A stretch of 64,000 nt of DNA from Burkholderia vietnamiensis LMG 10929 (lineage in GTDB: Bacteria; Pseudomonadota; Gammaproteobacteria; Burkholderiales; Burkholderiaceae), in NCBI RefSeq assembly GCF_000959445.1, contig NZ_CP009630.1, positions 2,170,001 through 2,234,000 on the forward strand, written 5' to 3'. The stretch's first letter is position 1. Each line of letters begins with the position of its first letter. This document shows, piece after piece, positions 1 through 64,000 of the stretch. The notes beneath the pieces are model-generated. The model made no database searches, was not told the origin of the DNA, and was given only the letters and a program-made list of their open reading frames with translations. A program made the position numbers and the translations under genes.

Positions 1-1440
1 CAGCGCGCTTTCGCCGAGCTGCGCCAGCATCGACAGGCAACGGCCCGACACGTCGGCCGTCGGCGGATCGAGCAGCGCGCCATGATCGGAGAACGGGATG
101 TTGTTCAGGTAGTACTGCGTGTTTTCCGGCTCGAACGCGCCCCAGCCGCCGTCGCTGCTCTGCATGCCGACGACCCATTCGCGCGCGCGCGCGATCGATT
201 CGCGATACGTGTCCGTGTTCTGCAGCTTCTGCGCGCGATCCATCGCCATCACGACCACGGCCGTGTCGTCGACGTCGGGGTAGTGCGCGTTCGCGTACTG
301 GAACGCCCAGCCGCCGGGGCGCACGTTCGGACGGCGCGAGATCCAGTCGCCGCGCACGTCGAGGATCTGCAGCGGACGCAGCCAGTCGAGGCCGCGCAGC
401 ACAGCTTGCTCCGCACGCGCGTCGCCGGTTTCGAGCAGCGCATGCGCGACGAGCGACGTGTCCCACACCGGCGACAGGCACGGCTGGCAATACGCTTCGT
501 CGTCGTGCACGACGAGCAGCTTCTCGATCGACTTGCGCGCGATCGCCCGATTCGGATGATCTTCGGGATAGCCGAGCACGTCGTACATCATCACCGCGTT
601 GGCCATCGCCGGATAGATCGCGCCGAGCCCGTCCTCGCCGTTCAGGCGCTCGTCGACGAACGACACGGCCTGGCGGATCGCGCGTTCGCGCGTGTAGCTC
701 GGGAACAGGCCGTCCGCCGCGCGCAGCGCGTGGTCGACCACGCGGAAGAACGCGAACCAGCCGGGGCTCTGGTGGCCCTGGCGCGGCAGCAGCCCGGCGT
801 TGACCGGCGGGTCGATGAACAGCTCGTCGATCCGCACGCCGCGCGGGTTCTTCGCGAGCGGCCGCTTCGCGTTCAGCACCAGCAGCGGCACGATCACGGT
901 GCGCGCCCAGTACGACACCTTCGACAGGTGGAACGGGAACCACTGCGGCAGCAGCATGATCTCGACCGGCATCATCGGCACCGCGCGCCACGGAATCGCG
1001 CCGAACAGCGCGAGCTGGATGCGCGTGAACACGTTCGACATCTCGGCGCCGCCCATCGCGTGGATCGCGCGCCGCGCGCGCTGCATGTGCTCGGCATTCT
1101 CGTCGTCGCCGATCACCTTCAGCGCGAAATACGCCTTCACGCTCGCGCTGACGTTCGGCGCGCCGTCGGTGAACAGCGGCCAGCCGCCGTCGGCCTGCTG
1201 GATGCGGCGCAGATAGCGGCCGATCTTCTGTTCGAGCTCGAGATTCGGCGTCTCGCCGAGAAAGTGGACGAGCAGCACGTATTCGGCGGGAATCGTCGAA
1301 TCGGCTTCGAGTTCGTAGACCCAGTGTCCGTCCGCGTTCTGTGCGGCCAGCAGCGCGTCGGTCGCGCGGGCGACGGACGCGTCGAGTCCGGCCGGCACGG
1401 TGCCGGCGGACAGGTTAGCCATATCGGTGAGATCGTTCAT
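1..1440 (-). CDS. shc: Squalene-hopene cyclase (C-terminus outside window)
   Basis: Cyclises squalene to hopene/diplopterol, the committed step in hopanoid synthesis, at the inner face of the cytoplasmic membrane. The visible 480 residues begin at ATG (MNDLTDMANL...) and carry repeated QW-type motifs (for example QQADGGWPLF and MQSSDGGWGAFEPENTQYY) and the catalytic DVDDTAV motif at about residues 389-392, matching the DXDD acid motif of the family. Family members are about 650 residues, so roughly 170-180 residues lie beyond the left edge. It is the third gene of hpnD-hpnE-shc, 15 bp after hpnE, so probably co-transcribed. The assignment is secure; only the end is missing. Confidence 0.95.
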   Translation of the reverse strand, partial: MNDLTDMANLSAGTVPAGLDASVARATDALLAAQNADGHWVYELEADSTIPAEYVLLVHFLGETPNLELEQKIGRYLRRIQQADGGWPLFTDGAPNVSASVKAYFALKVIGDDENAEHMQRARRAIHAMGGAEMSNVFTRIQLALFGAIPWRAVPMMPVEIMLLPQWFPFHLSKVSYWARTVIVPLLVLNAKRPLAKNPRGVRIDELFIDPPVNAGLLPRQGHQSPGWFAFFRVVDHALRAADGLFPSYTRERAIRQAVSFVDERLNGEDGLGAIYPAMANAVMMYDVLGYPEDHPNRAIARKSIEKLLVVHDDEAYCQPCLSPVWDTSLVAHALLETGDARAEQAVLRGLDWLRPLQILDVRGDWISRRPNVRPGGWAFQYANAHYPDVDDTAVVVMAMDRAQKLQNTDTYRESIARAREWVVGMQSSDGGWGAFEPENTQYYLNNIPFSDHGALLDPPTADVSGRCLSMLAQLGESAL

Positions 1441-1455
1441 CGGTCCCTCTGTTGC

Positions 1456-2712
1456 TTACTGTGTCTGGAGCACGTCCGCGGCCAGCTGGCCGGAACGGAT
1501 CGCGCCCTCGATCGTGGCGGGCAAACCGGTGGCAATCCAGTCGCCCGCCAGCACGAGATTGGTCCAGCGCGTGCGCACGGCCGGACGTTTCATTTCCTGC
1601 GACGGCACCGCCGCAAAGCCCGCGCGCGGCTCGACCACGAGCTGCCACGCGGGAAGCGGTTCCGGACGCGCGCCGCTCACGCGCGCGACATCTTCCCAGA
1701 TGCGCCGCGCGAGCGCATCGCGCGGCATGTCGAGCCAGCGGCCCGCATCGCGGATCGTCGCGGCGAGCGCGCCGGCGCCGCTGCGCACCGCGTCGACGAC
1801 GCCGTTGATCACCGTCGTCTGCAGCGCACTGCCTGCCTCCGGCGTGTCGTGCGCGAAATACGCGGTCACGACCGCGCTGAACGCATCGGGCGCGGTGAGC
1901 TCGGGCACGAGCGGCTGCGCGACCTCGGGCGGCACGGCCAGCACGACCGCGTCGCCCGGCGCGAGATCGATGCGCTCGCCGCCGATCGCGACCGCGTCGA
2001 GCGCATTGCCGTGCGCGCCGAATTCGAGTGCATCGAGCCGCGAGTTCAGCCGGATCTGCGCGCCGCCGTGCTGCAGCATCCGCAGCGCCGGCTCGACGAA
2101 CGCGCTGCCGAGCCCGTGGCGCGCGACGAGCGGCCGGCAGCCCGCGCCGCCCGCGGCAAACATCCCGCACAGCACCGCAAGCGCGAGCTCCGCGCTCGCG
2201 TGGCGCGGCTCGACATTCAGCGCCGCGAGGAAATACGGCCGCAGCCAGCGGTCCCACAGCACGCCGTCGCATCGCATCGTCTGCGCGAGCGAGCGGCCCG
2301 GGCGCGCGAACGCGAGCGCAGCGAGCGCCGCGTAGTCGAGCGGTGTGGTGCCCGGTGCGCGCGAAGCGGCGTCGAACAGCCAGGCCGGCCAGTGTCCGGT
2401 GCCGAAGCGCAGCGTCCAGCGCTGCTGCGACGCGACGTCGACCACCGGGTATTCGGCGAGCGCCGGCCCCGTCAGCTGGTCGGCCGCGCCGATCCCGCGC
2501 AGATAGCGCTGCGTCGCCGTCTGTCCCGCGAACACCTGATGCAGCCCGCTGTCGAGCGTCGTGTTCAGCATCCCGTCGAACCACGAGCGGCAACGGCCGC
2601 CCGCCTGCGCATGCGCGTCGTGCAGCACGATGCGCCGCCCGCGGCGTTGCAGCTCGACGGCGGCCGACAGGCCGGCGAGTCCTGCACCGATCACGTGGAC
2701 GGTTCTGGGCAT
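1456..2712 (-). CDS. hpnE: Hydroxysqualene dehydroxylase (squalene-associated FAD-dependent desaturase)
   Basis: FAD-dependent amine oxidase/desaturase-fold enzyme; HpnE reduces hydroxysqualene to squalene in the HpnC-HpnD-HpnE route. The 418-residue protein opens with a dinucleotide-binding motif, GAGLAGLSAAVE at residues 9-20, followed by the usual basic strand (RIVLHDAHAQAGGRCRSW), and ends with a conserved FAD-contact segment (LVLAGDWIATGLPATIEGAI). Length is normal for the family. It lies 4 bp after the end of hpnD and 15 bp before shc, consistent with one squalene-to-hopene operon. HpnC, the enzyme for the middle step, is not seen in this window. Confidence 0.92.
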   Translation of the reverse strand: MPRTVHVIGAGLAGLSAAVELQRRGRRIVLHDAHAQAGGRCRSWFDGMLNTTLDSGLHQVFAGQTATQRYLRGIGAADQLTGPALAEYPVVDVASQQRWTLRFGTGHWPAWLFDAASRAPGTTPLDYAALAALAFARPGRSLAQTMRCDGVLWDRWLRPYFLAALNVEPRHASAELALAVLCGMFAAGGAGCRPLVARHGLGSAFVEPALRMLQHGGAQIRLNSRLDALEFGAHGNALDAVAIGGERIDLAPGDAVVLAVPPEVAQPLVPELTAPDAFSAVVTAYFAHDTPEAGSALQTTVINGVVDAVRSGAGALAATIRDAGRWLDMPRDALARRIWEDVARVSGARPEPLPAWQLVVEPRAGFAAVPSQEMKRPAVRTRWTNLVLAGDWIATGLPATIEGAIRSGQLAADVLQTQ

Positions 2713-2716
2713 CGGC

Positions 2717-3565
2717 TCAGAACAGCGCGTAGCGCGCGGCGATCATCAGCATGCGCGCCTTCGGCTTGCGCAGCGGCGCGCGCGGATACGCGAAACCGCG
2801 CGCGATCGCGGCTTCCAGAATGCAGCGATACGCGCCCGACATGATGCGCGGCGCCTTCACCTGCGCGCGCGTGCAGGTGTCCATCACCGCATCGGCGGCG
2901 CGGAAGTGCGCGAGCGCGCGTTCGACGAGCGTCGCGCACACGCGCGGCAGCGCCGGGTCGCGCACGATCGTCGCGGGATCGGCGATCGCGATGCCCTCGC
3001 GCGCGAGCAGCTCGCGCGGCAGATAGCAGCGGTTGATCGCCGCGTCGTCGTCGATGTCGCGCAGGATGTTCGTCAGTTGCAACGCGCGGCCGAGATGGTG
3101 CGACAGCTCGATGCCTTCCGCTTCGGGGATCCCGAAAATCCTCACCGACAAGCGGCCGGCCGCGCTGGCGACGCGATCGCAGAACAGGTCGAGCGTCGGG
3201 TCGTCGGGCGCGCAGATATCCTCTGCGGCGTCCATCGCCATGCCGTCGATCATGGCGTGAAAGTCTTCGCGGCGCAGGTCGAACGCGCGGATCTCGCGCT
3301 CGAGCGCAACCAGATGGCGCGGCGGCTGGCCGGCGAAGCACGCGTCGATGTCCGCGCGCCAGCGGTCGAGGCCCGCGTTGCGCTCGGCGCGCGGCAGGTC
3401 GCTGTCGGCGATGTCGTCGACGGCGCGGCAGAACGCGTAGACCTGGAACATCGCGTCGCGCTGCGCGGCCGGCAGGATGCGCATCGCCAGATAGAAGGAG
3501 CTGCCCGATGTGACGGCAGCGGCGTCGGTTTCTTGTTCGTCCACGACGAGATTGGAAACGGCCAA
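2717..3565 (-). CDS. hpnD: Presqualene diphosphate synthase
   Basis: Condenses two farnesyl diphosphates to presqualene diphosphate, the first step of hopanoid-directed squalene synthesis. The 282-residue trans-isoprenyl synthase shows both aspartate-rich metal-binding motifs: DDIAD at about residues 50-54 and NILRDIDDD at about 166-174. I chose a TTG start (MAVSNLVVDEQ...) because GGAG lies 6 bp upstream; a GTG a few codons earlier is an alternative, and the much longer open frame upstream is not convincing coding sequence. First gene of hpnD-hpnE-shc. A perfect origin-type iteron lies inside this gene (see 3130-3146). Confidence 0.9.
   Translation of the reverse strand: MAVSNLVVDEQETDAAAVTSGSSFYLAMRILPAAQRDAMFQVYAFCRAVDDIADSDLPRAERNAGLDRWRADIDACFAGQPPRHLVALEREIRAFDLRREDFHAMIDGMAMDAAEDICAPDDPTLDLFCDRVASAAGRLSVRIFGIPEAEGIELSHHLGRALQLTNILRDIDDDAAINRCYLPRELLAREGIAIADPATIVRDPALPRVCATLVERALAHFRAADAVMDTCTRAQVKAPRIMSGAYRCILEAAIARGFAYPRAPLRKPKARMLMIAARYALF
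3130..3146 (+). repeat. Iteron-like 17-mer inside hpnD
   Basis: TCCCGAAAATCCTCACC matches all 15 defined positions of the origin iteron (TCCCGAAAANNCTCACC) and reads in the same direction as the origin copies, about 13.5 kb to their left. It encodes part of SVRIFGIPE in hpnD, so coding constraint may account for some of the match. Binding by RepA is inferred, not shown. Confidence 0.5.
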
Positions 3566-3816
3566 GACGAGCTCCACGGAGACACCCACGCGGGGCGATT
3601 GAAGAGGCCAGGCCCGGCTGGGTTGGTCAGGGCGTCGGATGCGTGCGAGATATGCGAACGATCGACGCAGACAGGCATAAATTACCGGCCGGAAGCCGGA
3701 ATTGGGCGAAAGTATAGCAATCTTTGAAGTTCGATGGCGGAGACTCTCCGCGCGTCGCGGGCCGCCGCGCGGGGCCTGCGCGGCGGGCGCCCGCGTGCAA
3801 TGGCATCGGGGCGGCC

Positions 3817-4149
3817 TCAGCCGTAAACGATGTCGCGCTGCAGGTCGAGCGCGATGAGGCCCATTTCCCGCGTGAGTTGCAGCATCGCGCGACGGTCGAG
3901 CCGCGAACCCATGAAGCTCGTCACGCGGCCGTCGGGCTCCGCGGTGAACTGGAACGACGACGCGCCGGTGCCGAACCACGCGCCGGGCACGTCGGGCGAT
4001 TCGTGCCAGTCGATCTCGTCGAACACGCGCGTGATGCCCGCACGCACGGCGTCTGTCGGGCCGATCGGTGGCGCGACGTCGCCGAGATCGTCGAGGGAAT
4101 AGGGGCCGGGCTTGTCCGGCTTGCGGTAGAAGAGATAGTCGACGTTCAT
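3817..4149 (-). CDS. Conserved hypothetical protein
   Basis: Encodes 110 residues (MNVDYLFYRKPDKPGPYSLD... to ...LQRDIVYG) with no signal peptide, membrane segment or catalytic motif that I recognise. The codon use is ordinary for this genome, and the product looks soluble, with a sensible mix of charged and aromatic residues, so I regard it as real. I preferred the ATG over a TTG nine codons upstream. It reads toward hpnD across a 250-bp gap, so it may not be part of the hopanoid operon. Divergent to the downstream hydrolase gene. Function unknown. Confidence 0.65.
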   Translation of the reverse strand: MNVDYLFYRKPDKPGPYSLDDLGDVAPPIGPTDAVRAGITRVFDEIDWHESPDVPGAWFGTGASSFQFTAEPDGRVTSFMGSRLDRRAMLQLTREMGLIALDLQRDIVYG

Positions 4150-4360
4150 GGGGCGCAATCGGAACGAAAGCGCCAAATTGGCGCGCTTCGTGACATATTG
4201 AAATCAGATCACTATGAAATGTGATCTGTACGACACAAAATAGCGCCATTTCGCGCGCAACGCAACGGCGGGGCGGGCGCGTGCCGCGATGTGCGTCCGC
4301 ATGCTTGCACGCGCGCCGCATCGTCTAAGATGGACACCTCTCTCGAACAAGACGAACGCC

Positions 4361-5245
4361 ATGGAGACGAACGTAACCGCCGCCCAGCAGTCCGACCATC
4401 CCGTTTTCGTGCTCGTGCACGGTGCGTGGCACGGCGCATGGTCCTATGCGCCGGTCGCGGCCGCGCTGGCCGCGCGCGGCTATCTGTCGATCGCGCGCGA
4501 CCTGCCCGCGCACGGCATCAACGCCCGCTTTCCCGCGTCGTATCTCGCACGCCCGCTCGACAAGGACGCGTTCGGCGCGGAGCCGTCGCCGGTCGCGAAC
4601 ACCACGCTCGACGACTACGCGACCCAGGTGCTGCAGGCCGTCGACGACGCGTATGCGCTCGGCCGCGGCAAGGTCGTTCTGGTCGGGCACAGCATGGGTG
4701 GCCTCGCGATCACGGCCGCCGCGGAACGCGCGCCGGAGAAGATCGCGAAGCTCGTCTATCTCGCGGCGTTCATGCCCGCCTCGGGCGTGCCCGGCCTCGA
4801 CTACGTGCGTGCGCCGGAGAACCACGGCGACATGCTCGGCGCGCTGATGCTGGCGAGCCCGCGCGTGGCCGGCGCGCTGCGGATCGATCCGCGCAGCGGC
4901 GATGCGGCCTATCGCGCGCAGTTGAAACAGGCGCTGTACGACGACGTGCCGCAAGCCGATTTCGACGCAGTCGCGAACCTGATGACCTGCGACGTGCCGG
5001 CCGCGCCGTTCGCGACCGCGATCCCGACCAGCGCCGCGCGGTGGGGCGCGATCGATCGCCATTACATCAAGTGCCTGGCCGACCGCGTGCTGCTGCCCGC
5101 GTTGCAACAACGCTTCATCGACGAAGCCGATGCGTTCGCACCCGGCAATCCGACCCACGTGCATCAGCTCGACAGCAGCCATTCGCCGTTCATGTCGCAG
5201 CCCGCCGTGCTCGCCGGCGTGCTGGCGGATATCGCGAAAAGCTGA
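4361..5245 (+). CDS. Alpha/beta-fold hydrolase (esterase-like)
   Basis: A 294-residue serine hydrolase. It shows the oxyanion region VLVHGAWHGAWSY (residues 17-29), the nucleophile elbow GHSMGG with Ser111, and a late catalytic histidine in LDSSHSPFMSQP. The pattern resembles the EstC/salicylate-esterase/methyl-ketone-esterase group of plant and bacterial hydrolases. No signal peptide, so probably cytoplasmic. Start at ATG (METNVTAAQQ). It stands alone, divergent from the 110-residue gene, and converges on the diguanylate cyclase gene 22 bp away. Substrate cannot be deduced. Confidence 0.85.
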   Translation: METNVTAAQQSDHPVFVLVHGAWHGAWSYAPVAAALAARGYLSIARDLPAHGINARFPASYLARPLDKDAFGAEPSPVANTTLDDYATQVLQAVDDAYALGRGKVVLVGHSMGGLAITAAAERAPEKIAKLVYLAAFMPASGVPGLDYVRAPENHGDMLGALMLASPRVAGALRIDPRSGDAAYRAQLKQALYDDVPQADFDAVANLMTCDVPAAPFATAIPTSAARWGAIDRHYIKCLADRVLLPALQQRFIDEADAFAPGNPTHVHQLDSSHSPFMSQPAVLAGVLADIAKS

Positions 5246-5267
5246 GCGGCGCGCAGCGCCGCCGCGC

Positions 5268-6209
5268 TCAGCCGAACGCGACCGAGCGGTCGCGTCCGAG
5301 CCGCTTCGCACGATACAGCGCGGTGTCGGCCCCGTTGACGAGCACGTCGCACGATGCAAGCCCAGGCGTCGCGTACGCGGCGCCGACGCTCGCGGTCACC
5401 GCCACGCTGACGCCTTCCGCCTCGACCGGCGTGCTGCCGATCGCGTCGCGCACCTTGTCGGCGACGAGCAGCGCCTCGTCGAGATTCGTGCAGGGCAGCA
5501 GCAGCGCGAATTCCTCGCCGCCGAAGCGGCCGAACGTGTCCTGGGCGCGCACGATCGACGCCACGCGGCGCGCGGTCTCGCGCAGCACCGCGTCGCCGAC
5601 GGCATGCCCGAAGCGGTCGTTGATCGTCTTGAAGTGATCGAGATCGAACAGCAGCACCGACAGGTCGCCGCCGTAGCGCTGCCAGCGCGCGAATTCGTCG
5701 CCGAGCCGCGCCTCGAAGTAGCGCCGGTTCGCGATGCCGGTCAGGCCGTCGACGTTCGCGTGTTCGCGCAGCTTCGCGACCGCCTCCTCGCGCTCGCGCT
5801 GCATCACGCTCACGTGCGTGACGTCCGAGATCGTCACGCACACGGCCTCGACGTCGCGGCCGCGCGTGAGCGGCATGAACGTGCAGTCCTGCTGCATGTA
5901 GTCGACGCCGCCGGTGATCGGCCGGTCGTGCTCGAAGCGAAACAGGTAGGGCCGCTGCTCCCACGAGCTGAACGCGAAGCTGCCGAGCTGGAACACGCTC
6001 TGGAGCTTGCGCTCGAGCCACGCGCGCGGCAGATCCGGAAAGCAGTCGAACAGGTTGCGGCCGATCACGTCGGCGGCCACCGTGCCGCTGTGGTCCTGCA
6101 TGAAGCGGTTCCACATCAGCACGTTCATCGCGCGATCCAGCACGAACAGGCCGAAACCGACCCGCTCGATCACGAGATCGCTCAACGACGGCGTGCCGGC
6201 GGTATTCAT
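5268..6209 (-). CDS. PAS-GGDEF diguanylate cyclase
   Basis: Makes cyclic di-GMP from two GTP. The 313 residues contain an N-terminal PAS-like sensor (about 15-130, beginning IERVGFGLFVLDRAMNVLMWN) and a GGDEF domain (about 145-310) with an intact active site GGEEF at 230-234. A product-inhibition I-site, RAQD, lies at 221-224, five residues upstream, so feedback control is likely. No transmembrane segment is apparent. Last gene of a three-gene unit with a CheC-like phosphatase, whose stop codon overlaps this start by 4 bp, and a CheY-like receiver, implying a signalling chain from receiver to c-di-GMP output. Confidence 0.92.
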   Translation of the reverse strand: MNTAGTPSLSDLVIERVGFGLFVLDRAMNVLMWNRFMQDHSGTVAADVIGRNLFDCFPDLPRAWLERKLQSVFQLGSFAFSSWEQRPYLFRFEHDRPITGGVDYMQQDCTFMPLTRGRDVEAVCVTISDVTHVSVMQREREEAVAKLREHANVDGLTGIANRRYFEARLGDEFARWQRYGGDLSVLLFDLDHFKTINDRFGHAVGDAVLRETARRVASIVRAQDTFGRFGGEEFALLLPCTNLDEALLVADKVRDAIGSTPVEAEGVSVAVTASVGAAYATPGLASCDVLVNGADTALYRAKRLGRDRSVAFG

Positions 6210-6832
6210 AGCGCGGACAGCAACGCGTCGAGCGCGTCGCCCATCAGCCGGATCGAATCCTCGGCCATCAGCATCACGAAGTGCGCGCGGAACCCGTGAT
6301 CCTCGAGGCCGAAGTTCACTTCCAGCAGCAACGCGACGCTCCATGCGAGCGCGTTCGGCTGGAATACGTCCTCGAACGACACGTTCGCGCCCAGCAGCCC
6401 GGGCGGGAAGAACACCGGCTTGCGGCCGAGTTCGTCGAGAATCGACGCGACGCACGCGCTCATCAGCACGTTGGCGACGTCGAACACGAGTTCGTCCTGC
6501 GTCGCCATGCCGGCATACACGCCGTCGCCGAACGTGCGCTCCATCAGCGACATGAGCCGCGCGACGCCGGCGGTGCGGCACAGCACGATCGCCTCGCCCT
6601 TGATGTCGGAACGGAAGCCCTGGCGTACGGCCGTCACGTTCTCGTGAATCCCCGTCATCTCGCGCAGCGCGGCGCCGGCTTCCGACGCCCCGACGACCCG
6701 CACGCGCGGGACCGACAGCTCGATGAAGTGGCCGAGCAGCAGCGCGAGCCGTGCAGCGGCACGACCCATCGCGAGGTTGGCGATTTCCTGCAACGCGTCG
6801 CGTTGCTCCGCCGTGAACACCGATTCAGGCAT
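6206..6832 (-). CDS. CheC/CheX-family phosphatase-like protein
   Basis: A 208-residue protein of the CheC family, which dephosphorylates CheY~P in chemotaxis. Two pseudo-symmetric helices are recognisable: ALQEIANLAMGRAAARLALL, carrying the E-x2-N signature (EIAN), and LVFDVANVLMSACVASIL, where the equivalent is DVAN, with Asp in place of Glu. So one site looks canonical and one conservatively altered. I chose the ATG at MPESVF, with AAGGAG 10 bp upstream; an ATG three codons earlier (MGC) sits too close to that site. Overlaps the CheY-like gene by 8 bp and the cyclase gene by 4 bp. Confidence 0.85.
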   Translation of the reverse strand: MPESVFTAEQRDALQEIANLAMGRAAARLALLLGHFIELSVPRVRVVGASEAGAALREMTGIHENVTAVRQGFRSDIKGEAIVLCRTAGVARLMSLMERTFGDGVYAGMATQDELVFDVANVLMSACVASILDELGRKPVFFPPGLLGANVSFEDVFQPNALAWSVALLLEVNFGLEDHGFRAHFVMLMAEDSIRLMGDALDALLSAL

Positions 6833-7193
6833 ACAACCCATACTCCTTGAGAATGGGCAGCAATGCCTCCGACGTCACGGGCTTGGCTACGAATGCGATC
6901 GCGCCGAGTTCGCGCACGCGGGCTCGCGCCTGCGGCTGAATATCGGCGGATACCACGATCACGAACGTGTTCAGATCTTCGTGGCGCAGTGTCTCGAGGA
7001 CCTGATAGCCAGTCATGTCGGGCATCGTCAGGTCCAGAAACATTACGGAAGCTTTGCCGTCACGATAGAGCGCCAGGGCCTCATGACCATTCGCCGCATA
7101 TGCTACGTCAACGTCCCAGTCTCCCGGCAACGCCTTGGTCAAAAGCTTGCGGGCGAGCAAGGAGTCGTCGGCGATCACGATCGGCAAAGGCAT
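6825..7193 (-). CDS. Single-domain CheY-like response regulator
   Basis: A 122-residue stand-alone receiver domain. The acidic pocket is Asp9/Asp10 (IADDS), the phospho-acceptor Asp54 (MFLDLTMPDM) and the conserved lysine Lys104 (VAKPV). There is no output domain, so it should act by protein contact, most simply with the overlapping CheC-like phosphatase or the PAS-GGDEF cyclase encoded next. First gene of the three-gene operon. A partner kinase is not next to it; the hybrid kinase on the opposite strand, 470 bp away, is a candidate only by proximity. Confidence 0.9.
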   Translation of the reverse strand: MPLPIVIADDSLLARKLLTKALPGDWDVDVAYAANGHEALALYRDGKASVMFLDLTMPDMTGYQVLETLRHEDLNTFVIVVSADIQPQARARVRELGAIAFVAKPVTSEALLPILKEYGLYA

Positions 7194-7661
7194 GGCAGCG
7201 AAGCGGTGTACGGAATGGTCTCTCTCGCGTTAACGACCGCTCGGCGCCGTTCTTGAGGCGCCGTGCAATCAAACGCTGGCACCGCCTTGCAATCGCACGC
7301 GGGCGGCGCGGCACGAAGCACGCGACACACCGCGCCGCAATCGCCGGCGGGCGCATGTATCTGTCATAGGGAAAGCAAGGGGCGATTCTCGGAGTAAACC
7401 GGAGGCGGTGCAACTCGCCATTTTCACCATTTCGAACAGAATCGGTCCGATCTCCGCGCGTTGTCGAAACAGGCTCGATCATTTTCGAGATAAGCACGCA
7501 AAATTTTTCCTTGTGTACGTTTGCGCTGCCGGATTCATAGCGTTTTCATTCTTTCAATGCAGCCCTGTCGGATTCGACAGGTTTGCGGGTGCGTCCGGGC
7601 GAGACGGTGGGCGTGCACAACTCGTTTATGATGGGGCACTCCAGCCTCGTCGCCCTGTTCA
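7194..7661. other. Divergent intergenic region
   Basis: No convincing gene. It must hold divergent promoters for the CheY-like operon and the hybrid kinase. A perfect 7-bp inverted repeat, CCTGTCG-GATT-CGACAGG at 7564-7581, lies about 80 bp before the kinase start and could be an operator or a leader hairpin. Confidence 0.5.
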
Positions 7662-9908
7662 ATGACGTCCGAACGTCCCGCCGATTCCCGCCCTCCCGCC
7701 GCCACACCCGCCGACGACTGGCAGGACGACGGCGCCTACGCGTCCGGCGCGCCCGAGCACGATTTTGCGGTCCGGCGCGTGACGCTGATCGTGCTGCTGG
7801 TGGCGGCGATCGTGCTGCCGTGCATTTACGTGTCGGTGATGGCGTACAACGACCTGAAGGCGCGCGAAGCGGCAGCGAGCGACGTGACGATGCGCACCGT
7901 GCGCGTGGCGGAAGAACATGCGCTTAAAGTGTTCGATCTGACCGAGACGCTCGATGCGCGCATCGTCGATCTCGTGCAGGACATGGACGACGCGACCGTG
8001 CGCCGCCAGGAATCCGACATCCACGAGGCGTTGAACACGATCGGCGGCGGCTATCCGCAGGTGGCGGCCGTGTCGATCTTCGGCGCGAGCGGCATGCTGC
8101 TCGCGAACAGTCTCTACTATCCGGCGCCGTACGCGTCGATCGCGAACCGCGACGATTTCGTCGGCATCCGCGACGGCAAGGTCATCGAACACATCTCGCG
8201 GCTGATGATGGGCCCGCTCAAGCTCGAGAACATCCCCGTGTTCAACACGGGCGTCGCACGCCGACACAGCGACGGCTCGTTCGCCGGCATGGTGTCGATC
8301 GCGCTGAAGTCGTCGTATTTCAATGCGTTCTACCGCAACCTGCTCGGCGGCTCGGCCACCCCGATGACGATGGCGCTCGCGCGTTCCGACGGCGCCGTGA
8401 TCGCCTCGTATCCGCCGCCGCCGTCGCTCGCGCACACCGATCGCACGGCCACCTTCGGCAACCCGCACAACGATCCACGCGCGGGCGTCGTGCGGGTCGG
8501 GCACGACGGCGCCGGCAGCGAGATCGTCGCGTACCGGCAGGTCGGCAGCTATCCGGTGTACGTCACCTGCGCGTATCGGACCTCGGCGATCTGGCACGAG
8601 TGGTACGAGCATCTGAGCGTGCTGTTCATCTCGATGTTCGCGCCGTCGATCGCGCTGTGGTGGGTGATCTGGCTGTCGCTGAAGCGGTTGAAGGCCGAAG
8701 AGCAGGCGTGGGACCGCTGGCAGGCGGAGGCGTCGATGCGGCGCTCGATCGAATCGGCGTACCGGCAGTCGCGCAAGATGCAGGCGCTCGGCAACCTGGT
8801 CGGCAGCGTCGCGCACGACTTCAACAACCTGTTGATGATCATCTCGAGCAACGTGCAGATCGTGCGGCGGCGCGGCGTCGCGCAGCTCGACAAGGAACTC
8901 GGTGCAATCGAGCGCGCGTTGAAGAACGGCCAGTCGCTCACGCGCCAGCTGCTCGGCGTCGCGCGCAAGCAGCCGCTGCACAACGAGACGATCGACGTCG
9001 GCCAGTGGCTCGGCACGTGCCGTGAACTGCTGAAGACGTCGCTCGGCTCGAAGTCGTCGCTGGTCGTCGCGATCGAGCCGGGCGTGTGGCCCGTGCGCAT
9101 CGACGTCGCGGAGCTCGAGCTTGCCGTCATCAACCTCGCCGTCAACGCGCGCGACGCGATGCCGGCCGGCGGCCGCTTCACGGTCGGCGCACGCAACGTG
9201 ACGCTGCGCCGCGAGGACGGCTTTCCGCTGACCGGCGACTTCGTGCAGATCTCGCTCGACGACACGGGCATCGGCATGGCGCCCGACGTGCTGGCGCGCG
9301 CGTTCGAGCCGCTGTTCACGACGAAGGGGCAGGGAATGGGCACCGGCCTCGGGCTGCCGCAGGTATTCGCGTTCTGCGAACGCTCCGGCGGCCTCGCGAC
9401 GATCGACAGCGCGGTCGGCGCCGGCACGTCGGTGCGTCTCTATCTTCCGCGTGCGCGCGCCGAGGACATCGTCGTGCGGCCGCCGGCCGCGGTACACGAC
9501 GGCGGCGCGCTCACGGGCCTGCACGTGCTGCTGGTGGAAGACAATGGCGAGGTCGCGGCCGGCACCGAGGCGCTGCTCACGCTGCTCGGACATCGCGTGA
9601 CCTATGCACCCACCGCCGACGACGCGTTGCGCCTGATCGAGGGCGTCGCCGCGAATGACGCATTCGATCTGGTGATTTCGGATATCCACATGCCGGGCCG
9701 CCTGAACGGCATCGACCTCGCCGAGGCGGTCGGCAAACGCCCGAACAAGCTGCCCGTGATCCTGGTGACCGGTTACGCCGAGGAGCTCGACCGCACGCGC
9801 ACCGTCAATGTACGCGTACTGTCGAAGCCGTTCGACATTGCGCTGCTCGACGAGATTCTGCTGGGCATTCGCGACGCGCGCGACGATGCGCGGCACGACG
9901 GCCGCTGA
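7662..9908 (+). CDS. Membrane-bound hybrid histidine kinase with receiver domain
   Basis: A 748-residue sensor. Order: cytoplasmic Pro/Ala-rich start; transmembrane segment about 40-62 (LIVLLVAAIVLPCIYVSVMA); periplasmic Cache/PDC-like sensor; second membrane segment about 310-333; HisKA with phospho-accepting His385 (GSVAHDFNN); HATPase with N box VINLAVNARDAMPAGG, G1 DDTGIGM and G2 GTGLGLPQVF; C-terminal receiver with Asp674 (ISDIHMPG) and Lys in VLSKPFD. The arrangement resembles Cache-containing hybrid kinases that sense small organic molecules. No response regulator or HPt gene is adjacent downstream. Signal and partner unknown. Confidence 0.9.
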   Translation: MTSERPADSRPPAATPADDWQDDGAYASGAPEHDFAVRRVTLIVLLVAAIVLPCIYVSVMAYNDLKAREAAASDVTMRTVRVAEEHALKVFDLTETLDARIVDLVQDMDDATVRRQESDIHEALNTIGGGYPQVAAVSIFGASGMLLANSLYYPAPYASIANRDDFVGIRDGKVIEHISRLMMGPLKLENIPVFNTGVARRHSDGSFAGMVSIALKSSYFNAFYRNLLGGSATPMTMALARSDGAVIASYPPPPSLAHTDRTATFGNPHNDPRAGVVRVGHDGAGSEIVAYRQVGSYPVYVTCAYRTSAIWHEWYEHLSVLFISMFAPSIALWWVIWLSLKRLKAEEQAWDRWQAEASMRRSIESAYRQSRKMQALGNLVGSVAHDFNNLLMIISSNVQIVRRRGVAQLDKELGAIERALKNGQSLTRQLLGVARKQPLHNETIDVGQWLGTCRELLKTSLGSKSSLVVAIEPGVWPVRIDVAELELAVINLAVNARDAMPAGGRFTVGARNVTLRREDGFPLTGDFVQISLDDTGIGMAPDVLARAFEPLFTTKGQGMGTGLGLPQVFAFCERSGGLATIDSAVGAGTSVRLYLPRARAEDIVVRPPAAVHDGGALTGLHVLLVEDNGEVAAGTEALLTLLGHRVTYAPTADDALRLIEGVAANDAFDLVISDIHMPGRLNGIDLAEAVGKRPNKLPVILVTGYAEELDRTRTVNVRVLSKPFDIALLDEILLGIRDARDDARHDGR

Positions 9909-9964
9909 CCTGCGCGCGAGGAGCAAGCCGCGCATGGGTGCCGCTCGCGGGACGGGCAACGCGG

Positions 9965-10519
9965 TCAGGCGGCCTTGAGCGTGCGCACCCAATCGGCGTA
10001 GCGGTCGACGAAGCCTTGCAGGAACGTACGCGTGTCGTCGCTGACGATGCGGCCTTCGTCGTCGATACGTGACGGATCGTGCTTGATGAACATTTCCGGT
10101 TGCGTGAGCATCTTCACGTCGAGATACGCGAGCACGTTGCGCAGGTGCTGCTGCGCGAGCGCCGTGCCGACCGCGCCCGGCGACGTGCCGAGCACCGCGC
10201 CCGGCTTGCCCGACCACGAGTTGTGCCCCCACGGGCGCGAGCCCCAGTCGAGCGCGTTCTTCAGCACGCCGGGAATCGAGCGGTTGTATTCGGGCGTGAC
10301 GAACAGCAGCGCGTCGGCCGCTTCGATCGACTGTTTGAAACGCTTCGCGACTTCCGGAAAATCCGCGTCGTAATCCTGACTATAGAGCGGCAACTCGCCG
10401 ATCTCGACGAACTCGAACGAGAAATCGGCGGGCGCGAGCGAAATCACGGCGTGCGCCAGTGCGCGATTCCACGAACCGCGACGCAGACTGCCGACGACGA
10501 CCGCAATGCGATGAGACAT
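9965..10519 (-). CDS. NADPH-dependent FMN reductase family protein
   Basis: A 184-residue flavodoxin-fold quinone/FMN reductase of the ChrR/YieF-SsuE superfamily. The FMN phosphate loop GSLRRGSWNRALA is at residues 10-22, and TPEYNRSIPGVLKNALDW is the characteristic second flavin-contact motif. Cytosolic. The start ATG has GGAGAAAGCC just upstream, a good ribosome binding site. Converges on the hybrid kinase gene. The promoter side contains a DnaA-box cluster (10633-10667). Likely role: obligate two-electron reduction of quinones or chromate-like oxidants; the substrate is inferred from family only. Confidence 0.9.
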   Translation of the reverse strand: MSHRIAVVVGSLRRGSWNRALAHAVISLAPADFSFEFVEIGELPLYSQDYDADFPEVAKRFKQSIEAADALLFVTPEYNRSIPGVLKNALDWGSRPWGHNSWSGKPGAVLGTSPGAVGTALAQQHLRNVLAYLDVKMLTQPEMFIKHDPSRIDDEGRIVSDDTRTFLQGFVDRYADWVRTLKAA

Positions 10520-10632
10520 GGCTTTCTCCTTCCGATGGGTAGGGAATCCGCTCGATTGCTTCCGAGCAGGCGACAAAGGTCTGTTTATAGGCAAGCCAGC
10601 CCGTGAGCCATCCCACGGGGCCGGGCGGCCGG

Positions 10633-10667
10633 CTTTCCACAAGGTTTTCCACAGAAATTGTGGATAA
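10633..10667. promoter_or_regulatory. DnaA-box cluster
   Basis: One perfect DnaA box, TGTGGATAA at 10659-10667 (reverse of TTATCCACA), next to TTTTCCACA at 10645-10653 and CTTTCCACA at 10633-10641. It lies in the 361-bp region between the FMN reductase and the sigma-factor gene, about 6 kb from the iteron origin. It could regulate these promoters or bind DnaA as an accessory locus. Confidence 0.55.
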
Positions 10668-10880
10668 CTTCGGCGTTAAGGTCTGATGTTACCCACCGCT
10701 CGCCGCCCGAATGCGCGGCACGCTGCGCGGGTTAGGGCAAGCATAGCGTAGTGGGCCGAGACGGATCACGAGTGCGCGACGGAAGATTGCCGCGCGGTGC
10801 CGCGCCCAGTAAGCTGCTGGCACCGCGATGCGCCGGGCTCGCCGGACGCAATCGGTACAAGAGACTTTCGACCCGCCGCC

Positions 10881-11477
10881 ATGCCGTCCACGTACGACGA
10901 TCCCGTTTATCTCGCCCAACTGCGGCGCGACCTGTTGCGCTTCGCGCGGCTGCAACTGCGCGACGCCGATGCGTCCGAGGATGCCGTGCAGGAGGCGCTG
11001 GCCGCCGCGTGGTCGCATGCGGGCGACTTCGCGGGACGGTCCGCGCACAAGACCTGGGTGTTCGGGATCTTGCGCAACAAGCTGGTCGACATCCTGCGCG
11101 CGCGGCAGCGGACAGTGAGCCTCACCGCGCTCGATGCGGAGCTCGACGGCGAATCCGTGCTCGATCGCGAATTGTTCCAGGACAACGGACACTGGGCTGC
11201 GCACACGAAGCCGCGGCCGTGGCCTCGCCCCGAGACGCTGCTACAGCAACGGCAGTTCTGGACGCTGTTCCAGGCGTGTCTCGACCATCTGCCGGAAAAC
11301 ATCGGCCGCGTATTCATGATGCGTGAATTCCTCGATGTCGAGATCGACGACATCTGCAGCGAACTCACATTGACCGCCAATCATTGCAGCGTGCTGCTGT
11401 ATCGGGCGCGCACGCGCCTGCGCACGTGCCTCAGCGAAAAAGGACTGACGACCGAAGATGCTGCCGGGGAAATGTAA
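10881..11477 (+). CDS. ECF-type RNA polymerase sigma factor
   Basis: A 198-residue sigma-70 family protein with region 2 (residues about 10-75, including DASEDAVQEALAAAW and KTWVFGILRNKLVDILR) and region 4 (about 135-185, ending NHCSVLLYRARTRLRTCL). Sigma region 1.1 and the nonessential region are absent, as in extracytoplasmic-function sigma factors. Start ATG at MPSTYDDPVY; upstream frame extensions are not credible. It overlaps a zinc-finger gene by 20 bp, the usual arrangement for a sigma factor and its antagonist. Target promoters unknown. Confidence 0.88.
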   Translation: MPSTYDDPVYLAQLRRDLLRFARLQLRDADASEDAVQEALAAAWSHAGDFAGRSAHKTWVFGILRNKLVDILRARQRTVSLTALDAELDGESVLDRELFQDNGHWAAHTKPRPWPRPETLLQQRQFWTLFQACLDHLPENIGRVFMMREFLDVEIDDICSELTLTANHCSVLLYRARTRLRTCLSEKGLTTEDAAGEM

Positions 11478-11667
11478 GGACGTGACGCGCCTGCTGTCGG
11501 ATGCGCTCGACCGTCCGTTGACGCTTCATGAGCGTATGCGCGTGCGCATGCATCTGCCGGGCTGCAGCGGATGCAGGGCCTATCGCGGGCAGATCGCAGT
11601 GCTGCGGGTGGCCGCGCGTGCGGCGGCGGGGGGCGAGGGCGGCGCGCCGGGTGGCGGAGAAGGGTGA
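11458..11667 (+). CDS. Small zinc-finger (zf-HC2) putative anti-sigma factor
   Basis: Only 69 residues. It contains a histidine followed by a Cys-x2-Cys pair (MHLPGCSGCRAYR) in the arrangement of zf-HC2/ZAS anti-sigma domains, which bind sigma region 2. There is no transmembrane segment; the tail is Gly/Ala-rich. It would therefore be a soluble antagonist for the overlapping sigma gene, possibly redox-responsive through the zinc-binding cysteines. The 20-bp overlap implies translational coupling. Confidence 0.75.
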   Translation: MLPGKCKDVTRLLSDALDRPLTLHERMRVRMHLPGCSGCRAYRGQIAVLRVAARAAAGGEGGAPGGGEG

Positions 11668-11787
11668 CGGGCCGCGTCGTCGTTTTTGTCGACAGGCGCG
11701 CGTCGGTGGTGGGTTTGGGCTGTTGCTGCCGTTGTTGAAGGCGTCGCGGCCGTGCCGTGCCTCAGCAGGTGGAGTCGGTGCATGCTG

Positions 11788-11823
11788 CACATCAACCGGG
11801 TGTCTATGCGCCTGGTTGATGTG
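11788..11823. terminator. Bidirectional terminator-like hairpin
   Basis: Inverted repeat CACATCAACCGGG / CCTGGTTGATGTG (13-bp arms, one mismatch) between the convergent anti-sigma and ArsC-like genes. No clear T-run follows, so factor-independent termination is only inferred. Confidence 0.4.
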
Positions 11824-11848
11824 ATATGTCGAATATGCGTTATAGAAA

Positions 11849-12205
11849 TTATTCGAAAAGCGCGCGCACCAACTCGGGCGGACGACCAATGGCGGCCTTG
11901 CCTCCATATACGACGATCGGCCGCTGCAGCAACACCGGATGCGCGGCGATGGCTTCATAAGCCTCCGCGTCCGTCAGGTTTGCGCGGCCCAGGTCCAACG
12001 TCTTGTACGGCTCCTCGCCGTCGCGGAGCATGTCGCGCACGGCGCAGCCGAGCTGGCGATGCAGGGCTTCCAGTTCTTCGACCGTAGGCGGCGTTTTCAG
12101 ATATTCGATGACGTTCAGTGGCATGCCAGCGGCATTCAACGACTCGACGAGCGCGAGCGTTTCGCGGGATTTTGAGCAGCGTGGGTTGTGGTAGATCGTG
12201 ATCAT
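11849..12205 (-). CDS. arsC: ArsC-family arsenate reductase (glutaredoxin type)
   Basis: A 118-residue thioredoxin-fold protein with the ArsC catalytic loop HNPRCSKSRE near the N-terminus (Cys10), the conserved IEYLKTPPT stretch, and the RPIVVYGGKAAIGRPPE segment holding the expected arginine contacts. It reduces arsenate using glutathione/glutaredoxin. No arsenite pump or ArsR regulator lies nearby, so it may be a housekeeping relative (YffB/Spx-like) instead of part of an arsenic operon. It is the last gene before the centromere region. Confidence 0.85.
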   Translation of the reverse strand: MITIYHNPRCSKSRETLALVESLNAAGMPLNVIEYLKTPPTVEELEALHRQLGCAVRDMLRDGEEPYKTLDLGRANLTDAEAYEAIAAHPVLLQRPIVVYGGKAAIGRPPELVRALFE

Positions 12206-12346
12206 CGTTCAGAAGGGCTGCGGGAGAGGGAGGGGCGTATTGTAGCTAGTCTCGGTGCAAGCGCTTCAGGCAGGCTGTAGGGGATGGGAGGCCGCGTTTC
12301 GCGTGGCGAGACGTCTGCCTGGAGAGATGGGGCGCTTGTGCGATGG

Positions 12347-13168
12347 GTTTATGCGCATAAAGCGGAAAGCGGGGGCGCTGTCCGCAGGTGTCTCACCTAG
12401 TCGTTGCGACCAATGTGGCGAACGTTGCGCGCAATTGCTACGAGCCTCGATGATTGCGCGAGTGCCAACGATGACGCGCCAGCGCGCCGTACGCCGGCCT
12501 TATGCGCATCGAGCGCCCCTACGCCGAGGTGTGGTGCTTCGCCGGATACGTCATCCAAGCCATTGGGTGACGCGCAACCGCCTAGCGTGTCCTCACGGCG
12601 ACCGGAGTGCCGTACGCGACGGCCGATTTATATATCGCGCCGGGAAACGACCGTTGACGGCAAGCACGCTCGCCGGTTTATGCGCATAAACGCCCGGAAG
12701 CGTATGCGGTTTGGCGAGCCGTGAAAGCGATCCAAACATTGCTGTCGTCGTCGTTCCGCAGCCGCCGTCGTGGGCGGCTCGATGACTTGCCAGTACATTG
12801 CCTACTTCGAACCGAAGGCGCGTCGTCGGCCGTCGCCAGGAGCGGCGGAAGTTTATGCGCACAAACCCACGCATTCGCGCGCGGCGCCGGACGCAACCTG
12901 GCAGTTACGGAAACACCGTACCGATGGCGGCAATCGGCCCCCCTCCATTCGGGCAGCAACACGCTACCCCGCAGCACCTGCAGCATTCGCTCGCATCGCT
13001 GGCGCGCGAACATCCTCCTTGGCTATCCATCCGTCGCCCCGGCCCGTTTATGCGCATAAACCCGCCTTCCAAATGCGCTCCGGCGACCCCACGATTCGCG
13101 TGAATCGTTGACCCAAACCTCCGTTCTTGGCTACCCGCCCGTCGCCTCAGCCGTTTATGCGCATAAAC
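12347..13168. repeat. parS centromere cluster (five sites)
   Basis: Sixteen-base palindromes related to GTTTATGCGCATAAAC: exact at 12676-12691, 13046-13061 and 13153-13168; GTTTATGCGCATAAAG at 12347-12362; GTTTATGCGCACAAAC (one mismatch) at 12851-12866. From memory, this is the centromere sequence reported for the second chromosome of B. cenocepacia, distinct from the chromosome 1 type. Together with the site between parA and parB they should nucleate ParB spreading. The exact palindromy and clustering are seen directly; ParB binding is inferred. Confidence 0.9.
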
Positions 13169-13214
13169 CTACCCTGCCAAATGGCTAACGCACATCTTCG
13201 GAACCACAATTTCA

Positions 13215-13242
13215 TTGAAATATAAATATCGTGCGGTAGAAT
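13215..13242 (+). promoter_or_regulatory. Putative sigma-70 promoter of parA
   Basis: TTGAAA (13215-13220) and TAGAAT (13237-13242) are separated by 16 bp in a short AT-rich stretch, placing transcription start about 20 bp before the parA TTG. The nearest parS site is about 45 bp upstream, so ParB bound there could influence it. Confidence 0.55.
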
Positions 13243-13269
13243 TCCAACGACCAAAAACAGGAGTGAAAA

Positions 13270-13932
13270 TTGGCCGCGGAAATCATTGCAGTCACTCAAC
13301 AAAAAGGCGGTGTCGGGAAGAGCACGATTGCCATGCATCTCGGCGCGGCATTCCATGAAAAGGGCAAGCGGGTCCTCGTCATCGACGCAGACGGTCAAAA
13401 CACACTGGTTCACTGGTCGAGTGCATCGGGTGACAGCGACGCAGGTATCCCGTTCCCCGTCGTCAACCTTGCGGAAGCCGGCGGCCAGATCCATCGCGAG
13501 ATCAAGAAGTTCATCAACGACTACGACATCATCGTCGTCGACTGCCCTCCGTCGATCACGGAAAAGGTTTCCGGTGTCGTGCTCCTCGCGGCCTCCATCG
13601 CCGTGATTCCGACGTCGTCGTCGCCTGCCGACTATTGGTCGAGCGTCGGGCTCGTCAAGCTGATCCAGCAGGCGCAGGTGATGAACGAAGACCTGCGTGC
13701 CGTGTTCCTGCTCAACAAGACGGAAGAGAAGCGCATGCTGACCCGCGAGCTCAAGCGGGCTCTCGAGGAACTCGGCTTCCCGCTGTTGAAGACGCAAATC
13801 CCCACCCGCGAGGCATACAAGCAGGCGATGGCGCTTGGCCAGACCGTGCTGCAGATGAACGATCGCGGCGCGCGGCTGGCCGCCGCGGAAATCCGCGCAT
13901 GCGCCGACGAAATCGTCGCCATGCTGCCCTGA
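13270..13932 (+). CDS. parA: Chromosome partition ATPase ParA
   Basis: A 220-residue Walker-type ATPase that moves ParB-parS complexes along nucleoid DNA. It shows the deviant Walker A KGGVGKST (residues 12-19), VLVIDADGQNTLVHW as the A-prime motif, and VVDCPPS as Walker B. It lacks the N-terminal helix-turn-helix of P1/F-type ParA, so autoregulation would need ParB or another factor. Initiation is at TTG, supported by AGGAG 7 bp upstream. It is followed by a parS site and then parB, forming the parABS operon of this secondary chromosome. Confidence 0.95.
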   Translation: MAAEIIAVTQQKGGVGKSTIAMHLGAAFHEKGKRVLVIDADGQNTLVHWSSASGDSDAGIPFPVVNLAEAGGQIHREIKKFINDYDIIVVDCPPSITEKVSGVVLLAASIAVIPTSSSPADYWSSVGLVKLIQQAQVMNEDLRAVFLLNKTEEKRMLTRELKRALEELGFPLLKTQIPTREAYKQAMALGQTVLQMNDRGARLAAAEIRACADEIVAMLP

Positions 13933-13948
13933 CTTTATGCGCATAAAG
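13933..13948. repeat. parS variant between parA and parB
   Basis: CTTTATGCGCATAAAG, a perfect 16-base palindrome with the core TTTATGCGCATAAA and C/G ends in place of G/C. It starts right after the parA stop codon and ends 7 bp before the parB ATG, so ParB bound there could block translation-coupled parB expression or act as an internal centromere site. Confidence 0.8.
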
Positions 13949-13955
13949 GATTCAC

Positions 13956-15017
13956 ATGAAACCCTCCCAATTTGCAAAGGGCTTCCAGGCGCGCCCGGAC
14001 ATCACGACGAGCGAGAAGCGCACGGCGCTTGATCGACTGAATGCCATCGACGGTATCGTCAAGTCCGAGACGGCTACGCCGGCTGCAACGAAATCCGCTC
14101 GAAAAGAGACGCAGCAGGCTGCGGCTCCCGAGTTCCTGCTCGACGCGTCGACCGACGAGTCGCCGCAATATCGCGCTTGGCGCCTCGAGCACCGCTATGC
14201 GCCCGGCCAAGTGATCGAACTGCCGCTGAAGGCAATCAAACATAGTCCGTTCAACCCGCGACATTTCTATTTGAAGTCGTCGATCGCCGAACTCGCAGTG
14301 AACCTCGCGAAGCAGGGTCAGCAGCAGGCGATTCACGTGATCCCCGACTACGACAATCCGGGCTCGTATTTCGTCAGCGACGGCGGCCGCCGCGTGCGCG
14401 CGCTGAAGGAGGCGAACAAGGAATCGGTCAAGGCGATCGTGATCGACGTGCCTATCGGGATCCAGAGCTACAAGCTCGGCTACGATCTGAACGTGCAGCG
14501 CGATTCGCAGACGGTGTTCGACAATGCCGTCGTGTGGCGACGCTTCCTCGACGACAAACATTTCCAGAGCCAGAAGGAACTGTCCGAACATCTCGGCCTC
14601 GATGAATCGACGGTCGCGGTTGCGCTGTCGATCGGCAAACTGCCGGAGTCGGTCATGCAGGAAATGGTCGCGCGTCCGGATCGCTTCGGCTCGAACATGG
14701 CGTATCAGGTCGGCCGCTATCACAATGCACGCGGCACCGAGGCGACGCTACGGCTGATCAACAAGATCGTGTCCGACGATCTCAGCACGCGTCAGGTATC
14801 GGACATCGTCAAAGGTCGCGTCGCGGCGCAGGAAACGCCGAAGCCGGCGGGCCGCCAGCGCTATGCGCAGCGCTTAGAGATCAAGCTCGGCGGCAAATCG
14901 GTGGGCGACCTCAAATCGTACGGCGACGATCGCATCGAACTGCGCCTGCGCGGCCTGCCGAAGGAGAAGCGCGACGCTATCCTCGAGCAACTCGAGCGGA
15001 TGCTGTTGTCGGATTGA
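13956..15017 (+). CDS. parB: Chromosome partition protein ParB
   Basis: A 353-residue centromere-binding CTPase. N-terminal linker (to about 70), ParB/Sulfiredoxin-like CTPase domain with HSPFNPRHFY and the GGRRVRA motif (equivalent to GERRxRA) near residues 145-151, central helix-turn-helix (QKELSEHLGLDESTVAVALSIGKLP) and a C-terminal dimerisation segment. It should load at the TTTATGCGCATAAA palindromes around it. It reads toward repA, with 95 bp between the two stop codons. Assignment is secure; replicon specificity is inferred from the sites. Confidence 0.95.
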   Translation: MKPSQFAKGFQARPDITTSEKRTALDRLNAIDGIVKSETATPAATKSARKETQQAAAPEFLLDASTDESPQYRAWRLEHRYAPGQVIELPLKAIKHSPFNPRHFYLKSSIAELAVNLAKQGQQQAIHVIPDYDNPGSYFVSDGGRRVRALKEANKESVKAIVIDVPIGIQSYKLGYDLNVQRDSQTVFDNAVVWRRFLDDKHFQSQKELSEHLGLDESTVAVALSIGKLPESVMQEMVARPDRFGSNMAYQVGRYHNARGTEATLRLINKIVSDDLSTRQVSDIVKGRVAAQETPKPAGRQRYAQRLEIKLGGKSVGDLKSYGDDRIELRLRGLPKEKRDAILEQLERMLLSD

Positions 15018-15112
15018 CCGAGCCGGCCGGCAGGGCCTCGAGTCGCGCGGCCCGCTCGCCGCTGGACATGAGGCCGCCGGCCACGGTCAGTCGGAGACGC
15101 TGCAGGCGGGCC

Positions 15113-16477
15113 TCAGGCGGCCCGCGATTGATTCAGGGTAAAGGACAGCAGGTCGCCGTCCGTCGGCTCGCCCCAGGTCTTCTGGGCCAGCCAGTCGAAA
15201 AACGCCGTCTCGGCCAGCTTGGAATCGAGGCCGCGCTTGCGCCAGTCGTCACGCAGGTGCGAGCCCATCGTCGGCAACACTTCCGCCTCGAACGACTCAC
15301 GCGCCACTTCGCGCTCCGCGTCGCCCTGCTCCTCGTACAGCACCTTCGCTTCCTTGCGGCGGAACGCGGCGAATTCGCTCAGCAGGCGGGCCTTCAGATC
15401 GTCGGGCTGCGCACTAACGGCCTTCATGGACGGCGTGCCGGCCGGTAGCGTGTCGACCGACTCGACCGGCGGCGCATACCCCTTCTTCAACGCGTCCTTG
15501 AACAAGGCCGGCGCACTGCGCACCGGCGGCAGCGTCGTGCTGCGCATCCGCTGCTCGGTCATCTGCAGCGCCGCGCGAATCCGGTTTTCCTCGCTGTCGG
15601 CGTAGAGCGTCTGCGCTTCCTTGAGCGGGATGCCGAGCTTCACCATACGGTCGACCAGCGTGCTGTCGAACACGTTCGGATGCTCGTCGAGCGCGAGCAT
15701 CGGCTGCTTGCGCTCGGTCACACGGAACTGGATCTCGGCAACTCGCCGGCCTTCGCGATGCTCGATCAGCTCGACGAAGATGTTGGTGACCGCATTGACT
15801 TCGGCGATCGCCGGACGCAGATAGTCGCGCTTGAAATACTTGTACTCGCGCTTCGCCTCGTCGCCGGCTTCCGTGTCCGGCGTGCCGGACAGGATCGGGC
15901 GCCACCACTCCCACGGCTCGCGCATCGTCAGGTGGCTCGGGTTCGTCAGGTAGCGTACGCAGATTTCATACAGCGCCAGGCCGGCGCTGCTGCGCAACTG
16001 GCTCTGAAACTGCAGGCTCAGACGCGCGTACTGCACCGGATCCAGCAGCTTCTTCTTGATCTTCGGCGCGAACGAGAACTCGACCCATACGCGGCGCGTC
16101 GACGGATCCTCGAGGATTTCCGCATCGGCGATCAGCGTCGAGATCCCCCACTTGCGGCCGGGCTTCTGGCTCGACGTGCCGGTGCTCCACTCGACCTGGA
16201 CCGACACCATGCGACGCAGGTGTTCCTTCACCAGGGCGGTGTCGTTCGAGTCGAAGGCGGAATTGGCGACGATGTCCGACAACAGCGCGCGATAGGTATC
16301 GCCCGAGTCGTCGGCCTGCTGCGCGACGGCGAGCAGTACATTGAACAGCTTGCGGGTCAGGAGGGTGATCTTGCCGCTCTTCGGCTGAATCGCGATCGCC
16401 TCGACGGCCTTCCGCAATTCGGCTGAACTGGCACTCACCACATCCACATCGGTCTTCTTGGCGCGCTTCGTGGCCAT
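15113..16477 (-). CDS. repA: Replication initiator RepA (Rep_3 winged-helix family)
   Basis: A 454-residue initiator of the plasmid Rep_3 type. The conserved winged-helix domain is at about residues 35-260 (KLFNVLLAVAQQ..., VEWSTGTSSQKPGRKWGISTLI, SSAGLALYEICVRY, FKRDYLRPAIAEVNAVTN), followed by a long C-terminal extension of about 190 residues with no match I recognise. It should bind the iterons just upstream of its own gene, starting replication and probably repressing itself: the two nearest iterons lie 120 and 234 bp before the ATG. I see no good Shine-Dalgarno sequence before the ATG, so expression may be weak. Confidence 0.93.
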   Translation of the reverse strand: MATKRAKKTDVDVVSASSAELRKAVEAIAIQPKSGKITLLTRKLFNVLLAVAQQADDSGDTYRALLSDIVANSAFDSNDTALVKEHLRRMVSVQVEWSTGTSSQKPGRKWGISTLIADAEILEDPSTRRVWVEFSFAPKIKKKLLDPVQYARLSLQFQSQLRSSAGLALYEICVRYLTNPSHLTMREPWEWWRPILSGTPDTEAGDEAKREYKYFKRDYLRPAIAEVNAVTNIFVELIEHREGRRVAEIQFRVTERKQPMLALDEHPNVFDSTLVDRMVKLGIPLKEAQTLYADSEENRIRAALQMTEQRMRSTTLPPVRSAPALFKDALKKGYAPPVESVDTLPAGTPSMKAVSAQPDDLKARLLSEFAAFRRKEAKVLYEEQGDAEREVARESFEAEVLPTMGSHLRDDWRKRGLDSKLAETAFFDWLAQKTWGEPTDGDLLSFTLNQSRAA

Positions 16478-16597
16478 GCGTCGGGTCGGAGGAGAAGTTT
16501 CACGGAAGGATAGCGCCTGTGGTGATGTGCGTCCAGAACGAGATGCTCACCATACGCGGTGATGCAGACGTGTCACGCCGCACTCACCCCAACCGAC

Positions 16598-17883
16598 TCC
16601 CGAAAACTCTCACCAGTCCGGATTTACGGCGTTTCGGGCCAATCCAGATGTGTCGCGGGATGCGGCAATTTCACAGATTTTCACCTGTGCCGGACGCGTG
16701 CGCAACTTGCTCCCGTATCGGCTCACCTTTCGATTTGTCGTAATTTTACGACTCAGCGGGACCCGTGCCTCACCGGGACGTCAGCGGATGCTTCTGTGGA
16801 TCCTGTATGCATGTACAGCGACGCAAACCGCACCCGCGAAGTCCGTCCGACGTAACGGCGATACCAGCCGAGGACCGCTCCCACAAGCCTGCCGAGATCG
16901 TTTCGCAACCGCGGGCGCGCATTGTACAGCGCCTGGAAACCGGATGTTCCCGAAAACGCTCACCTTATGGACTCCACAGACTGTGCGCGAGGAGCCGGGG
17001 CATCCCCGACACATCTAGGCTCAGGTATTCGCTCCTCCCGAAAACGCTCACCTTTTCGACGAATTCGACGTCGGAACTGCCACCAACGTCACTCCCGAAA
17101 AACCTCACCGTAACCGTCGCAGTATCAAAAATGTCAATCGCGCCCGGTACTTACGAGATCCTCTGGCTCACAAGTTCGGCGACACACCCTCCCGCAAAAC
17201 CTCACCTGTAGCACCTATGAATCGGCACGGTGCCCCGATGGCCGCTCCCGAAAAATCTCACCTTTGCCAAAAAGAGGCACAGCAAAAAACCGATTTTCGC
17301 CGCCTCCCGTGGGCTTTCCGGCGAATCAAGACCCTCCTGGGTCCCGAAAAAGCTCACCTCTGATGCCTTTTTGTGCAACTGACACTCCTGAAAAGGCTCA
17401 CCTTTGAAGTGCTCCTCCGGCCTGTGACTCGTCCCCCGAAAAACCTCACCTCAACGGAATCCCGCCCGGAAACCCCGCACTTCGCTCCCGAAAAGACTCA
17501 CCTTTCCCCGGCCACAGGCGCTCGAGCGCACTTTTTCTGTGCAAAAACACCGTAGACTCCCGAAAAACCTCACAGTAAAAACCTGTGACGTCCCGTGAAA
17601 CCTCACCTTTTGTCGGAATTGCCTAAAAGATGGGCAAAAACAGGGCGGGAAACGGAACCCGCAAGTTCTCACCCATCGCTGCACAGGCAGACAACTGTGT
17701 ATGCAGGCGCCATGAGGGTTCTGGGGATGCGAGCTCCCGAAAAGCCTCACCTTGGCCAAATTTAATGTTTTACTGTGATCCCGAATCCGCTCACGACCTT
17801 TCCCGCATCGGCTCACGCAGCTCCCCGAACCCCATCACTTCAGCTCCCGCAGAAGATCACCTTGGCTCCCGTAAAACTTCACC
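16598..17883 (+). repeat. Iteron array, 17-bp unit TCCCGAAAANNCTCACC
   Basis: All copies read in the same direction. Starts (each 17 bp): 16598, 16711, 16948, 17036, 17093, 17190, 17246, 17342, 17386, 17434, 17486, 17558, 17591, 17735, 17779, 17801, 17823, 17845, 17867. Most keep TCCCG and CTCACC; positions 6-9 are usually AAAA and 10-11 vary. The copies at 16711, 17591 and 17779 onward are more divergent. Spacing is irregular up to 17735 (several intervals are 44 or 88 bp, multiples of 22), then exactly 22 bp. Binding by RepA is inferred. Confidence 0.9.
17779..17883 (+). repeat. Phased iteron core, five units at 22-bp period
   Basis: Units begin at 17779, 17801, 17823, 17845 and 17867, so they share one face of the helix (about two turns apart), and another lies 44 bp before. 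They are more degenerate than the irregular copies upstream (for example CCCCGAACCCCATCACT at 17823). This phased block abuts the AT-rich segment and looks like the essential initiation array, while the stronger irregular copies may be regulatory. Confidence 0.75.
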
Positions 17884-17919
17884 TTGTCGCCTCGAAAGCC
17901 TTGCTGCATAAGAATCTGC

Positions 17920-18001
17920 GGTGGCGTTAACGTTTTTAACTAAGGGTTCAAGGGTGTTTACTTCTAATACTCTCAAGACTCAGCTCACCGAGTTTTCCAC
18001 A
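17920..18001. other. Candidate DNA-unwinding element with DnaA-box-like site
   Basis: AT-rich sequence (including GTTAACGTTTTTAACTAA around 17926-17943 and TTTACTTCTAATACTC) follows the phased iterons, ending in TTTTCCACA (17993-18001), which differs at one position from the DnaA consensus TTATCCACA. Order and composition suggest the opening site of the origin. Confidence 0.55.
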
Positions 18002-18214
18002 GAGACGCTACTCGCCGAACACCGACCGTAGCCCGGATGCGCCAGCATGTGAAACATATCGGTGTTTTGGATGGCTTCCGATATATCCCGATGAAACAAG
18101 GACTTGGCGGTCAATCTTCGCTTTGTTTCACGATATGTACGCTCTCTATCAACGAAAACGACGCACAGCCACGCCTGCCATACAAATTGACGTAAATTCG
18201 CTACGGCCAACCAA

Positions 18215-18245
18215 ATAACGTATCAAAGAACACGTATTTCGTTAT
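18215..18245. promoter_or_regulatory. Inverted/direct repeat before the kfrA-like gene
   Basis: ATAACG (18215) and CGTTAT (18240) form an inverted repeat that encloses two direct copies of ACGTAT 14 bp apart (18218, 18232). TATGAT at 18243-18248 could be the -10 box, 30 bp before the ATG. Suitable position for autoregulation by the KfrA-like protein. Confidence 0.4.
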
Positions 18246-18277
18246 GATCGCAACATCGAACACCGACGAACTCCATC

Positions 18278-19459
18278 ATGACGCTGGATGAAATACGTGA
18301 AGCTATCCGACGAGAGCTGGAATCGCTGCGCGCAAGCGGTGCACGGCGCCAGGAACTCTCGCTACACGCGTGCAAGCGCTTGTTCTTCGATCTTGGTATT
18401 CGGCCGTCGGCCGCGAACGTTCGCGACCTGACGCAAACCGGCAGCGCGAGCGACATCCCGAAGGACATCGACCATTTCTGGGAACGGATTCGCGCCGCGT
18501 CGAAGATCAAGCTCGACGGCGCAGCGATTCCCAAAGCAGTCGAAGAGAAAGCCGGGGCTTTGCTCTCAGCGCTCTATGACGAGGCGCTGAAGGCAGCGAA
18601 GGAGAGTCTCGATGGCGATCGCGAGCAGATCCGCTCGAGCATGGTCGACGCGGAACAAAGGTTACGCGACGCCGCCGTCCGCCAGGAGACGCTAGAAGCC
18701 GCACTGGCACGCAGCGAAAACCGCAACGATCAGTTGCAGGCGCGCCTGACCGAACTGGAAGTACAGCTGGCGTCGCAGTCGACGCACGGCTCGGCGAACG
18801 AAGCCACGCTCCTCGCCACCATCGCACGGCTCGAAAAAGAACTGGCCGCGACGACGGGCCGAGTCGATGCCGAGCAGACGCAAAACGCTGCGCTGCGCGA
18901 CCGAATCGACGCGCTGCAAGCCGAGTTGCAGCAACGCACCGAGCATTACGCGCAGCAAATCAAGGATGCGGTAGCCGAAGCCGAACGCCGGGTCAAACCG
19001 ATGCTGGTGGAGCTGGACTCGCTACGCAGCATGGCGTCGACCTATCAGAGCGGCTTGCGCGATGTGCAGCGCAAGGAGTTCGATTTCCTCCAGCAGCTGA
19101 GCGCGGCGAAGGCGCGCGCCGATCGCCTCGAGGAACAGTTACGCAGCCAGAGCGACGAGCTCGAGCGCGCAACGCGTGACGCGAACACGTTACGCGCGAG
19201 CCGCGGGATGAGCCCCGAGATTTCGGCGCTGATGCGGCGTCTGGCTGATGCGGGTCAACTGGACGCCGACGCGTTTTCCGCAATTGGGACGTCGCTGGAT
19301 CACGAGGTGCCTGTACCGAGCCGGTGCCCGCGTTGCGATGGCGAGCCGGAGTTGTCGCATGGCGACAACGGGTTCGAAGTGTCGTGCCCCGAATGCGACC
19401 ATGCATCGGGATTCTGGCCATCCCGTTTCGAAGCCGCTACGCGGTTTGCACGCGACTGA
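18278..19459 (+). CDS. KfrA-like DNA-binding coiled-coil protein with C-terminal zinc ribbon
   Basis: A 393-residue protein. The first 90 or so residues (MTLDEIREAIRRELESLRASG... DIDHFWERIR) match the KfrA N-terminal DNA-binding type found in plasmid replication/partition regions. Residues about 95-310 are a long alanine/glutamate/glutamine-rich coiled coil. The end carries two CxxC pairs (CPRC and CPEC, 22 residues apart), a zinc-ribbon-like module that plasmid KfrA proteins do not normally have, to my knowledge. KfrA proteins are autorepressors that form filaments and stabilise plasmids. Its place beside the origin suggests a role in maintenance or nucleoid attachment of the replicon. Confidence 0.8.
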   Translation: MTLDEIREAIRRELESLRASGARRQELSLHACKRLFFDLGIRPSAANVRDLTQTGSASDIPKDIDHFWERIRAASKIKLDGAAIPKAVEEKAGALLSALYDEALKAAKESLDGDREQIRSSMVDAEQRLRDAAVRQETLEAALARSENRNDQLQARLTELEVQLASQSTHGSANEATLLATIARLEKELAATTGRVDAEQTQNAALRDRIDALQAELQQRTEHYAQQIKDAVAEAERRVKPMLVELDSLRSMASTYQSGLRDVQRKEFDFLQQLSAAKARADRLEEQLRSQSDELERATRDANTLRASRGMSPEISALMRRLADAGQLDADAFSAIGTSLDHEVPVPSRCPRCDGEPELSHGDNGFEVSCPECDHASGFWPSRFEAATRFARD

Positions 19460-19488
19460 CACCGCGAAGCCGCACAGCCGTCGCGCAA

Positions 19489-19529
19489 GGTGAGGTAATT
19501 CGGGATCATCAAGGTGAGATTATTCGGGA
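19489..19529 (-). repeat. Extra-origin iteron pair (inverted)
   Basis: GGTGAGGTAATTCGGGA (19489-19505) and GGTGAGATTATTCGGGA (19513-19529), 24 bp apart, are reverse complements of the origin unit. They lie between the kfrA-like gene stop and the terminator hairpin, about 1.6 kb right of the last origin iteron. Confidence 0.7.
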
Positions 19530-19559
19530 GCTGTGCAACGGTGAGGCCCAGTGGATCAA

Positions 19560-19590
19560 GGCTGCTCACGGATCACTTCCGTGAGCAGCC
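19560..19590. terminator. Perfect 13-bp stem-loop between convergent genes
   Basis: GGCTGCTCACGGA, a 5-base loop, then TCCGTGAGCAGCC. It separates the kfrA-like gene from the convergent recombinase-like gene whose stop is 10 bp away. No U-tract, but a strong hairpin fitting a bidirectional terminator. Confidence 0.6.
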
Positions 19591-19599
19591 GGCCGCCCT

Positions 19600-20613
19600 T
19601 CAGTGAGTTTCGTCCCGATCCGCCTCATCACCGTTGAGGAGTTCCTCTCGCCAGTTCTTCCACGCACGGTGCAGCCGGTTCGATGAAATGGGCCGCACGA
19701 AGCCGAGCCATTTGCCGACACGTTCCGGCGGTACATCGTGCTCGAACAGCTCCGCGGCATACGTGTTGCGGAGCGTCTGCGGACTCGCGCGCGCAGTGCG
19801 CGACGATGCGAGGCCCGCTGATTCCACGATCGCGTCGATCGCACGCAACATCGTCGCCTTGTGCATCGGTCGCCCGGCGTGTGATGCGGGGAACACGAGA
19901 TCGCCGGCGATGTTTTGGTGCTTGCGCTCGACGAGCCAGGCTTCGAGCAGCGCGATCGCAAATGACGCGAGGTGGGTTTCACGTGCGAAATCCGGATGCG
20001 TCGACGGGATGTGCAGCGATGTCCCACTCGTGTTTATGCAACTAATAGTAAGAACCCGTGCTTCGCCGGTTTTCACGCCGGCGCCGAGAAACGCAGCGAC
20101 GAGCGCGCGGTCGCGACGTTCCTTCCAGTACGCGGAGCCCGACACGCCGATGGGCGAAAACAGGTAGGCCAGCAACTTCGCGCGTTCGGCTGGCGTCAGG
20201 AAACCGGTCGGCTCGTTGTCGCGCGCGTGGCGCCACGTCGCTTCGCCATCCTGAGCGATGAAGCGGGCCGGGTTGGTCGAGGCCAGTTCGGTTTGCCGGA
20301 TGTGATCGAGCACGCGTTCGATCAACCGCAAATAGCGCATGCGCTGCGTTTTTCGGATCGGTAGTTCGCCGACGAAATTTGCAATCGACGCGGTATCGAC
20401 GGTGGCGAGGTTTTTCTGATTGGCGCGCAGCCAGGCCAGAAAGGCCCCCCATTGTGCGCGATAGACGTCGGCCGATGAGCGGCGGTATTCCTGCATGGCA
20501 AGCCACGCGTCGAATGCGGTGTCGGGCGAGACGATCCAGTCGGATGCGCCGCGGTCGAACAAGTCCTTTTCCTCAGGGCGTGCCGGGGTGTCGGGGCATG
20601 TGGGGAGAGACAT
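19600..20613 (-). CDS. Tyrosine-recombinase-like protein with degenerate active site
   Basis: A 337-residue protein with the layout of XerC/D integrases: SAM-like core-binding domain (about 40-130) and a catalytic-fold domain (about 145-325) with LTPAERAKLLAYLF and LRNTYAAELFEHDVPPERVGKWLGF. Yet the HxLR box reads PQTLR (His to Pro), LGH reads LGF, and the nucleophilic tyrosine position reads RLHRAW (His). So strand cleavage seems impossible by the usual chemistry. Start ATG with GGAA 8 bp upstream. It converges on the kfrA-like gene near the origin. It may be a DNA-binding relic or a structural/accessory protein of replicon maintenance; it is not an active mobile-element integrase. Confidence 0.75.
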   Translation of the reverse strand: MSLPTCPDTPARPEEKDLFDRGASDWIVSPDTAFDAWLAMQEYRRSSADVYRAQWGAFLAWLRANQKNLATVDTASIANFVGELPIRKTQRMRYLRLIERVLDHIRQTELASTNPARFIAQDGEATWRHARDNEPTGFLTPAERAKLLAYLFSPIGVSGSAYWKERRDRALVAAFLGAGVKTGEARVLTISCINTSGTSLHIPSTHPDFARETHLASFAIALLEAWLVERKHQNIAGDLVFPASHAGRPMHKATMLRAIDAIVESAGLASSRTARASPQTLRNTYAAELFEHDVPPERVGKWLGFVRPISSNRLHRAWKNWREELLNGDEADRDETH

Positions 20614-20713
20614 TTGATTTATTCCGTTAGTTGCGTGCATGGTAGCCCTTTGCGCAACATCGCGGGCAGTAGCCTGGGCGAGCGCCGGCAGTCCGCGCTT
20701 CTCATGGCGAATA

Positions 20714-21091
20714 TCAGTCGCCCCACGCCTTCGACGGACGGTGGACGCGCTCGCGGGCTGCATGGTTCTGCGCTTTGTCCGCTGCCTCGTACGCTAGCAC
20801 CGCGAACGAGAACACCGCGGGCAGGGCGTTGGAACGGCCGAAGTCAATCGGATCGTCCGTCTCGGGAAAGGTCATGTCCGACGGTCTTTCGAACAGCTGC
20901 CGCATGCCGGCATCGTGCCGGCTCGCAAAGCCGAGATCGGCCAGCGCCTCGGCTTCGATGGCGTGCAGCAGGCGCCACGACAGCGGTACACCGTGGCGGA
21001 TATAGCGCTCGGCTATGTGCCGAACGATCAGTTCGAGGTCGTGCGCGGCAGCCTTGAAGCTGAGCGCGGCCAAATCTTGTTCTTCTGTCAT
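20714..21091 (-). CDS. Unknown protein, candidate SOS-regulated gene
   Basis: A 125-residue acidic, soluble protein (MTEEQDLAALSFKAAAHDLEL... ERVHRPSKAWGD), with no signal peptide or membrane span. I do not recognise its family. The ATG has AGGAG 6 bp upstream, a good start; longer upstream frames run through the operator. A near-consensus LexA box lies 70 bp before the ATG, in promoter range. It sits upstream of the recombinase-like gene in the same direction (100-bp gap), so the two could be co-transcribed and both DNA-damage inducible. Confidence 0.7.
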   Translation of the reverse strand: MTEEQDLAALSFKAAAHDLELIVRHIAERYIRHGVPLSWRLLHAIEAEALADLGFASRHDAGMRQLFERPSDMTFPETDDPIDFGRSNALPAVFSFAVLAYEAADKAQNHAARERVHRPSKAWGD

Positions 21092-21160
21092 CGCAGGCTC
21101 CTGTCGACCGGAACGGGCGCCTCGGTGCGCCAACCCCGGCCATGCGTGGCGGAATGTTCG

Positions 21161-21180
21161 TACTGTACAAACATACAGTA
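21161..21180. promoter_or_regulatory. LexA (SOS) box
   Basis: TACTGTACAAACATACAGTA: CTGT-N8-ACAG core flanked by TA on both sides, matching the outer six bases of each half of the classical LexA operator. It lies upstream of the 125-residue unknown gene and just after the end of the cupin regulator gene. Strong sequence match; regulation itself is inferred. Confidence 0.75.
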
Positions 21181-21218
21181 TTTTCCGCAACTGGCCAGTT
21201 GGCCGACTATCGGCAGCG

Positions 21219-21830
21219 TCAGCGATGGATCACGATCAGAAGTGCGCGCGCTTCGGCCTTGCCTGGATTGCGGATCGCGTGCGGTGTGTCGGCCGGGTAG
21301 CGGGCGGTGTCACCGGCTTTCAGGCGTCGGGTGGCCGCGGCGGCTTCGATTTCCATCGCACCCTGCAACACGGTCAGGTGTTCGCGGGTACCGGGCTCGT
21401 GTGCGTTCGATACGAGCGCGCCGCCGCTCGGTAGCGTCAGCTCGTACCACTCGAACTTGCCGGCGAGGTCGATCGGGCCCCATACGCGCAGCTGGTAGCG
21501 GCCGTCGTGGCCTGCGAGCGTCGGGATGTCGTGCGGGCCGTCCACGCGGATCGTCTCCGGCGCCTTGGGTTGCGAGAACAGCTCGTCGAGCGTAATGCCG
21601 AGCGCGTTCGTGAGCCGCCATGCAACGGCGATGGTCGGATTGGCCTTGTCACGCTCGATCTCGGAAAGCATCGATTTCGATACGCCGGCCGCGCGTGACA
21701 GATCGTCGAGGGTCAGCTTGCGCTCGTTGCGCAGGCGCTGGATCTGCTCGCCGACGCGGGGCGGCGTCGCGGCCGGCGGCTGCGGTGCGGCGCCGGCGGG
21801 TGTGCGTCGCGGCGCGGAGGAACTTGCCAT
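21219..21830 (-). CDS. XRE-cupin transcriptional regulator
   Basis: A 203-residue regulator of the PuuR/SutR type. A Pro/Ala-rich N-terminus is followed by an XRE helix-turn-helix (about 27-85, IQRLRNERKLTLDDLSRAAG, KSMLSEIERDKANPT) and a C-terminal cupin (about 125-200, with HEPGTREHLTVLQGAMEI and KAGDTARYPADTPHAIRNPG). Such proteins sense small amines, amino acids or their derivatives. Divergent from kbl-tdh, so a natural candidate to regulate threonine breakdown. A perfect 12-bp inverted repeat 26 bp before its start is a likely operator. Confidence 0.88.
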   Translation of the reverse strand: MASSSAPRRTPAGAAPQPPAATPPRVGEQIQRLRNERKLTLDDLSRAAGVSKSMLSEIERDKANPTIAVAWRLTNALGITLDELFSQPKAPETIRVDGPHDIPTLAGHDGRYQLRVWGPIDLAGKFEWYELTLPSGGALVSNAHEPGTREHLTVLQGAMEIEAAAATRRLKAGDTARYPADTPHAIRNPGKAEARALLIVIHR

Positions 21831-21856
21831 TTGTTTTCCGTTCGCTTAGAGTTGTT

Positions 21857-21886
21857 CGATATTCCGAATTTAAGTTCGGAATATCG
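21857..21886. promoter_or_regulatory. Operator-like inverted repeat between XRE-cupin gene and kbl
   Basis: Arms CGATATTCCGAA and TTCGGAATATCG (12 bp, perfect) around a 6-bp spacer. It is AT-richer than its surroundings and falls in the divergent promoter region, 27 bp from the regulator ATG and 105 bp from kbl. Probable binding site of the XRE-cupin regulator. Confidence 0.6.
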
Positions 21887-21990
21887 GATAAATGCGGTCA
21901 ACCGAACGACCGACTATAACAGTAGCAGCCCGTCGCGCTGCCGCCACGAGTGGCGTGCGACGGCTTGCGAACCCTGTCAGGAGCTTTGCG

Positions 21991-23190
21991 ATGCGTGATG
22001 CCTTTCTCGCCCAGGTGCGCGGGACGCTCGATCAGATCCGCGCGGACGGTTTTTACAAGACCGAGCGCGAGATCGCGAGCCCTCAAGCTGCCGCGGTGCG
22101 GCTGGCCGGCGGTGCCGGTGTGCTCAATTTCTGCGCGAACAACTATCTGGGTCTGGCGAACGATCCGCGCCTGATCGCCGCCGCGAAGGACGGCCTCGAC
22201 CAGGACGGCTTCGGCATGGCATCGGTGCGTTTCATCTGCGGCACGCAGACCGTGCACAAGCAGCTCGAAAGCGCACTCGCATCGTTTCTCGGCACTGAGG
22301 ACAGCATTCTCTATTCGAGCTGCTTCGACGCGAACGGCGGCCTGTTCGAGACGTTGCTCGACGAGAACGACGCCGTCATCAGCGACGAGCTGAATCACGC
22401 AAGCATCATCGACGGCATTCGCCTCTGCAAGGCGAAGCGTTTTCGCTACAAGAACAACGATCTCGCCGATCTCGAGGCCAAGCTGAAGGAAGCCGACGCG
22501 GCCGGTGCGCGTCACAAGCTGATCGCGACCGACGGCGTGTTCTCGATGGACGGCATCATCGCCGACCTCAAAGGCATTTGCGATCTCGCCGACCGATACG
22601 GCGCGCTGGTGATGGTCGACGATTCGCACGCGGTCGGCTTCATCGGCGCTCATGGCCGCGGCACGCCCGAGCACTGCGGCGTCGACGGGCGCGTCGACAT
22701 CATTACCGGCACACTCGGCAAGGCGCTGGGCGGCGCATCGGGCGGCTACGTCGCCGCGCGCCGCGAGATCGTCGAGCTGCTGCGCCAGCGTTCGCGCCCG
22801 TACCTGTTTTCGAACACGCTCACGCCGAGCATTGCCGCGGCGTCGTTGAAGGTGCTCGAACTGCTCGGCAGCGATGAAGGCGCGAAGCTGCGCGAGCGCG
22901 TCCGCGAAAACGGCGTGCGCTTCCGCGAGCAGATGACGGCTGCAGGCTTCACGCTCGTGCCCGGCGCGCATCCGATCATCCCGGTGATGCTCGGCGATGC
23001 GCAGCTCGCCACCAACATGGCCGACAAGCTGCTCGCCGAAGGGGTGTACGTGATCGGCTTTTCGTTCCCGGTCGTGCCGCGCGGGCGCGCACGGATCCGC
23101 ACGCAGATGAGCGCCGCACATACCGCCGAACAGATCGACCAGACCGTGGCCGCGTTCGTGCGCGTCGGCAAGTCGCTCGGCATCGTCTGA
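21991..23190 (+). CDS. kbl: 2-amino-3-ketobutyrate coenzyme A ligase
   Basis: PLP enzyme that cleaves 2-amino-3-ketobutyrate with CoA to glycine and acetyl-CoA, the second step of threonine degradation. The 399 residues belong to the alpha-oxoamine synthase family; the PLP lysine is Lys244 in [13 protein letters not shown], preceded by [17 protein letters not shown] with the cofactor-binding aspartate and histidine. Length equals that of characterised enzymes. Start at ATG with AGGAG 7 bp upstream; the longer upstream frame crosses the operator and is rejected. Thirteen bp separate it from tdh, clearly one operon. Confidence 0.96.
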
Positions 23191-23203
23191 CGGAGGTGCG
23201 ACC

Positions 23204-24232
23204 ATGAAAGCACTGGCAAAGCTCGAACGCGCTCCGGGTCTCACGTTGACGCGCGTGAAGCGTCCCGAGGTCGGACACAACGACGTGCTGATCAAGATCC
23301 GCCGCACGGCGATCTGCGGCACCGACATCCATATCTGGAAGTGGGACGACTGGGCGCAGAAGACGATCCCCGTGCCGATGCATGTCGGCCACGAATACGT
23401 CGGCGAGATCGTCGAGATGGGGCAGGAAGTGCGCGGCTTCGCGATCGGTGACCGCGTGTCCGGCGAAGGGCACATCACCTGCGGTTTCTGCCGTAACTGT
23501 CGTGCGGGGCGTCGGCATCTGTGCCGCAATACCGTCGGCGTCGGCGTGAACCGCGAGGGCGCGTTCGCCGAATATCTGGCGATTCCCGCATTCAACGCGT
23601 TCAAGATTCCGCCGGAGATCTCCGACGATCTCGCGTCGATCTTCGATCCGTTCGGCAACGCGACGCATACGGCGCTGTCGTTCAACCTCGTCGGCGAGGA
23701 CGTGTTGATCACCGGCGCGGGGCCGATCGGCATCATGGCCGTCGCAATCGCGAAGCATGTCGGCGCGCGCAATGTCGTGATCACCGACATCAACGACTAT
23801 CGGCTGGAGCTTGCGCGCAAGATGGGCGCGACGCGCGCTGTCAACGTCGCGCGCGAGTCGCTGCGCGACGTGATGGCCGAGCTGCGCATGACCGAAGGCT
23901 TCGATGTCGGGCTCGAGATGTCGGGCGTGCCGAGCGCATTCACGAGCCTGCTCGAAGCGATGAATCACGGCGGCAAGGTCGCGCTGCTCGGCATTCCGCC
24001 CGCGCAGACGGCAATCGACTGGAATCAGGTGATCTTCAAGGGGCTCGAGATCAAGGGCATCTACGGCCGCGAAATGTTCGAGACCTGGTACAAGATGGTC
24101 GCGATGCTCCAGAGTGGGCTCGACCTGTCGCCGATCGTCACGCATCGCTTTGCCGTCGACGATTACGAGAAAGGCTTCGCCGCGATGCTGTCCGGTGAAA
24201 GCGGCAAGGTGATTCTCGACTGGACCGCGTGA
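23204..24232 (+). CDS. tdh: L-threonine 3-dehydrogenase
   Basis: Zinc- and NAD-dependent oxidation of L-threonine to 2-amino-3-ketobutyrate, feeding Kbl. The 342-residue medium-chain dehydrogenase has catalytic-zinc Cys38 ([13 protein letters not shown]), [10 protein letters not shown] with the next metal ligands, the structural-zinc cluster [15 protein letters not shown], and the nucleotide-binding loop GAGPIGIMA. Same length as the E. coli enzyme. The SD GGAGG is 7 bp before ATG. Second gene of kbl-tdh. Confidence 0.96.
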
Positions 24233-24251
24233 GCGTCTGCAGCGGCACGAG

Positions 24252-24277
24252 CGGCGCGTTTGACGGCCGCCGCGCCG
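24252..24277 (+). terminator. Terminator-like hairpin after tdh
   Basis: CGGCGCG and CGCGCCG arms with a 12-base loop, followed by TTTCGT, 20 bp after the tdh stop. Plausible end of the kbl-tdh transcript. Confidence 0.4.
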
Positions 24278-24325
24278 TTTCGTCTCGAGCGTTTGTCGAA
24301 GCCTGCCGCGCCGACAGACGCTTGA

Positions 24326-24342
24326 GGTGAGGATATTCGGGA
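24326..24342 (-). repeat. Extra-origin iteron (single)
   Basis: GGTGAGGATATTCGGGA, the reverse complement form of the origin unit, in the intergenic region after tdh. GGTGAG and TTCGGGA are intact; the AAAA tract reads as ATAT/AATA-like. No partner within 30 bp. Confidence 0.65.
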
Positions 24343-24923
24343 GCCGCAATGGCATCTCGTATGACGCTGTAATCACCGTGCGCGTGCGTCATGTACGAGT
24401 GGTTGATCCGTGGCCATGATGCATGCGTCACGGCTAGGCAGCGACGCTTCGCGCGCCGCCGCGCTTACGCGTCACTCCTCTATTCAACTTGCGGTGCTCG
24501 AAGGGCGCATGCTTTCCGCGTCATCACGCCGGCATGCCGTCGATTCGCCACGCCACGTCGAGCGCGAGCAGAGCGACCGTATGCGAGCTCACCATAAGGC
24601 ACGCCGGCCCGCATCGAACGGCGAGCGGTGAGCCGGCTGCGATTCGGTCCACTCACCGCTCAACCCCCTCGGTTCCAGCGACAGGCTCGGCACGACGAGC
24701 CAGCGTTTCGGGCATCGCAGAGTGCGATGTCCGGTCGTTCACTATCCACGCCGGATATACGTCGAAGAGTCCGCGGCGCATCGCATGCCGATACGCAAGC
24801 GATGCCTCTGCCTCGAGCCGGAAACCGACACTACAAAAATACGCTCGCGCGTATCCGCTCCTCATCCCACGACCGAAGCAACGCCCTGCCAGCCGCAGGT
24901 GTACTCGCTCCCGAGCTTGACGA

Positions 24924-24943
24924 GGTAGAACGATCGTTCTACC
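24924..24943. promoter_or_regulatory. Perfect 20-bp palindrome, TetR operator
   Basis: GGTAGAACGATCGTTCTACC ends 8 bp before the TetR-type ATG. Its symmetry, length and location fit an autoregulatory TetR-family operator. The 8-bp distance means bound repressor would also cover the ribosome-binding region DNA. Confidence 0.7.
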
Positions 24944-24951
24944 GTAAACGC

Positions 24952-25566
24952 ATGAACACGCCCCAAGACCTCACCCCAGAACTACCCGTGCGCGACCGCC
25001 TGCTCGACGCCGCCGAGGCGCTGATCTACTCGGGCGGCATTCATGCCACGGGCGTCGACGCGATCGTGAAGCGCTCCGGTGCCGCGCGCAAGAGCTTCTA
25101 TTCGAACTTCGAATCGAAGGAAGCGTTGGTCGTGGCCGCGCTCGAGCGCCGCGACGCGCGCTGGATGACCTGGTTCGTCGACGCGACGCTGGCGCGCGGC
25201 AAGTCGCCGCGTGCGCAGTTGCTCGGCATGTTCGACGTGCTGCGCGAATGGTTTGCGCAACCTGACTTCCACGGTTGTGCGTTCCTCAACGCGTCCGGCG
25301 AGATTGCGGACCCGGACGATGCGGTGCGAGTCGTCGCGCGGATGCACAAGGCGCGGTTGCTCGCGTTCGTGCGCGAGCGGCTCGACGCGTATGCCGATGA
25401 AGCGGCGATCGAGCGCCGCGGGCTCGCGCGCCTCGCGCGTCAGTGGCTCTTGTTGATCGACGGTGCGATCGGCGTGGCGCTCGTCAACGGTGATCCGACC
25501 GCCGCGCGTGACGCACGCGCAACCGCCGAACTGTTGCTCGACACGGTGTCGCGAGCAGCGAATTAG
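24952..25566 (+). CDS. TetR-family transcriptional regulator
   Basis: A 204-residue repressor with the N-terminal TetR helix-turn-helix (about 12-60: [45 protein letters not shown]) and a helical ligand-binding C-domain containing [13 protein letters not shown], a segment typical of the YcdC/LmrA-like subgroup. Start at ATG (MNTPQDLT), directly behind the palindrome. The next gene, a DUF1348 protein 59 bp downstream, is probably co-regulated. Confidence 0.9.
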
Positions 25567-25625
25567 CGTTTCCCGACCGGCTGCGCGCGACCGCATGCAG
25601 CCTGAACCCTCCACAGGAGCATCCC

Positions 25626-26105
25626 ATGTCCGTTTCCCCCGAAGTCCGTCCGCCCGTACCGCCGTTCACGCTCGAGACGGCGCGCCAGAAAGTGCGCGCC
25701 GCCGAGGATGCGTGGAACACGCGTGATCCGCAACGCGTGTCGCTCGCATACACGCCGCAGAGCCGGTGGCGCAATCGCGCCGAATTCGTGACGGGCCGCG
25801 ACGAGATCGTCGGCCTGCTGCAACGGAAATGGGCGCGCGAGCTCGACTATCGTCTGATCAAGGAGCTGTGGGCATTCGACGGCAATCGCATCGCGGTGCG
25901 GTTCGCGTACGAATGGCATGACGACGCGGGCAACTGGTTCCGCTCATACGGGAACGAAAACTGGGAATTCGACGAAAACGGACTGATGGCGCATCGCCAT
26001 GCGAGCATCAACGATCTGCCGATTCGCGAAGCGGACCGGCTGTATCACTGGCCGCTGGGCCGTCGCCCGGACGATCATCCGGGGCTGTCCGATCTCGGGT
26101 TGTAA
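25626..26105 (+). CDS. DUF1348 family (NTF2-like fold) protein
   Basis: A 159-residue protein with the sequence pattern of the DUF1348/nuclear-transport-factor-2-like family ([40 protein letters not shown] and [23 protein letters not shown]). NTF2-like folds form cone-shaped pockets and include SnoaL-type isomerases and ketosteroid isomerase; the activity of DUF1348 members is not known to me. GGAG lies 8 bp before ATG. It follows a TetR gene, as such proteins often do, which suggests induction by a small hydrophobic compound. Confidence 0.85.
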
Positions 26106-26143
26106 CGCAACACGCAGGAAGACGCGCGGCGTTCGTGTTCAAC

Positions 26144-26187
26144 GGTGAGGGAATACGGGAGCCGCGCTGAGGTGAGCGTTTTCGGGA
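26144..26187 (-). repeat. Extra-origin iteron pair (inverted)
   Basis: GGTGAGGGAATACGGGA (26144-26160) and GGTGAGCGTTTTCGGGA (26171-26187), 27 bp apart. The second is a perfect reverse complement of TCCCGAAAANNCTCACC. They lie 39 bp after the DUF1348 stop codon in a 292-bp gap with no gene. Confidence 0.75.
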
Positions 26188-26397
26188 GAACATGGCTTTA
26201 GCGCGCGACGGTGTGACGACTCGAGCGCGGCGACTCACCGATCGATCTTCGCAGCCAACGGTGCGATTGCGCGGACGCGCAAAGCACGCGTATCGACCAG
26301 ACATCGACACCGTGCCTTCCGCCCAAGGTGCGCGACGACCGATCGTGCATCTCACCGCCGACGATCTTGCGCGCCGCGCGCCTTCCACGGAGTCCGA

Positions 26398-27483
26398 TCA
26401 GCCGGCGATCCGCGCGGCGATCGCCTCGCCGACTTCCTGCGTTGCCGCCTGGCCGCCGAGATCGCGCGTGCGCGGCCCGTTGCGCAGTACGTCCTCGATC
26501 GCCGCGACGATCGCATCGTGCGCTTCGCGTTCGCGGCCCGCGCCGTTGCCGAGGAAGTCGAGCATCATCGCCGCCGACCAGATCATCGCGATCGGGTTCG
26601 CGATGTACTGGCCCGCGATGTCCGGTGCGGAGCCGTGCACCGGTTCGAACAGCGACGGAAACGTGCGGTCCGGGTTCAGGTTCGCCGACGGCGCGATGCC
26701 GATCGTGCCGGTGCAGGCCGGCCCGAGGTCGGACAGGATGTCGCCGAACAGATTCGACGCGACCACGACGTCGAAACGATCCGGCTGCAACACGAAGCGC
26801 GCACACAGGATGTCGATGTGCTGCTTGTCGACCGCGATATCGGGATAGCGCTCGGCCATTTCGGCAGCGCGTGCGTCCCACCACGGCATGCTGATCGCGA
26901 TGCCGTTGCTCTTGGTCGCGACGGTGAGCCGCTTTGCGCGGCGCTGCGCGAGCTCGAATGCGAACTTTAGCACGCGCTCGGTGCCGTGGCGCGTGAAGAT
27001 CGACTGCTGCATCACGACTTCGCGCTCGGTGCCTTCGAACATCGTGCCGCCGACCGACGAATATTCGCCCTCGGTGTTCTCGCGCACGATCATGAAGTCG
27101 ATGTCGCCCGCCTTGCGGCCGGCGAGCGGCGACGGCACGCCGTCGAACAGGCGCGCGGGCCGCAGATTGATGTACTGGTCGAATTCGCGCCGGAATTTCA
27201 GCAGCGAGCCCCACAGCGAGATATGGTCGGGCACCGTCGCGGGCCAGCCGACCGCGCCGAACAGGATCGCGTCCACGCCCGACAACTGCGCCTTCCAGTC
27301 GTCCGGCATCATCTTGCCGTGCTGCGCGTAGTAGTCGCAGCTCGCCCAGTCGATCTGCTCGAACTCGAACCGGATGCCGAAGCGCGCGGTCACGGCTGCC
27401 AGCGCGCGCAGGCCCTCGGGCATCACTTCTCGGCCGATGCCGTCACCGGGAATGACGGCGATTCTGTAGGTGCTGTCGGACAT
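26398..27483 (-). CDS. Tartrate/D-malate dehydrogenase (isopropylmalate dehydrogenase family)
   Basis: A 361-residue NAD-dependent beta-hydroxyacid oxidative decarboxylase. Signature features: VIPGDGIGREVMPEGLRAL at the N-terminus, the substrate loop LRPARLF, FMIVRENTEGEYSSVGG, KSNGIAISMPWWDARAAE and the metal/NAD motif NLFGDILSDLGPACTGTIGIAPSANL. The closest types are TtuC tartrate dehydrogenase and DmlA D-malate dehydrogenase, which share activities. Divergent from a LysR-type gene as in dmlA-dmlR. Which of tartrate, D-malate or both is the physiological substrate cannot be decided from sequence. Confidence 0.88.
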   Translation of the reverse strand: MSDSTYRIAVIPGDGIGREVMPEGLRALAAVTARFGIRFEFEQIDWASCDYYAQHGKMMPDDWKAQLSGVDAILFGAVGWPATVPDHISLWGSLLKFRREFDQYINLRPARLFDGVPSPLAGRKAGDIDFMIVRENTEGEYSSVGGTMFEGTEREVVMQQSIFTRHGTERVLKFAFELAQRRAKRLTVATKSNGIAISMPWWDARAAEMAERYPDIAVDKQHIDILCARFVLQPDRFDVVVASNLFGDILSDLGPACTGTIGIAPSANLNPDRTFPSLFEPVHGSAPDIAGQYIANPIAMIWSAAMMLDFLGNGAGREREAHDAIVAAIEDVLRNGPRTRDLGGQAATQEVGEAIAARIAG

Positions 27484-27601
27484 GCAAGTCTCCTTTACTG
27501 ATGAGGGGCGCCCGCGGCGTGCGCAGCGGGACATGCGGCCATTCTATTTATTTCCATTCAGATTAAAATCGCTCGAAAGGTTAATCCACTTTCCACGAAT
27601 C

Positions 27602-28525
27602 GTGAACAAATCACCGAACCTCGACGACCTGCGCGTGTTCAGCCTGGTCGTGCGCCTGACGAGCTTCAGCGCGGCCGCCGAGCAGCTCGCGGTGTCGCCC
27701 GCGTACGTGAGCAAGCGGATCGCGCTGCTCGAGGCGCAGCTCGGCACGCGCCTGCTGCATCGTTCGACGCGCCGCGTGACGGTCACGGACGCCGGTGAAC
27801 GCGTGTTCGCGCGCGCCGAGAAGATTCTCGACGACGTCGATCATCTCGTCGAAGACGTGTCGACCACGCGCACGGTGCCGCGCGGCACGCTGCGCATCTC
27901 GAGCAGCTTCGGGTTCGGGCGGCATGTCGTCGCGCCGGCGCTGCTGGATTTTTCCGCGCGCTATCCGCAGCTGAACGTGCGGCTCGATCTGTTCGACCGG
28001 CTCGTCGATGTCGTGGGCGAAGGCTACGACGTCGACGTGCGCATCGGCGACGAGATCGCCGATCACCTGATCGCGCGCCGGCTCGCGGCGAACTATCGCG
28101 TGCTGTGCGCGTCGCCCGAGTACCTCGCGCGGCGCGGCACGCCGCGCACGCTCGCCGATCTCGCGTCGCACGACTGTCTCGCCATCAAGGAGCGCGACCA
28201 TCCGCTCGGCGTGTGGCGGCTGAACGTGCGCGGCGAAACGGCGACGGTGAAGGTCGGCGGCGCGTTGTCGACGAACCACGGCGAGGTGGCCGTGCAATGG
28301 GCGCTCGCCGGACGCGGGATCGTGCTGCGTTCGATCTGGGAAGCGGGTCCGTTGATCGAGCGCGGCGAGTTGCGTCGCGTGCTGCCGGACGCAATTCAGC
28401 CGGCGAACATCTGGGCGGTGTATCCGGAGCGTGTGGCGGCTTCCGCGAAGGTGCGCGTGTGCGTCGACTTTCTGGCGGATGCGCTCGCCGGGTTGAATGC
28501 CGCGGCGGGCAACGATGCGGGCTGA
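27602..28525 (+). CDS. LysR-type regulator (DmlR-like)
   Basis: A 307-residue LysR protein: helix-turn-helix at about 5-63 (LRVFSLVVRLTSFSAAAEQLAVSPAYVSKRIALLEAQLG) and substrate-binding domain at about 90-295. I place the start at GTG (MNKSPNLDDLRVF); longer frames extend into the opposite gene. It is divergent from the tartrate/D-malate dehydrogenase gene, across 118 bp of AT-richer DNA, and so is probably its activator in response to that substrate. Confidence 0.88.
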   Translation: MNKSPNLDDLRVFSLVVRLTSFSAAAEQLAVSPAYVSKRIALLEAQLGTRLLHRSTRRVTVTDAGERVFARAEKILDDVDHLVEDVSTTRTVPRGTLRISSSFGFGRHVVAPALLDFSARYPQLNVRLDLFDRLVDVVGEGYDVDVRIGDEIADHLIARRLAANYRVLCASPEYLARRGTPRTLADLASHDCLAIKERDHPLGVWRLNVRGETATVKVGGALSTNHGEVAVQWALAGRGIVLRSIWEAGPLIERGELRRVLPDAIQPANIWAVYPERVAASAKVRVCVDFLADALAGLNAAAGNDAG

Positions 28526-28536
28526 AATCGGCGAAA

Positions 28537-28553
28537 GGTGAGCTTTTACGGGG
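28537..28553 (-). repeat. Extra-origin iteron (single)
   Basis: GGTGAGCTTTTACGGGG, reverse complement form with two departures from TTTTCGGGA (TTTTACGGGG). It begins 12 bp after the LysR stop codon, in the 216-bp convergent gap before argC; otherwise no feature is seen there. Confidence 0.6.
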
Positions 28554-28741
28554 GCATGAGTGCCATCGGCGAATCATGCTCGCCTGCCGACTTGCCACCA
28601 CGTACAGGTGCGACGGCCTGCGGCGGGCGCCGACGCGCGATCAGCGGCGAAGCACCCTGCAGGCTGACGATTGTGCCTGCCCTCAACCCAACGCCGAAGG
28701 CTCAAGCGCAGGACACCGGGTTCAAAGCCCAAACCTAAAGC

Positions 28742-29689
28742 TCACGTCCCCTGCGCCACACTCATCGCCCCGAGCATCAGATCGAGATTCTGCACGGCCG
28801 CGCCGGACGCTCCTTTGCCGAGATTGTCGAACACCGCGGACAGCAGCACCTGGCCGTGCTCCTCGTTGACGAACACACCGAGCCGCAGGTCGTTCGTCCC
28901 GTTCAGCGCTTGCGGATCGAGATGCGCGATCGCGCGGGTGTCCGCGAGCGGCATGACGTCGACGTGGCGCGCGCCGGCGTAATGGTGCGCAAGACAGGCT
29001 TGCAGCGTCTCACCGGTCACGCCGGCGGACAGAAGGCGCAGCTCGATCGGCACGGTGAGGACGATGCCCTGTCGATAGGCACCGTAGGCCGGCACGAACA
29101 GCGGTCGGTGCGCGAGGCCGGCATGTTGCTGGATTTCGGGCACATGCTTGTGCGCGAGCGTGAGGCCGTAGATCTGCAGCGGTTTCGCGCGGGCAGCGTC
29201 GTTCGATTCGAACGCGTCGACGGCAGCCCGGCCGCCGCCCGAGTAACCCGACACCGCATGGATGCTCACCGGATAGTCGCGTGGCAGCAGTCCGGCCTGC
29301 TGCAGCGGCCGCAGCAGGCCGATCGCGCCGGTCGGATAGCAGCCGGGGTTGGTCACGCGCCGCGCGCCGGCGATGGTCCGAGCGTGTCCGGCGGCCATCT
29401 CGGGAAAGCCGTAGACCCACTCCGGGTCGGTGCGATGGGCTGAACTCGCATCGATCACGCGTACGGCCGGATTGCGGATGAAGCCGACCGCTTCACGCGC
29501 GGCCGCGTCGGGCAGGCACAGAATCGTGAAGTCCGATGCGTTGATCGCTTCGGCGCGCCGCGCGGGATTCTTGCGCTCGGCATCGGGCAGCGTGACGAGC
29601 CGCAGGTCGGTGCGATCGCGCAGGCGCTCGTGGATCTGCAAACCGGTCGTGCCTTGATCGCCGTCGATGTAGACAGTGGCGTGATTCAT
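28742..29689 (-). CDS. argC: N-acetyl-gamma-glutamyl-phosphate reductase (short type)
   Basis: Reduces N-acetylglutamyl phosphate to the semialdehyde in arginine synthesis. The 315-residue protein is the short (type 2) ArgC, with catalytic Cys117 in NPGCYPTGA, nucleotide-binding start [17 protein letters not shown] and [13 protein letters not shown]. No other arg genes are adjacent, so it is likely a second, stand-alone copy. Divergent from a LysR gene with 118 bp between the starts, which may control it. Confidence 0.92.
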
Positions 29690-29807
29690 GATCGTCGTGT
29701 TCCGCGTTTCGGGCATCGGGAAAGCCGTATCGTCCACTGAACGCCTAGAATTGGAAAAGTTGAATTTTCTGACCACAGGATTCAGAGTTCCTGAACGAGA
29801 GGTGGGA

Positions 29808-30692
29808 ATGCGGGAGATCAGTCTGGACCGGCTGCGCACGCTCGTCGCGATTGCCGACCAGGGTTCCTTCGTCGCCGCTGCGCAACTGCTGCATCTTGCG
29901 CCGCCGACGGTCAGCCTTCATGTCGCCGAACTGGAAAGCAGGATCGGCGCGCCATTGCTGTCGCGCACGCGCGGCAACGTGCGGCCGTCGGCCATCGGCG
30001 CGGTGCTGGTCGAGCGAGCGCGCCGCCTGCTGGCCGACGTCGAAGCGACGCTCGACGACGTTGAGCGGCAAGTGCAGGGGCTGACCGGGCGCGTGCGGCT
30101 CGGCGCATCGACCGGCGCGATCGCGCATCTGTTGCCGCAGGCGGTGGCGCGGCTGCGCGAGCACCATCCGGACATCGACGTGCAGATCGCCGTGCTCACG
30201 TCGCAAGACACGCTCGCGCGTCTTGCGCAGGGCACGCTCGACGTCGGGCTCGTCGCGTTGCCGCAGCCGGCGGTCGCGGGGTTGTCGATTCGCGCGTGGC
30301 GGCGCGATCCGGTGCTCGCGTTTCTGCCCGCCGACTGGCAAGCGCCGGCGCGGGCGACGCCGGCGTATCTGGCCGCGCGTCCGTTGATTCTCAACGATGC
30401 GACCACACGCTTGTCGCGGCTCACGACGGAATGGTTCGCGCTCGGCGGCCACCGGCCCGAGCCGCGCATCGAACTGAACTACAACGATGCGATCAAGAGT
30501 TTGGTCGCCGCGGGTTACGGCGCGACGCTGTTGCCGCACGAGGCCGGCGCGCCGCTGCCCGATGCGCGTATCGTCATGCGGCCGCTACGCCCGGCGTTGC
30601 GGCGCGAGCTCGGGATCGCCCATCGTGCCGGCCCGGTCGAGCGGTCGACGCAGCACGTGCTCGACGCGTTGTGGGCGCTCGGCGCGCGATAG
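29808..30692 (+). CDS. LysR-type transcriptional regulator
   Basis: A 294-residue LysR protein with helix-turn-helix at about 5-62 ([39 protein letters not shown]) and an effector domain at about 90-290. ATG start at MREISLDRL with GGTGGGA upstream. Divergent from argC, which suggests arginine-pathway control, but the C-domain does not tell which effector it binds. Confidence 0.87.
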
Positions 30693-30756
30693 CAAGTCGC
30701 GGGGGGTAAGCCTCCACTCGAAAGCAACGCATCGAGAGCGCCGCCGTGGCCGGCCA

Positions 30757-31221
30757 TTACAGCCGATGCTCCTTCGCGAGCATCAGCACACGCGCCCAGC
30801 GCTGCGCATCGCGCCGGTCCATCATCGGCAACTTCCACTCGCTTCGCACTCCGTCGCGCACGCGCACGAGCAGATACCAGCGGCCGTCGCTCGGCTCGGC
30901 GTCGCAGCCGTCGAGCTGCGACAGCGTATAGCGGCCGTCCGCGCCGTCGTGCGACAGCCACAGCAGCCCTTGCGTCGCGGACACGCGCAATTCGCCCCAT
31001 CCGCGCTGTTCGATATGGGTCCAGCCCGGCTCCCGCGTATTCGGTGCGATGTCGCGACGGCGCTTGAGCCACCACGCAATCAGCGCGATCACGGCGACGG
31101 CGGCGAGCACCGCGGCCGCGATCGCGACCGGCTGGCCGAACTGTGCGGCGATCACGTGAAACAGATGAACGGCCCCCCATCCGAGGGCGATGAGCGCAAA
31201 CAGCGCAAGAAAAATCGGCAT
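30757..31221 (-). CDS. Membrane protein with cytosolic C-terminal domain
   Basis: A 154-residue protein with two predicted membrane helices (residues about 3-25 and 32-50, VAIAAAVLAAVAVIALIAWWL), a basic stretch KRRRD and a soluble domain of about 100 residues (WTHIEQRGWGELRVSATQGLLWLSHDG... LVRVRDGVRSEWKLPMMDRRDAQRWARVLML). The soluble part contains a repeated W/L pattern but no motif I recognise. It follows the patatin gene in the same direction (57-bp gap) and so is probably its operon partner. Function unknown. Confidence 0.75.
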   Translation of the reverse strand: MPIFLALFALIALGWGAVHLFHVIAAQFGQPVAIAAAVLAAVAVIALIAWWLKRRRDIAPNTREPGWTHIEQRGWGELRVSATQGLLWLSHDGADGRYTLSQLDGCDAEPSDGRWYLLVRVRDGVRSEWKLPMMDRRDAQRWARVLMLAKEHRL

Positions 31222-31278
31222 GTCGAATCGGAAATGAGAACGGGCCGGCGCAGCGCGCGCGGCCCGTTGCAGACGGCA

Positions 31279-32496
31279 TCACCGGTGGCGGTGAATGTCG
31301 TGCGTGACGAAGCCTGCGTCGTTGACGGGCAGCGCGAGGCCGTCCTTGACCGCGAGCGTCTTGCGGATGTCGTCGAGACCCGCGGACCAGTGGTCGCGCA
31401 TCGTCGACAGACCGAACTGGTAGTCCTTGTAGTGATGCTCGTAAGCCTTCTGCTGATAGATCAGATGTTGAACGTTGTACTTCTTGCCGCTCGACATCGC
31501 TTCGGCTTCGACGCACCACGGATCGTTCTTGCGCTGCGCTTCGGGCACCTGTTCGAGCACGTGCCGCAGCACGTTGCGAAAGCGCTGTTCGCGTTGCAGC
31601 GTATCGGTGACCAAACGCGTGCGGCTCGAATACTGCACGTCCTTCGTGCGTTCCGCGACGTCGGCCATCGTGCGCGGCAGCGGCCCGCGAGCGCTCCACA
31701 GATCGACCTGGAACGCGAGCGTGTCGCGGCGCGGATGCGCGCGCAGCACCTCCATCAGCGGCGTGTTCGACACGATGCCGCCGTCCCAGTAGTACTCGCC
31801 GTCGATCTCGACCGGCGGGAACGCCGGCGGCAATGCGCCGGACGCCATGAAGTGCTCGGGCTCGAGCCGGATGCGCGCGTTGTCGAAGTACACGAAGTTG
31901 CCGGTGCCGACGTTGACCGCGCCGACCGACACGCGCGTCTCGCCCGAGTTGATCCGGTCGAAGTCGCACAGCTTGAGCAGCGTCGCGCGCAGCGCGGACG
32001 TGTCGTACCAGCTGATCTTCTCCGGATGATCGGACACGCCGGGCAGCGGCGGCGGAAAGCGCGGCACGAAGAAGCCCTGCTGGCCCTGCATCATCGCGCT
32101 GGCGGCCTGCGATGCAGTGAAGAACGTGCGGATCTGGTCGATGCTGTTGAACAGCGCGAATTCGAATGCGGCCGGCATCGCGGGAAAGTACGCGGGCTGG
32201 CAGATCGTCTCCCAGAATTCGCGCAGCCGTTCGACGCGATGTTCGGGCGCGTTGCCCGCGATCAGCGCGGTATTGAGTGCGCCGATCGAGATGCCGGCGA
32301 TCCAGTCGAGCGGAATGCCGGCCTCGTGCAGCCCTTCGAATACGCCGGCCTGGTAAGCGCCGAGCGCGCCGCCGCCCTGCAGGACGAGCGCGATCGTTTC
32401 GTATGGCAGCGACCGCGCCGTTGCCGGTGCACCGGCCTCGTGTCGCAGGTCCGTCGCATCGACGGCCTGCTTTTCTGTACGCGCGTGCGGTTTCAT
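31279..32496 (-). CDS. Patatin-like phospholipase with DUF3734-type C-terminus
   Basis: A 405-residue lipid acyl hydrolase. The oxyanion motif GGGALGAYQAG (41-51), nucleophile Ser70 in GISIG and DGG with Asp238 form the patatin Ser-Asp dyad. The extra C-terminal region (about 250-400) resembles the DUF3734 extension. No signal peptide is evident. Third gene of adc-hbdH-patatin-membrane protein, so it may act in polyhydroxybutyrate or membrane lipid turnover. The substrate is not shown by sequence. Confidence 0.88.
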   Translation of the reverse strand: MKPHARTEKQAVDATDLRHEAGAPATARSLPYETIALVLQGGGALGAYQAGVFEGLHEAGIPLDWIAGISIGALNTALIAGNAPEHRVERLREFWETICQPAYFPAMPAAFEFALFNSIDQIRTFFTASQAASAMMQGQQGFFVPRFPPPLPGVSDHPEKISWYDTSALRATLLKLCDFDRINSGETRVSVGAVNVGTGNFVYFDNARIRLEPEHFMASGALPPAFPPVEIDGEYYWDGGIVSNTPLMEVLRAHPRRDTLAFQVDLWSARGPLPRTMADVAERTKDVQYSSRTRLVTDTLQREQRFRNVLRHVLEQVPEAQRKNDPWCVEAEAMSSGKKYNVQHLIYQQKAYEHHYKDYQFGLSTMRDHWSAGLDDIRKTLAVKDGLALPVNDAGFVTHDIHRHR

Positions 32497-32626
32497 CAGT
32501 TGCTCCGGGAAATCCGCCGTCGACGGCGGGGATGAACGGAGCGACGTCGACCGACGCGCTCCGTTGCGAGAATAAGCCGTGGTTCGCGATGCGCCTCCGT
32601 TCCGGAGGCGCGCAAGGCGCGCGACG

Positions 32627-33412
32627 TTATTGCATGAACCAGCCGTGGCTGACGACGAACGACTGGCCGGTGAGCGCGGCGCTCGGGAACGCCGACAGGA
32701 ACAGCACCGTCTGCGCGACGTCCTGCACCGTCGTGAACACGCCGTCCACCGTGTTGCCGAGCATCACCTTCTTCACCACTTCTTCCTCGCTGATGCCGAG
32801 CTCCTTCGCCTGCTCCGGAATCTGCTTGTCGACCAGCGGCGTGCGCACGAAGCCCGGACACACCACATGCGAGCGCACGTTGTGCTTCGCGCCTTCCTTG
32901 GCCAGCACGCGCGCGAGCCCCAGCAGCCCATGCTTGGCCGTCACGTACGCCGACTTCAGCGGCGACGCCTCGTGCGAGTGCACCGAGCCCATGTAGATGA
33001 CGACGCCGCCGCGATCGTCCTTGTACATGTGCTTGAGCGCAGCCTTGGTCGTGAGGAACGCGCCGTCGACGTGAATCGCCTGCATCTTCTTCCAGTCGGC
33101 GAACGAGTAGTTCTCGATCGGGTTGACGATCTGGATGCCCGCGTTCGACACCAGGATGTCGACCGAGCCGAACGTCTCGGCGACCTTGTCGATGCCGCTG
33201 TTCACCGCGTCCTCGCTGGTGACGTCCATCGCGACGCCGATCGCCTTGCCGCCGGCCTTGTTGATCTCGTCGGCCACCGCGTTCGCGCCGTCCTGGTTCA
33301 GGTCGGCGATCGCGACGGCCGCGCCGGCCTTCGCCAGCTCCAGCGCGATTTCCTTGCCGATGCCGCTCGCGGCGCCCGTGACGACTGCGGTCTTGCCATT
33401 CAGGTTGCTCAT
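32627..33412 (-). CDS. bdhA: 3-hydroxybutyrate dehydrogenase
   Basis: Short-chain dehydrogenase of 261 residues that interconverts 3-hydroxybutyrate and acetoacetate. TGAASGIG (12-19), NAG (90-92), Ser143, Tyr156 and Lys160 (YVTAK) make up the classical catalytic set; [14 protein letters not shown] and the C-terminal [10 protein letters not shown] are typical of PHB-degradation enzymes. It follows adc in the same direction (53-bp gap), linking acetoacetate to acetone formation or PHB turnover. Confidence 0.94.
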
Positions 33413-33465
33413 TTCGAATTTCCCGTGGTGAAGGATGGACAGGGGAGGCCCCTGGGACGTGCTGG

Positions 33466-34206
33466 TTACTGAGCCAGATAATCGTAGACGACTTCGCCGA
33501 GCCCGAGCGTCAGATCGGCGACGATGTGACGAGCCTCGACGATCTCGAGCACCGGCAGGTCGGCCACCGGCGCCAGCGCGTGCGGCGCCAGCTCGAGCGA
33601 CGCGGGGCCGGTCCACGCGCCTTTCATCTTGATGTCCTGCAGGTAGTAGCGCACCAGTTCGCACACGCGCGCGGAGCCGTCGACGTGCGGGATGATCTTC
33701 AGCAGGAAGTTCGGGCCGGCGAGACGCTTCATCTGCTCGTCGAGGTCGAGTTCCTTGTGCTTGTAGCCCATCGTGCCGGTCGCGACGCGCACCTTGCCGT
33801 AGTCGAGCGTGCCCAGGATGTGATCGGTGTTCACGTGCAGCGTCGGCGACGCGAGTTTCTTCGGAAAGCCCCACAGTTCGCGGCCGCCGGCGATCGGCGG
33901 ATGATCGTCGAGATACATCGCGAGCGTGTAGCCGCCGGCCTGCCCGTTGTATTCGACCGGAATCACCTGGCCGCTTTCGGTGTAGTCGCCGAAGCCGGTC
34001 GAATCGGCCATGCGGATGAATTCGTAATGCACGAGCGGCTCGGCAATCTGTAGCGGCTCCGGGACGACCGCGCGCAAGCGCTCGGGATCGGTGCGGTACG
34101 TGATGATCACGAACTCACGGTCGACGAAACGATACGGGCCCATCGGAAAGGCCGGGCTGGTCAACGGCATCGCAAACGCTTTGGATCGGACATCGCTGGG
34201 CTTCAT
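33466..34206 (-). CDS. adc: Acetoacetate decarboxylase
   Basis: Decarboxylates acetoacetate to acetone and CO2 through a Schiff base. The 246-residue protein has the active-site segment [12 protein letters not shown] with the Schiff-base lysine at about 116 and its neighbour 117, whose proximity lowers its pKa, plus [13 protein letters not shown] and the conserved acidic region. ATG start with AAGGAG 7 bp upstream. First gene of the adc-hbdH-patatin operon. Confidence 0.95.
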
Positions 34207-34641
34207 GCGGACTCCTTGTTGTCGAGCGCTACGTGGATGAGTGGGCCTAATCGTATGCCTGTGCGTTGCCGTTGTGCGATGCCGCATCGGGAATTAATTG
34301 TTGCCGATTTCGGATCCGTTGCGGCGTAAATGTTGAGATGAGTGAGTTGAACCACGGCGATCGCCCGCGATGGCCGCATTTCCGGGGCACGCAGCGATGC
34401 CGCGATATGAAAAAGGTGAGTATTTACGGGAAGGTAGGTGAGCCTTCGCGGGCGAAGGCGGCGCGGGAATATGTCAATTGTGTGAACTCTGGCTGCGGTG
34501 CACGTTCTAAGTGCGTTCGCGCGCGGGCCGCTTCGGCTGCCGTCGCCGCGCGTTAACGATCACTTAAGCGAGTGAGCACTAGCATCGTTCGCATCCGACC
34601 GGCGCGCCGGTCTCCCCATCGGCCCACACCTGACCGGATTC
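34207..34641. other. Intergenic region containing the outermost iteron pair
   Basis: About 435 bp between the divergent adc and PAP2 genes. No gene is supported. It includes the last of the extra-origin iteron pairs (34415-34453) and AT-rich patches that probably carry the two promoters. Confidence 0.6.
34415..34453 (-). repeat. Extra-origin iteron pair at 22-bp spacing
   Basis: GGTGAGTATTTACGGGA (34415-34431) and GGTGAGCCTTCGCGGGC (34437-34453) start exactly 22 bp apart, the same period as the phased origin core. The second is degenerate. This is the farthest copy found, 16.5 kb from the last origin iteron. Confidence 0.65.
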
Positions 34642-35223
34642 ATGCAGAACCTCAATCTCACCCTGTTCGACGCCATCAATGCCGGCGCGGCGCCGCACCC
34701 CGCGGTGGCGCGCGTCGCCTTTTTCGCCGCCGACTGGCTCGTTTATGCACTGCCTGCGATGCTGCTGCTGACGTGGATCTTCGGCGAGCGCCCGACGCGG
34801 CGGCAGGCCATCGAAGCCGGCGCCGGCGCGTGCGTGGCGCTGGCGCTCGCGCAGGTGGTCGGGCATTTCTGGTTTTCGCCGCGGCCGTTCATGGTCGGCG
34901 TCGGTACGCAGCTGATTCCGCATGCGCCGGACAGCTCGTTTCCGAGCGATCACATGACGTTTGCATGGAGCCTCGCGGCCGGCATGCTGCTGGCCGGTAC
35001 GACGCGGCTCACCGGGTTCGTGATGGCCGCGATGGCCGTCGCGATCGCGTGGGGGCGCGTGTACGTGGGCGTTCACTGGCCCTACGACATGGTCGGCGGC
35101 GTGCTGGTGGGCACCGCCGGCGCGCTGGCTGCGCACCTGTACGGTTACCGGGCCGTCGATCTGCTCGAACGCATCGGCGACGCTGTGCACGCGGTCATGA
35201 TGGGGCGCGAGCGCACGCCGTGA
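34642..35223 (+). CDS. PAP2-family phosphatase (undecaprenyl-diphosphatase-like)
   Basis: A 193-residue inner membrane protein with about five hydrophobic helices. All three PAP2 acid-phosphatase motifs are present: R81-P82 (FSPRPF), PSDH at 101-104 and R139-x5-H145-x3-D149 (GRVYVGVHWPYD). This resembles BcrC-type undecaprenyl pyrophosphate phosphatases, which recycle the lipid carrier for peptidoglycan and can give bacitracin tolerance. Monocistronic. Confidence 0.88.
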   Translation: MQNLNLTLFDAINAGAAPHPAVARVAFFAADWLVYALPAMLLLTWIFGERPTRRQAIEAGAGACVALALAQVVGHFWFSPRPFMVGVGTQLIPHAPDSSFPSDHMTFAWSLAAGMLLAGTTRLTGFVMAAMAVAIAWGRVYVGVHWPYDMVGGVLVGTAGALAAHLYGYRAVDLLERIGDAVHAVMMGRERTP

Positions 35224-35260
35224 GCGGGCTGCGGCGCGCGGGAAGCGCCGGCTGCCGACG

Positions 35261-35485
35261 TCAACCGGGCGTCTTGGCCGTGTCGACCGACGCCGACGTG
35301 CCGCCGCCCGCTTCGTGCAGTTCGGGCGTTTCGCCCGTGTGTCGGGCGGCGTCGCGTTCGAGCGAACTTTCCTTGAGGATCGCGCACATCGCGACGAACA
35401 GCGCGAGCGCAACGGCCGCCAGGCCGCAATAGCCGGCGATCTTCAGGTGGCGAAGGAAAGGCGAAGCGGGGTTTGCTTTTGTCAT
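35261..35485 (-). CDS. Small single-span membrane protein
   Basis: 74 residues: a short basic cytosolic N-terminus (MTKANPASPFLRHLK), one hydrophobic helix (about 16-37, IAGYCGLAAVALALFVAMCAIL) and a polar acidic tail. The ATG is preceded by GGAGCGCC-like sequence. It converges on the PAP2 gene. Nothing indicates its function; conservation is needed to confirm it, but codon use and membrane pattern look genuine. Confidence 0.55.
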   Translation of the reverse strand: MTKANPASPFLRHLKIAGYCGLAAVALALFVAMCAILKESSLERDAARHTGETPELHEAGGGTSASVDTAKTPG

Positions 35486-35602
35486 GACCGGGCGCTCCTG
35501 GGCGGACTGCGGCGGCTGTCGCGCGACAGCGGCGTCGCAGACATACATATATACCAGCCGCGGCGCCGATGCCAAGCCCGCTGCGCGAAAGCCCCCGTTG
35601 CG

Positions 35603-36436
35603 TCAGTCTTCCAGCGTTTCATGCACGGCCGCTGCGCCGCGCTTCCAGTATGCGGCCGCGCGGATGCGCGACTTGTCGATCCCGCGCTCGCCGCTCAGAT
35701 GCTGACGCACCGCGCGCATCGATTGCGCTTCGCCTGCGGCCCACACGTATCCATCGCCGGAGGACGGCAGCGGCAGCTCGCGCACCGCATTCAGCAGCGC
35801 ATCGCCGTCGGTTGTGTCGGTTGTGTCGGCTTCGGCGCGAAAGCGCCAGATTTCGTGCACGTCGGCACGCGTGTCGAACGCGATTTGCGCGGTGCGATCG
35901 GCCACTTCCAGCACCATCGCCACGCGCGCGCCGGCCGGCAACTCCTCGAGGCGGCGTGCGACGGCCGGCAGCGCCGTGTCGTCGCCGATCAACAGATGCC
36001 AGTCGAAGTCGGTCGGCACGACGAACGAGCCGCGCGGCCCGCCGATACCGAGCCACTGGCCGACGCGTGCCTGCGCTGCCCATTGCGATGCGGGGCCTGG
36101 ATGGTTCAGCACGAACTCCAGGTCGAGTTCGCAGGCGGCGCGGTCGAAGCGGCGCGGCGTGAAATCGCGCGCGACCGGTTTCGGCTCGCCTGCCGGGAAT
36201 TCCGGGCCGTTCGCGCCGAGCGTCGGCAGCGCCGGTCGCTCCGCGCCGGGCGGCGGGAAAAACACCTTCACGTGGTCGTCGAACGACGACGATTCGAAAT
36301 CCGCGAGGTCGGCGCCGCCGAGCGTGACGCGCAGCAGGTGCGGCGTGATCGCACGCACGCGCACGACTTGCAGCAAGCGGAGTTTGAGCGGATGGCGCAC
36401 GCGGGTCACGGTGCGCTCCGGTGTGTTCTGTATCAA
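35603..36436 (-). CDS. Siderophore-interacting protein (ViuB/SIP ferric reductase family)
   Basis: A 277-residue cytosolic flavoprotein that releases iron from ferric siderophores by NAD(P)H-dependent reduction. FAD-binding segment RDFTPRRFD (about 90-98), GPRGSFVVP, LLIGDDTALPAVARRLEEL and VWAAGEAQSMRAVRQHL typify the SIP/ferredoxin-reductase-like fold. It follows the padR gene in the same direction (37-bp gap), the YqjH-YqjI arrangement of E. coli, where the regulator senses iron/nickel. Confidence 0.9.
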   Translation of the reverse strand: MIQNTPERTVTRVRHPLKLRLLQVVRVRAITPHLLRVTLGGADLADFESSSFDDHVKVFFPPPGAERPALPTLGANGPEFPAGEPKPVARDFTPRRFDRAACELDLEFVLNHPGPASQWAAQARVGQWLGIGGPRGSFVVPTDFDWHLLIGDDTALPAVARRLEELPAGARVAMVLEVADRTAQIAFDTRADVHEIWRFRAEADTTDTTDGDALLNAVRELPLPSSGDGYVWAAGEAQSMRAVRQHLSGERGIDKSRIRAAAYWKRGAAAVHETLED

Positions 36437-36473
36437 TCCGTGCTCCTGATGGTTTGTGGTGGTGCGGCATGGG

Positions 36474-37184
36474 TTACGCGCCGCTGCCGCCTTCGATTTC
36501 GGCCGTCGCGCGGCGCATGATCGCTGCGATGCGACGCTGCTCGTCGGCGTCGGCGGCGCTCTTGTGCAGCAGCGCGCGCTTCAGTGCCAAGCGAGCCGCG
36601 ACGAATTCCGGCAGCCAGCCGGCTTGTGCATCGTCCGCTGCTTCGCTGCCCGCCGATTCGCCGGCGAACGCACGCCGCATGAATTCCATCTTGCGGGCGA
36701 GGTGCGTGAGACGCGCGAACAACGTGTCGACCCGTTCGCGCTGCGCCTCGAGATGCGCGCGGCCGGCGTCCGTCAGCGCGTAGCGTTTGCGGTTGCCTTC
36801 TGCTTGCGAGACGACGAAGCCGACTTCCTCGAGATAGGTCAGCGCCGGATAGACCATGCCGGGGCTCGGGCTGTAGAAGCCGTTCGAGCGCGTGTCGAGC
36901 GCCTTGATGAGTTCGTAGCCGTGGCTCGGTTGTTCGGCGACCAGCGCGAGCAACAGCAGTTGAAGGTCGTCGGAGCTGAACTGGCGGCCGCGCGGCATGC
37001 CGTCGTCACCGAAATCGCCAAAGCCGCCGCGTCCGCCACGGCCGCCGAACGGGCCGCCGCCGAAGGGATCGTGGCCGCGGCGATGACGGCCGATCGCGTG
37101 CCGCAGGCTGGCGAACCACTCGAGGCCGGGATGATGGCCGTGGCCGCGGCAGCGGGCGTCGCCATCGAAAGGGGTGTGTCGCAT
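36474..37184 (-). CDS. PadR-family regulator (YqjI-like) with His/Gly-rich N-terminus
   Basis: A 236-residue protein. The N-terminal 65 residues are His- and Gly-rich (CRGHGHHPG, HAIGRHRRGHD, GGRGGRGG), a likely metal-binding tail; then comes a PadR winged helix (about 70-145, LLLLALVAEQPSHGYELIKAL, YPALTYLEEVGFV) and a helical dimer region. This is the layout of E. coli YqjI, a nickel/iron-responsive repressor of the siderophore-reductase gene yqjH. Its neighbour is exactly such a gene, and a duplicated 12-bp palindrome precedes its own start, so autoregulation is likely. Confidence 0.87.
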   Translation of the reverse strand: MRHTPFDGDARCRGHGHHPGLEWFASLRHAIGRHRRGHDPFGGGPFGGRGGRGGFGDFGDDGMPRGRQFSSDDLQLLLLALVAEQPSHGYELIKALDTRSNGFYSPSPGMVYPALTYLEEVGFVVSQAEGNRKRYALTDAGRAHLEAQRERVDTLFARLTHLARKMEFMRRAFAGESAGSEAADDAQAGWLPEFVAARLALKRALLHKSAADADEQRRIAAIMRRATAEIEGGSGA

Positions 37185-37210
37185 GATCGTGTCCTATGTG
37201 TCGGAAAACA

Positions 37211-37236
37211 TATCTAAAGATATATATCGAAAGATA
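37211..37236. promoter_or_regulatory. Duplicated PadR-type operator
   Basis: TATCTAAAGATA (37211-37222) and TATCGAAAGATA (37225-37236), two near-identical palindromic 12-mers 14 bp apart, 27 bp before the padR start. AT-rich in a GC-rich background; likely autoregulatory and metal-responsive. Confidence 0.65.
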
Positions 37237-37283
37237 GGGTGTCAAGGGTGGGATTTGGGGTTGGATGGGTTTGAAGGGTGGGG
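37237..37283 (+). other. G-tract cluster (potential G-quadruplex)
   Basis: Seven runs of three or more G in 47 bases, beginning at 37237, 37246, 37250, 37257, 37267, 37276 and 37280, with spacers of 1-7 bases. Could fold as a G-quadruplex on the + strand near the padR promoter; no function shown. Confidence 0.4.
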
Positions 37284-37796
37284 CTCCACGAATGGGGCTG
37301 CTCCTCGCCTATTGATGTAAGGAATTGCAGCGCCGCGGCGCGCGACTTTACGCGTGCCGGTTGCCCTCGCATTCGTGCCGAGTGCAGGGAGGTCGCTTGC
37401 CGTGTCGCTCGCGTGCTGGCCGACCGCGATTGCGCATCGTCCGGACGCGATCGCGCCGAAGCCGCTCGGCCGCGACCGTGGCGTTCGCATTGACCGCCGT
37501 ACTGCCATACCGATGGTTGTCGATAATTCGCCGACTGCCGTCGCCAACTGTTCGGCGCATCCGATACTCATCCCGTCTGACCCATACGAATCCATGCGAT
37601 GAACACGAGTGCGGCTCTCTCGGCCGCGATGTGATCGACCAAATTCGATGTCTCGTTGGCCATGGTCCAAAACGCGGCCAAACGCAGCCCTTAGCGCACG
37701 CATTTCGCGAGCACCAGACCGTTCGCGATACCGCCCATCGCATTTCTCACTACTAAGATTCCGCCGCCGATCCGTGGTCGAGACAATCCGCTCCGT

Positions 37797-37810
37797 ACGC
37801 AATTTTGCGT
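37797..37810. promoter_or_regulatory. Inverted repeat before the pilin gene
   Basis: ACGCAA-TT-TTGCGT in an AT-rich patch 33 bp upstream of the major pilin ATG; position suits an operator or core promoter. The binding protein is unknown. Confidence 0.35.
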
Positions 37811-37843
37811 GCATTCAATTCGACAAAAGTTACGGATAGGAAA

Positions 37844-38356
37844 ATGAAAAAGATTTTGGCAGCAGCGGCGCTCGCCGCAGTTTCGGCATCGACGTTTGCG
37901 GCGGCGACCCCGGGCACGATCCGGTTCCAGGGCGAGATCGTCGCCGGCGCATGCGGCATCAGCCAGGAAACGCTCGACCAGACCGTGTCGCTCGGTCAGG
38001 TTCCGTCGCACGTGTTCAAGAAGGTCGGCGATCGTTCGGAGGCGAAGAATTTCAACATCGTGCTCACCGACTGCGATACGTCGACGCAGACCAACGCGTT
38101 CTTCACGTTCACGGGCGCGTCCGACGCCACCAACGCAGACCTGATCGCCACGACCGGCAGCGCGAGCAACGTCGGCATTCGCCTGCAGGCGGGCGCGAAC
38201 GATTACCTGAAGAACGGCACCGAGCAGTCGTCCCCGGTTGTGCTGTCGAAGAGCGGCAACACCGTGACGTTCGGCGCGATGTATGAGGCGACGGCCGCAG
38301 CGGTCACGCCGGGTATCGCGAACGCGGTCGCCAACTTCACCGTGCGCTACCAGTAA
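37844..38356 (+). CDS. Chaperone-usher pilus major subunit
   Basis: A 170-residue type 1-like pilin: signal peptide (MKKILAAAALAAVSASTFAA), then mature domain beginning ATPGTIRFQGEIVAGACGIS, with the first of two cysteines, and a C-terminal AVANFTVRYQ whose alternating hydrophobics and penultimate tyrosine fit the chaperone-binding G strand. Mature N-terminus provides the donor strand. ATG after AGGAAA. First gene of a subunit-usher-chaperone-tip operon. Confidence 0.93.
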   Translation: MKKILAAAALAAVSASTFAAATPGTIRFQGEIVAGACGISQETLDQTVSLGQVPSHVFKKVGDRSEAKNFNIVLTDCDTSTQTNAFFTFTGASDATNADLIATTGSASNVGIRLQAGANDYLKNGTEQSSPVVLSKSGNTVTFGAMYEATAAAVTPGIANAVANFTVRYQ

Positions 38357-38371
38357 TCGCCGGGAGCTCCT

Positions 38372-38392
38372 GGGGGGAGCTCGGCTCCCCCC
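38372..38392 (+). terminator. Hairpin between pilin and usher genes
   Basis: GGGGGGAGC-TCG-GCTCCCCCC, perfect 9-bp GC stem with a 3-base loop, 15 bp after the pilin stop. Without a U-run it probably attenuates read-through or protects the pilin mRNA 3' end, giving more pilin than usher. Confidence 0.6.
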
Positions 38393-38420
38393 GTTCCACG
38401 CATTCGTCCGGCTGATCAAT

Positions 38421-40898
38421 GTGAACACCCCCCGTCGCCTTCTCGGCATCCTCGTCACCTGCCTGCTGACCGCCAAAACCGCGCACGCCACCGAATTCAA
38501 CGCCGACTTTCTGGATGTCGACGGTGCGAAGGACGTCGACCTCGCGCAGTTCACGCACGCCGACTACACGGTGCCCGGCACCTATTTGCTGGACGTGGTC
38601 GTCAACGGCAGGCTGCTGGCGGCGCGTGCCATCGACTATGTCCCGGGCAACCAGCTCGGCACCAGCGTCGCTTGCGTGCCGGCCGACCTCGTCGCGCAGA
38701 TCGGCCTCAAGCAGACGTTGCTCGCCACGCTGCCGCGCACGTACGACGGCCGCTGCATCGACCTGCTTGCGATCGACGGCGCATCGGTGCGGCACGACCG
38801 CGCATCCGCGCGCCTGCGGATCGCGATTCCGCAGATTGCGTTCGAATACAGCGATCCCGACTACATACCGCCCGCCGCATGGAGCGACGGGATCCCCGGC
38901 GCGTTGCTCGACTATCGCGTGATCGGCAACACGTCGCACGGTCACGGCACGCATTCGAGCACGGTGCAAAGCTATGGAACGATCGGCGCCAATGCCGGCG
39001 CATGGCGCTTGCGCGGCGACTATCAAGCGCAGCTCTCGTCCGGCGGCAACGCAAACTTCGGCGGCAGCTCCAAGACGTTCCAGTTCAACCGGCTATACGC
39101 GTTCCGGGCGTTTCCGCAGATTCGCTCGACGGTATCGCTCGGACAGAGCTATCTGAATTCCGACATCTTCGACACGTTCGCGCTCGACGGCGCGACGCTG
39201 CAGAGCGACGACCGCATGCTGCCGCCCGGCATGCGCGGCTATGCGCCGCTGATCACGGGTGTCGCGCATTCCAACGCGACGGTGACGGTGTCGCAGCAGG
39301 GGCGCGTGCTGTATGCGACCCGCGTGCCGGCCGGTGCGTTCGCGTTGCAGGACTTTTCCGCGAGCGTGCAGGGCACGCTCGACGTGACCGTGCAGGAAGA
39401 AGACGGCAGCGAGCAGCGCTTCACGGTGCAGAGCGCGGCCGTGCCGTTCCTCGCGCGCGCAGGTGAATTGCGTTACCGCACGGCGGTCGGCAAGCCGCGG
39501 CTGTTCGGCGGCGCGGGTATCGATCCCGCATTCGGTTTCGTGGAAGCCGCATATGGCTTGCCGCACGAGATCACGATCTACGGCGGGGCGCTCGGTGCGT
39601 CGGGTTATGCGGCGCTCGCGTTCGGCGTCGGCAAGAATCTCGGCGCGTTCGGCGCGGTGTCGGCCGACGTGACGACGGTGCGCGCCCGGCTGTGGTGGAG
39701 CGGTGAAACGCGCGTCGGCCGCTCGTATCGCTTCAACTATTCGAAGCACTTCGATTCGATCGATTCGGATGTGCGCTTTTTCGGCTATCGGTTCTCCGAT
39801 CGCACCTACACGTCGTTTCCGCAGTATTTCGGCGATCCGACTGCCGCTGGCCTCGCGCCCGGCAAGCAGCGCTACTCGATCAGCCTCGCGAAGCGCGTGA
39901 TGGACGTGTCGACGTTCGTGTCCTACGACCATACGAGCTACTGGAATCGCCCGTCGGACGAGCGGATCGGCGTGACGGCCGCGACGACCGTGCGGATCGG
40001 TTCGCTGCGCAACGTCTCGCTGAACCTGTCGGCGTACCGCACGCGCGGTGGCGGCGGCAGCGGCAACCAGCTGTTCGTGTCGGCGACGATTCCGTTCGGT
40101 TCGCGCCAGACGGTCACGACCAGCGTCGCATCGACCAGCGGCGGCGGCACGAACGTGACGGCCGGCTATATCGGCGGCACCGACAAGGGGCTCTCCTATT
40201 CGCTGTACGCGGGGACGACCAACGGCGCCGCATCGGCGAGCGGCAATCTGCGCAAGCAGTTCAGCTCGATCATCGCGAACGTGCAGGCGGCAGCCAATAC
40301 GCGCTCGAACACGTCCGCGTCGATCGAACTCGATGGCTCGTTCGTCGCGACGCAGCACGGCGTGACCGCGCATGCGAACAGCTACAACGGCGATACGCGC
40401 CTGCTGCTGTCCACCGACGGCGTGCCGGACGTGCCGTTCTCGGGCACGCAGGCGAGTTCCGACGCGCGCGGCTACGCGGTGATCGGCGCGGTATCGCCGT
40501 TCAGCACGTTCGACGCGCGGGTCAACACCAATCGTGCGTCGTTGCAGACGACCGTGTCGAACCCGGTGCAGCGCGTCGTCCTGACCGACGGCGCGATCGG
40601 CTACGTGCATTTCGATACGACGCACGGCCGGAACGCGCTCGTCGTGCTGCGCTTGCCGTCAGGCAAGGACGCGCCGTTCGGCGCATCGGTGGTCGACCGT
40701 CGCACCGGCAAGGAAGTCGGCATCGTCGGCGAACACGGCGTGACCTATCTGACCGGTGTACGCAAGGACGCCGAGCTGGTGGTGCGCGTGGTCGACCGCG
40801 ACATCTGCCGGCTTCCCGTCCTTCCTAAATCGATGACGCTCGGCGCCGATCCGGTTCCACTCGATTGCGCCGAGCCCGACACACTTTCCCGGAGATAA
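38421..40898 (+). CDS. Outer membrane usher protein (FimD/PapC family)
   Basis: An 825-residue outer membrane assembly platform. Signal peptide (MNTPRRLLGILVTCLLTAKTAHA), N-terminal chaperone-binding domain (EFNADFLDVDGAKDVDLAQF), beta-barrel with plug, and C-terminal domains with a final Cys pair (RDICRLPVLP... PLDCAEPD). I start at GTG, since the frame upstream overlaps the pilin gene; no good ribosome site is seen, consistent with low usher production. Somewhat shorter than FimD (about 850). Confidence 0.92.
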   Translation: MNTPRRLLGILVTCLLTAKTAHATEFNADFLDVDGAKDVDLAQFTHADYTVPGTYLLDVVVNGRLLAARAIDYVPGNQLGTSVACVPADLVAQIGLKQTLLATLPRTYDGRCIDLLAIDGASVRHDRASARLRIAIPQIAFEYSDPDYIPPAAWSDGIPGALLDYRVIGNTSHGHGTHSSTVQSYGTIGANAGAWRLRGDYQAQLSSGGNANFGGSSKTFQFNRLYAFRAFPQIRSTVSLGQSYLNSDIFDTFALDGATLQSDDRMLPPGMRGYAPLITGVAHSNATVTVSQQGRVLYATRVPAGAFALQDFSASVQGTLDVTVQEEDGSEQRFTVQSAAVPFLARAGELRYRTAVGKPRLFGGAGIDPAFGFVEAAYGLPHEITIYGGALGASGYAALAFGVGKNLGAFGAVSADVTTVRARLWWSGETRVGRSYRFNYSKHFDSIDSDVRFFGYRFSDRTYTSFPQYFGDPTAAGLAPGKQRYSISLAKRVMDVSTFVSYDHTSYWNRPSDERIGVTAATTVRIGSLRNVSLNLSAYRTRGGGGSGNQLFVSATIPFGSRQTVTTSVASTSGGGTNVTAGYIGGTDKGLSYSLYAGTTNGAASASGNLRKQFSSIIANVQAAANTRSNTSASIELDGSFVATQHGVTAHANSYNGDTRLLLSTDGVPDVPFSGTQASSDARGYAVIGAVSPFSTFDARVNTNRASLQTTVSNPVQRVVLTDGAIGYVHFDTTHGRNALVVLRLPSGKDAPFGASVVDRRTGKEVGIVGEHGVTYLTGVRKDAELVVRVVDRDICRLPVLPKSMTLGADPVPLDCAEPDTLSRR

Positions 40899-41636
40899 AT
40901 GATGAATTCGAACCCGTTGATGCGGCTCGCGGCCGCCGTCGGCGTGACGATGCTGATCGCGGCTGCGACCGTGCATGCGGCCGTCGTGCCCGACCGTACG
41001 CGCGTGATCTACGACGGCGATGCGCAGTGGCAGAGCGTGACCGTGGCAAACAAGAGCGAGAAGTACCCGTACGTCGTCCAGTCGTGGATCGAGGACGAGC
41101 ACGGCAAGAAGATCACGTCGCCGTTCATGGTGCTGCCGCCGCTGCAGCGGATCGAGCCGACGGAGCGCAACGTGTTGCGAATCGTCCGGTTGCCGGGCGA
41201 TGCACTGCCGAGCGATCGCGAGTCGGTGTTCTATCTGAACATCCGCGAGATTCCGCCGAAAACGGATGCCGTCAATGCGCTGCAGATCGCGCTGCATTCG
41301 AAGCTGAAGCTGTTCTATCGCCCGAAGGGGCTGCAGCCGGCGGCGGACGAAGATCCGACGCTGCCGATGACGGTGCGTCTCGATCCGTCGACGCACAGGC
41401 TCGTGCTGGACAACCCCACGCCGTATCACGTCACGGTGGTCAAGCTGTTCGCCGGGGAGAGCAAGACACCGCTGAAGTTCGGTGGCCTGATGGTGGCGCC
41501 GATGTCGGCCGCGACCACCGACGTGGCAGGCCCGCTGCCGACAACGCTGTCGGTCGTGCACATCAACGACTCCGGCGGCGAAACCGCCGTCAGGTACGCG
41601 TGCGATGCATCCGCTTGCCGGAGCCAACCGAAATGA
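40899..41636 (+). CDS. Periplasmic pilus chaperone
   Basis: A 245-residue PapD/FimC-type chaperone: signal peptide (LAAAVGVTMLIAAATVHA), Ig-like domain 1 with the conserved arginine (PDRTRVIYDG), VANKSEKYPYVVQSWIED, the chaperone signature PPLQRIEPTERNVLRIVRLPG and FYLNIREIPPK. It starts immediately after the usher stop (no gap), so is translationally coupled. It overlaps the tip adhesin gene by 4 bp (ATGA). Confidence 0.94.
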   Translation: MMNSNPLMRLAAAVGVTMLIAAATVHAAVVPDRTRVIYDGDAQWQSVTVANKSEKYPYVVQSWIEDEHGKKITSPFMVLPPLQRIEPTERNVLRIVRLPGDALPSDRESVFYLNIREIPPKTDAVNALQIALHSKLKLFYRPKGLQPAADEDPTLPMTVRLDPSTHRLVLDNPTPYHVTVVKLFAGESKTPLKFGGLMVAPMSAATTDVAGPLPTTLSVVHINDSGGETAVRYACDASACRSQPK

Positions 41637-42670
41637 GCGCGGCGATTTCGCGCCGCGGCGTGCGTGCCCGTCTCATCGGGCTGTTCTCGCGCGCAATGTT
41701 GCTGCTCGGCTGCCTGGTCGTCGCGCAATCCGCGTGGGCCGTCCGGTGCGTGACGAGCGACGGAGTCGACCGGTTCGTCCAGCCGATCGGCTCCGTGCAG
41801 ACCTATCCGATCAACGCACCCGACGGCTATGTGATCTGGATCTCGCCGACGCGCACGACCACCGGCTACTGTTACAAGGATCTTGGCGGCGAGTCGCTGA
41901 CGTTCGACGATCCGATTTCGTTCTACGCGAACCCGAACGGCGAGAGCCCGCTGGCGTGGGGGCTCGAGATTGGCATCCGCTATCGCGGCGTCGACTATTT
42001 CGGGGCGGGCAACCAACCGGGCACGGGGGTGCCGACCGGAATCGTCGTGCCGCCCTGTAGCCGTCGGGATTTTAATAAGTTGGGGGGATGCCCGAGGATT
42101 CCGGTCAGCATCACGTATCAGGTCGTCATCAGGAAGGCGGGGACGTGGGTGGGGATTCCGCAGGACAGCTATGCGGCGTTCCAGTTCGACGGCGTGAAGG
42201 GGATCAATGCGCGCAACACGAGCTTCCGGTACACCCTGAGCGGAATGCAAAACCTGAAGCCGTCACCCTGCGTCGTCGACGTGACCGTGACGCCCGAGCC
42301 GGGCCTCGTCGATTTCGGGAAAGTGAAGGCGACCCCGACGGGTTTTTCTCCGGAGACGCCGACTCAACCGTTCTCGCTTGCGCTGGACAAGCGGCAATGC
42401 GACACGCCTGTGAAGATTCAGGGGTACTTCGACACGCCGAATCCGGTGCAGGGCAACGTCGTCCTGCCGTCAGCCGACAGCGGCTTCGGCGTCGAGATTC
42501 TCGACCGCAACGGGCGCCAGGTGCCGCTGCGCGAGCCGTTCGATCTTGCGAACTTCTCGGCGACACAAGCGCGTATCGACGTGCCGATGAGCGCGGTGCT
42601 GAGGTCGTTGGGGACACCGAAGATCGGTCCGTTCACCGTGACGGCGACGGTGCAGATTCTCTACGATTGA
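41633..42670 (+). CDS. Pilus tip adhesin/minor subunit
   Basis: A 345-residue two-domain fimbrial protein: signal segment (LIGLFSRAMLLLGCLVVAQSAWA), N-terminal lectin-like domain of about 180 residues with unusual cysteines (CVTSDG, GYCYKD, PPCSRRDFNKLGGCP), then a C-terminal pilin domain (CVVDVTVTPEPGLVDFGKV... FTVTATVQILYD) with an acceptor-groove end. Length and order are those of a FimH-like adhesin, but the receptor domain matches nothing I know. The last gene of the operon; a large hairpin follows. Confidence 0.85.
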   Translation: MSAAISRRGVRARLIGLFSRAMLLLGCLVVAQSAWAVRCVTSDGVDRFVQPIGSVQTYPINAPDGYVIWISPTRTTTGYCYKDLGGESLTFDDPISFYANPNGESPLAWGLEIGIRYRGVDYFGAGNQPGTGVPTGIVVPPCSRRDFNKLGGCPRIPVSITYQVVIRKAGTWVGIPQDSYAAFQFDGVKGINARNTSFRYTLSGMQNLKPSPCVVDVTVTPEPGLVDFGKVKATPTGFSPETPTQPFSLALDKRQCDTPVKIQGYFDTPNPVQGNVVLPSADSGFGVEILDRNGRQVPLREPFDLANFSATQARIDVPMSAVLRSLGTPKIGPFTVTATVQILYD

Positions 42671-43084
42671 GGTCGTCGGACACCGCGGAACGCGTCGCTC
42701 GCGCTGCGGGTGGTGAAGACGACGAAAGCGGTCTCTTCGTTATCCGCAGCGCGAGCGCCGGCTTGCCTCCCACGTCGGCGACGCACTTCCGCACGTGGCA
42801 ACTGAGGACGGTACGCGCGTCCATCGTGTTCCCGACGTTCCGACGCCGGCTTTCTTTCGACTACGTCGACGTCTACCGCAGCAAATCCCAGTCGCTGCTC
42901 GGCTACCGGCTGCCCGGCAGCCAATCAACACTCCGCCGATACGCATCGGGCCGCTCCAGCCCATTTCGCCCAGTCCGCCGCGACACATAAATATAAAGCA
43001 TGCCAGGCATGCGAAGTATGTATTTTTCCTATGCTTCGCACGCACCTACATTGTCGATATTCGATCCCTTTCGAGAGAACAGCG
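42671..43084. other. Intergenic region after the pilus operon
   Basis: About 410 bp, no convincing gene. It has the terminator-like stem-loop and, nearer the transporter gene, an imperfect inverted repeat with arms TGCGAAG and CTTCGCA around 43009-43040 in an AT-richer stretch, which may be the operator/promoter of the downstream gene. Confidence 0.5.
42697..42756 (+). terminator. Long stem-loop after the pilus operon
   Basis: Perfect 13-bp arms GCTCGCGCTGCGG (42697-42709) and CCGCAGCGCGAGC (42744-42756) enclose 34 bases with a further small stem (ACGAA/TTCGT). It starts 26 bp after the tip-gene stop. Probably the operon terminator or an mRNA-stabilising structure. Confidence 0.5.
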
Positions 43085-44236
43085 ATGAATCCGACAAGGC
43101 CAGGCACGACGGCGGGCCACAGCCGACAAAATCTCGCCGACAAGATTCGGCAGTTCACCCCGAACTGGTTCGCGATGACGATGGGCAACGGAATCGTATT
43201 CCTCGTCCTTGCCGGATTGCCGTGGCACTTCGCAGGGCAGATGGCGTTGGCCCATACGCTGTGGGTGGCCGACAGCGCGCTCTACATGGTGTTTGCCGGC
43301 ATGCTGTTGGCGCGCTGGATCTTCTATCCGGAAACGATCCGCCCGATGCTGCATCACCCGCTGCAGTCGATGTTCCTCGGCGCCGTGCCGATGGGGCTCG
43401 CGCCGATCATCAACGGACTGGTCATGTTCGCCGGCTCGCATGCGGGCGAAGCGGCGAGCCAACTGGCCTACGGCTTGTGGTGCGTCGATGCGGTACTGGC
43501 GCTCGCCGTCGCAGTCGGCGTGCCGTACATGATGTTCACCGCGCAGGACCATGCGTTCGAGCGCATCACGGCCGTGTTGTTGCTGCCGATCGTCGCGCCT
43601 GAAGTGGCGGCGTCGAGCGCCGCCGTCCTCGCGCCGCATGTCGACGCACACACCGCGCGCTTCCTGGTGGCCGCCGGTTACGTGCTGTGGGCCGTGTCGG
43701 TGCCGCTCGCGTTTTCCGTGCTGACGGTCGTGTTCTTCCGGTTGGTGATCCACAAGCTGCCGCATCGCGATCTCGGTCCGTCGAGCTGGCTGACGCTCGG
43801 GCCGATCGGAACGGGCGCGCTGGGCCTGCTCGCTCTCGGCCACGTCGCGCCCGACGCGTTCGCCGGCACGGCATTCGAGGCGACCGCGCTCGTCGCGCGC
43901 GAGATCGGCGTGATCGGCGGCTTGCTGCTCTGGGGCACCGGCCTGTGGTGGCTCGCCACGGCGATGCTGTTCACGCTGCGGTATTCCCGCGACGGGCTGC
44001 CGTTCAATCTCGGATGGTGGGGCTTCACGTTCCCGCTCGGCGTCTACACCGTCGTGACGTTCAGTCTCTATCGGACCACGGGCTTTGCCGCGTTCGCCGT
44101 GCTCGGGATGGCGCTGGCGGCGCTGCTCGGCAGCCTCTGGTTGATCGTGCTGTCCCGCACGCTGCGCGGCCTCGCCCGCGGCGAACTGTTTCACGCCCCG
44201 TGTCTCGTCGTCCGCGCGCAGCCCGCGCTCGGTTGA
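43085..44236 (+). CDS. TDT-family (TehA/Mae1/SLAC1) transporter
   Basis: A 383-residue integral membrane protein with about ten hydrophobic helices. [24 protein letters not shown] at the start is the family signature. Members export tellurite/sulfite or take up malate and other C4-dicarboxylates. The next gene, a malate dehydrogenase 104 bp downstream, hints at malate/oxaloacetate transport, but that is an inference from context only. ATG at [11 protein letters not shown]. Confidence 0.88.
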
Positions 44237-44340
44237 ACCCGTCGTCGAACCGCTGCCGCCGGCGGCACGTGCAACACGCGGCCGGTCGCAGCGCAGCTTT
44301 CCATCCGCGTCACCGAACCCAACCTCGAAGGAGATCCAGC

Positions 44341-45327
44341 ATGTCCAAACCTGCCCGCCGTGTCGCCGTGACCGGAGCCGCCGGTCAAATCGCCTACTCA
44401 TTGCTGTTTCGAATCGCCCGCGGCGATCTGCTCGGCGACGATCAGCCCGTCATCCTTCAGCTCCTGGAATTGCCGCACGCGCTGGACGCGCTGCGCGGCG
44501 TGGTGATGGAACTGGAAGACTGCGCCTTCCCGCTGCTGCAGTCGGTCGAAATCAGCGACGATCCGCGCGTCGCGTTCCGCGATGCCGATTACGCGATGCT
44601 CGTCGGATCGCGCCCGCGTGGCAAAGGCATGGAACGGCGCGATCTGCTGGCCGCGAACGCCGCCATCTTCCGCTCCCAGGGCGAGGCGCTCAACGAAGTG
44701 GCGAACCGGCAGGTGAAGGTGCTCGTCGTCGGCAACCCGGCCAATACCAACGCGTGGGTGGCCCGCCACTACGCGCCCGACCTGCCGGCGGATGCGATTA
44801 CCGCGATGATCCGTCTCGACCACAATCGCGCCGTGTCGAAGCTGGCCGCCCGATGCGGCGTAACGGTCGATGCCGTCAGCCGCATGGCGGTGTGGGGCAA
44901 TCATTCGCCGACCATGTTCCCCGACTACCGTCACGCGCTGATCGACCAGCAGCCCGCGCCGATGCGTGTCGGCGACGAGCGCTGGTATCTCGACACGTTC
45001 ATCCCCGAAGTCGCGCGCCGCGGCACGGCGATCATCGAAGCGCGCGGCGCCTCGTCGGCGGCGTCGGCCGCCAATGCGGCGATCGACCAGATGCGCGACT
45101 GGATTCGCGGCAGCGGCGGGCGCTGGGTGTCGATGAGCATCGTGTCCGGCGGCGAGTATGGCATTCCGCGCGGCCTGATGTTCGGGATGCCGACGATCTG
45201 CAGCGAAGGCCGCTATCGCGTCGTCCCGGATCTCGAGATCGACGCGCTGGCGCGCACGCGCATCGATGCGTCGGTTGCGGAACTCGTGGACGAGATGCGG
45301 GCCGTGCGAGCGATTCTGGCGCTGTAG
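44341..45327 (+). CDS. mdh: Malate dehydrogenase
   Basis: A 328-residue NAD malate dehydrogenase of the cytosolic type. [21 protein letters not shown] is the nucleotide loop; substrate arginines in [22 protein letters not shown], and catalytic His188 in [11 protein letters not shown]. The family's pattern is complete. Its position beside a transporter and binding-protein gene, instead of the TCA cluster, suggests a second, inducible copy. AAGGAG 8 bp before ATG. Confidence 0.93.
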
Positions 45328-45388
45328 CGCGATCCGAAGCGCATCGAAGCCGACTACCGCTCGAACGACCCCCCTAAAGGAATCCATC

Positions 45389-46195
45389 GTGCTGAACGCA
45401 TTGAAAAAGAACATGGCCATGTCATTGGCGTTACTGCTGTTCGCGTGCGGTGCGTCCGCCCACGAAACGGCCGATCCGACGATACGGCGCGATGCGCGCG
45501 ACGGCGTCGTGCGCCTGTACGGCGCAGGCGGCCCCGATACCGCATTCGCGAAAGTCGCGAAGGTCTTCACCGACGAAACGGGCATCAAGGTGGCAGTGAC
45601 CGGCGGACCGGAGCCCACGTGGAGCCGCAAGGCGCAGGCCGATGCCGACATTCTGTGGGGCACCTCCGAAGAGGATATGGCCGGGCTGCTCGAAACCTAC
45701 ACGGTGTTTCGATGGGGCGACGTGACGCCGATCTATGTCCGCCCGGCCGTCATCGCCGTGAAGAAGGGCAATCCGAAACACATCCACGGCTTCGACGATC
45801 TGCTCGCGGACGGCATGCGCATCGTCGTCACCGAAGGCGCGGGCGTGGCGAATACGTCCGGCACCGGCACGTGGGAGGACATCGCCGGCCGCATGGGACG
45901 TCTCGACGACGTCAGGCGGTTCCGGCGGAACATCGTCGGATTCGGCAAGGGCAGCGGGCCGAGCTTCAGGATGTTCGTCGACAAGGACGCGGATGCCTGG
46001 ATCACCTGGCCGGACTGGCCGATCACGCATCCCGACCAAGCCGATTACGTGAGCTTGTCCGCGAACCGGGCGATCTGGAGAGACGTCAACGTTGCGCTCG
46101 CCCCGGATGCCGATCCTGAAGCGAAGCAATTCCTCGATTTCCTGAACAGCGATCGTGGCGCCGCCATCATGAAGACCGAGGGCTGGGTGCGTTGA
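45389..46195 (+). CDS. Periplasmic substrate-binding protein (ABC type)
   Basis: A 268-residue bacterial binding protein, with an N-terminal export signal (MAMSLALLLFACGASAHE; LFAC could be a lipobox, ASA a signal peptidase I site) and a type 2 fold resembling extracellular molybdate/sulfate-type proteins (VRLYGAGGPDTAFAKVAKVFTDETGIKV..., ILWGTSEEDMAGLLE, FLDFLNSDRGAAIMKTEGW). No permease or ATPase gene is close by, so it is an orphan. GTG start with AAAGGA 8 bp upstream. It follows mdh by 61 bp and may be co-transcribed; ligand unknown. Confidence 0.8.
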   Translation: MLNALKKNMAMSLALLLFACGASAHETADPTIRRDARDGVVRLYGAGGPDTAFAKVAKVFTDETGIKVAVTGGPEPTWSRKAQADADILWGTSEEDMAGLLETYTVFRWGDVTPIYVRPAVIAVKKGNPKHIHGFDDLLADGMRIVVTEGAGVANTSGTGTWEDIAGRMGRLDDVRRFRRNIVGFGKGSGPSFRMFVDKDADAWITWPDWPITHPDQADYVSLSANRAIWRDVNVALAPDADPEAKQFLDFLNSDRGAAIMKTEGWVR

Positions 46196-46965
46196 GCGGA
46201 TGACGGAGCGCGACGGCGGAACGTGCGTTCCGAGGCGAGCGCCCCGTGGCACGTATGTCTTGCCGCAGTCGATATGCATGGCAGCCGCGCAGCCACTGCC
46301 CGTTTTCAACACACGCGATGACTACCTCACCTCATCTCGGGACGGTCACGTACGCACCATCGCACGCCGGGATACGCCGGTAGCCGACAAGCAGCCCCGG
46401 TTCATCCGCGCGTGTGGCTGCGGCGCAGATTTCAGTTTTGTCATCCGCGTGTTCGACTGAGGTCAAGTCGGATCATCACAATGGGAGCACTGAACAACGA
46501 CCGTATCCGGCGACGTGCCTCGTGATCGCCAAGGATGCGCACCTCACCGCTTATGCAAGGTGTCAGCGATGAACGACCTGATCCACGAACCAACGGCCAC
46601 GCTACGGCGCGCGGAATCATCCGGCGATGGAGCGAGGAGCGCACCGGTTTCGCGCGCTTGCCGATACGTCCGCACGGCTCGGGCCACCGGTTCGTGGCGC
46701 GACGACCCGCGAGCGATGCCGTTGCCGCGCGCGGCAGGTGTCTCCCGTGACGGGAGATCGGCCGCCGGCGTTCCGGCCGCGAACGCGATGGCGTTCGTTT
46801 GCAGCCGCGCCGCATCGTGAATTGAACGTCGATATGACCGGCCTCATCCATCGATGAGGTTCGAGCAACCCTTTGTATAACTGGTGCAACGCGTGTCGTT
46901 TCGATACCGTGGATTCACTGCACCGCTCGTGCGTAACGCTCCATGTTCCCGTCAGGTAGCCAGCC
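46196..46965. other. Intergenic region before the AraC gene
   Basis: About 770 bp with no supported gene: open frames here are arginine-rich with poor starts. No clear repeat or RNA seen. TATAAC-like sequence close to 46876 may be part of the araC-family promoter. Confidence 0.5.
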
Positions 46966-47916
46966 ATGATTCTTTCGTCGTCGAGTCCTTGCAAGACAGC
47001 CGCCGGTTTCAACGTGCTTGCCGGTGCGCGCGCGTCCAGCCCTATTGCTGCGGAGCACGCGTGGCGCGAGCCGGGCGTCGGCCGCGATATCGATATCGCC
47101 CTTTCGCGCTGGACACGCAATGGCGCGCAGACGCTCGAAGTGGCGAACGACTGCGGCGAGAACTGGCACTGCATCGGCATCAACCTCAAATGCACGTCGC
47201 TGACTTTTTCGCACGCGGGCCGCACGCTCGTCGAAGGCCGGTTGACGGCCGGTACCGCGCAGATAACGGCGCCCGGCGTCGCGTGTTGCGCCGTGTTCGG
47301 CGCGCCGAGCGACGTGCTGCACTTGTTCGCCTCCCAGACGGTATTGGCCGAGTGCTACGCCGACCTCTTCGGTCGCCCCCATGCGGGCGACATCGTCATC
47401 GACGATCCGCGGCTGATCCGCGATCCGGCGCTCGAGCGGCTCGGTCAGGCGCTTGCCGTGTCGCACACGGAGCACGCGGCATTGGGCAAGGTGTTCGCCG
47501 ACAGCATCAGCCTCGCGATCGTGTCGCGCGTGGTCCTTCGCCACTTCTCGACCAACCGGAGCGAGGTGCGCGGTGCGGCTGCGCTGCCGTCGTGGCGCAT
47601 GCGTCGCGTGGTCGAGTTCGTCGAAGCGAACCTCGCGGAGCCGATCGGCCTCGCCGACATGGCCGAGAGTGTCGGGCTGACGCGGATGCACTTTGCTGCG
47701 CAGTTTCGTCGAGCCACCGGGTTGCGGCCGCACGAGTATCTGATGCGGCGGCGCATCGAGCGCGCGCAGCAGCTGCTGCTCGAATCGCGCGACGGGCTGC
47801 TCGACGTCGCACTGGGCTGCGGCTTCCGCTCGCAAGCCCATTTCACGACGGTGTTCAAACGCTTCGTCGGAGAGACGCCGTTTTGCTGGAGGGCGAAGAC
47901 GAATGTCGATCAATGA
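46966..47916 (+). CDS. AraC-family transcriptional regulator
   Basis: A 316-residue activator. The C-terminal 100 residues form two helix-turn-helix units (VEFVEANLAEPIGLADMAESVGLTRMHFAAQFRRATGLRPHEYLMRRRIERAQQLL and DVALGCGFRSQAHFTTVFKRFVGETP). The N-terminal 200 residues are a sensory domain without recognised family. It overlaps no gene upstream and is followed by a DUF3331 gene 121 bp later. Target may be the mdh/transporter genes or DUF3331. Confidence 0.88.
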   Translation: MILSSSSPCKTAAGFNVLAGARASSPIAAEHAWREPGVGRDIDIALSRWTRNGAQTLEVANDCGENWHCIGINLKCTSLTFSHAGRTLVEGRLTAGTAQITAPGVACCAVFGAPSDVLHLFASQTVLAECYADLFGRPHAGDIVIDDPRLIRDPALERLGQALAVSHTEHAALGKVFADSISLAIVSRVVLRHFSTNRSEVRGAAALPSWRMRRVVEFVEANLAEPIGLADMAESVGLTRMHFAAQFRRATGLRPHEYLMRRRIERAQQLLLESRDGLLDVALGCGFRSQAHFTTVFKRFVGETPFCWRAKTNVDQ

Positions 47917-48037
47917 ACGGGTCACGGCTTTCCTGGCCGTCAGCGATGGATTTCTTCGCGGCGCATCGAGCGACGCGCGCGCGATCGCGCAGCACGCTCG
48001 CCGCAACGGTTCAACCCATGACGCAATGAGGACGACG

Positions 48038-48463
48038 ATGAACGTCTCGACCGATGTGATCGCGCTGGATCCGTGGCAGCAAACGCTGAGTCTGCTGTCC
48101 CAACTGTGCCGTGACGATCTGCGATTGCGCGCGCCGGCGCGCGAGCCGCTGCGCGCGCGCGGGATGGCGCATCGTGCAAACGTGCGAGCGAGCGATGCCG
48201 AGCGCCGAGCCGTTTCGGTGAGTTTCGTCGATCGTGTCAGCTCGACCGTGGTTACGATCGCATGGCGCGATTCCACGCACTGCTCGTATGGCGACCAGAC
48301 CTGGCACGTGACACGCGCCCGCGCCAGCGGAGTGTGTGCGCTCAGCGGCGAACCCGTTCGCATCGGCGACGCCGTCTATCAACCGCGTGCGCGTCCGAAG
48401 CCGCTCAATGCCGGGGCGATGATTCTGGAGTCGGTGCTGCACGAAGCCGAAGCCGATCGCTGA
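48038..48463 (+). CDS. DUF3331 protein
   Basis: A 141-residue protein of the Burkholderia/Paraburkholderia DUF3331 family, recognisable from VSVSFVDRVSSTVVTIAWRDSTHCSYGDQTWHVTRARASGVCALSGEPVRIGDAVYQPR. That stretch looks like a small beta domain with two cysteines (HCSYGDQ, VCALSG) that could bind metal. No biochemical role is known to me. I start at ATG with GAGG 7 bp upstream; longer frames would overlap the AraC gene. Confidence 0.75.
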   Translation: MNVSTDVIALDPWQQTLSLLSQLCRDDLRLRAPAREPLRARGMAHRANVRASDAERRAVSVSFVDRVSSTVVTIAWRDSTHCSYGDQTWHVTRARASGVCALSGEPVRIGDAVYQPRARPKPLNAGAMILESVLHEAEADR

Positions 48464-48582
48464 CGTCGGCGGCGACGCGGCAAGCACCCGATAAACGCAA
48501 CACCCGCGTACCCGCCCGCCGCGCGCAACGCCGTGCGAGCCCCGCGCGGCGCTGAACGCGCAACGCGGCGGCACGCAGCAGG

Positions 48583-49491
48583 CTACTCGGCGCCCGCTGC
48601 GATCGCGGTGTTCAGCGTGCCGCTCGCCACGAGGTCGAACAATGCCTGGCCGCTGGGGGACAGCGAGCGCCCTTTCGCCCAGACCATGTGCAGCGGCCTG
48701 ACGATCTTCATGTCGTCGACTTCGATGACGGTCAGCTCGCCGCGTCGCAATTCGTCCGTTACGCTGAGCGTCGAAATGTAGCCGAGCGCGTGCTGGGACA
48801 GCAGCATCCGCTTGATCGCCTCCGTATGGCTCACCGACATCAGCGGCTCGATTTCGAGGCCGGCGCGACGATAGGATTCTTCGACGATCGCGCGCGTGCC
48901 GGACCCCGGCTCACGCATGATGACGGCGCGTTCGGCCAGATCGCGCGCCCGTACTTTCTTGCCCGCAAGCGGGTGACCGGCCGCTGCGATGACGGCAATT
49001 TCGTCGGAGCCGATACGGCGGGCATGGAGAATGGACTCGTCGAACGGCCCTTCGATGAAACCGATCGTGAAGGTCAGGTCGTGCAGGCCCGCTTCCACGC
49101 GTTCGGTGTTCGTGACGGTCAGATCGATCGCGACACGGGGATGCAGCGCATTGAACCGCGCAATCGCTTCGGGGACGAAAAACACGCCGAGCGTGCCGCT
49201 GGCGCCGATCTTCATGTGGCCCGACCCGAGGCCCGCCAGCTCCGCGAGCTCTTTCTCGGCCGTATCGGCGAGCGTGAAGATGCGGCTCGCATACTCGTAG
49301 AGCAGCTTGCCGCCTTCGGTCAGCGCGACGCCGCGCGGCAGCCGGTCGAACAGCACGACGCCGATGCGATCCTCGAGTTCGCGGACCTCGCGGGTGACAG
49401 CCGGCTGACTGACGTGCAGTCGTTCCGCACCTGCGCTGATACTGCCGGCGCGCGCGACTTCGTAAAAGGCGAGAAGGTGAGTGAAGTTCAT
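48583..49491 (-). CDS. LysR-type transcriptional regulator
   Basis: A 302-residue LysR protein with helix-turn-helix at 1-58 (HLLAFYEVARAGSISAGAERLHVSQPAVTREVRELEDRIG) and effector-binding domain (about 88-295) of the CbbR/CysL-like class (MKIGASGTLGVFFVPEAIARFNALHP). Start ATG MNFTHLLAF. It faces DUF3331 with convergent ends, upstream of it is a DUF4148 gene, so its target is unclear. Confidence 0.88.
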   Translation of the reverse strand: MNFTHLLAFYEVARAGSISAGAERLHVSQPAVTREVRELEDRIGVVLFDRLPRGVALTEGGKLLYEYASRIFTLADTAEKELAELAGLGSGHMKIGASGTLGVFFVPEAIARFNALHPRVAIDLTVTNTERVEAGLHDLTFTIGFIEGPFDESILHARRIGSDEIAVIAAAGHPLAGKKVRARDLAERAVIMREPGSGTRAIVEESYRRAGLEIEPLMSVSHTEAIKRMLLSQHALGYISTLSVTDELRRGELTVIEVDDMKIVRPLHMVWAKGRSLSPSGQALFDLVASGTLNTAIAAGAE

Positions 49492-49587
49492 AGAGTGCGG
49501 GACAGGTGCCGGCTGCCCCGCGCGCCACGTATCCGGGCCGGGCTGCCCGGCGGGCGGCATCGGCTGGACGGTGTACGGCACGTGCGG

Positions 49588-49932
49588 TCAGCTGCCGAAA
49601 TAGGGATTGCAGAAGCTCGCCGGGCCGACGCACGACGCGCTTGCGCGCGTAGCCGCGTGAATGCGCTTGCCGCTTGCCGAGGTGCCGTCCGCCGGCGCGC
49701 CGCCGAAGCCGCTCGCCGCCTGCTGCTGCGCGGCGACCGTCGCTTCGGCTGCCTGGATGTCCGACGGATACCGAGGATCGTTTCCGGGTGCCGGATTATA
49801 GCCAGCGCGTTCGACGCGGACCAGATCGGCGCGGACTTGTGCGCGCGTGAGCGGCGTGTTGCTTTGCGCGAAGCCCGACGCAGGAGCGGCGAGGGTGCCG
49901 AGGACGAGCGCGATGCATGCGAGCGTTTTCAT
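49588..49932 (-). CDS. DUF4148 secreted protein
   Basis: A 114-residue protein: signal peptide MKTLACIALVLGTLAAPASGFA, then a DUF4148 segment (NTPLTRAQVRADLVRVERAGYNPAPGNDPRYPSDIQAAEATVAAQ), a family abundant in Burkholderia with many copies per genome and unknown role. The tail has two cysteines (SCVGPASFCNPYF). AAGGAG 7 bp before ATG. Single gene, downstream of cydB in the same direction. Confidence 0.85.
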   Translation of the reverse strand: MKTLACIALVLGTLAAPASGFAQSNTPLTRAQVRADLVRVERAGYNPAPGNDPRYPSDIQAAEATVAAQQQAASGFGGAPADGTSASGKRIHAATRASASCVGPASFCNPYFGS

Positions 49933-50037
49933 GATGAGACTCCTTCGGTTCGGTTGAGTACGCCGCAACGATCCCCGCCTCCCCGCGTGGGGCGACGTCG
50001 AGACCCGCCGAACGATCGTCGTGCCGCGCGGAGCGGG

Positions 50038-51033
50038 TCAGTCGCCCGCTCGGGCCGTCCCCGTCACCTTGCCGCGAAAGACCGAGTACTGATAAAGGTT
50101 GTAGCCGATCATCACCGGAAAGATGAAGCCGATGCCGATCAGCATGAACACGAGCGTCGCCGTATCCGACGAAGCCGCGAGAATGGCGAGCCTGCCGGGC
50201 ACGAAGTCGGGATAGACGCTGACCGCGAGCCCCGTGAACGAGACCACGAAGAGCGCCACGGCGGCGCGAAACGGCCCGCGCACGCTGCCCAGATAGAGCG
50301 ACGCGACCAGCCACGCGAACGACAGTGCGGCGCACAGGGCCAGTGCCGCGAGCACCGGGAACACGCCGGGCTCGAGCCACCGCTCGCGTCCCACCGCGCT
50401 GCCGGCCCAGGTGGCCGCCGTCAGCACGGCCGCCGCCGCCACGGTGAGCACGGCGCACAGCAACGCGATACGACGAGCCCACTGTTCGAGCGCGCCCACC
50501 GTCTTCTTCGCGACGTAGGTGGCGCCGAGCAACGCATAACCCGTCACCACGCCGAGCGCCGCGACGCCGGAAAACGCGACGCCGAACGCGCCGGGCGCGA
50601 GCCCCGTGACGATGCGGCCGAGCATGACGCCCTGCGAAATCGCGGCCACCAGGCTGCCCGCGCCGAATACCGTATCCCACGCCGGCCCGTGCCGGTCGCC
50701 GTGACGAAATTCGATCGCCGCGCCGCGCATGATGAGTCCGGCGATCATCGTCATCACGGGCACGTAGAGGCTCTGCATCAACAGCGCGTAGGCGGCCGGA
50801 AAGGCGCCGAACAGTGCGCCGCCCACCACGACGAGCCAGGTCTCGTTCGCATCCCACACGTGGCCGATCGTCTCGACCATCACGTCGCGTTCGTCGCGCG
50901 TACGTTTGAGCAACGTGAGCATGCCGACGCCGAGATCGAAGCCGTCGGTGACGACATAGAAGACGAGCATCAGGCCGATCAGCGCGAACCACGTGAAGGC
51001 CAGCATCGAATGAGCGGAAGTGTTCATCGTCAT
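50038..51033 (-). CDS. cydB: Cytochrome bd-type quinol oxidase subunit II
   Basis: A 331-residue membrane protein with about eight helices, partner of CydA. Conserved FYVVTDGFDLGVGMLTLL, HVWDANETWLVVVGGALFGAFP and GFIFPVMIGYNLYQYSVFRGKV. The start is MTMNTSAHS; an ATG two codons later is equally possible. It follows cydA after 48 bp. With CydA it makes a terminal oxidase for low oxygen or cyanide/nitrosative stress. Confidence 0.93.
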   Translation of the reverse strand: MTMNTSAHSMLAFTWFALIGLMLVFYVVTDGFDLGVGMLTLLKRTRDERDVMVETIGHVWDANETWLVVVGGALFGAFPAAYALLMQSLYVPVMTMIAGLIMRGAAIEFRHGDRHGPAWDTVFGAGSLVAAISQGVMLGRIVTGLAPGAFGVAFSGVAALGVVTGYALLGATYVAKKTVGALEQWARRIALLCAVLTVAAAAVLTAATWAGSAVGRERWLEPGVFPVLAALALCAALSFAWLVASLYLGSVRGPFRAAVALFVVSFTGLAVSVYPDFVPGRLAILAASSDTATLVFMLIGIGFIFPVMIGYNLYQYSVFRGKVTGTARAGD

Positions 51034-51081
51034 TTCGCCCGCAGGGGCGCGCAAAGAGGTCGATAAGAGGTCGATAAGAAA

Positions 51082-52476
51082 TCAATAGGTCACGGCGCTC
51101 GCCTGCTCGCGGACCGCGACGGCGCCGGGCAGCGGCGCGGCGAGGTCGGGGCCGCGCTTCAACCAGCGCCGCGCGAGCGCGAAGAACGTGACGATCAGCA
51201 CCACGTAGAACGCGGCGAACATCGCGAGGCTGCCCGCCACCGGGGCGGCCGCCACGGCCGACGCGGCGTCGCTCGTGCGCAGCAGCCCGTAGATCACCCA
51301 CGGTTGCCGCCCCACCTCGCGCACGATCCAGCCGGCTTCCACGGCGACGTACGGCAGCGGAATGCAGAGCACCCACGCGATGAGGAGCCTGCGCCTCGCG
51401 AGCAGCCGGGCCAGGTCGCCGCGCGCCTGATACACCGCGTACGCCGTCCACCCGGCGAGCAGCGCCAGCACGAAGCCGATGCCGGCCATCGCGCGGAACG
51501 CGTAGTAGATCAGCGGGATCATCGGCGGCTGGTCGGCGCGCGGGAAGTCGGCGAGGCCTTTCACCTGCCCGTGCAGCGAATGCGTGCCGATGACGCTCAA
51601 CAGCCCCGGGATTTCGATCGACCAGTCGTTGCGCTGTCGCTGCTGATCGGGCCACGCCAGCAGCGACCACGGCGCGCCGGTGCCGGGTGCGTTGGTGGTC
51701 CAGTGGCCCTCGATGGCCGCGCCTTTCGCCGGTTGCGTCGCGAATACGCTGACGCCGCTCGAATCGCCGAGCCAGATCTGCAGCGGTGCCACCACGGCGA
51801 GCATGACGAGCGCGAGCTTGAACGAGCGCGCAAAGAACGCGGGCTCGCGGCGGCGAAGCATCTGCCATGCGGAGATGCCGGCGATCACGACCATCCCCGT
51901 CTCGATCGCGGCCACCCACATGTGCGACACGCCCCATGCCATGTCCGGATTGAAGATGGCGGCCACGTAGTCCGTCACCACCAGCTTGCCGTCCACCAGC
52001 TTCACGCCCGCGGGGGTTTGCATCCACGAATTCGCCACCATGATCCAGAACGCGGAGAGCGTGGACCCCAGCGCGACCATCGACGTGGCGAACAGGTGGA
52101 CCTTCGGCGACACGCGGTTCCAGCCGAGCATCATCACGCCGACGAACCCTGCTTCGAGCATGAACGCCATCGCGCCTTCGAAGCCGAGGATGTTGCCGAA
52201 GAACGACCCGCTGAACTGCGCGAACCCGGCCCAGTTGGTGCCGAACTGGAACTCCATCGGAATGCCGCTCACCACGCCCACGGCGAAGTTCAGCACGAGC
52301 AGGCGGCTCCAGAAGCGCGCGTGGCGGTAATACAGCGCGTCGCCGGTGCGAATCCACAGCGCTTCGACCAGCAGCAGAAACGCCGAGAGGCTGATGGTCA
52401 GGATCGGCCACAGGATGTGGAAGATCGCGGTCATGGCGAACTGCGCCCGCGACAGGCTGACGACGTCACTGAGCAT
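51082..52476 (-). CDS. cydA: Cytochrome bd-type (cyanide-insensitive) quinol oxidase subunit I
   Basis: A 464-residue haem-binding subunit with about nine membrane helices. AIFHILWP includes the haem ligand His20; GRQPW (VREVGRQPWVIYG) and short Q-loop are those of the CIO type. The overlap of its start with the fdhF-like stop (11 bp) points to one transcript, fdhF-like-cydA-cydB. It reduces O2 with quinol and would allow respiration when the haem-copper oxidase is blocked. Confidence 0.94.
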   Translation of the reverse strand: MLSDVVSLSRAQFAMTAIFHILWPILTISLSAFLLLVEALWIRTGDALYYRHARFWSRLLVLNFAVGVVSGIPMEFQFGTNWAGFAQFSGSFFGNILGFEGAMAFMLEAGFVGVMMLGWNRVSPKVHLFATSMVALGSTLSAFWIMVANSWMQTPAGVKLVDGKLVVTDYVAAIFNPDMAWGVSHMWVAAIETGMVVIAGISAWQMLRRREPAFFARSFKLALVMLAVVAPLQIWLGDSSGVSVFATQPAKGAAIEGHWTTNAPGTGAPWSLLAWPDQQRQRNDWSIEIPGLLSVIGTHSLHGQVKGLADFPRADQPPMIPLIYYAFRAMAGIGFVLALLAGWTAYAVYQARGDLARLLARRRLLIAWVLCIPLPYVAVEAGWIVREVGRQPWVIYGLLRTSDAASAVAAAPVAGSLAMFAAFYVVLIVTFFALARRWLKRGPDLAAPLPGAVAVREQASAVTY

Positions 52477-54814
52477 GATCGTGCTCCCCGGCGTTGAGCG
52501 CCACGGCGAACGCGGCGGAGTCCGGCCCGACCGCGGCCGCGCGCACCACTTTGACCGGCACCGACTTGTACGACGGCGTGCGGCTTTGCGGATCGAAGGC
52601 GTCGAGCGGCACGAGCGGGTTCGCTTCCGGATAGTAGGCGCCGCAGCAGCCGTCGGGCAGCGAGTATTCGACCACCTTGAAGCCGCGCACGATGCGTTCG
52701 ATGCCGTCGGCCGCGAGCGCCACGATGTCCACTCGTTCGCCGGGGTGCAGGTTGCGTCTGCCGAGCTCGCGCGGATTCATGAACACCACGTCGCGCTGCC
52801 CGAACACGCCGCGATAGCGGTCCGAATGCGAGTAGAGCGTGGTGTTGTACTGGTCGTGGCTGCGCATGGTCGTGAGCCGCAGCGCATCGGGATCGTCGTG
52901 ATGAAGGTCTTCGTCGAGGCCGCTGAACACGAAGAAATTCGCGCGTCCGCTCGGCGTGGCCCACACGCGCTCGCGCGCCGTGGAAGCCAGATGGAAACCG
53001 CCCGGCACGCGAATGCGTTCGTTGTAGGCCTGGAAGATCGGCAACACGGTTTCGATGGCGTCGCGAATGCGGTCGTAGTTCGCGACCAGCTGCTCCCAGG
53101 GCACGCGCGACGCATGACCGAGCGTCGCGCGGGCGATGCCGGCGACGATCGCCGGCTCGCTGCGGAGGTGGGCCGAGGCCGGCGCATTGCGCCCGGCGGA
53201 CGCGTGGACCATCGACATCGAATCCTCGACGGTGATCGATTGCGGCCCGTCGGCCTGCAGGTCGATTTCGGTGCGGCCGAGACACGGCAGGATCAGCGCG
53301 TCCTTGCCGTGCACGAGATGGCTGCGGTTGAGCTTGGTCGCCACGTGCACGGTCAGGTCGAGCGTGCGCATCGCGGCCTGCACGCGGACCCAGTCGGGCA
53401 CGGCCGCCGCGAAGTTGCCGCCCAGCGCGATGAAGACGCGCGCGTAGCCGCGCATCATCGAATCGATGGCGGCCAGCACGTCGTGGCCGTGCGCGGCGGG
53501 CGGGCGAAAGCCGAAGGCGCGCTCGATGCCGTCCATCAGCGCGGGCGTGGGCTTTTCGGTGATGCCGACCGTGCGGTTGCCCTGCACGTTCGAGTGGCCG
53601 CGAACCGGGCAGATGCCCGCGCCCGGACGGCCGATATTGCCGCGCAACAGCGCCAGATTCGCGATCTGCTGCACGTTCTCAGTGCCCCGCCGATGCTGCG
53701 TGAGCCCCATGCCGTAGACCAGAATCACGTTGCGCGCCTGCATGTAGACCTGCGCGGCGTTCGCGATGTCGGCTTGCGAGAGCCCGGCGTGGCGTTCTAT
53801 CGCGTCCCACGACGTGGCGCGCAGGTCGGCCAGCAACGCGTCGATGCCGACGGTGTGGCCGGCGATGAAAGTGGTGTCGAGGATGCGCGGCGCGCCTGCG
53901 GCGAGCGCGGCATCGTCTGCTTCGACGAGCGCTTTCATCATGCCCTTGAGCACGGCCACGTCGCCGCCCACGCGCACCTGATAGAGGAACGTGCTGATGG
54001 GCGTGGAGCCGAGCGTCGCCATTTCGAGCGGGTCTTGCGGCGCGGCGAAGCGTTCCAGCGCGCGCTCGCGGAACGGATTGAACGAGACGATTTTCGCGCC
54101 GCGCCGCGACGCCGCATGCAGATCGCTCATCATGCGCGGGCTGTTCGTGCCGGGGTTTTGTCCGAAGATGAAGATGGCGTCCGCGTGCTCGAAGTCTTCG
54201 AGCAGCACGGTGCCTTTGCCGACGCCGATCGACTGCGGCAGCCCGACGCTCGTGGCCTCGTGGCACATGTTCGAGCAATCGGGAAAATTGTTCGTGCCGA
54301 ATTCGCGCACGAACAGCTGATAGAGGAATGCCGCTTCGTTGGAAGCGCGGCCCGACGTGTAGAAGTCGGCCTGGTCGGGATGGTCGAGCGCATTCAGGTG
54401 CTCGCCGATCAGCGCGAACGCCGCGTCCCACTCGATGGGCACGTAGCGGTCCGATGCGCGCTCGTAGACCATCGGGTGCGTGAGGCGCCCGGCCATTTCG
54501 AGGTCGTAGTCGTCCCAGGTTTCGAGTTCCGCCACGCTGTGCGCGGCGAAGAACGCCGGCGTGCAGCGCTTCGCCGTGGCTTCCCAGGCCACGGCCTTGG
54601 CGCCGTTCTCGCAAAACTCGAACGACGACGTGTGCTTCGGGTCGGGCCACGCGCAGCCGGGGCAGTCGAACCCTTCGGGCTGGTTCATCTGCAGCAGCGT
54701 CTTCGCGCCCGACACGGCGATGCCCTGCACCGCGAGCGCTTCGCCGGTTGCCTTGAGCGCACCCCATCCGCCGGCGGGTTCGCTGTAGATGCGTACGACT
54801 TTCTTGGGAGCCAT
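52466..54814 (-). CDS. FdhF/YdeP-family molybdopterin oxidoreductase
   Basis: A 782-residue molybdopterin protein of the FdhF/YdeP (formate dehydrogenase alpha-like) family. It has a CxxC (DCPGCAWPDP) near 50, the family region NNFPDCSNMCHEATSVGLPQSIGVGKGT with the probable Mo-coordinating Cys, NPGTNSPRMM, and the cofactor-binding C-terminus. In E. coli YdeP takes part in acid resistance; substrates are unclear. It overlaps cydA, so it could feed electrons to the quinol oxidase, as a formate- or other donor-dehydrogenase. Confidence 0.88.
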   Translation of the reverse strand: MAPKKVVRIYSEPAGGWGALKATGEALAVQGIAVSGAKTLLQMNQPEGFDCPGCAWPDPKHTSSFEFCENGAKAVAWEATAKRCTPAFFAAHSVAELETWDDYDLEMAGRLTHPMVYERASDRYVPIEWDAAFALIGEHLNALDHPDQADFYTSGRASNEAAFLYQLFVREFGTNNFPDCSNMCHEATSVGLPQSIGVGKGTVLLEDFEHADAIFIFGQNPGTNSPRMMSDLHAASRRGAKIVSFNPFRERALERFAAPQDPLEMATLGSTPISTFLYQVRVGGDVAVLKGMMKALVEADDAALAAGAPRILDTTFIAGHTVGIDALLADLRATSWDAIERHAGLSQADIANAAQVYMQARNVILVYGMGLTQHRRGTENVQQIANLALLRGNIGRPGAGICPVRGHSNVQGNRTVGITEKPTPALMDGIERAFGFRPPAAHGHDVLAAIDSMMRGYARVFIALGGNFAAAVPDWVRVQAAMRTLDLTVHVATKLNRSHLVHGKDALILPCLGRTEIDLQADGPQSITVEDSMSMVHASAGRNAPASAHLRSEPAIVAGIARATLGHASRVPWEQLVANYDRIRDAIETVLPIFQAYNERIRVPGGFHLASTARERVWATPSGRANFFVFSGLDEDLHHDDPDALRLTTMRSHDQYNTTLYSHSDRYRGVFGQRDVVFMNPRELGRRNLHPGERVDIVALAADGIERIVRGFKVVEYSLPDGCCGAYYPEANPLVPLDAFDPQSRTPSYKSVPVKVVRAAAVGPDSAAFAVALNAGEHDHAQ

Positions 54815-54940
54815 GTCAGATTCCTCGTTTCGATAGCCTCGATCGTCGTCGATTCGCGTTCGGCGCGATTGAGCCGTTGCCTTGCGCATTGCGGATTCGC
54901 ACGTTGCGGTGCGTGTCGGCGTGCGTCGTGTCGGGCGGGT

Positions 54941-55294
54941 TCAGATCCAGTTTTTCGAAGCGCCGGCCGCGGGCCGGTCGGCCGGCGCGGAATGCGACGC
55001 GCGATGTGTCGCGCGCGGGGGCAGCGCATCGCTCGAACCGGTCAGCTGCGCCGCATGCGTCGCGGCGGCGCGCGCCGCGGGGCGATACGCTGCGCTTTCG
55101 GCCGGGGCGGATGCGTCCGGCGCATCGCTTGCGATGCGTTCCAGCGGCAACTGCATGTCGGCGCCGACGGAAAGCACGGCGTCGTCGAACGTCGGTAATC
55201 CGGCGACGTGCGTGAGCGCCGCGGCCATGGCCGCCACGGCCGCCAGCGCGACCGCGCGCAAGGGCTTCATGGACCTGATGTCGATCGGCTTCAT
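54941..55294 (-). CDS. Small exported or membrane-anchored protein
   Basis: A 117-residue protein with an N-terminal hydrophobic segment (LRAVALAAVAAMAAALTHVAG) and an Ala/Pro-rich tail of low complexity. GGAG lies 8 bp before the ATG. It reads in the direction of the FdhF-like gene (126-bp gap) and could be part of the same transcript. No family is recognised and it may be weakly conserved. Confidence 0.5.
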   Translation of the reverse strand: MKPIDIRSMKPLRAVALAAVAAMAAALTHVAGLPTFDDAVLSVGADMQLPLERIASDAPDASAPAESAAYRPAARAAATHAAQLTGSSDALPPRATHRASHSAPADRPAAGASKNWI

Positions 55295-55681
55295 GTCAAC
55301 TCTCCGGGCAGAACGGACGCCGATGCGAGCCGGCGTGGGCGAGCGGTGAATGCATGAGCCGATGTTGCCGGTTCGCGTGCGCGAGGGCTTTCGAATTCGC
55401 CCGGCGTGCGGTCGATTTGCACGATGGCGGGCAAGGCGAGGGCGCGAAGCCGCACAACCGGCGCGGGTGGCGACCGAGCCGAGCGGAAAAATGCAGGCTT
55501 GCGACGAAAAGGCGGCGGCCGGTTCGATACCGATGCGGTGCGTGACAGGAGCGGCGTCGAACGCCGCTCGCAGTTTGTGGAGGATCTGGCCGCGCCGTTT
55601 TACGGATTCAGCCGGGGCGGCGCGCGCCTGCCGTAGCGCATGGCGGATGCGTTCCGGTACGCGTGCATGCGGCGCGCGATA
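55295..55681. other. Intergenic region
   Basis: About 390 bp upstream of the exported-protein gene and downstream of the aldo/keto reductase stop. I see no gene, repeat or operator. Presumably holds the promoter of the exported-protein/fdhF/cyd transcript. Confidence 0.45.
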
Positions 55682-56626
55682 TCAAACCGCGCTGGCCTCG
55701 TCGATCTTGCGGATATCGTCGTCGTCGAGCGTCACGCGCATCGCTTCGCCGAGCAGCGCGAGTTGCGCGAGCGAGGTGGCGCTCGCGATCGGCGCGGTGA
55801 TCGTCGGGCGCGCGATCTGCCATGCGAGCGCGATCGCGGCCGGCTCGGTGCTGTGCTTCGCCGACACCTCGTCGAGCGCTGCGAGGATGCGCAGGCCGCG
55901 CGCATCGAGATAACCGGCGACGCGATCGCCGCGCACGCTCTTCTTCAGATCCGCCTCGCTGCGATACTTGCCGGACAGGAAGCCGCTCGCGAGCGCGTAG
56001 TAGTTCACGACGCCGAGTTTCAGCTCGCGCACCACCGGCTCGAGATCGCGCTCGTATTCGGCGCGGTCGACGAGGTTGTATTCCGGCTGGATCACCTGAT
56101 ATGCGGGGAGCCCGTGGCGCGTGCTGATGTCGGCGGCTTCGCGCAGCCGCGCGCCGCTGTAGTTCGACGCGCCGATGATGCGCACCTTGCCCGCGTCGAT
56201 CAGCGTCTGATACGCGCCGAGCGTTTCTTCGAGGGGCGTGTCGGCCAGATCGCGGTGCGAGAAATACAGGTCGATGTAGTCGGTCTGCAGGCGGCGCAGC
56301 GAATCGTCGGCGGCCTTCAGGATATTGTCCCGGCTCAGTCCCTCGCGCGCCTTGAGCATGCCGACCTTGGTCGCGATCACGACGCGCTCGCGCTTGCCCG
56401 AGCGCTTGAGCCACTTGCCGATGATGGTCTCCGACTCGCCGCCGCGGTTGCCGGGCGCCCAGGCCGAATAGACGTCGGCGGTATCGATGAAGTTGATGCC
56501 GGTGTCGGCGAGCGCATCGAGCAGCGCAAACGATGCGTTCTCGTCGACGGTCCAGCCGAATACGTTGCCGCCGAAGGCGAGCGGGGAAACCTGAATGTCA
56601 GACGTGCCGAGGGTGCGTAGTGCCAT
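55682..56626 (-). CDS. Aldo/keto reductase
   Basis: A 314-residue (beta/alpha)8 NADPH oxidoreductase. Tetrad: Asp48 and Tyr53 (FIDTADVYS), Lys87 (TKVG) and His124 (YFSHRD). Central VRIIGASNYSG and IQPEYNLVDR and C-terminal NADPH-binding TITAPIASAT are typical of the AKR (YajO/YghZ-like) group. Monocistronic. Substrate unknown; probable detoxification of aldehydes or ketones. Confidence 0.92.
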   Translation of the reverse strand: MALRTLGTSDIQVSPLAFGGNVFGWTVDENASFALLDALADTGINFIDTADVYSAWAPGNRGGESETIIGKWLKRSGKRERVVIATKVGMLKAREGLSRDNILKAADDSLRRLQTDYIDLYFSHRDLADTPLEETLGAYQTLIDAGKVRIIGASNYSGARLREAADISTRHGLPAYQVIQPEYNLVDRAEYERDLEPVVRELKLGVVNYYALASGFLSGKYRSEADLKKSVRGDRVAGYLDARGLRILAALDEVSAKHSTEPAAIALAWQIARPTITAPIASATSLAQLALLGEAMRVTLDDDDIRKIDEASAV

Positions 56627-56928
56627 GCTGTTCTCCGGAATCTGCGGGATGGGCCCGGACCGAATCCGACGCGATGGCGAACGATCGAACTGCCTGCGTC
56701 GGTGTCGCGGGGCGCACGAACATTCTCGCTGATCGGCTCGGAACGTGCAGCGCGTGCAGCGCCGTCGACACGGAGAAATGGCGGTGAATGGCGGTGAATG
56801 GCGGAGGATTCGTCCACGATGGACGCAATACTTGCTGCTGCGGCAGATGCGTCAGCCGCCGCGCCCGGCCGAGGCGGTATGAAAACCGGCAAGCCGCCAC
56901 CCGTGCGCAGCGGCTGATCGTGCACTCG
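56627..56928. other. Intergenic region with a short tandem repeat
   Basis: About 300 bp between the aldo/keto reductase start and the LysE stop, with no gene. Contains ATGGCGGTGA repeated in tandem (56778-56807). Confidence 0.45.
56778..56807. repeat. Tandem 10-bp repeat
   Basis: ATGGCGGTGA, ATGGCGGTGA, ATGGCGGAGG: two exact units and a third with two changes. Located about 150 bp upstream of the aldo/keto reductase start. May vary in number by slippage; significance low. Confidence 0.5.
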
Positions 56929-57549
56929 CTATCGAAGTTGCACGGCCGCCAGAAACAGCACCATGCTGCCGATCGCGCCATCCAGCACGCGCCACGCGAC
57001 GGCCTTGCGGAACCATGGCGCGAGCAGTCGCGCGCCGTATCCGAGCGCCACGAACCAGACGATGCTCACCGACATCGCGCCGATCGCGAAGGCGAGTCGC
57101 GCGCCTTCCGGCTCCCGCGCGCCGGCCGTGCCGATCAGCAGGAACGTGTCGAGATAGACGTGCGGGTTGAGCCACGTGAACGCCAGCGTCATCAGCACGA
57201 TCGACACCGCGCGTTGCGGCGGCGGCGCGACCGCGTCGCCGCGCACGTCGAGCGTGTCGTGCCCCGGCTTGAGCGCACGGCGCAGCGCATTGACGCCGAA
57301 CCACGCGAGATAGGCGAGGCCCACGTACAGCACCACGTGAACGAAGGTCGGATAGCGCTCGACGAGCACCGACGCGCCGCCGACGCCCGCACCGATCAGG
57401 ATCATGTCGGACAGCGCGCACAGCAGCACGATCTTGCCGACATGCGAGCGCATGATGCCTTGCCGGAGCACGAACGCGTTCTGTGCGCCGATGGTGACGA
57501 TGAGCGACCCGCACAGCGCGGCGCCGTGGGAAAAGGCAATCCAGTTCAT
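56929..57549 (-). CDS. LysE/ArgO-family amino acid exporter
   Basis: A 206-residue inner membrane exporter with about six helices. Start IGAQNAFVLRQGI is the LysE family signature; TLAFTWLNPHVYLDTFLLIGTAG carries the conserved aspartate and proline. It exports basic amino acids (lysine, arginine) and is divergent from an ArgP/LysG-type regulator gene, which in other bacteria switches it on when lysine or arginine accumulates. Confidence 0.92.
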   Translation of the reverse strand: MNWIAFSHGAALCGSLIVTIGAQNAFVLRQGIMRSHVGKIVLLCALSDMILIGAGVGGASVLVERYPTFVHVVLYVGLAYLAWFGVNALRRALKPGHDTLDVRGDAVAPPPQRAVSIVLMTLAFTWLNPHVYLDTFLLIGTAGAREPEGARLAFAIGAMSVSIVWFVALGYGARLLAPWFRKAVAWRVLDGAIGSMVLFLAAVQLR

Positions 57550-57653
57550 GATGGGGAATCGAGGCAGTAGACGGGTGAATCGGTTGGCGCTAGTCTGCGG
57601 GCAGCGTCCAGATAAGAGAAGCTAATTCACCTAATGCGGATTAAGGAAATCTA

Positions 57654-58547
57654 ATGCTCGACTACGCGTTGCTCGACGCCCTCGCGGCCGTGATTCGGCA
57701 CGGTTCGTTCGAACGGGCGGCGAAGGAGCTGAACGTCACGCCATCGGCCGTATCGCAGCGCGTGAAGCTGCTGGAGGAGCGCGTCGGCAGCGTGCTGGTC
57801 AAGCGCGGCCAGCCGTGCGTCGCGACGACGTCCGGCGCGCTGCTGTGCCGGCACACCGAGCGCGTGCAACTGCTCGAAGCCGAGCTGGGCGGCCGGATGC
57901 CGGCGTTGCCGGGCCAGATTGCGGGCGCATGGCCGACGTTGCGCGTGGCCGTCAACGACGACAGCGTCGCGACGTGGTTCATCGATGCGGTCGGGCCGTT
58001 CTGCACCGAGCGCGAGACGCTGCTCGATCTGGTGATCGACGACCAGGACTACACGGCCGCACGCATTCGCGACGGCAGCGTGCAGGGTGCGGTGACGGCG
58101 CAGGCCGAACCGATCCAGGGATGCAGGTCGATCCGGCTCGGGCGCATCCGTTATCGCGCGGTATGCTCGCCGGCGTTCCACGATCGCTACTTCGGCGCGG
58201 GCATCACGCGCGATGCGCTGCGTCGCGCGCCGTGCGTGATGTTCAATCCGAAGGATGGGCTGCAGGCGCGTTTCATCCGGCGCGTGACGCGCGCGGATCT
58301 CGATCCGCCGCAACACTGGATACCGCACGTCGCGGGCTATCTGCGCGCATGCGAAACGGGGCTGGGATGGGGTATGTGCCCGGACCGGATGGTCGATCGC
58401 CAGCTCGCCGGCGGCGAACTGGTCGACATGTCACGCGGACGGACCGTCGATATCGAGCTGTACTGGCAGAGCTGGCGCCTGTCGATCGGCTGGCTCGACG
58501 ATTTCAGTGCGGCGCTGAAGGCGCGCGCCGCTCTGTTTCTCGACTGA
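57654..58547 (+). CDS. argP: LysR-type regulator, ArgP/LysG family
   Basis: A 297-residue LysR protein with helix-turn-helix at 3-60 (LLDALAAVIRHGSFERAAKELNVTPSAVSQRVKLLEERVG) and effector domain (about 85-295) with the ArgP-like segment FNPKDGLQARFIRRV. Its gene is 104 bp from and divergent to the LysE/ArgO gene, the classical lysG-lysE order. It should activate the exporter in response to arginine/lysine. Confidence 0.92.
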   Translation: MLDYALLDALAAVIRHGSFERAAKELNVTPSAVSQRVKLLEERVGSVLVKRGQPCVATTSGALLCRHTERVQLLEAELGGRMPALPGQIAGAWPTLRVAVNDDSVATWFIDAVGPFCTERETLLDLVIDDQDYTAARIRDGSVQGAVTAQAEPIQGCRSIRLGRIRYRAVCSPAFHDRYFGAGITRDALRRAPCVMFNPKDGLQARFIRRVTRADLDPPQHWIPHVAGYLRACETGLGWGMCPDRMVDRQLAGGELVDMSRGRTVDIELYWQSWRLSIGWLDDFSAALKARAALFLD

Positions 58548-58597
58548 GCGGCGCGGCAAGGCTGCGGGCGGCGCGCGTGTCGTGCGCCGCCGCGAGA

Positions 58598-59344
58598 TCA
58601 GACGTGATGCAGGCCGTCGAAGTCGACGATTTGCACGAGGCGACCGCGCATTTCGATCAGGCCGCGCTTCTGGAATTTCGACAGCGTGCGGCTGACCGTT
58701 TCGAGCGTCATGCCGAGGTAGCTGCCGATGTCTTCGCGCGTCATCCGCAGGTTGAACTCCGACGGCGAGTAGCCGCGCTTCAGGTAGCGCGACGACACGT
58801 CGAGCAGGAACGCGGCGACGCGCTCCTCGGCGTTCAGCGAACCGAGCAGCATCGTCTGCGTCGTTTCGCGCACGATCTGCTCGCTCATCAGCTTGTGCAT
58901 GCGCAACTGCACCGAACCCGCTTCCGAGCACAGCGACTTCAGCGCGCTGTACGGAATCACGCAGACGGAGCTGTCTTCCAGCGCGACCGCGGTACGCGGG
59001 TGCGTGTCGTCGCAGATGCCGTCGAGGCCGAGCGCTTCGCCGGCCAGATGCAGGCCGGTGACCTGCTCGCGGCCGTCGTGGCGCGTGGCGACGGTTTTCA
59101 GCGAACCGGAGCGCACGGCGAACAGGTTGTCGAAGTTGTCGCCCTCGCGGAACAGCGCTTCGCCGCGCTTGACCGGACGGGATGCGCAGATCACCGACTC
59201 GAGACGGCTGAGCACTTCGGGCGCCAGGCCCTGCGGCATGCACAGGTGCCGCATCGCGCACGACGAGCAGTGCGGTGCCTGACGGGGAGCCCAGTTGGCC
59301 GCAGCAGACGTGGCGGCGGGACGCGTGGCGACGGGCGTCAACAT
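58598..59344 (-). CDS. fnr: FNR/ANR-type transcriptional regulator
   Basis: A 248-residue oxygen-sensing Crp/Fnr protein. Iron-sulfur ligands Cys26, Cys29, Cys35 and Cys111 (CSSCAMRHLC and DGICDD), a cyclic-nucleotide-like domain (about 45-160) and a helix-turn-helix (about 195-235, MTREDIGSYLGMTLETVSRTLSKFQKRGLI) are intact. It activates or represses under low oxygen by binding TTGATNNNNATCAA. The neighbouring usp and, a few kb away, the cyd genes fit such a regulon, but I found no clear FNR box before them. Confidence 0.93.
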   Translation of the reverse strand: MLTPVATRPAATSAAANWAPRQAPHCSSCAMRHLCMPQGLAPEVLSRLESVICASRPVKRGEALFREGDNFDNLFAVRSGSLKTVATRHDGREQVTGLHLAGEALGLDGICDDTHPRTAVALEDSSVCVIPYSALKSLCSEAGSVQLRMHKLMSEQIVRETTQTMLLGSLNAEERVAAFLLDVSSRYLKRGYSPSEFNLRMTREDIGSYLGMTLETVSRTLSKFQKRGLIEMRGRLVQIVDFDGLHHV

Positions 59345-59469
59345 GATCGTTTACTCCGGCTTTGAATTGATGAAATCATTGTCCCACCGCAAGCTCGGGC
59401 TGTCGGGTGACAAAACGTCGCGATGGCGCGCACCTGCCACGGACGTCGCACGCGGTGGGCGCGCATCGT

Positions 59470-59937
59470 TCAGCTGTGCTGTTCGTCCGCGTGCGCGGCG
59501 GCCGGGATCAGCAGCACGGGCAGCGTCGCATGGCGCACGCACTGTTCGGCAATGCTGCCGAGCACCAGCCGGCGGAACCCGCGGCGCCCGTGCGTGCCGA
59601 GTACCAGCAGGTCGGCGCCGAACGCCTTCGCACCGTCGAGGATCAGCGCCGACACGTCGTTCAGCGACGATGCCTCGTTGATCCGCGTGGCGCCCTTCAC
59701 GCCGGCCGCCTCCATCTGCTTCGAGAACTCCGCCGCGAGCGCGTTGCCCTGGGCGAGCAACTGGTCGCGCAGCACGGACGGATCGTAGCCCGGCACGTTG
59801 TAATAGATCGCGGCGTTTTCGACGACGTAGAACGGTTGCAGTTCGGCGCCGTGTTCCTTCGCGAGCGCGAGGGCTGCGTCGAATGCGTGGCGGGACGTGT
59901 CGCTGCCGTCGATGGCAACGAGGATGCGCTTGTACAT
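59470..59937 (-). CDS. Universal stress protein (UspA family)
   Basis: A 155-residue UspA domain. ILVAIDGSDTSRHAFDAALALA opens it, and GTHGRRGFRRLVLGS matches the ATP-binding signature G-2x-G-9x-G(S/T), so the ATP-binding type is inferred. Located just upstream of the fnr gene in the same direction (125-bp gap), consistent with anaerobic/stress-survival genes. Single domain. Confidence 0.92.
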   Translation of the reverse strand: MYKRILVAIDGSDTSRHAFDAALALAKEHGAELQPFYVVENAAIYYNVPGYDPSVLRDQLLAQGNALAAEFSKQMEAAGVKGATRINEASSLNDVSALILDGAKAFGADLLVLGTHGRRGFRRLVLGSIAEQCVRHATLPVLLIPAAAHADEQHS

Positions 59938-60619
59938 GGTGTCTCCGAGTGGCGGGTTGAACGACGAAAGCCGGCCGGATGGCCGAGCCGACCGTGCACG
60001 GCTGCGGGGCAGCGTAAACCAACGGCCGTGATTCTGCAGCGTCGTGCCGGGCGGCGCGCGCCCATGAGTACGCAGCGTTCATTGAATCGCAATAATCTCG
60101 CGCGGATATGACGTCGATCAATTCCGGTGCATCGAAACCGGCGCGGGCGGGGTGTCCTTCACGGACGATGCCGATATTGCCGGATGTGTCGGCACGGCGC
60201 TGGATGGGCGTGTGTGGCGGGTGCGGCGACAGGCAGCGTTTCGAACGTTCGATTGAAACGCGAGGGGCTTGCCGATGGCGCCGCCGGGCGTGTCGACGTC
60301 GTTGAATTCGATGCCGGACGGTGCGGGAAGGGCGCTCGCGCCGACGCTTTTCTCGCGGCGAAGTGTGTCGAATCGAAGCAAATCCCGTTCCGGACACGAC
60401 GGGAAAACGGTGGGTGGGCGGTCGCCACAGTCGTGCGGCGTGCGCTGATTTGTCCTGATTTATTTCAGCTAGAACCCGCGTTTCCTACAGAGTATGATTC
60501 CTTTCCTGCGAAGCGGCGACAGGGGACGCAGTCTCGCCGCCTCTGCCCGCACCGGGGCGCCGCAACACCCTTAACGACGGGCAGCGAACAACAAACAAGG
60601 GACTAGAGGTGGCGGATTC
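59938..60619. other. Intergenic region
   Basis: About 680 bp between usp and a short gene, without a credible gene. It contains divergent promoters; TATGAT at about 60492 could be a -10 box. A long arginine/alanine-rich open frame (60127-60606) has no support. Confidence 0.5.
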
Positions 60620-60853
60620 ATGCAAGCGACTACTGCCTTCACGCACCGCGGTTATTTGTTGAACTGCGCGCCCGCGCGCGCGAGCGACGGTTCATTCAAG
60701 CCCTACGTCGTGATCTCCCGATCGAGCGACGGGGAGCTCGTCGCTAACCGTTTCTTTCCGACCGAGCTCCAGTTCAACGACGAAGGCGACGCGATCGCGC
60801 ACGCGCGCGACTGGGCCGTGCGCTGGATCGACGCGAGCAGCATCACGATCTGA
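60620..60853 (+). CDS. Small conserved protein, unknown function
   Basis: A 77-residue protein, MQATTAFTHRGYLLNC... DWAVRWIDASSITI, without signal peptide or membrane span, with a compact alternating pattern of hydrophobics (FKPYVVISRSSDGELVANRFFPTELQF). GAGGTGG lies 10 bp before ATG. I recognise it as a short type common in Burkholderia but know no function. Located in front of the serine acetyltransferase gene by 135 bp. Confidence 0.65.
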   Translation: MQATTAFTHRGYLLNCAPARASDGSFKPYVVISRSSDGELVANRFFPTELQFNDEGDAIAHARDWAVRWIDASSITI

Positions 60854-60988
60854 CGTCGCAGGGCGGCAATCGCGTCGGCCATCCGGCCGATACCCTGGCG
60901 TGCCGCCGCCGATCGAAAACGCGGTAATCTTGCGGAACCCGTTACTTCATGAGCGGCCGCGCCGATGCGCGGCCGCCTGCATTGGCAT

Positions 60989-61909
60989 ATGTCGACATCA
61001 CCCGCCCGTCAGTGGGGCCTCGAAGAAATCGTTGCCGGCTTGCGCGAATCGCGCGAGGAACTGCATCGCACCCGCCATCCGCGCGGCATCCGTGAACTGC
61101 CGTCGCGCGACGCGATCTGCAAGATCGTGACCGGCCTGCGCGCGTCGATGTTTCCGACGCATTACGGCGCGCCGGATCTCACCGACGAAAGCGTCGACTA
61201 TTACGTGGGTCATACGCTCGAGAGCACGCTGCGGATCCTCTCCGAACAAATTCGCCGTGCGTTGCCGTTCCTGCCCGAGCACGCGGACACGCCGTTCGTG
61301 GCACTCGACGAACGCGCGTTCGAGATCGCACGCGAGTTCGGGCGGCAGCTGCCGTCGATTCGCGCGCTGCTGGTGAGCGACATCCAGGCGGCGTACGCGG
61401 GCGATCCGGCCGCGCAGCACATCACCGAGATCCTGCTCTGCTATCCCGGCGTGCTCGCGATGATGCACCACCGGCTCGCCCATGCGCTGCACCAGCTCGG
61501 TGTGCCGCTGCTCGCGCGCTTCATCAACGAGATCGCGCATTCGGCCACCGGCATCGACATCCACCCCGGTGCGCAGATCGGCCCGAGCTTCTTCATCGAC
61601 CACGGCACCGGCGTCGTGATCGGCGAAACCGCGATCATCGGCGAGCGCGTGCGCGTGTACCAGGCCGTCACGCTCGGCGCGAAGAGCTTCCCGGCCGACG
61701 GCGACGGCGCGCTGGTGAAGGGCAACGCACGCCATCCGATCGTCGAGGACGACGTGGTGATCTATGCGGGCGCGACCATTCTCGGCCGCGTGACGATCGG
61801 GCGCGGCTCGGTGATCGGCGGCAACGTGTGGCTCACGCACAGCGTGCCGCCCGGCACGAGCGTCGCGCAGGGCAAGGTCCGCGAGGGCGGCAGCGCCGAG
61901 AAGCCGTAA
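60989..61909 (+). CDS. epsC: Serine O-acetyltransferase (EpsC/CysE type)
   Basis: Transfers acetyl from acetyl-CoA to serine, the first step of cysteine biosynthesis. The 306-residue protein has a long helical N-terminal domain and a C-terminal left-handed beta-helix (hexapeptide repeats from GIDIHPGAQIG to VPPGTSVA) with HGTGVVIGE including catalytic His. The N-terminal extension is of the EpsC kind rather than of E. coli CysE. ATG at MSTSPARQWG. No cysteine-synthase gene is adjacent. Confidence 0.9.
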   Translation: MSTSPARQWGLEEIVAGLRESREELHRTRHPRGIRELPSRDAICKIVTGLRASMFPTHYGAPDLTDESVDYYVGHTLESTLRILSEQIRRALPFLPEHADTPFVALDERAFEIAREFGRQLPSIRALLVSDIQAAYAGDPAAQHITEILLCYPGVLAMMHHRLAHALHQLGVPLLARFINEIAHSATGIDIHPGAQIGPSFFIDHGTGVVIGETAIIGERVRVYQAVTLGAKSFPADGDGALVKGNARHPIVEDDVVIYAGATILGRVTIGRGSVIGGNVWLTHSVPPGTSVAQGKVREGGSAEKP

Positions 61910-62080
61910 CGCGGCGGGCGAGCGGGGCCGCGCGCGGTCGCGCGACATCCGACGCAGCGGCCGGCGCGGCGGCCGACGACCGGCCTCGCGGTCAGCGAAG
62001 CGACATGCGTTTCATCCCGGATACCGGCTCCCGGCTGGCAGCGGCTGCGGGCAGCGCGCTGCGCCGCCGCTCCTCCGGCG

Positions 62081-62884
62081 TCAATGCTTGCCGGCCGGCG
62101 ATCGATGCTTGTACAGCACGTCCTGATCGACGCGGATCAGGTTCTGCCCCGCATCGACGACGAAATCCACGCCGTTGTAGGCGCTGCCGGTGAGCAGCAG
62201 GATCGCGCTCGCGACGTCGTCGGGGCCGGCGATGCGCGCGAGCGGCGTCGACGCGCGGCTCGCGTGTTCGAAGTCGGCCTGCGTTTGATCGTCGCTCGGC
62301 AGCATCAGCCCCGGGAACACCGCATTCACGCGCAGCACCGGCGCCGACGAAAGCGCGAGCATCTGCGTGAGGTTGCCGAGCGCGGCCTTCGCGACCGTGT
62401 AGCTGAAGTGGTCGCGGTGGAAGTTCTCCTTGATCTTCTGATCGACCACGTTGACCACGACGCCCTGCGCGCCGGCCGCGCGCGCCCGCTCGTAGAAGGC
62501 ACGCGTGAGCAGGATCGGCGCGCGGCAGTTCACGGCCCACGCCTGATCGAACGCCGCGAGTTCGAAGCTCGGAAAATGGTCTTGCCAGAACACCGACGCG
62601 TTGTTGACCAGCACGTCGAGGCGGCCGAAGCGCGCATACACCTGATCGATCAGCGCGCCGATCTGCGCGGCATCCGACAGGTCGGCCTGCAGCGCGACTG
62701 AATCGTGCCCGCGTTCGGCGATCGCGCCGGCCGCCGTATGGGCGGCGTCGGCCGAGCGATCGTAGTGGATCGCGGTGCGGTAGCCGTGATCGGCGAAATA
62801 CTCGGCGAATGCGCGCCCGGCCCGGCGCGCGGCGCCCGTCACGAGCACGACGGGCGTGTTCGCCGCTTGCTTCCGGGGCTGCAT
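62081..62884 (-). CDS. folM: Dihydromonapterin/dihydrofolate reductase FolM (short-chain dehydrogenase)
   Basis: A 267-residue SDR of the FolM family, which reduces dihydromonapterin to tetrahydromonapterin and weakly dihydrofolate. TGAARRAGRAFAEYFAD is the cofactor site (a TGxxxRxG variant, as in pteridine reductases), with NNAS and catalytic Tyr and Lys in FSYTVAKAAL. It overlaps folE by 1 bp, and pterin metabolism together with folE supports FolM rather than a generic dehydrogenase. Confidence 0.85.
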   Translation of the reverse strand: MQPRKQAANTPVVLVTGAARRAGRAFAEYFADHGYRTAIHYDRSADAAHTAAGAIAERGHDSVALQADLSDAAQIGALIDQVYARFGRLDVLVNNASVFWQDHFPSFELAAFDQAWAVNCRAPILLTRAFYERARAAGAQGVVVNVVDQKIKENFHRDHFSYTVAKAALGNLTQMLALSSAPVLRVNAVFPGLMLPSDDQTQADFEHASRASTPLARIAGPDDVASAILLLTGSAYNGVDFVVDAGQNLIRVDQDVLYKHRSPAGKH

Positions 62885-63513
62885 TACGTGTTGGTGAGGT
62901 TGACTGAAGAAGGATTCGCGACGATCGACAGGAATTCGCGCCGCGTCGACGGATCGGTGCGGAACGTGCCGAGCATGCGCGATGTGACCATTTCCACGCC
63001 GGGCTTGTGCACGCCGCGCGTCGAGATGCACTGGTGCGCGGCTTCGAGGATCACGCCGACGCCCTTCGGCTGCAGCACGTCGAACAGCGTGTCGGCGATC
63101 TGCACGGTCATCTTTTCCTGGATCTGCAGGCGCTTGGCGAAGGCATCGACGAGGCGCGCGAGCTTCGAGATGCCGACGACGCGATGGTTCGGCAGATAGG
63201 CCACGTGCGCACGGCCGATGATCGGCACCATGTGATGCTCGCAGTAGCTCTCGAAGCGGATGTCCTTCAGCACGATCATTTCGTCGTAGCCGTCGACTTC
63301 GCTGAAGGTGCGCGCGAGGATGTCGCGCGGCTCCAGCGCATAGCCGGCGAAGAACTGCTCGTATGCGCGCACGACCCGCGCCGGGGTGTCGAGCAGGCCT
63401 TCGCGGGCCGGATCGTCGCCGGCCCAGCGCAGCAGCACGCGAACGGCATCCTCGGCTTCTTCCCGGGTCGGCCGGGAGGCGGCCGGTTCGGGCCGCGTGG
63501 TTTTCTTACCCAT
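62884..63513 (-). CDS. folE: GTP cyclohydrolase I
   Basis: First enzyme of pterin/folate synthesis: GTP to dihydroneopterin triphosphate. The 209-residue protein has zinc ligands Cys91, His94 and Cys162 ([10 protein letters not shown] and [10 protein letters not shown]), [23 protein letters not shown] and the normal family length. Start [13 protein letters not shown]. It is upstream of folM in the same direction, sharing the TAATG junction; both may make tetrahydromonapterin. Confidence 0.95.
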
Positions 63514-63624
63514 CTTCTGATCGCTCCATCGAATGCGGCCGCCAGCGGCGGCGCGGATATCCGGACATTGTTTCATGCTTTGGCCGCCCGTGCGTACGTG
63601 CGTACCGCCTGCCGTGGGCGTCCG

Positions 63625-64000
63625 CTACTTCGGCCATTCGTCCTGCTCGTCGTTGAACAGCGACGCGACGACGCCGCGCAGCCACGCGGTGCGCGGATCG
63701 TTGTGGAACTTGCGATGCCAGTGCTGCTTCAGGTCGAAGCGCGGCAGCGGCAGCGGCGGCTCGACCGGCACGATGAACGCGTGCTCGGCCGCATACGCGT
63801 AGCCGATCGCATGCGGCACGGTCGCGATCAGGTCGGTGCGGCTCAGGATGAACGGCAGGCTCATGAAGTGCGGCGTCTCGAGCACCGCGCGGCGCTGCAT
63901 GCGCTGCTTCGCGAGGTGTTTCTCGAGCACTTCCTGGCTGCGGCCTTCGGCGCGCACCACCGCATGTCCGCAGCCGAGGAACTGCTCGATCGTCAGCGGG
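63625..64000 (-). CDS. LysR-type regulator, C-terminal part (N-terminus outside window)
   Basis: Frame open to the right edge: about 124 residues ending WHRKFHNDPRTAWLRGVVASLFNDEQDEWPK*. Segment FILSRTDLIATVPHAIGYAYAAEH... is the effector domain half of a LysR protein, with the WHRKFHNDPRTAWLR ending typical of the family. The helix-turn-helix is outside the window. It lies 111 bp downstream of folE in the same direction as the fol genes; no link is implied. Confidence 0.85.
   Translation of the reverse strand, partial: PLTIEQFLGCGHAVVRAEGRSQEVLEKHLAKQRMQRRAVLETPHFMSLPFILSRTDLIATVPHAIGYAYAAEHAFIVPVEPPLPLPRFDLKQHWHRKFHNDPRTAWLRGVVASLFNDEQDEWPK

Follow-up and report, generated by a model that had tools for sequence, protein, structure and literature searches.

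Conserved copies of the chromosome 2 origin iteron dispersed around ori2 in Burkholderia: candidate RepA2 sites for external control of initiation

Copies of the chromosome 2 origin iteron lie outside the origin of Burkholderia chromosome 2, as single sites, close pairs and a remote array with a 23-bp period. They are concentrated near ori2, most of them point toward it, and they persist as conserved islands in diverging DNA. We consider it probable that these dispersed copies are real, selectively maintained and most likely bound by RepA2, and that they provide external negative control of ori2.

The window analysed here is a stretch of 64,000 nucleotides from Burkholderia vietnamiensis LMG 10929 (contig NZ_CP009630.1, positions 2,170,001 to 2,234,000). 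It encodes the chromosome 2 initiator RepA2 (454 aa; 15113..16477, minus strand; Pfam Rep3_N 3.4e-12, Rep3_C 7.6e-10), whose close relatives, at 88-99% identity, occur in Burkholderia and neighbouring genera. Adjoining repA2 is parB (13956..15017, plus strand; Pfam ParB_N 1.4e-07). The origin iteron block located by pattern scan (16598..17883, plus strand) comprises about 20 units, degenerate ones included, all on one strand, and its consensus matches the c2 iteron ctCCCGAAAAacCTCACCTtt that Du et al. 2016 give in the legend to their S2 Fig (PMC4948915). Five degenerate iterons (17779..17883, plus strand) near an AT-rich stretch (A+T 0.57 at 17901-18000) are the probable replicator core; they start at 17779, 17801, 17823, 17845 and 17867, so the 22-bp origin phase that the earlier note had described is real. 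With a Rep_3 initiator beside a direct-repeat block and a par gene, the replicon fits the iteron-controlled (Rep_3) type of secondary chromosome. A kfrA-like gene (18278..19459, plus strand; Pfam KfrA_N 3.4e-19) lies ahead of the first external pair.

Nine copies of a 17-bp unit had been reported outside the origin, and scanning the window with that unit, which has 15 fixed letters, recovered every one at its given position and strand. Mismatches to the fixed letters numbered none at 3130 (plus) and 26171 (minus), one at 19513, 24326 and 34415 (all minus), two at 19489 and 28537 (both minus) and three at 26144 and 34437 (both minus). At up to two mismatches the window contains 21 iteron matches, 7 of them beyond the origin block; a shuffle control gave 0.10 expected matches in all (sd 0.30), and none of 100 shuffles reached 21. 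The pair spacings of 24, 27 and 22 bp were also correct, and the flanking genes are indeed functionally unrelated. The description of the copies as intergenic holds for the eight on the right arm but not for 3130, which lies inside a squalene/phytoene synthase gene. Similarly, the orientation rule of the earlier note gave the right strands but is better worded as copies on either arm facing the origin, with a group at C2:25377, C2:25678 and C2:25700 as the exception. On the right arm past 19600, exact matches to the core pattern (12 letters, TCCCGNANNNNCTCACC, picked by eye, no mismatch allowed) numbered none on the plus strand and four on the minus strand. Because 400 letter-shuffled patterns averaged 0.005 matches on each strand of this arm, composition does not explain the bias. 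The motif is no palindrome. GC skew was rejected as a cause of the orientation, being small (-0.019 left, +0.017 right), and the shuffled patterns had no strand preference.

Each site was followed into related genomes, the records of which may overlap in species; gap counts and footprints take in only gaps with both flanks aligned. External iterons E1 (19489..19505, minus strand) and E2 (19513..19529, minus strand; pattern scan and gap alignment) lie 24 bp apart in the convergent gap between kfrA and an integrase gene. At least one site with no more than one mismatch was present in 32/32 Burkholderia gaps and 40/40 outgroup gaps (outgroup being loci L073-L120 except L100, assigned by list position and including a few records named Burkholderia). 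Across 80 repA loci scanned, the E gap held a close pair (at most one mismatch) in 47, with a 24-bp spacing in 44 of these. Iteron D (24326..24342, minus strand), 94 bp past an alcohol dehydrogenase gene, gave a weak or failed MAFFT footprint (14 of 231 offsets scored high); the left-anchored scan that replaced it found the site in 24 of 31 Burkholderia loci, absent from the other 7, and in 1 of 45 outgroup loci. In the convergent gap between the DUF1348 and Iso_dh genes, at least one site was found in 13/13 gaps for iteron C1 (26144..26160, minus strand) and in 11/11 for iteron C2 (26171..26187, minus strand), which is an exact match in LMG 10929. Iteron B (28537..28553, minus strand), in the convergent gap between LysR and semialdehyde dehydrogenase genes, occurred in 8/8 gaps at one mismatch or fewer and was exact in 1/8; in LMG 10929 its first core letter differs. 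Iteron A1 (34415..34431, minus strand), in the divergent ADC/PAP2 gap, was present in 9/9 gaps. Its neighbour A2 (34437..34453, minus strand; pattern scan), 22 bp away, is degenerate in LMG 10929 and was not special in the footprint test, where 77 of 337 offsets scored high; among the matches listed, A1 has an exact core partner at this distance in 7 of 9 relatives. On the left arm, iteron F (3130..3146, plus strand) lies within the squalene/phytoene synthase coding sequence, itself on the minus strand. The core of F is kept in 13/13 relatives, and the site holds the sole AGG codon of 262 compared codons in 14/14 genomes.

The earlier note had named loss of the sites in related strains as an outcome that would count against them; the gaps keep sites across the genus. 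Footprint values for core versus rest of gap were 0.98/0.52 for E (31 relatives), 0.97/0.44 for C1 and C2 together (11), 1.00/0.24 for B (8), 0.91/0.66 for A (9) and 1.00/0.63 for C2:25377-25861 (17). This pattern indicates that selection keeps the external sites at fixed loci, D and A2 more weakly. In three relatives whose RepA is 38-41% identical, the origin iterons have changed (CCCTG/CCCCG...CTCACC) and the external copies likewise, in a small sample counted without a shuffle control.

The set extends past the window to the plus-strand sites C2:25377, 25678 and 25700 and to an array at C2:28618-28865 (minus strand). An acetyltransferase-like ORF has its first ATG about 145 bp downstream of the sites C2:25678 and C2:25700. 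In ten genomes measured, the array, usually of 10-14 units repeating every 23 bp, is 104-239 kb from ori2. Steps between units were exactly 23 bp in 174 of 197 cases and 18 genomes had 10-14 units; the 17 relatives used for the period and for the C2:25377 group had been chosen because a pattern had matched them. A survey of 30 Burkholderia genome records, made to take in genomes with few tandem-pattern matches, found iterons in the array gap of all 30 and at least 10 units in 26. B. dolosa has six units with steps of 46/46/68/46/46 bp, B. multivorans, TSV86 and G126 have one pair, and the array of G116 amounts to 10 units by count of listed sites (longest run in the script, 5). The GC content of the array (0.63-0.68) makes it unlike a melting origin. 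A role as second origin is judged unlikely on this ground, and the skew sign switches from one flank of the repA block to the other. In 11/11 Caballeronia-type loci the gene pair orthologous to the one flanking the array stands beside repA2, about 4 kb away, without the array and with nothing at one mismatch or fewer; matches with two mismatches numbered five over four loci, one of them within the gap. At most 2 tandem pairs occurred in any of 18 outgroup genomes, and the non-Burkholderia genome G142, whose match covered little of the query, had no array iterons. The array is thus dispensable for some chromosomes of this replicon family.

The distribution over whole genomes is strongly skewed toward chromosome 2. 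Full match lists were made for LMG 10929, for G002, G004, G006 and G014, for G009, G010, G020 and G021, and for 8 further genomes. In LMG 10929 there are 28 exact core matches versus 2 for a reversed control pattern, with 23 on contig C2 (2.26 Mb), 1 on C1, 2 on C3 and 2 on C4. Equal density over the replicons, which the earlier note had offered as grounds for dismissal, is therefore far from what was found. If contig C2 is circular, all its 23 matches fall in a 117.8-kb stretch around the origin that runs from C2:2173130 over the contig ends to C2:28842. Elsewhere on C2, exact core matches are absent and 5 matches show two mismatches to the longer pattern. LMG 10929 appears inverted around ori2 relative to its relatives. 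In the complete genome G010, chromosome 2 carries 30 of 34 core matches, 29 of them within about 150 kb of ori2, and in the two-contig genome G126 all 24 are on chromosome 2, at distances of up to about 460 kb from repA2. Lying outside the origin, enriched near ori2 and hence early replicated, these origin-type motifs have the placement that characterizes a titration locus. Twenty off-origin contexts from G002, G004, G006 and G014, a set that leaves out three further matches on G014:C79, comprised 12 in three cross-genome groups and 8 outside them, two of the latter being repeats of each other within G004. The Group I copy lies beside MscS-type and sulfate-permease genes, at C2:752632 in G010, 1.27 Mb from ori2; it was rejected as a chromosome 1 site since it maps to chromosome 2 in that complete genome. 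LMG 10929 matches only the first 1.1 kb of the Group I stretch.

Limited tests with the iteron motif only found no conserved iteron on chromosome 1. Core matches on the presumed chromosome 1 numbered 2 in LMG 10929, 1 in G010, 0 in G126 and 4 in G116 (its contig C3). The LMG 10929 site C3:2702916 lies between two ORFs; 8 of 11 genomes partly match its surroundings and none spans the site, and it was rejected as a chromosome 1 trigger for this lack of conservation. The chromosome 1 sequence TCCCGGAAACGCTCACC occurs in both G010 and G014, where the surrounding DNA is homologous; in G010 it falls inside an ORF, and it was tentatively ascribed to coding chance. The probable chromosome 3, which has its own, different iterons, carries conserved RepA2-type sites: 6 genomes share a pair spaced 33-34 bp, and 5 share a single site, the latter about 18.6 kb from repA3 in LMG 10929 if contig C4 is circular. 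Such sites could conceivably form part of a genome-wide ruler, in which replication of chromosome 3 would shift free RepA2 and couple the two replicons, an idea we regard as rather doubtful.

The motif is the origin iteron itself, in agreement with the published c2 consensus, which counts for reading the copies as RepA2 sites. Binding by RepA and a restraining effect on initiation are both inferred. Once ori2 fires, forks would soon pass through the near sites, which lie about 2-18 kb from it, and later through the remote array, at 104-239 kb in the genomes measured. With their number doubled, the sites may take up RepA, be bridged by RepA to the origin iterons (handcuffing), or both, and ori2 would be held back until more RepA is made. 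Cooperative binding is suggested by the arrangement in pairs and by the 23-bp period. The array and the scattered copies thus probably help to prevent over-frequent replication starts of chromosome 2. Among the roles floated earlier for the dispersed sites, titration or handcuffing is best supported, with the external RctB sites of V. cholerae as precedent, and a chromosome 1 timing site of the crtS type is not supported. Neither the conserved chromosome 3 copies nor the copy 1.27 Mb from ori2 in G010 is predicted by this model.

Other explanations account for parts of the same evidence. External sites might instead organise the ori2 domain, with RepA or a partner looping the origin together with the near sites and the array, or pausing forks on one arm. 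We consider this unlikely: the originward orientation of most sites near ori2 on both arms, beyond what composition explains, speaks for it, as does the position of the second J2315 cluster anticlockwise of the origin (Du et al. 2016, PMC4948915), but the C2:25377/25678/25700 group and the far G010 site point the opposite way, a symmetric barrier would need sites at like distances on both arms, and the asymmetry is given other causes in that paper. It is less probable still that the sites are operators through which RepA2 or another regulator controls adjoining genes. The divergent gap of A1/A2 and the acetyltransferase-like ORF downstream of C2:25678/25700 would suit such a function; E, C, B and the array, however, are in convergent gaps, F is intragenic, and the neighbours share no common function.

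The copies could also be neutral fossils, left when rearrangements broke up and dispersed a once longer ancestral control region, as the proximity of the array-flanking genes to repA2 in Caballeronia-type genomes and the apparent inversion in LMG 10929 might suggest. Neutral copies would decay with their gaps, whereas most cores score 0.91-1.00 against 0.24-0.66 for the gaps, and the codons within site F are frozen; we therefore hold this origin to be very improbable. Chance matches or a mobile repeat are scarcely credible. The single matches on contigs C1 and C3 are few enough for background, but the excess in the window over the shuffle expectation, the orthologous positions and the kept orientation argue against chance. 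The aligned groups keep the motif while their flanks differ, and copied flanks and variable positions, hallmarks of mobile or REP-type elements, were looked for in the aligned groups and gaps and did not appear.

The preferred reading, external negative control by RepA2 sites, has parallels elsewhere. P1 incA is a plasmid control array, and both it and F incC lie within a few kb of their origins. The proposed restraint of initiation by bridging from a second iteron block apart from the origin resembles these arrays, but the Burkholderia block lies some 100-240 kb off; G059 (RepA 39% identity), in which some 5 kb separate repA from a block of about 12 sites, comes nearer the plasmid layout. F incC is described as a plasmid control array (PMC11711613). 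In V. cholerae, external RctB sites bound RctB and lowered the copy number of an ori2 plasmid (Baek and Chattoraj 2014, PMC3937223). Like those sites, the Burkholderia copies are initiator motifs that share a secondary chromosome with the origin but stand apart from it, at short distance and hence early replicated. Initiator binding and titration were demonstrated in Vibrio and likened there to E. coli datA (PMC3937223), whereas the Burkholderia sites are predicted ones for a Rep_3-family RepA; they also include inverted pairs and an array in which about twelve units are phased at 23 bp, at loci fixed over a genus and partly over neighbouring genera. The Vibrio site crtS is on chromosome 1 and is described as having no homology with known RctB sites (PMC6090056). 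It shares with our proposal a remote site acting on a secondary origin, and differs in that our limited tests found no conserved chromosome 1 iteron.

The earlier note knew of no description of such sites in Burkholderia, a statement that needs a small correction. In the legend to their S1 Table, Du et al. 2016 refer to scattered copies of c2 iterons and to a second cluster of them, the latter in B. cenocepacia J2315, 140 kb from the c2 origin (PMC4948915). Judged from that legend sentence and from distances of 130-239 kb in nine relatives, this cluster is very probably the same remote array. The sentence itself does not give its sequence, neighbours, conservation or function, nor the near pairs or the site in coding sequence.

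The compact array of this conserved external set could be deleted with no recognised gene affected, and the set thus opens the proposed role to direct test. If that role is true, Vibrio would no longer be the only lineage of secondary chromosomes with external initiator sites as a layer of control; Burkholderia would be a second.

The iteron copies that surround the chromosome 2 origin (ori2) of B. vietnamiensis carry the motif of that origin. The gene for the chromosome 2 initiator, repA2 (15113-16477, minus strand), adjoins parB and encodes both Rep_3 domains; upstream of it lies the origin iteron block (16598-17883), in which every unit is on the plus strand and which ends in five degenerate units of 22-bp period adjoining an AT-rich stretch. 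All nine copies named in the earlier note were recovered on the strands it had given. At up to two mismatches the window, which spans C2:2170001-2234000, had 21 motif matches, including seven beyond the origin block, against an expectation of 0.10. An exact twelve-letter core picked by eye, TCCCGNANNNNCTCACC, matched 28 times in the 6.93 Mb genome (four contigs: C1 0.10, C2 2.26, C3 3.32 and C4 1.25 Mb), compared with two exact matches for the reversed pattern. Of these 28, 23 lie on C2, which carries ori2; assuming a circular C2, all 23 are confined to a 118 kb region surrounding ori2. Because the available text of Du et al. 2016 (PMC4948915) gives ctCCCGAAAAacCTCACCTtt for the B. cenocepacia chromosome 2 iteron, whereas that of chromosome 3 differs (tCCCATAAacggntACCtnt), the motif is the known chromosome 2 iteron.

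Among the right-arm sites, pair E (19489/19513, downstream of kfrA), pair C (26144/26171) and site B (28537) occupy convergent gaps, site D (24326) lies between two same-strand genes and pair A (34415/34437) is in a divergent gap, with two of the neighbouring gene starts approximate. The left-arm site F (3130-3146) is located within a squalene/phytoene synthase gene. On both arms all of these near sites are oriented toward the origin, and base composition does not explain this orientation.

Cores were better conserved than the rest of their gaps at pair E (0.98 versus 0.52, 31 relatives), pair C (0.97 versus 0.44, 11 relatives), site B (1.00 versus 0.24, 8 relatives) and pair A (0.91 versus 0.66, 9 relatives). 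The same held for a more remote group at C2:25377-25861 (1.00 versus 0.63), here in 17 relatives chosen by pattern matches. The top-scoring offset was unrivalled within its own gap for E, C, B, the first unit of pair A (A1) and two of the three remote sites; for the third, one other offset scored equally high. A2 and D were weak in this comparison, and a scan anchored on the upstream gene found D kept in 24/31 Burkholderia and 1/45 outgroup loci. Among the 72 of 80 repA loci with both flanks aligned, the E gap held at least one site at up to one mismatch in 32/32 Burkholderia and 40/40 outgroup loci; a close pair was present in 47 of the 80 loci, spaced 24 bp in 44 of these 47. Site F was kept in 13/13 relatives. 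Across 14 genomes the 262 compared codons of its gene include AGG as 14 of 447 arginine codons, one per genome and always within the iteron (14/14), for which selection on the DNA is the simplest explanation.

Farther out is a remote array on the minus strand (C2:28618-28865) of about ten units, in the gap that follows an acetyltransferase/acyl-CoA-ligase-like gene; the single site C2:25377 and the pair 25678/25700 lie ahead of this gene, near an H-NS gene. The array is 104 kb from ori2, measured across the contig ends, and 130-239 kb away in nine measured relatives. The first five relatives compared have it on the parAB side and this B. vietnamiensis genome on the opposite (kfrA) side, a switch that an inversion around ori2 would give, although it may reflect an assembly error. 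In 18 genomes the array has 10-14 units, with exactly 23 bp for 174/197 steps. Since 17 of these genomes had been selected through pattern matches, the gap was checked in 12 further Burkholderia genomes, three of them with only one or two tandem-pattern matches. Eight had 10-12 units and B. dolosa six, at steps of 46/46/68/46/46 bp; a single pair was present in each of B. multivorans, TSV86 and a further genome (G126). Iterons were thus within the gap in 30/30 genome records examined. In 11 Caballeronia-type loci (L076, L081, L082, L090, L099, L101, L104, L116-L119) the flanking gene pair is ~4 kb from repA2, and no iteron at up to one mismatch was detected between or in these genes; at two mismatches there were five matches, one inside the gap (L119). 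Tandem pairs occurred in 7 of 18 outgroup genomes, never more than two per genome.

Two conserved groups of chromosome 2-type iterons probably sit on chromosome 3, an assignment drawn from C4, which bears a second Rep_3 gene, and from the 1.18 Mb contig G010:C3 of a complete genome, and extended to draft genomes lacking replicon assignment. Six genomes (G002, G004, G006, G009, G010, G014) share a pair with a spacing of 33-34 bp, one unit of which has a mismatch in some of them. The second group consists of a solitary site (C4:3665, G002, G004, G006, G014) in an otherwise diverged gap. Candidate loci are L036 around 3665 (C4), L182, L193, L147, L153, L156 and L141; one of these probable chromosome 3 sites would be ~18.6 kb from repA3 on a circular C4. 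C1, with its own Rep_3 gene, has an iteron-like pair 33 bp apart (L037, 10465/10498) resembling the chromosome 3 pair. One conserved chromosome 2 iteron is far from ori2 (1.27 Mb in G010). It adjoins MscS-type channel and sulfate permease genes (L144, L146, L150, L157, L194-L197), a stretch mostly absent from this B. vietnamiensis genome. No conserved chromosome 1 site was found when a single chromosome 1 match was traced across genomes.

In three relatives with RepA 38-41% identical, the origin iterons are altered to CCCTG/CCCCG...CTCACC and the external copies carry this form too, a comparison of three relatives only and without a shuffle control. One of these three genomes, with RepA of 39% identity, has a block of ~12 sites (L207, 831-1321) ~5 kb from repA, on the opposite side of repA from the origin block. 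Small genomes of 1.1-1.2 Mb (L200-L203; RepA 79-83%, second contig 61-72 kb) keep the origin iterons; their exact core matches are in the origin block, or, in G103, at both contig ends.

In searches of open-licence papers, a table legend of Du et al. 2016 (PMC4948915) was the one prior mention of these sites that was found, and the papers listed included no functional work on them. The closest tested case is V. cholerae, where, in the text available, external RctB sites bound RctB and cut the copy number of an ori2 plasmid (PMC3937223). The external sites would be copied soon after initiation, and a phased array would suit cooperative binding. Because the sites carry the initiator's own motif, would be duplicated early, include a phased array and have no obvious gene-level reason, these parts match the needs of titration or handcuffing of an initiator. 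The model presumes that RepA2 binds the external iterons, and likewise presumes the direction in which they would act on initiation.
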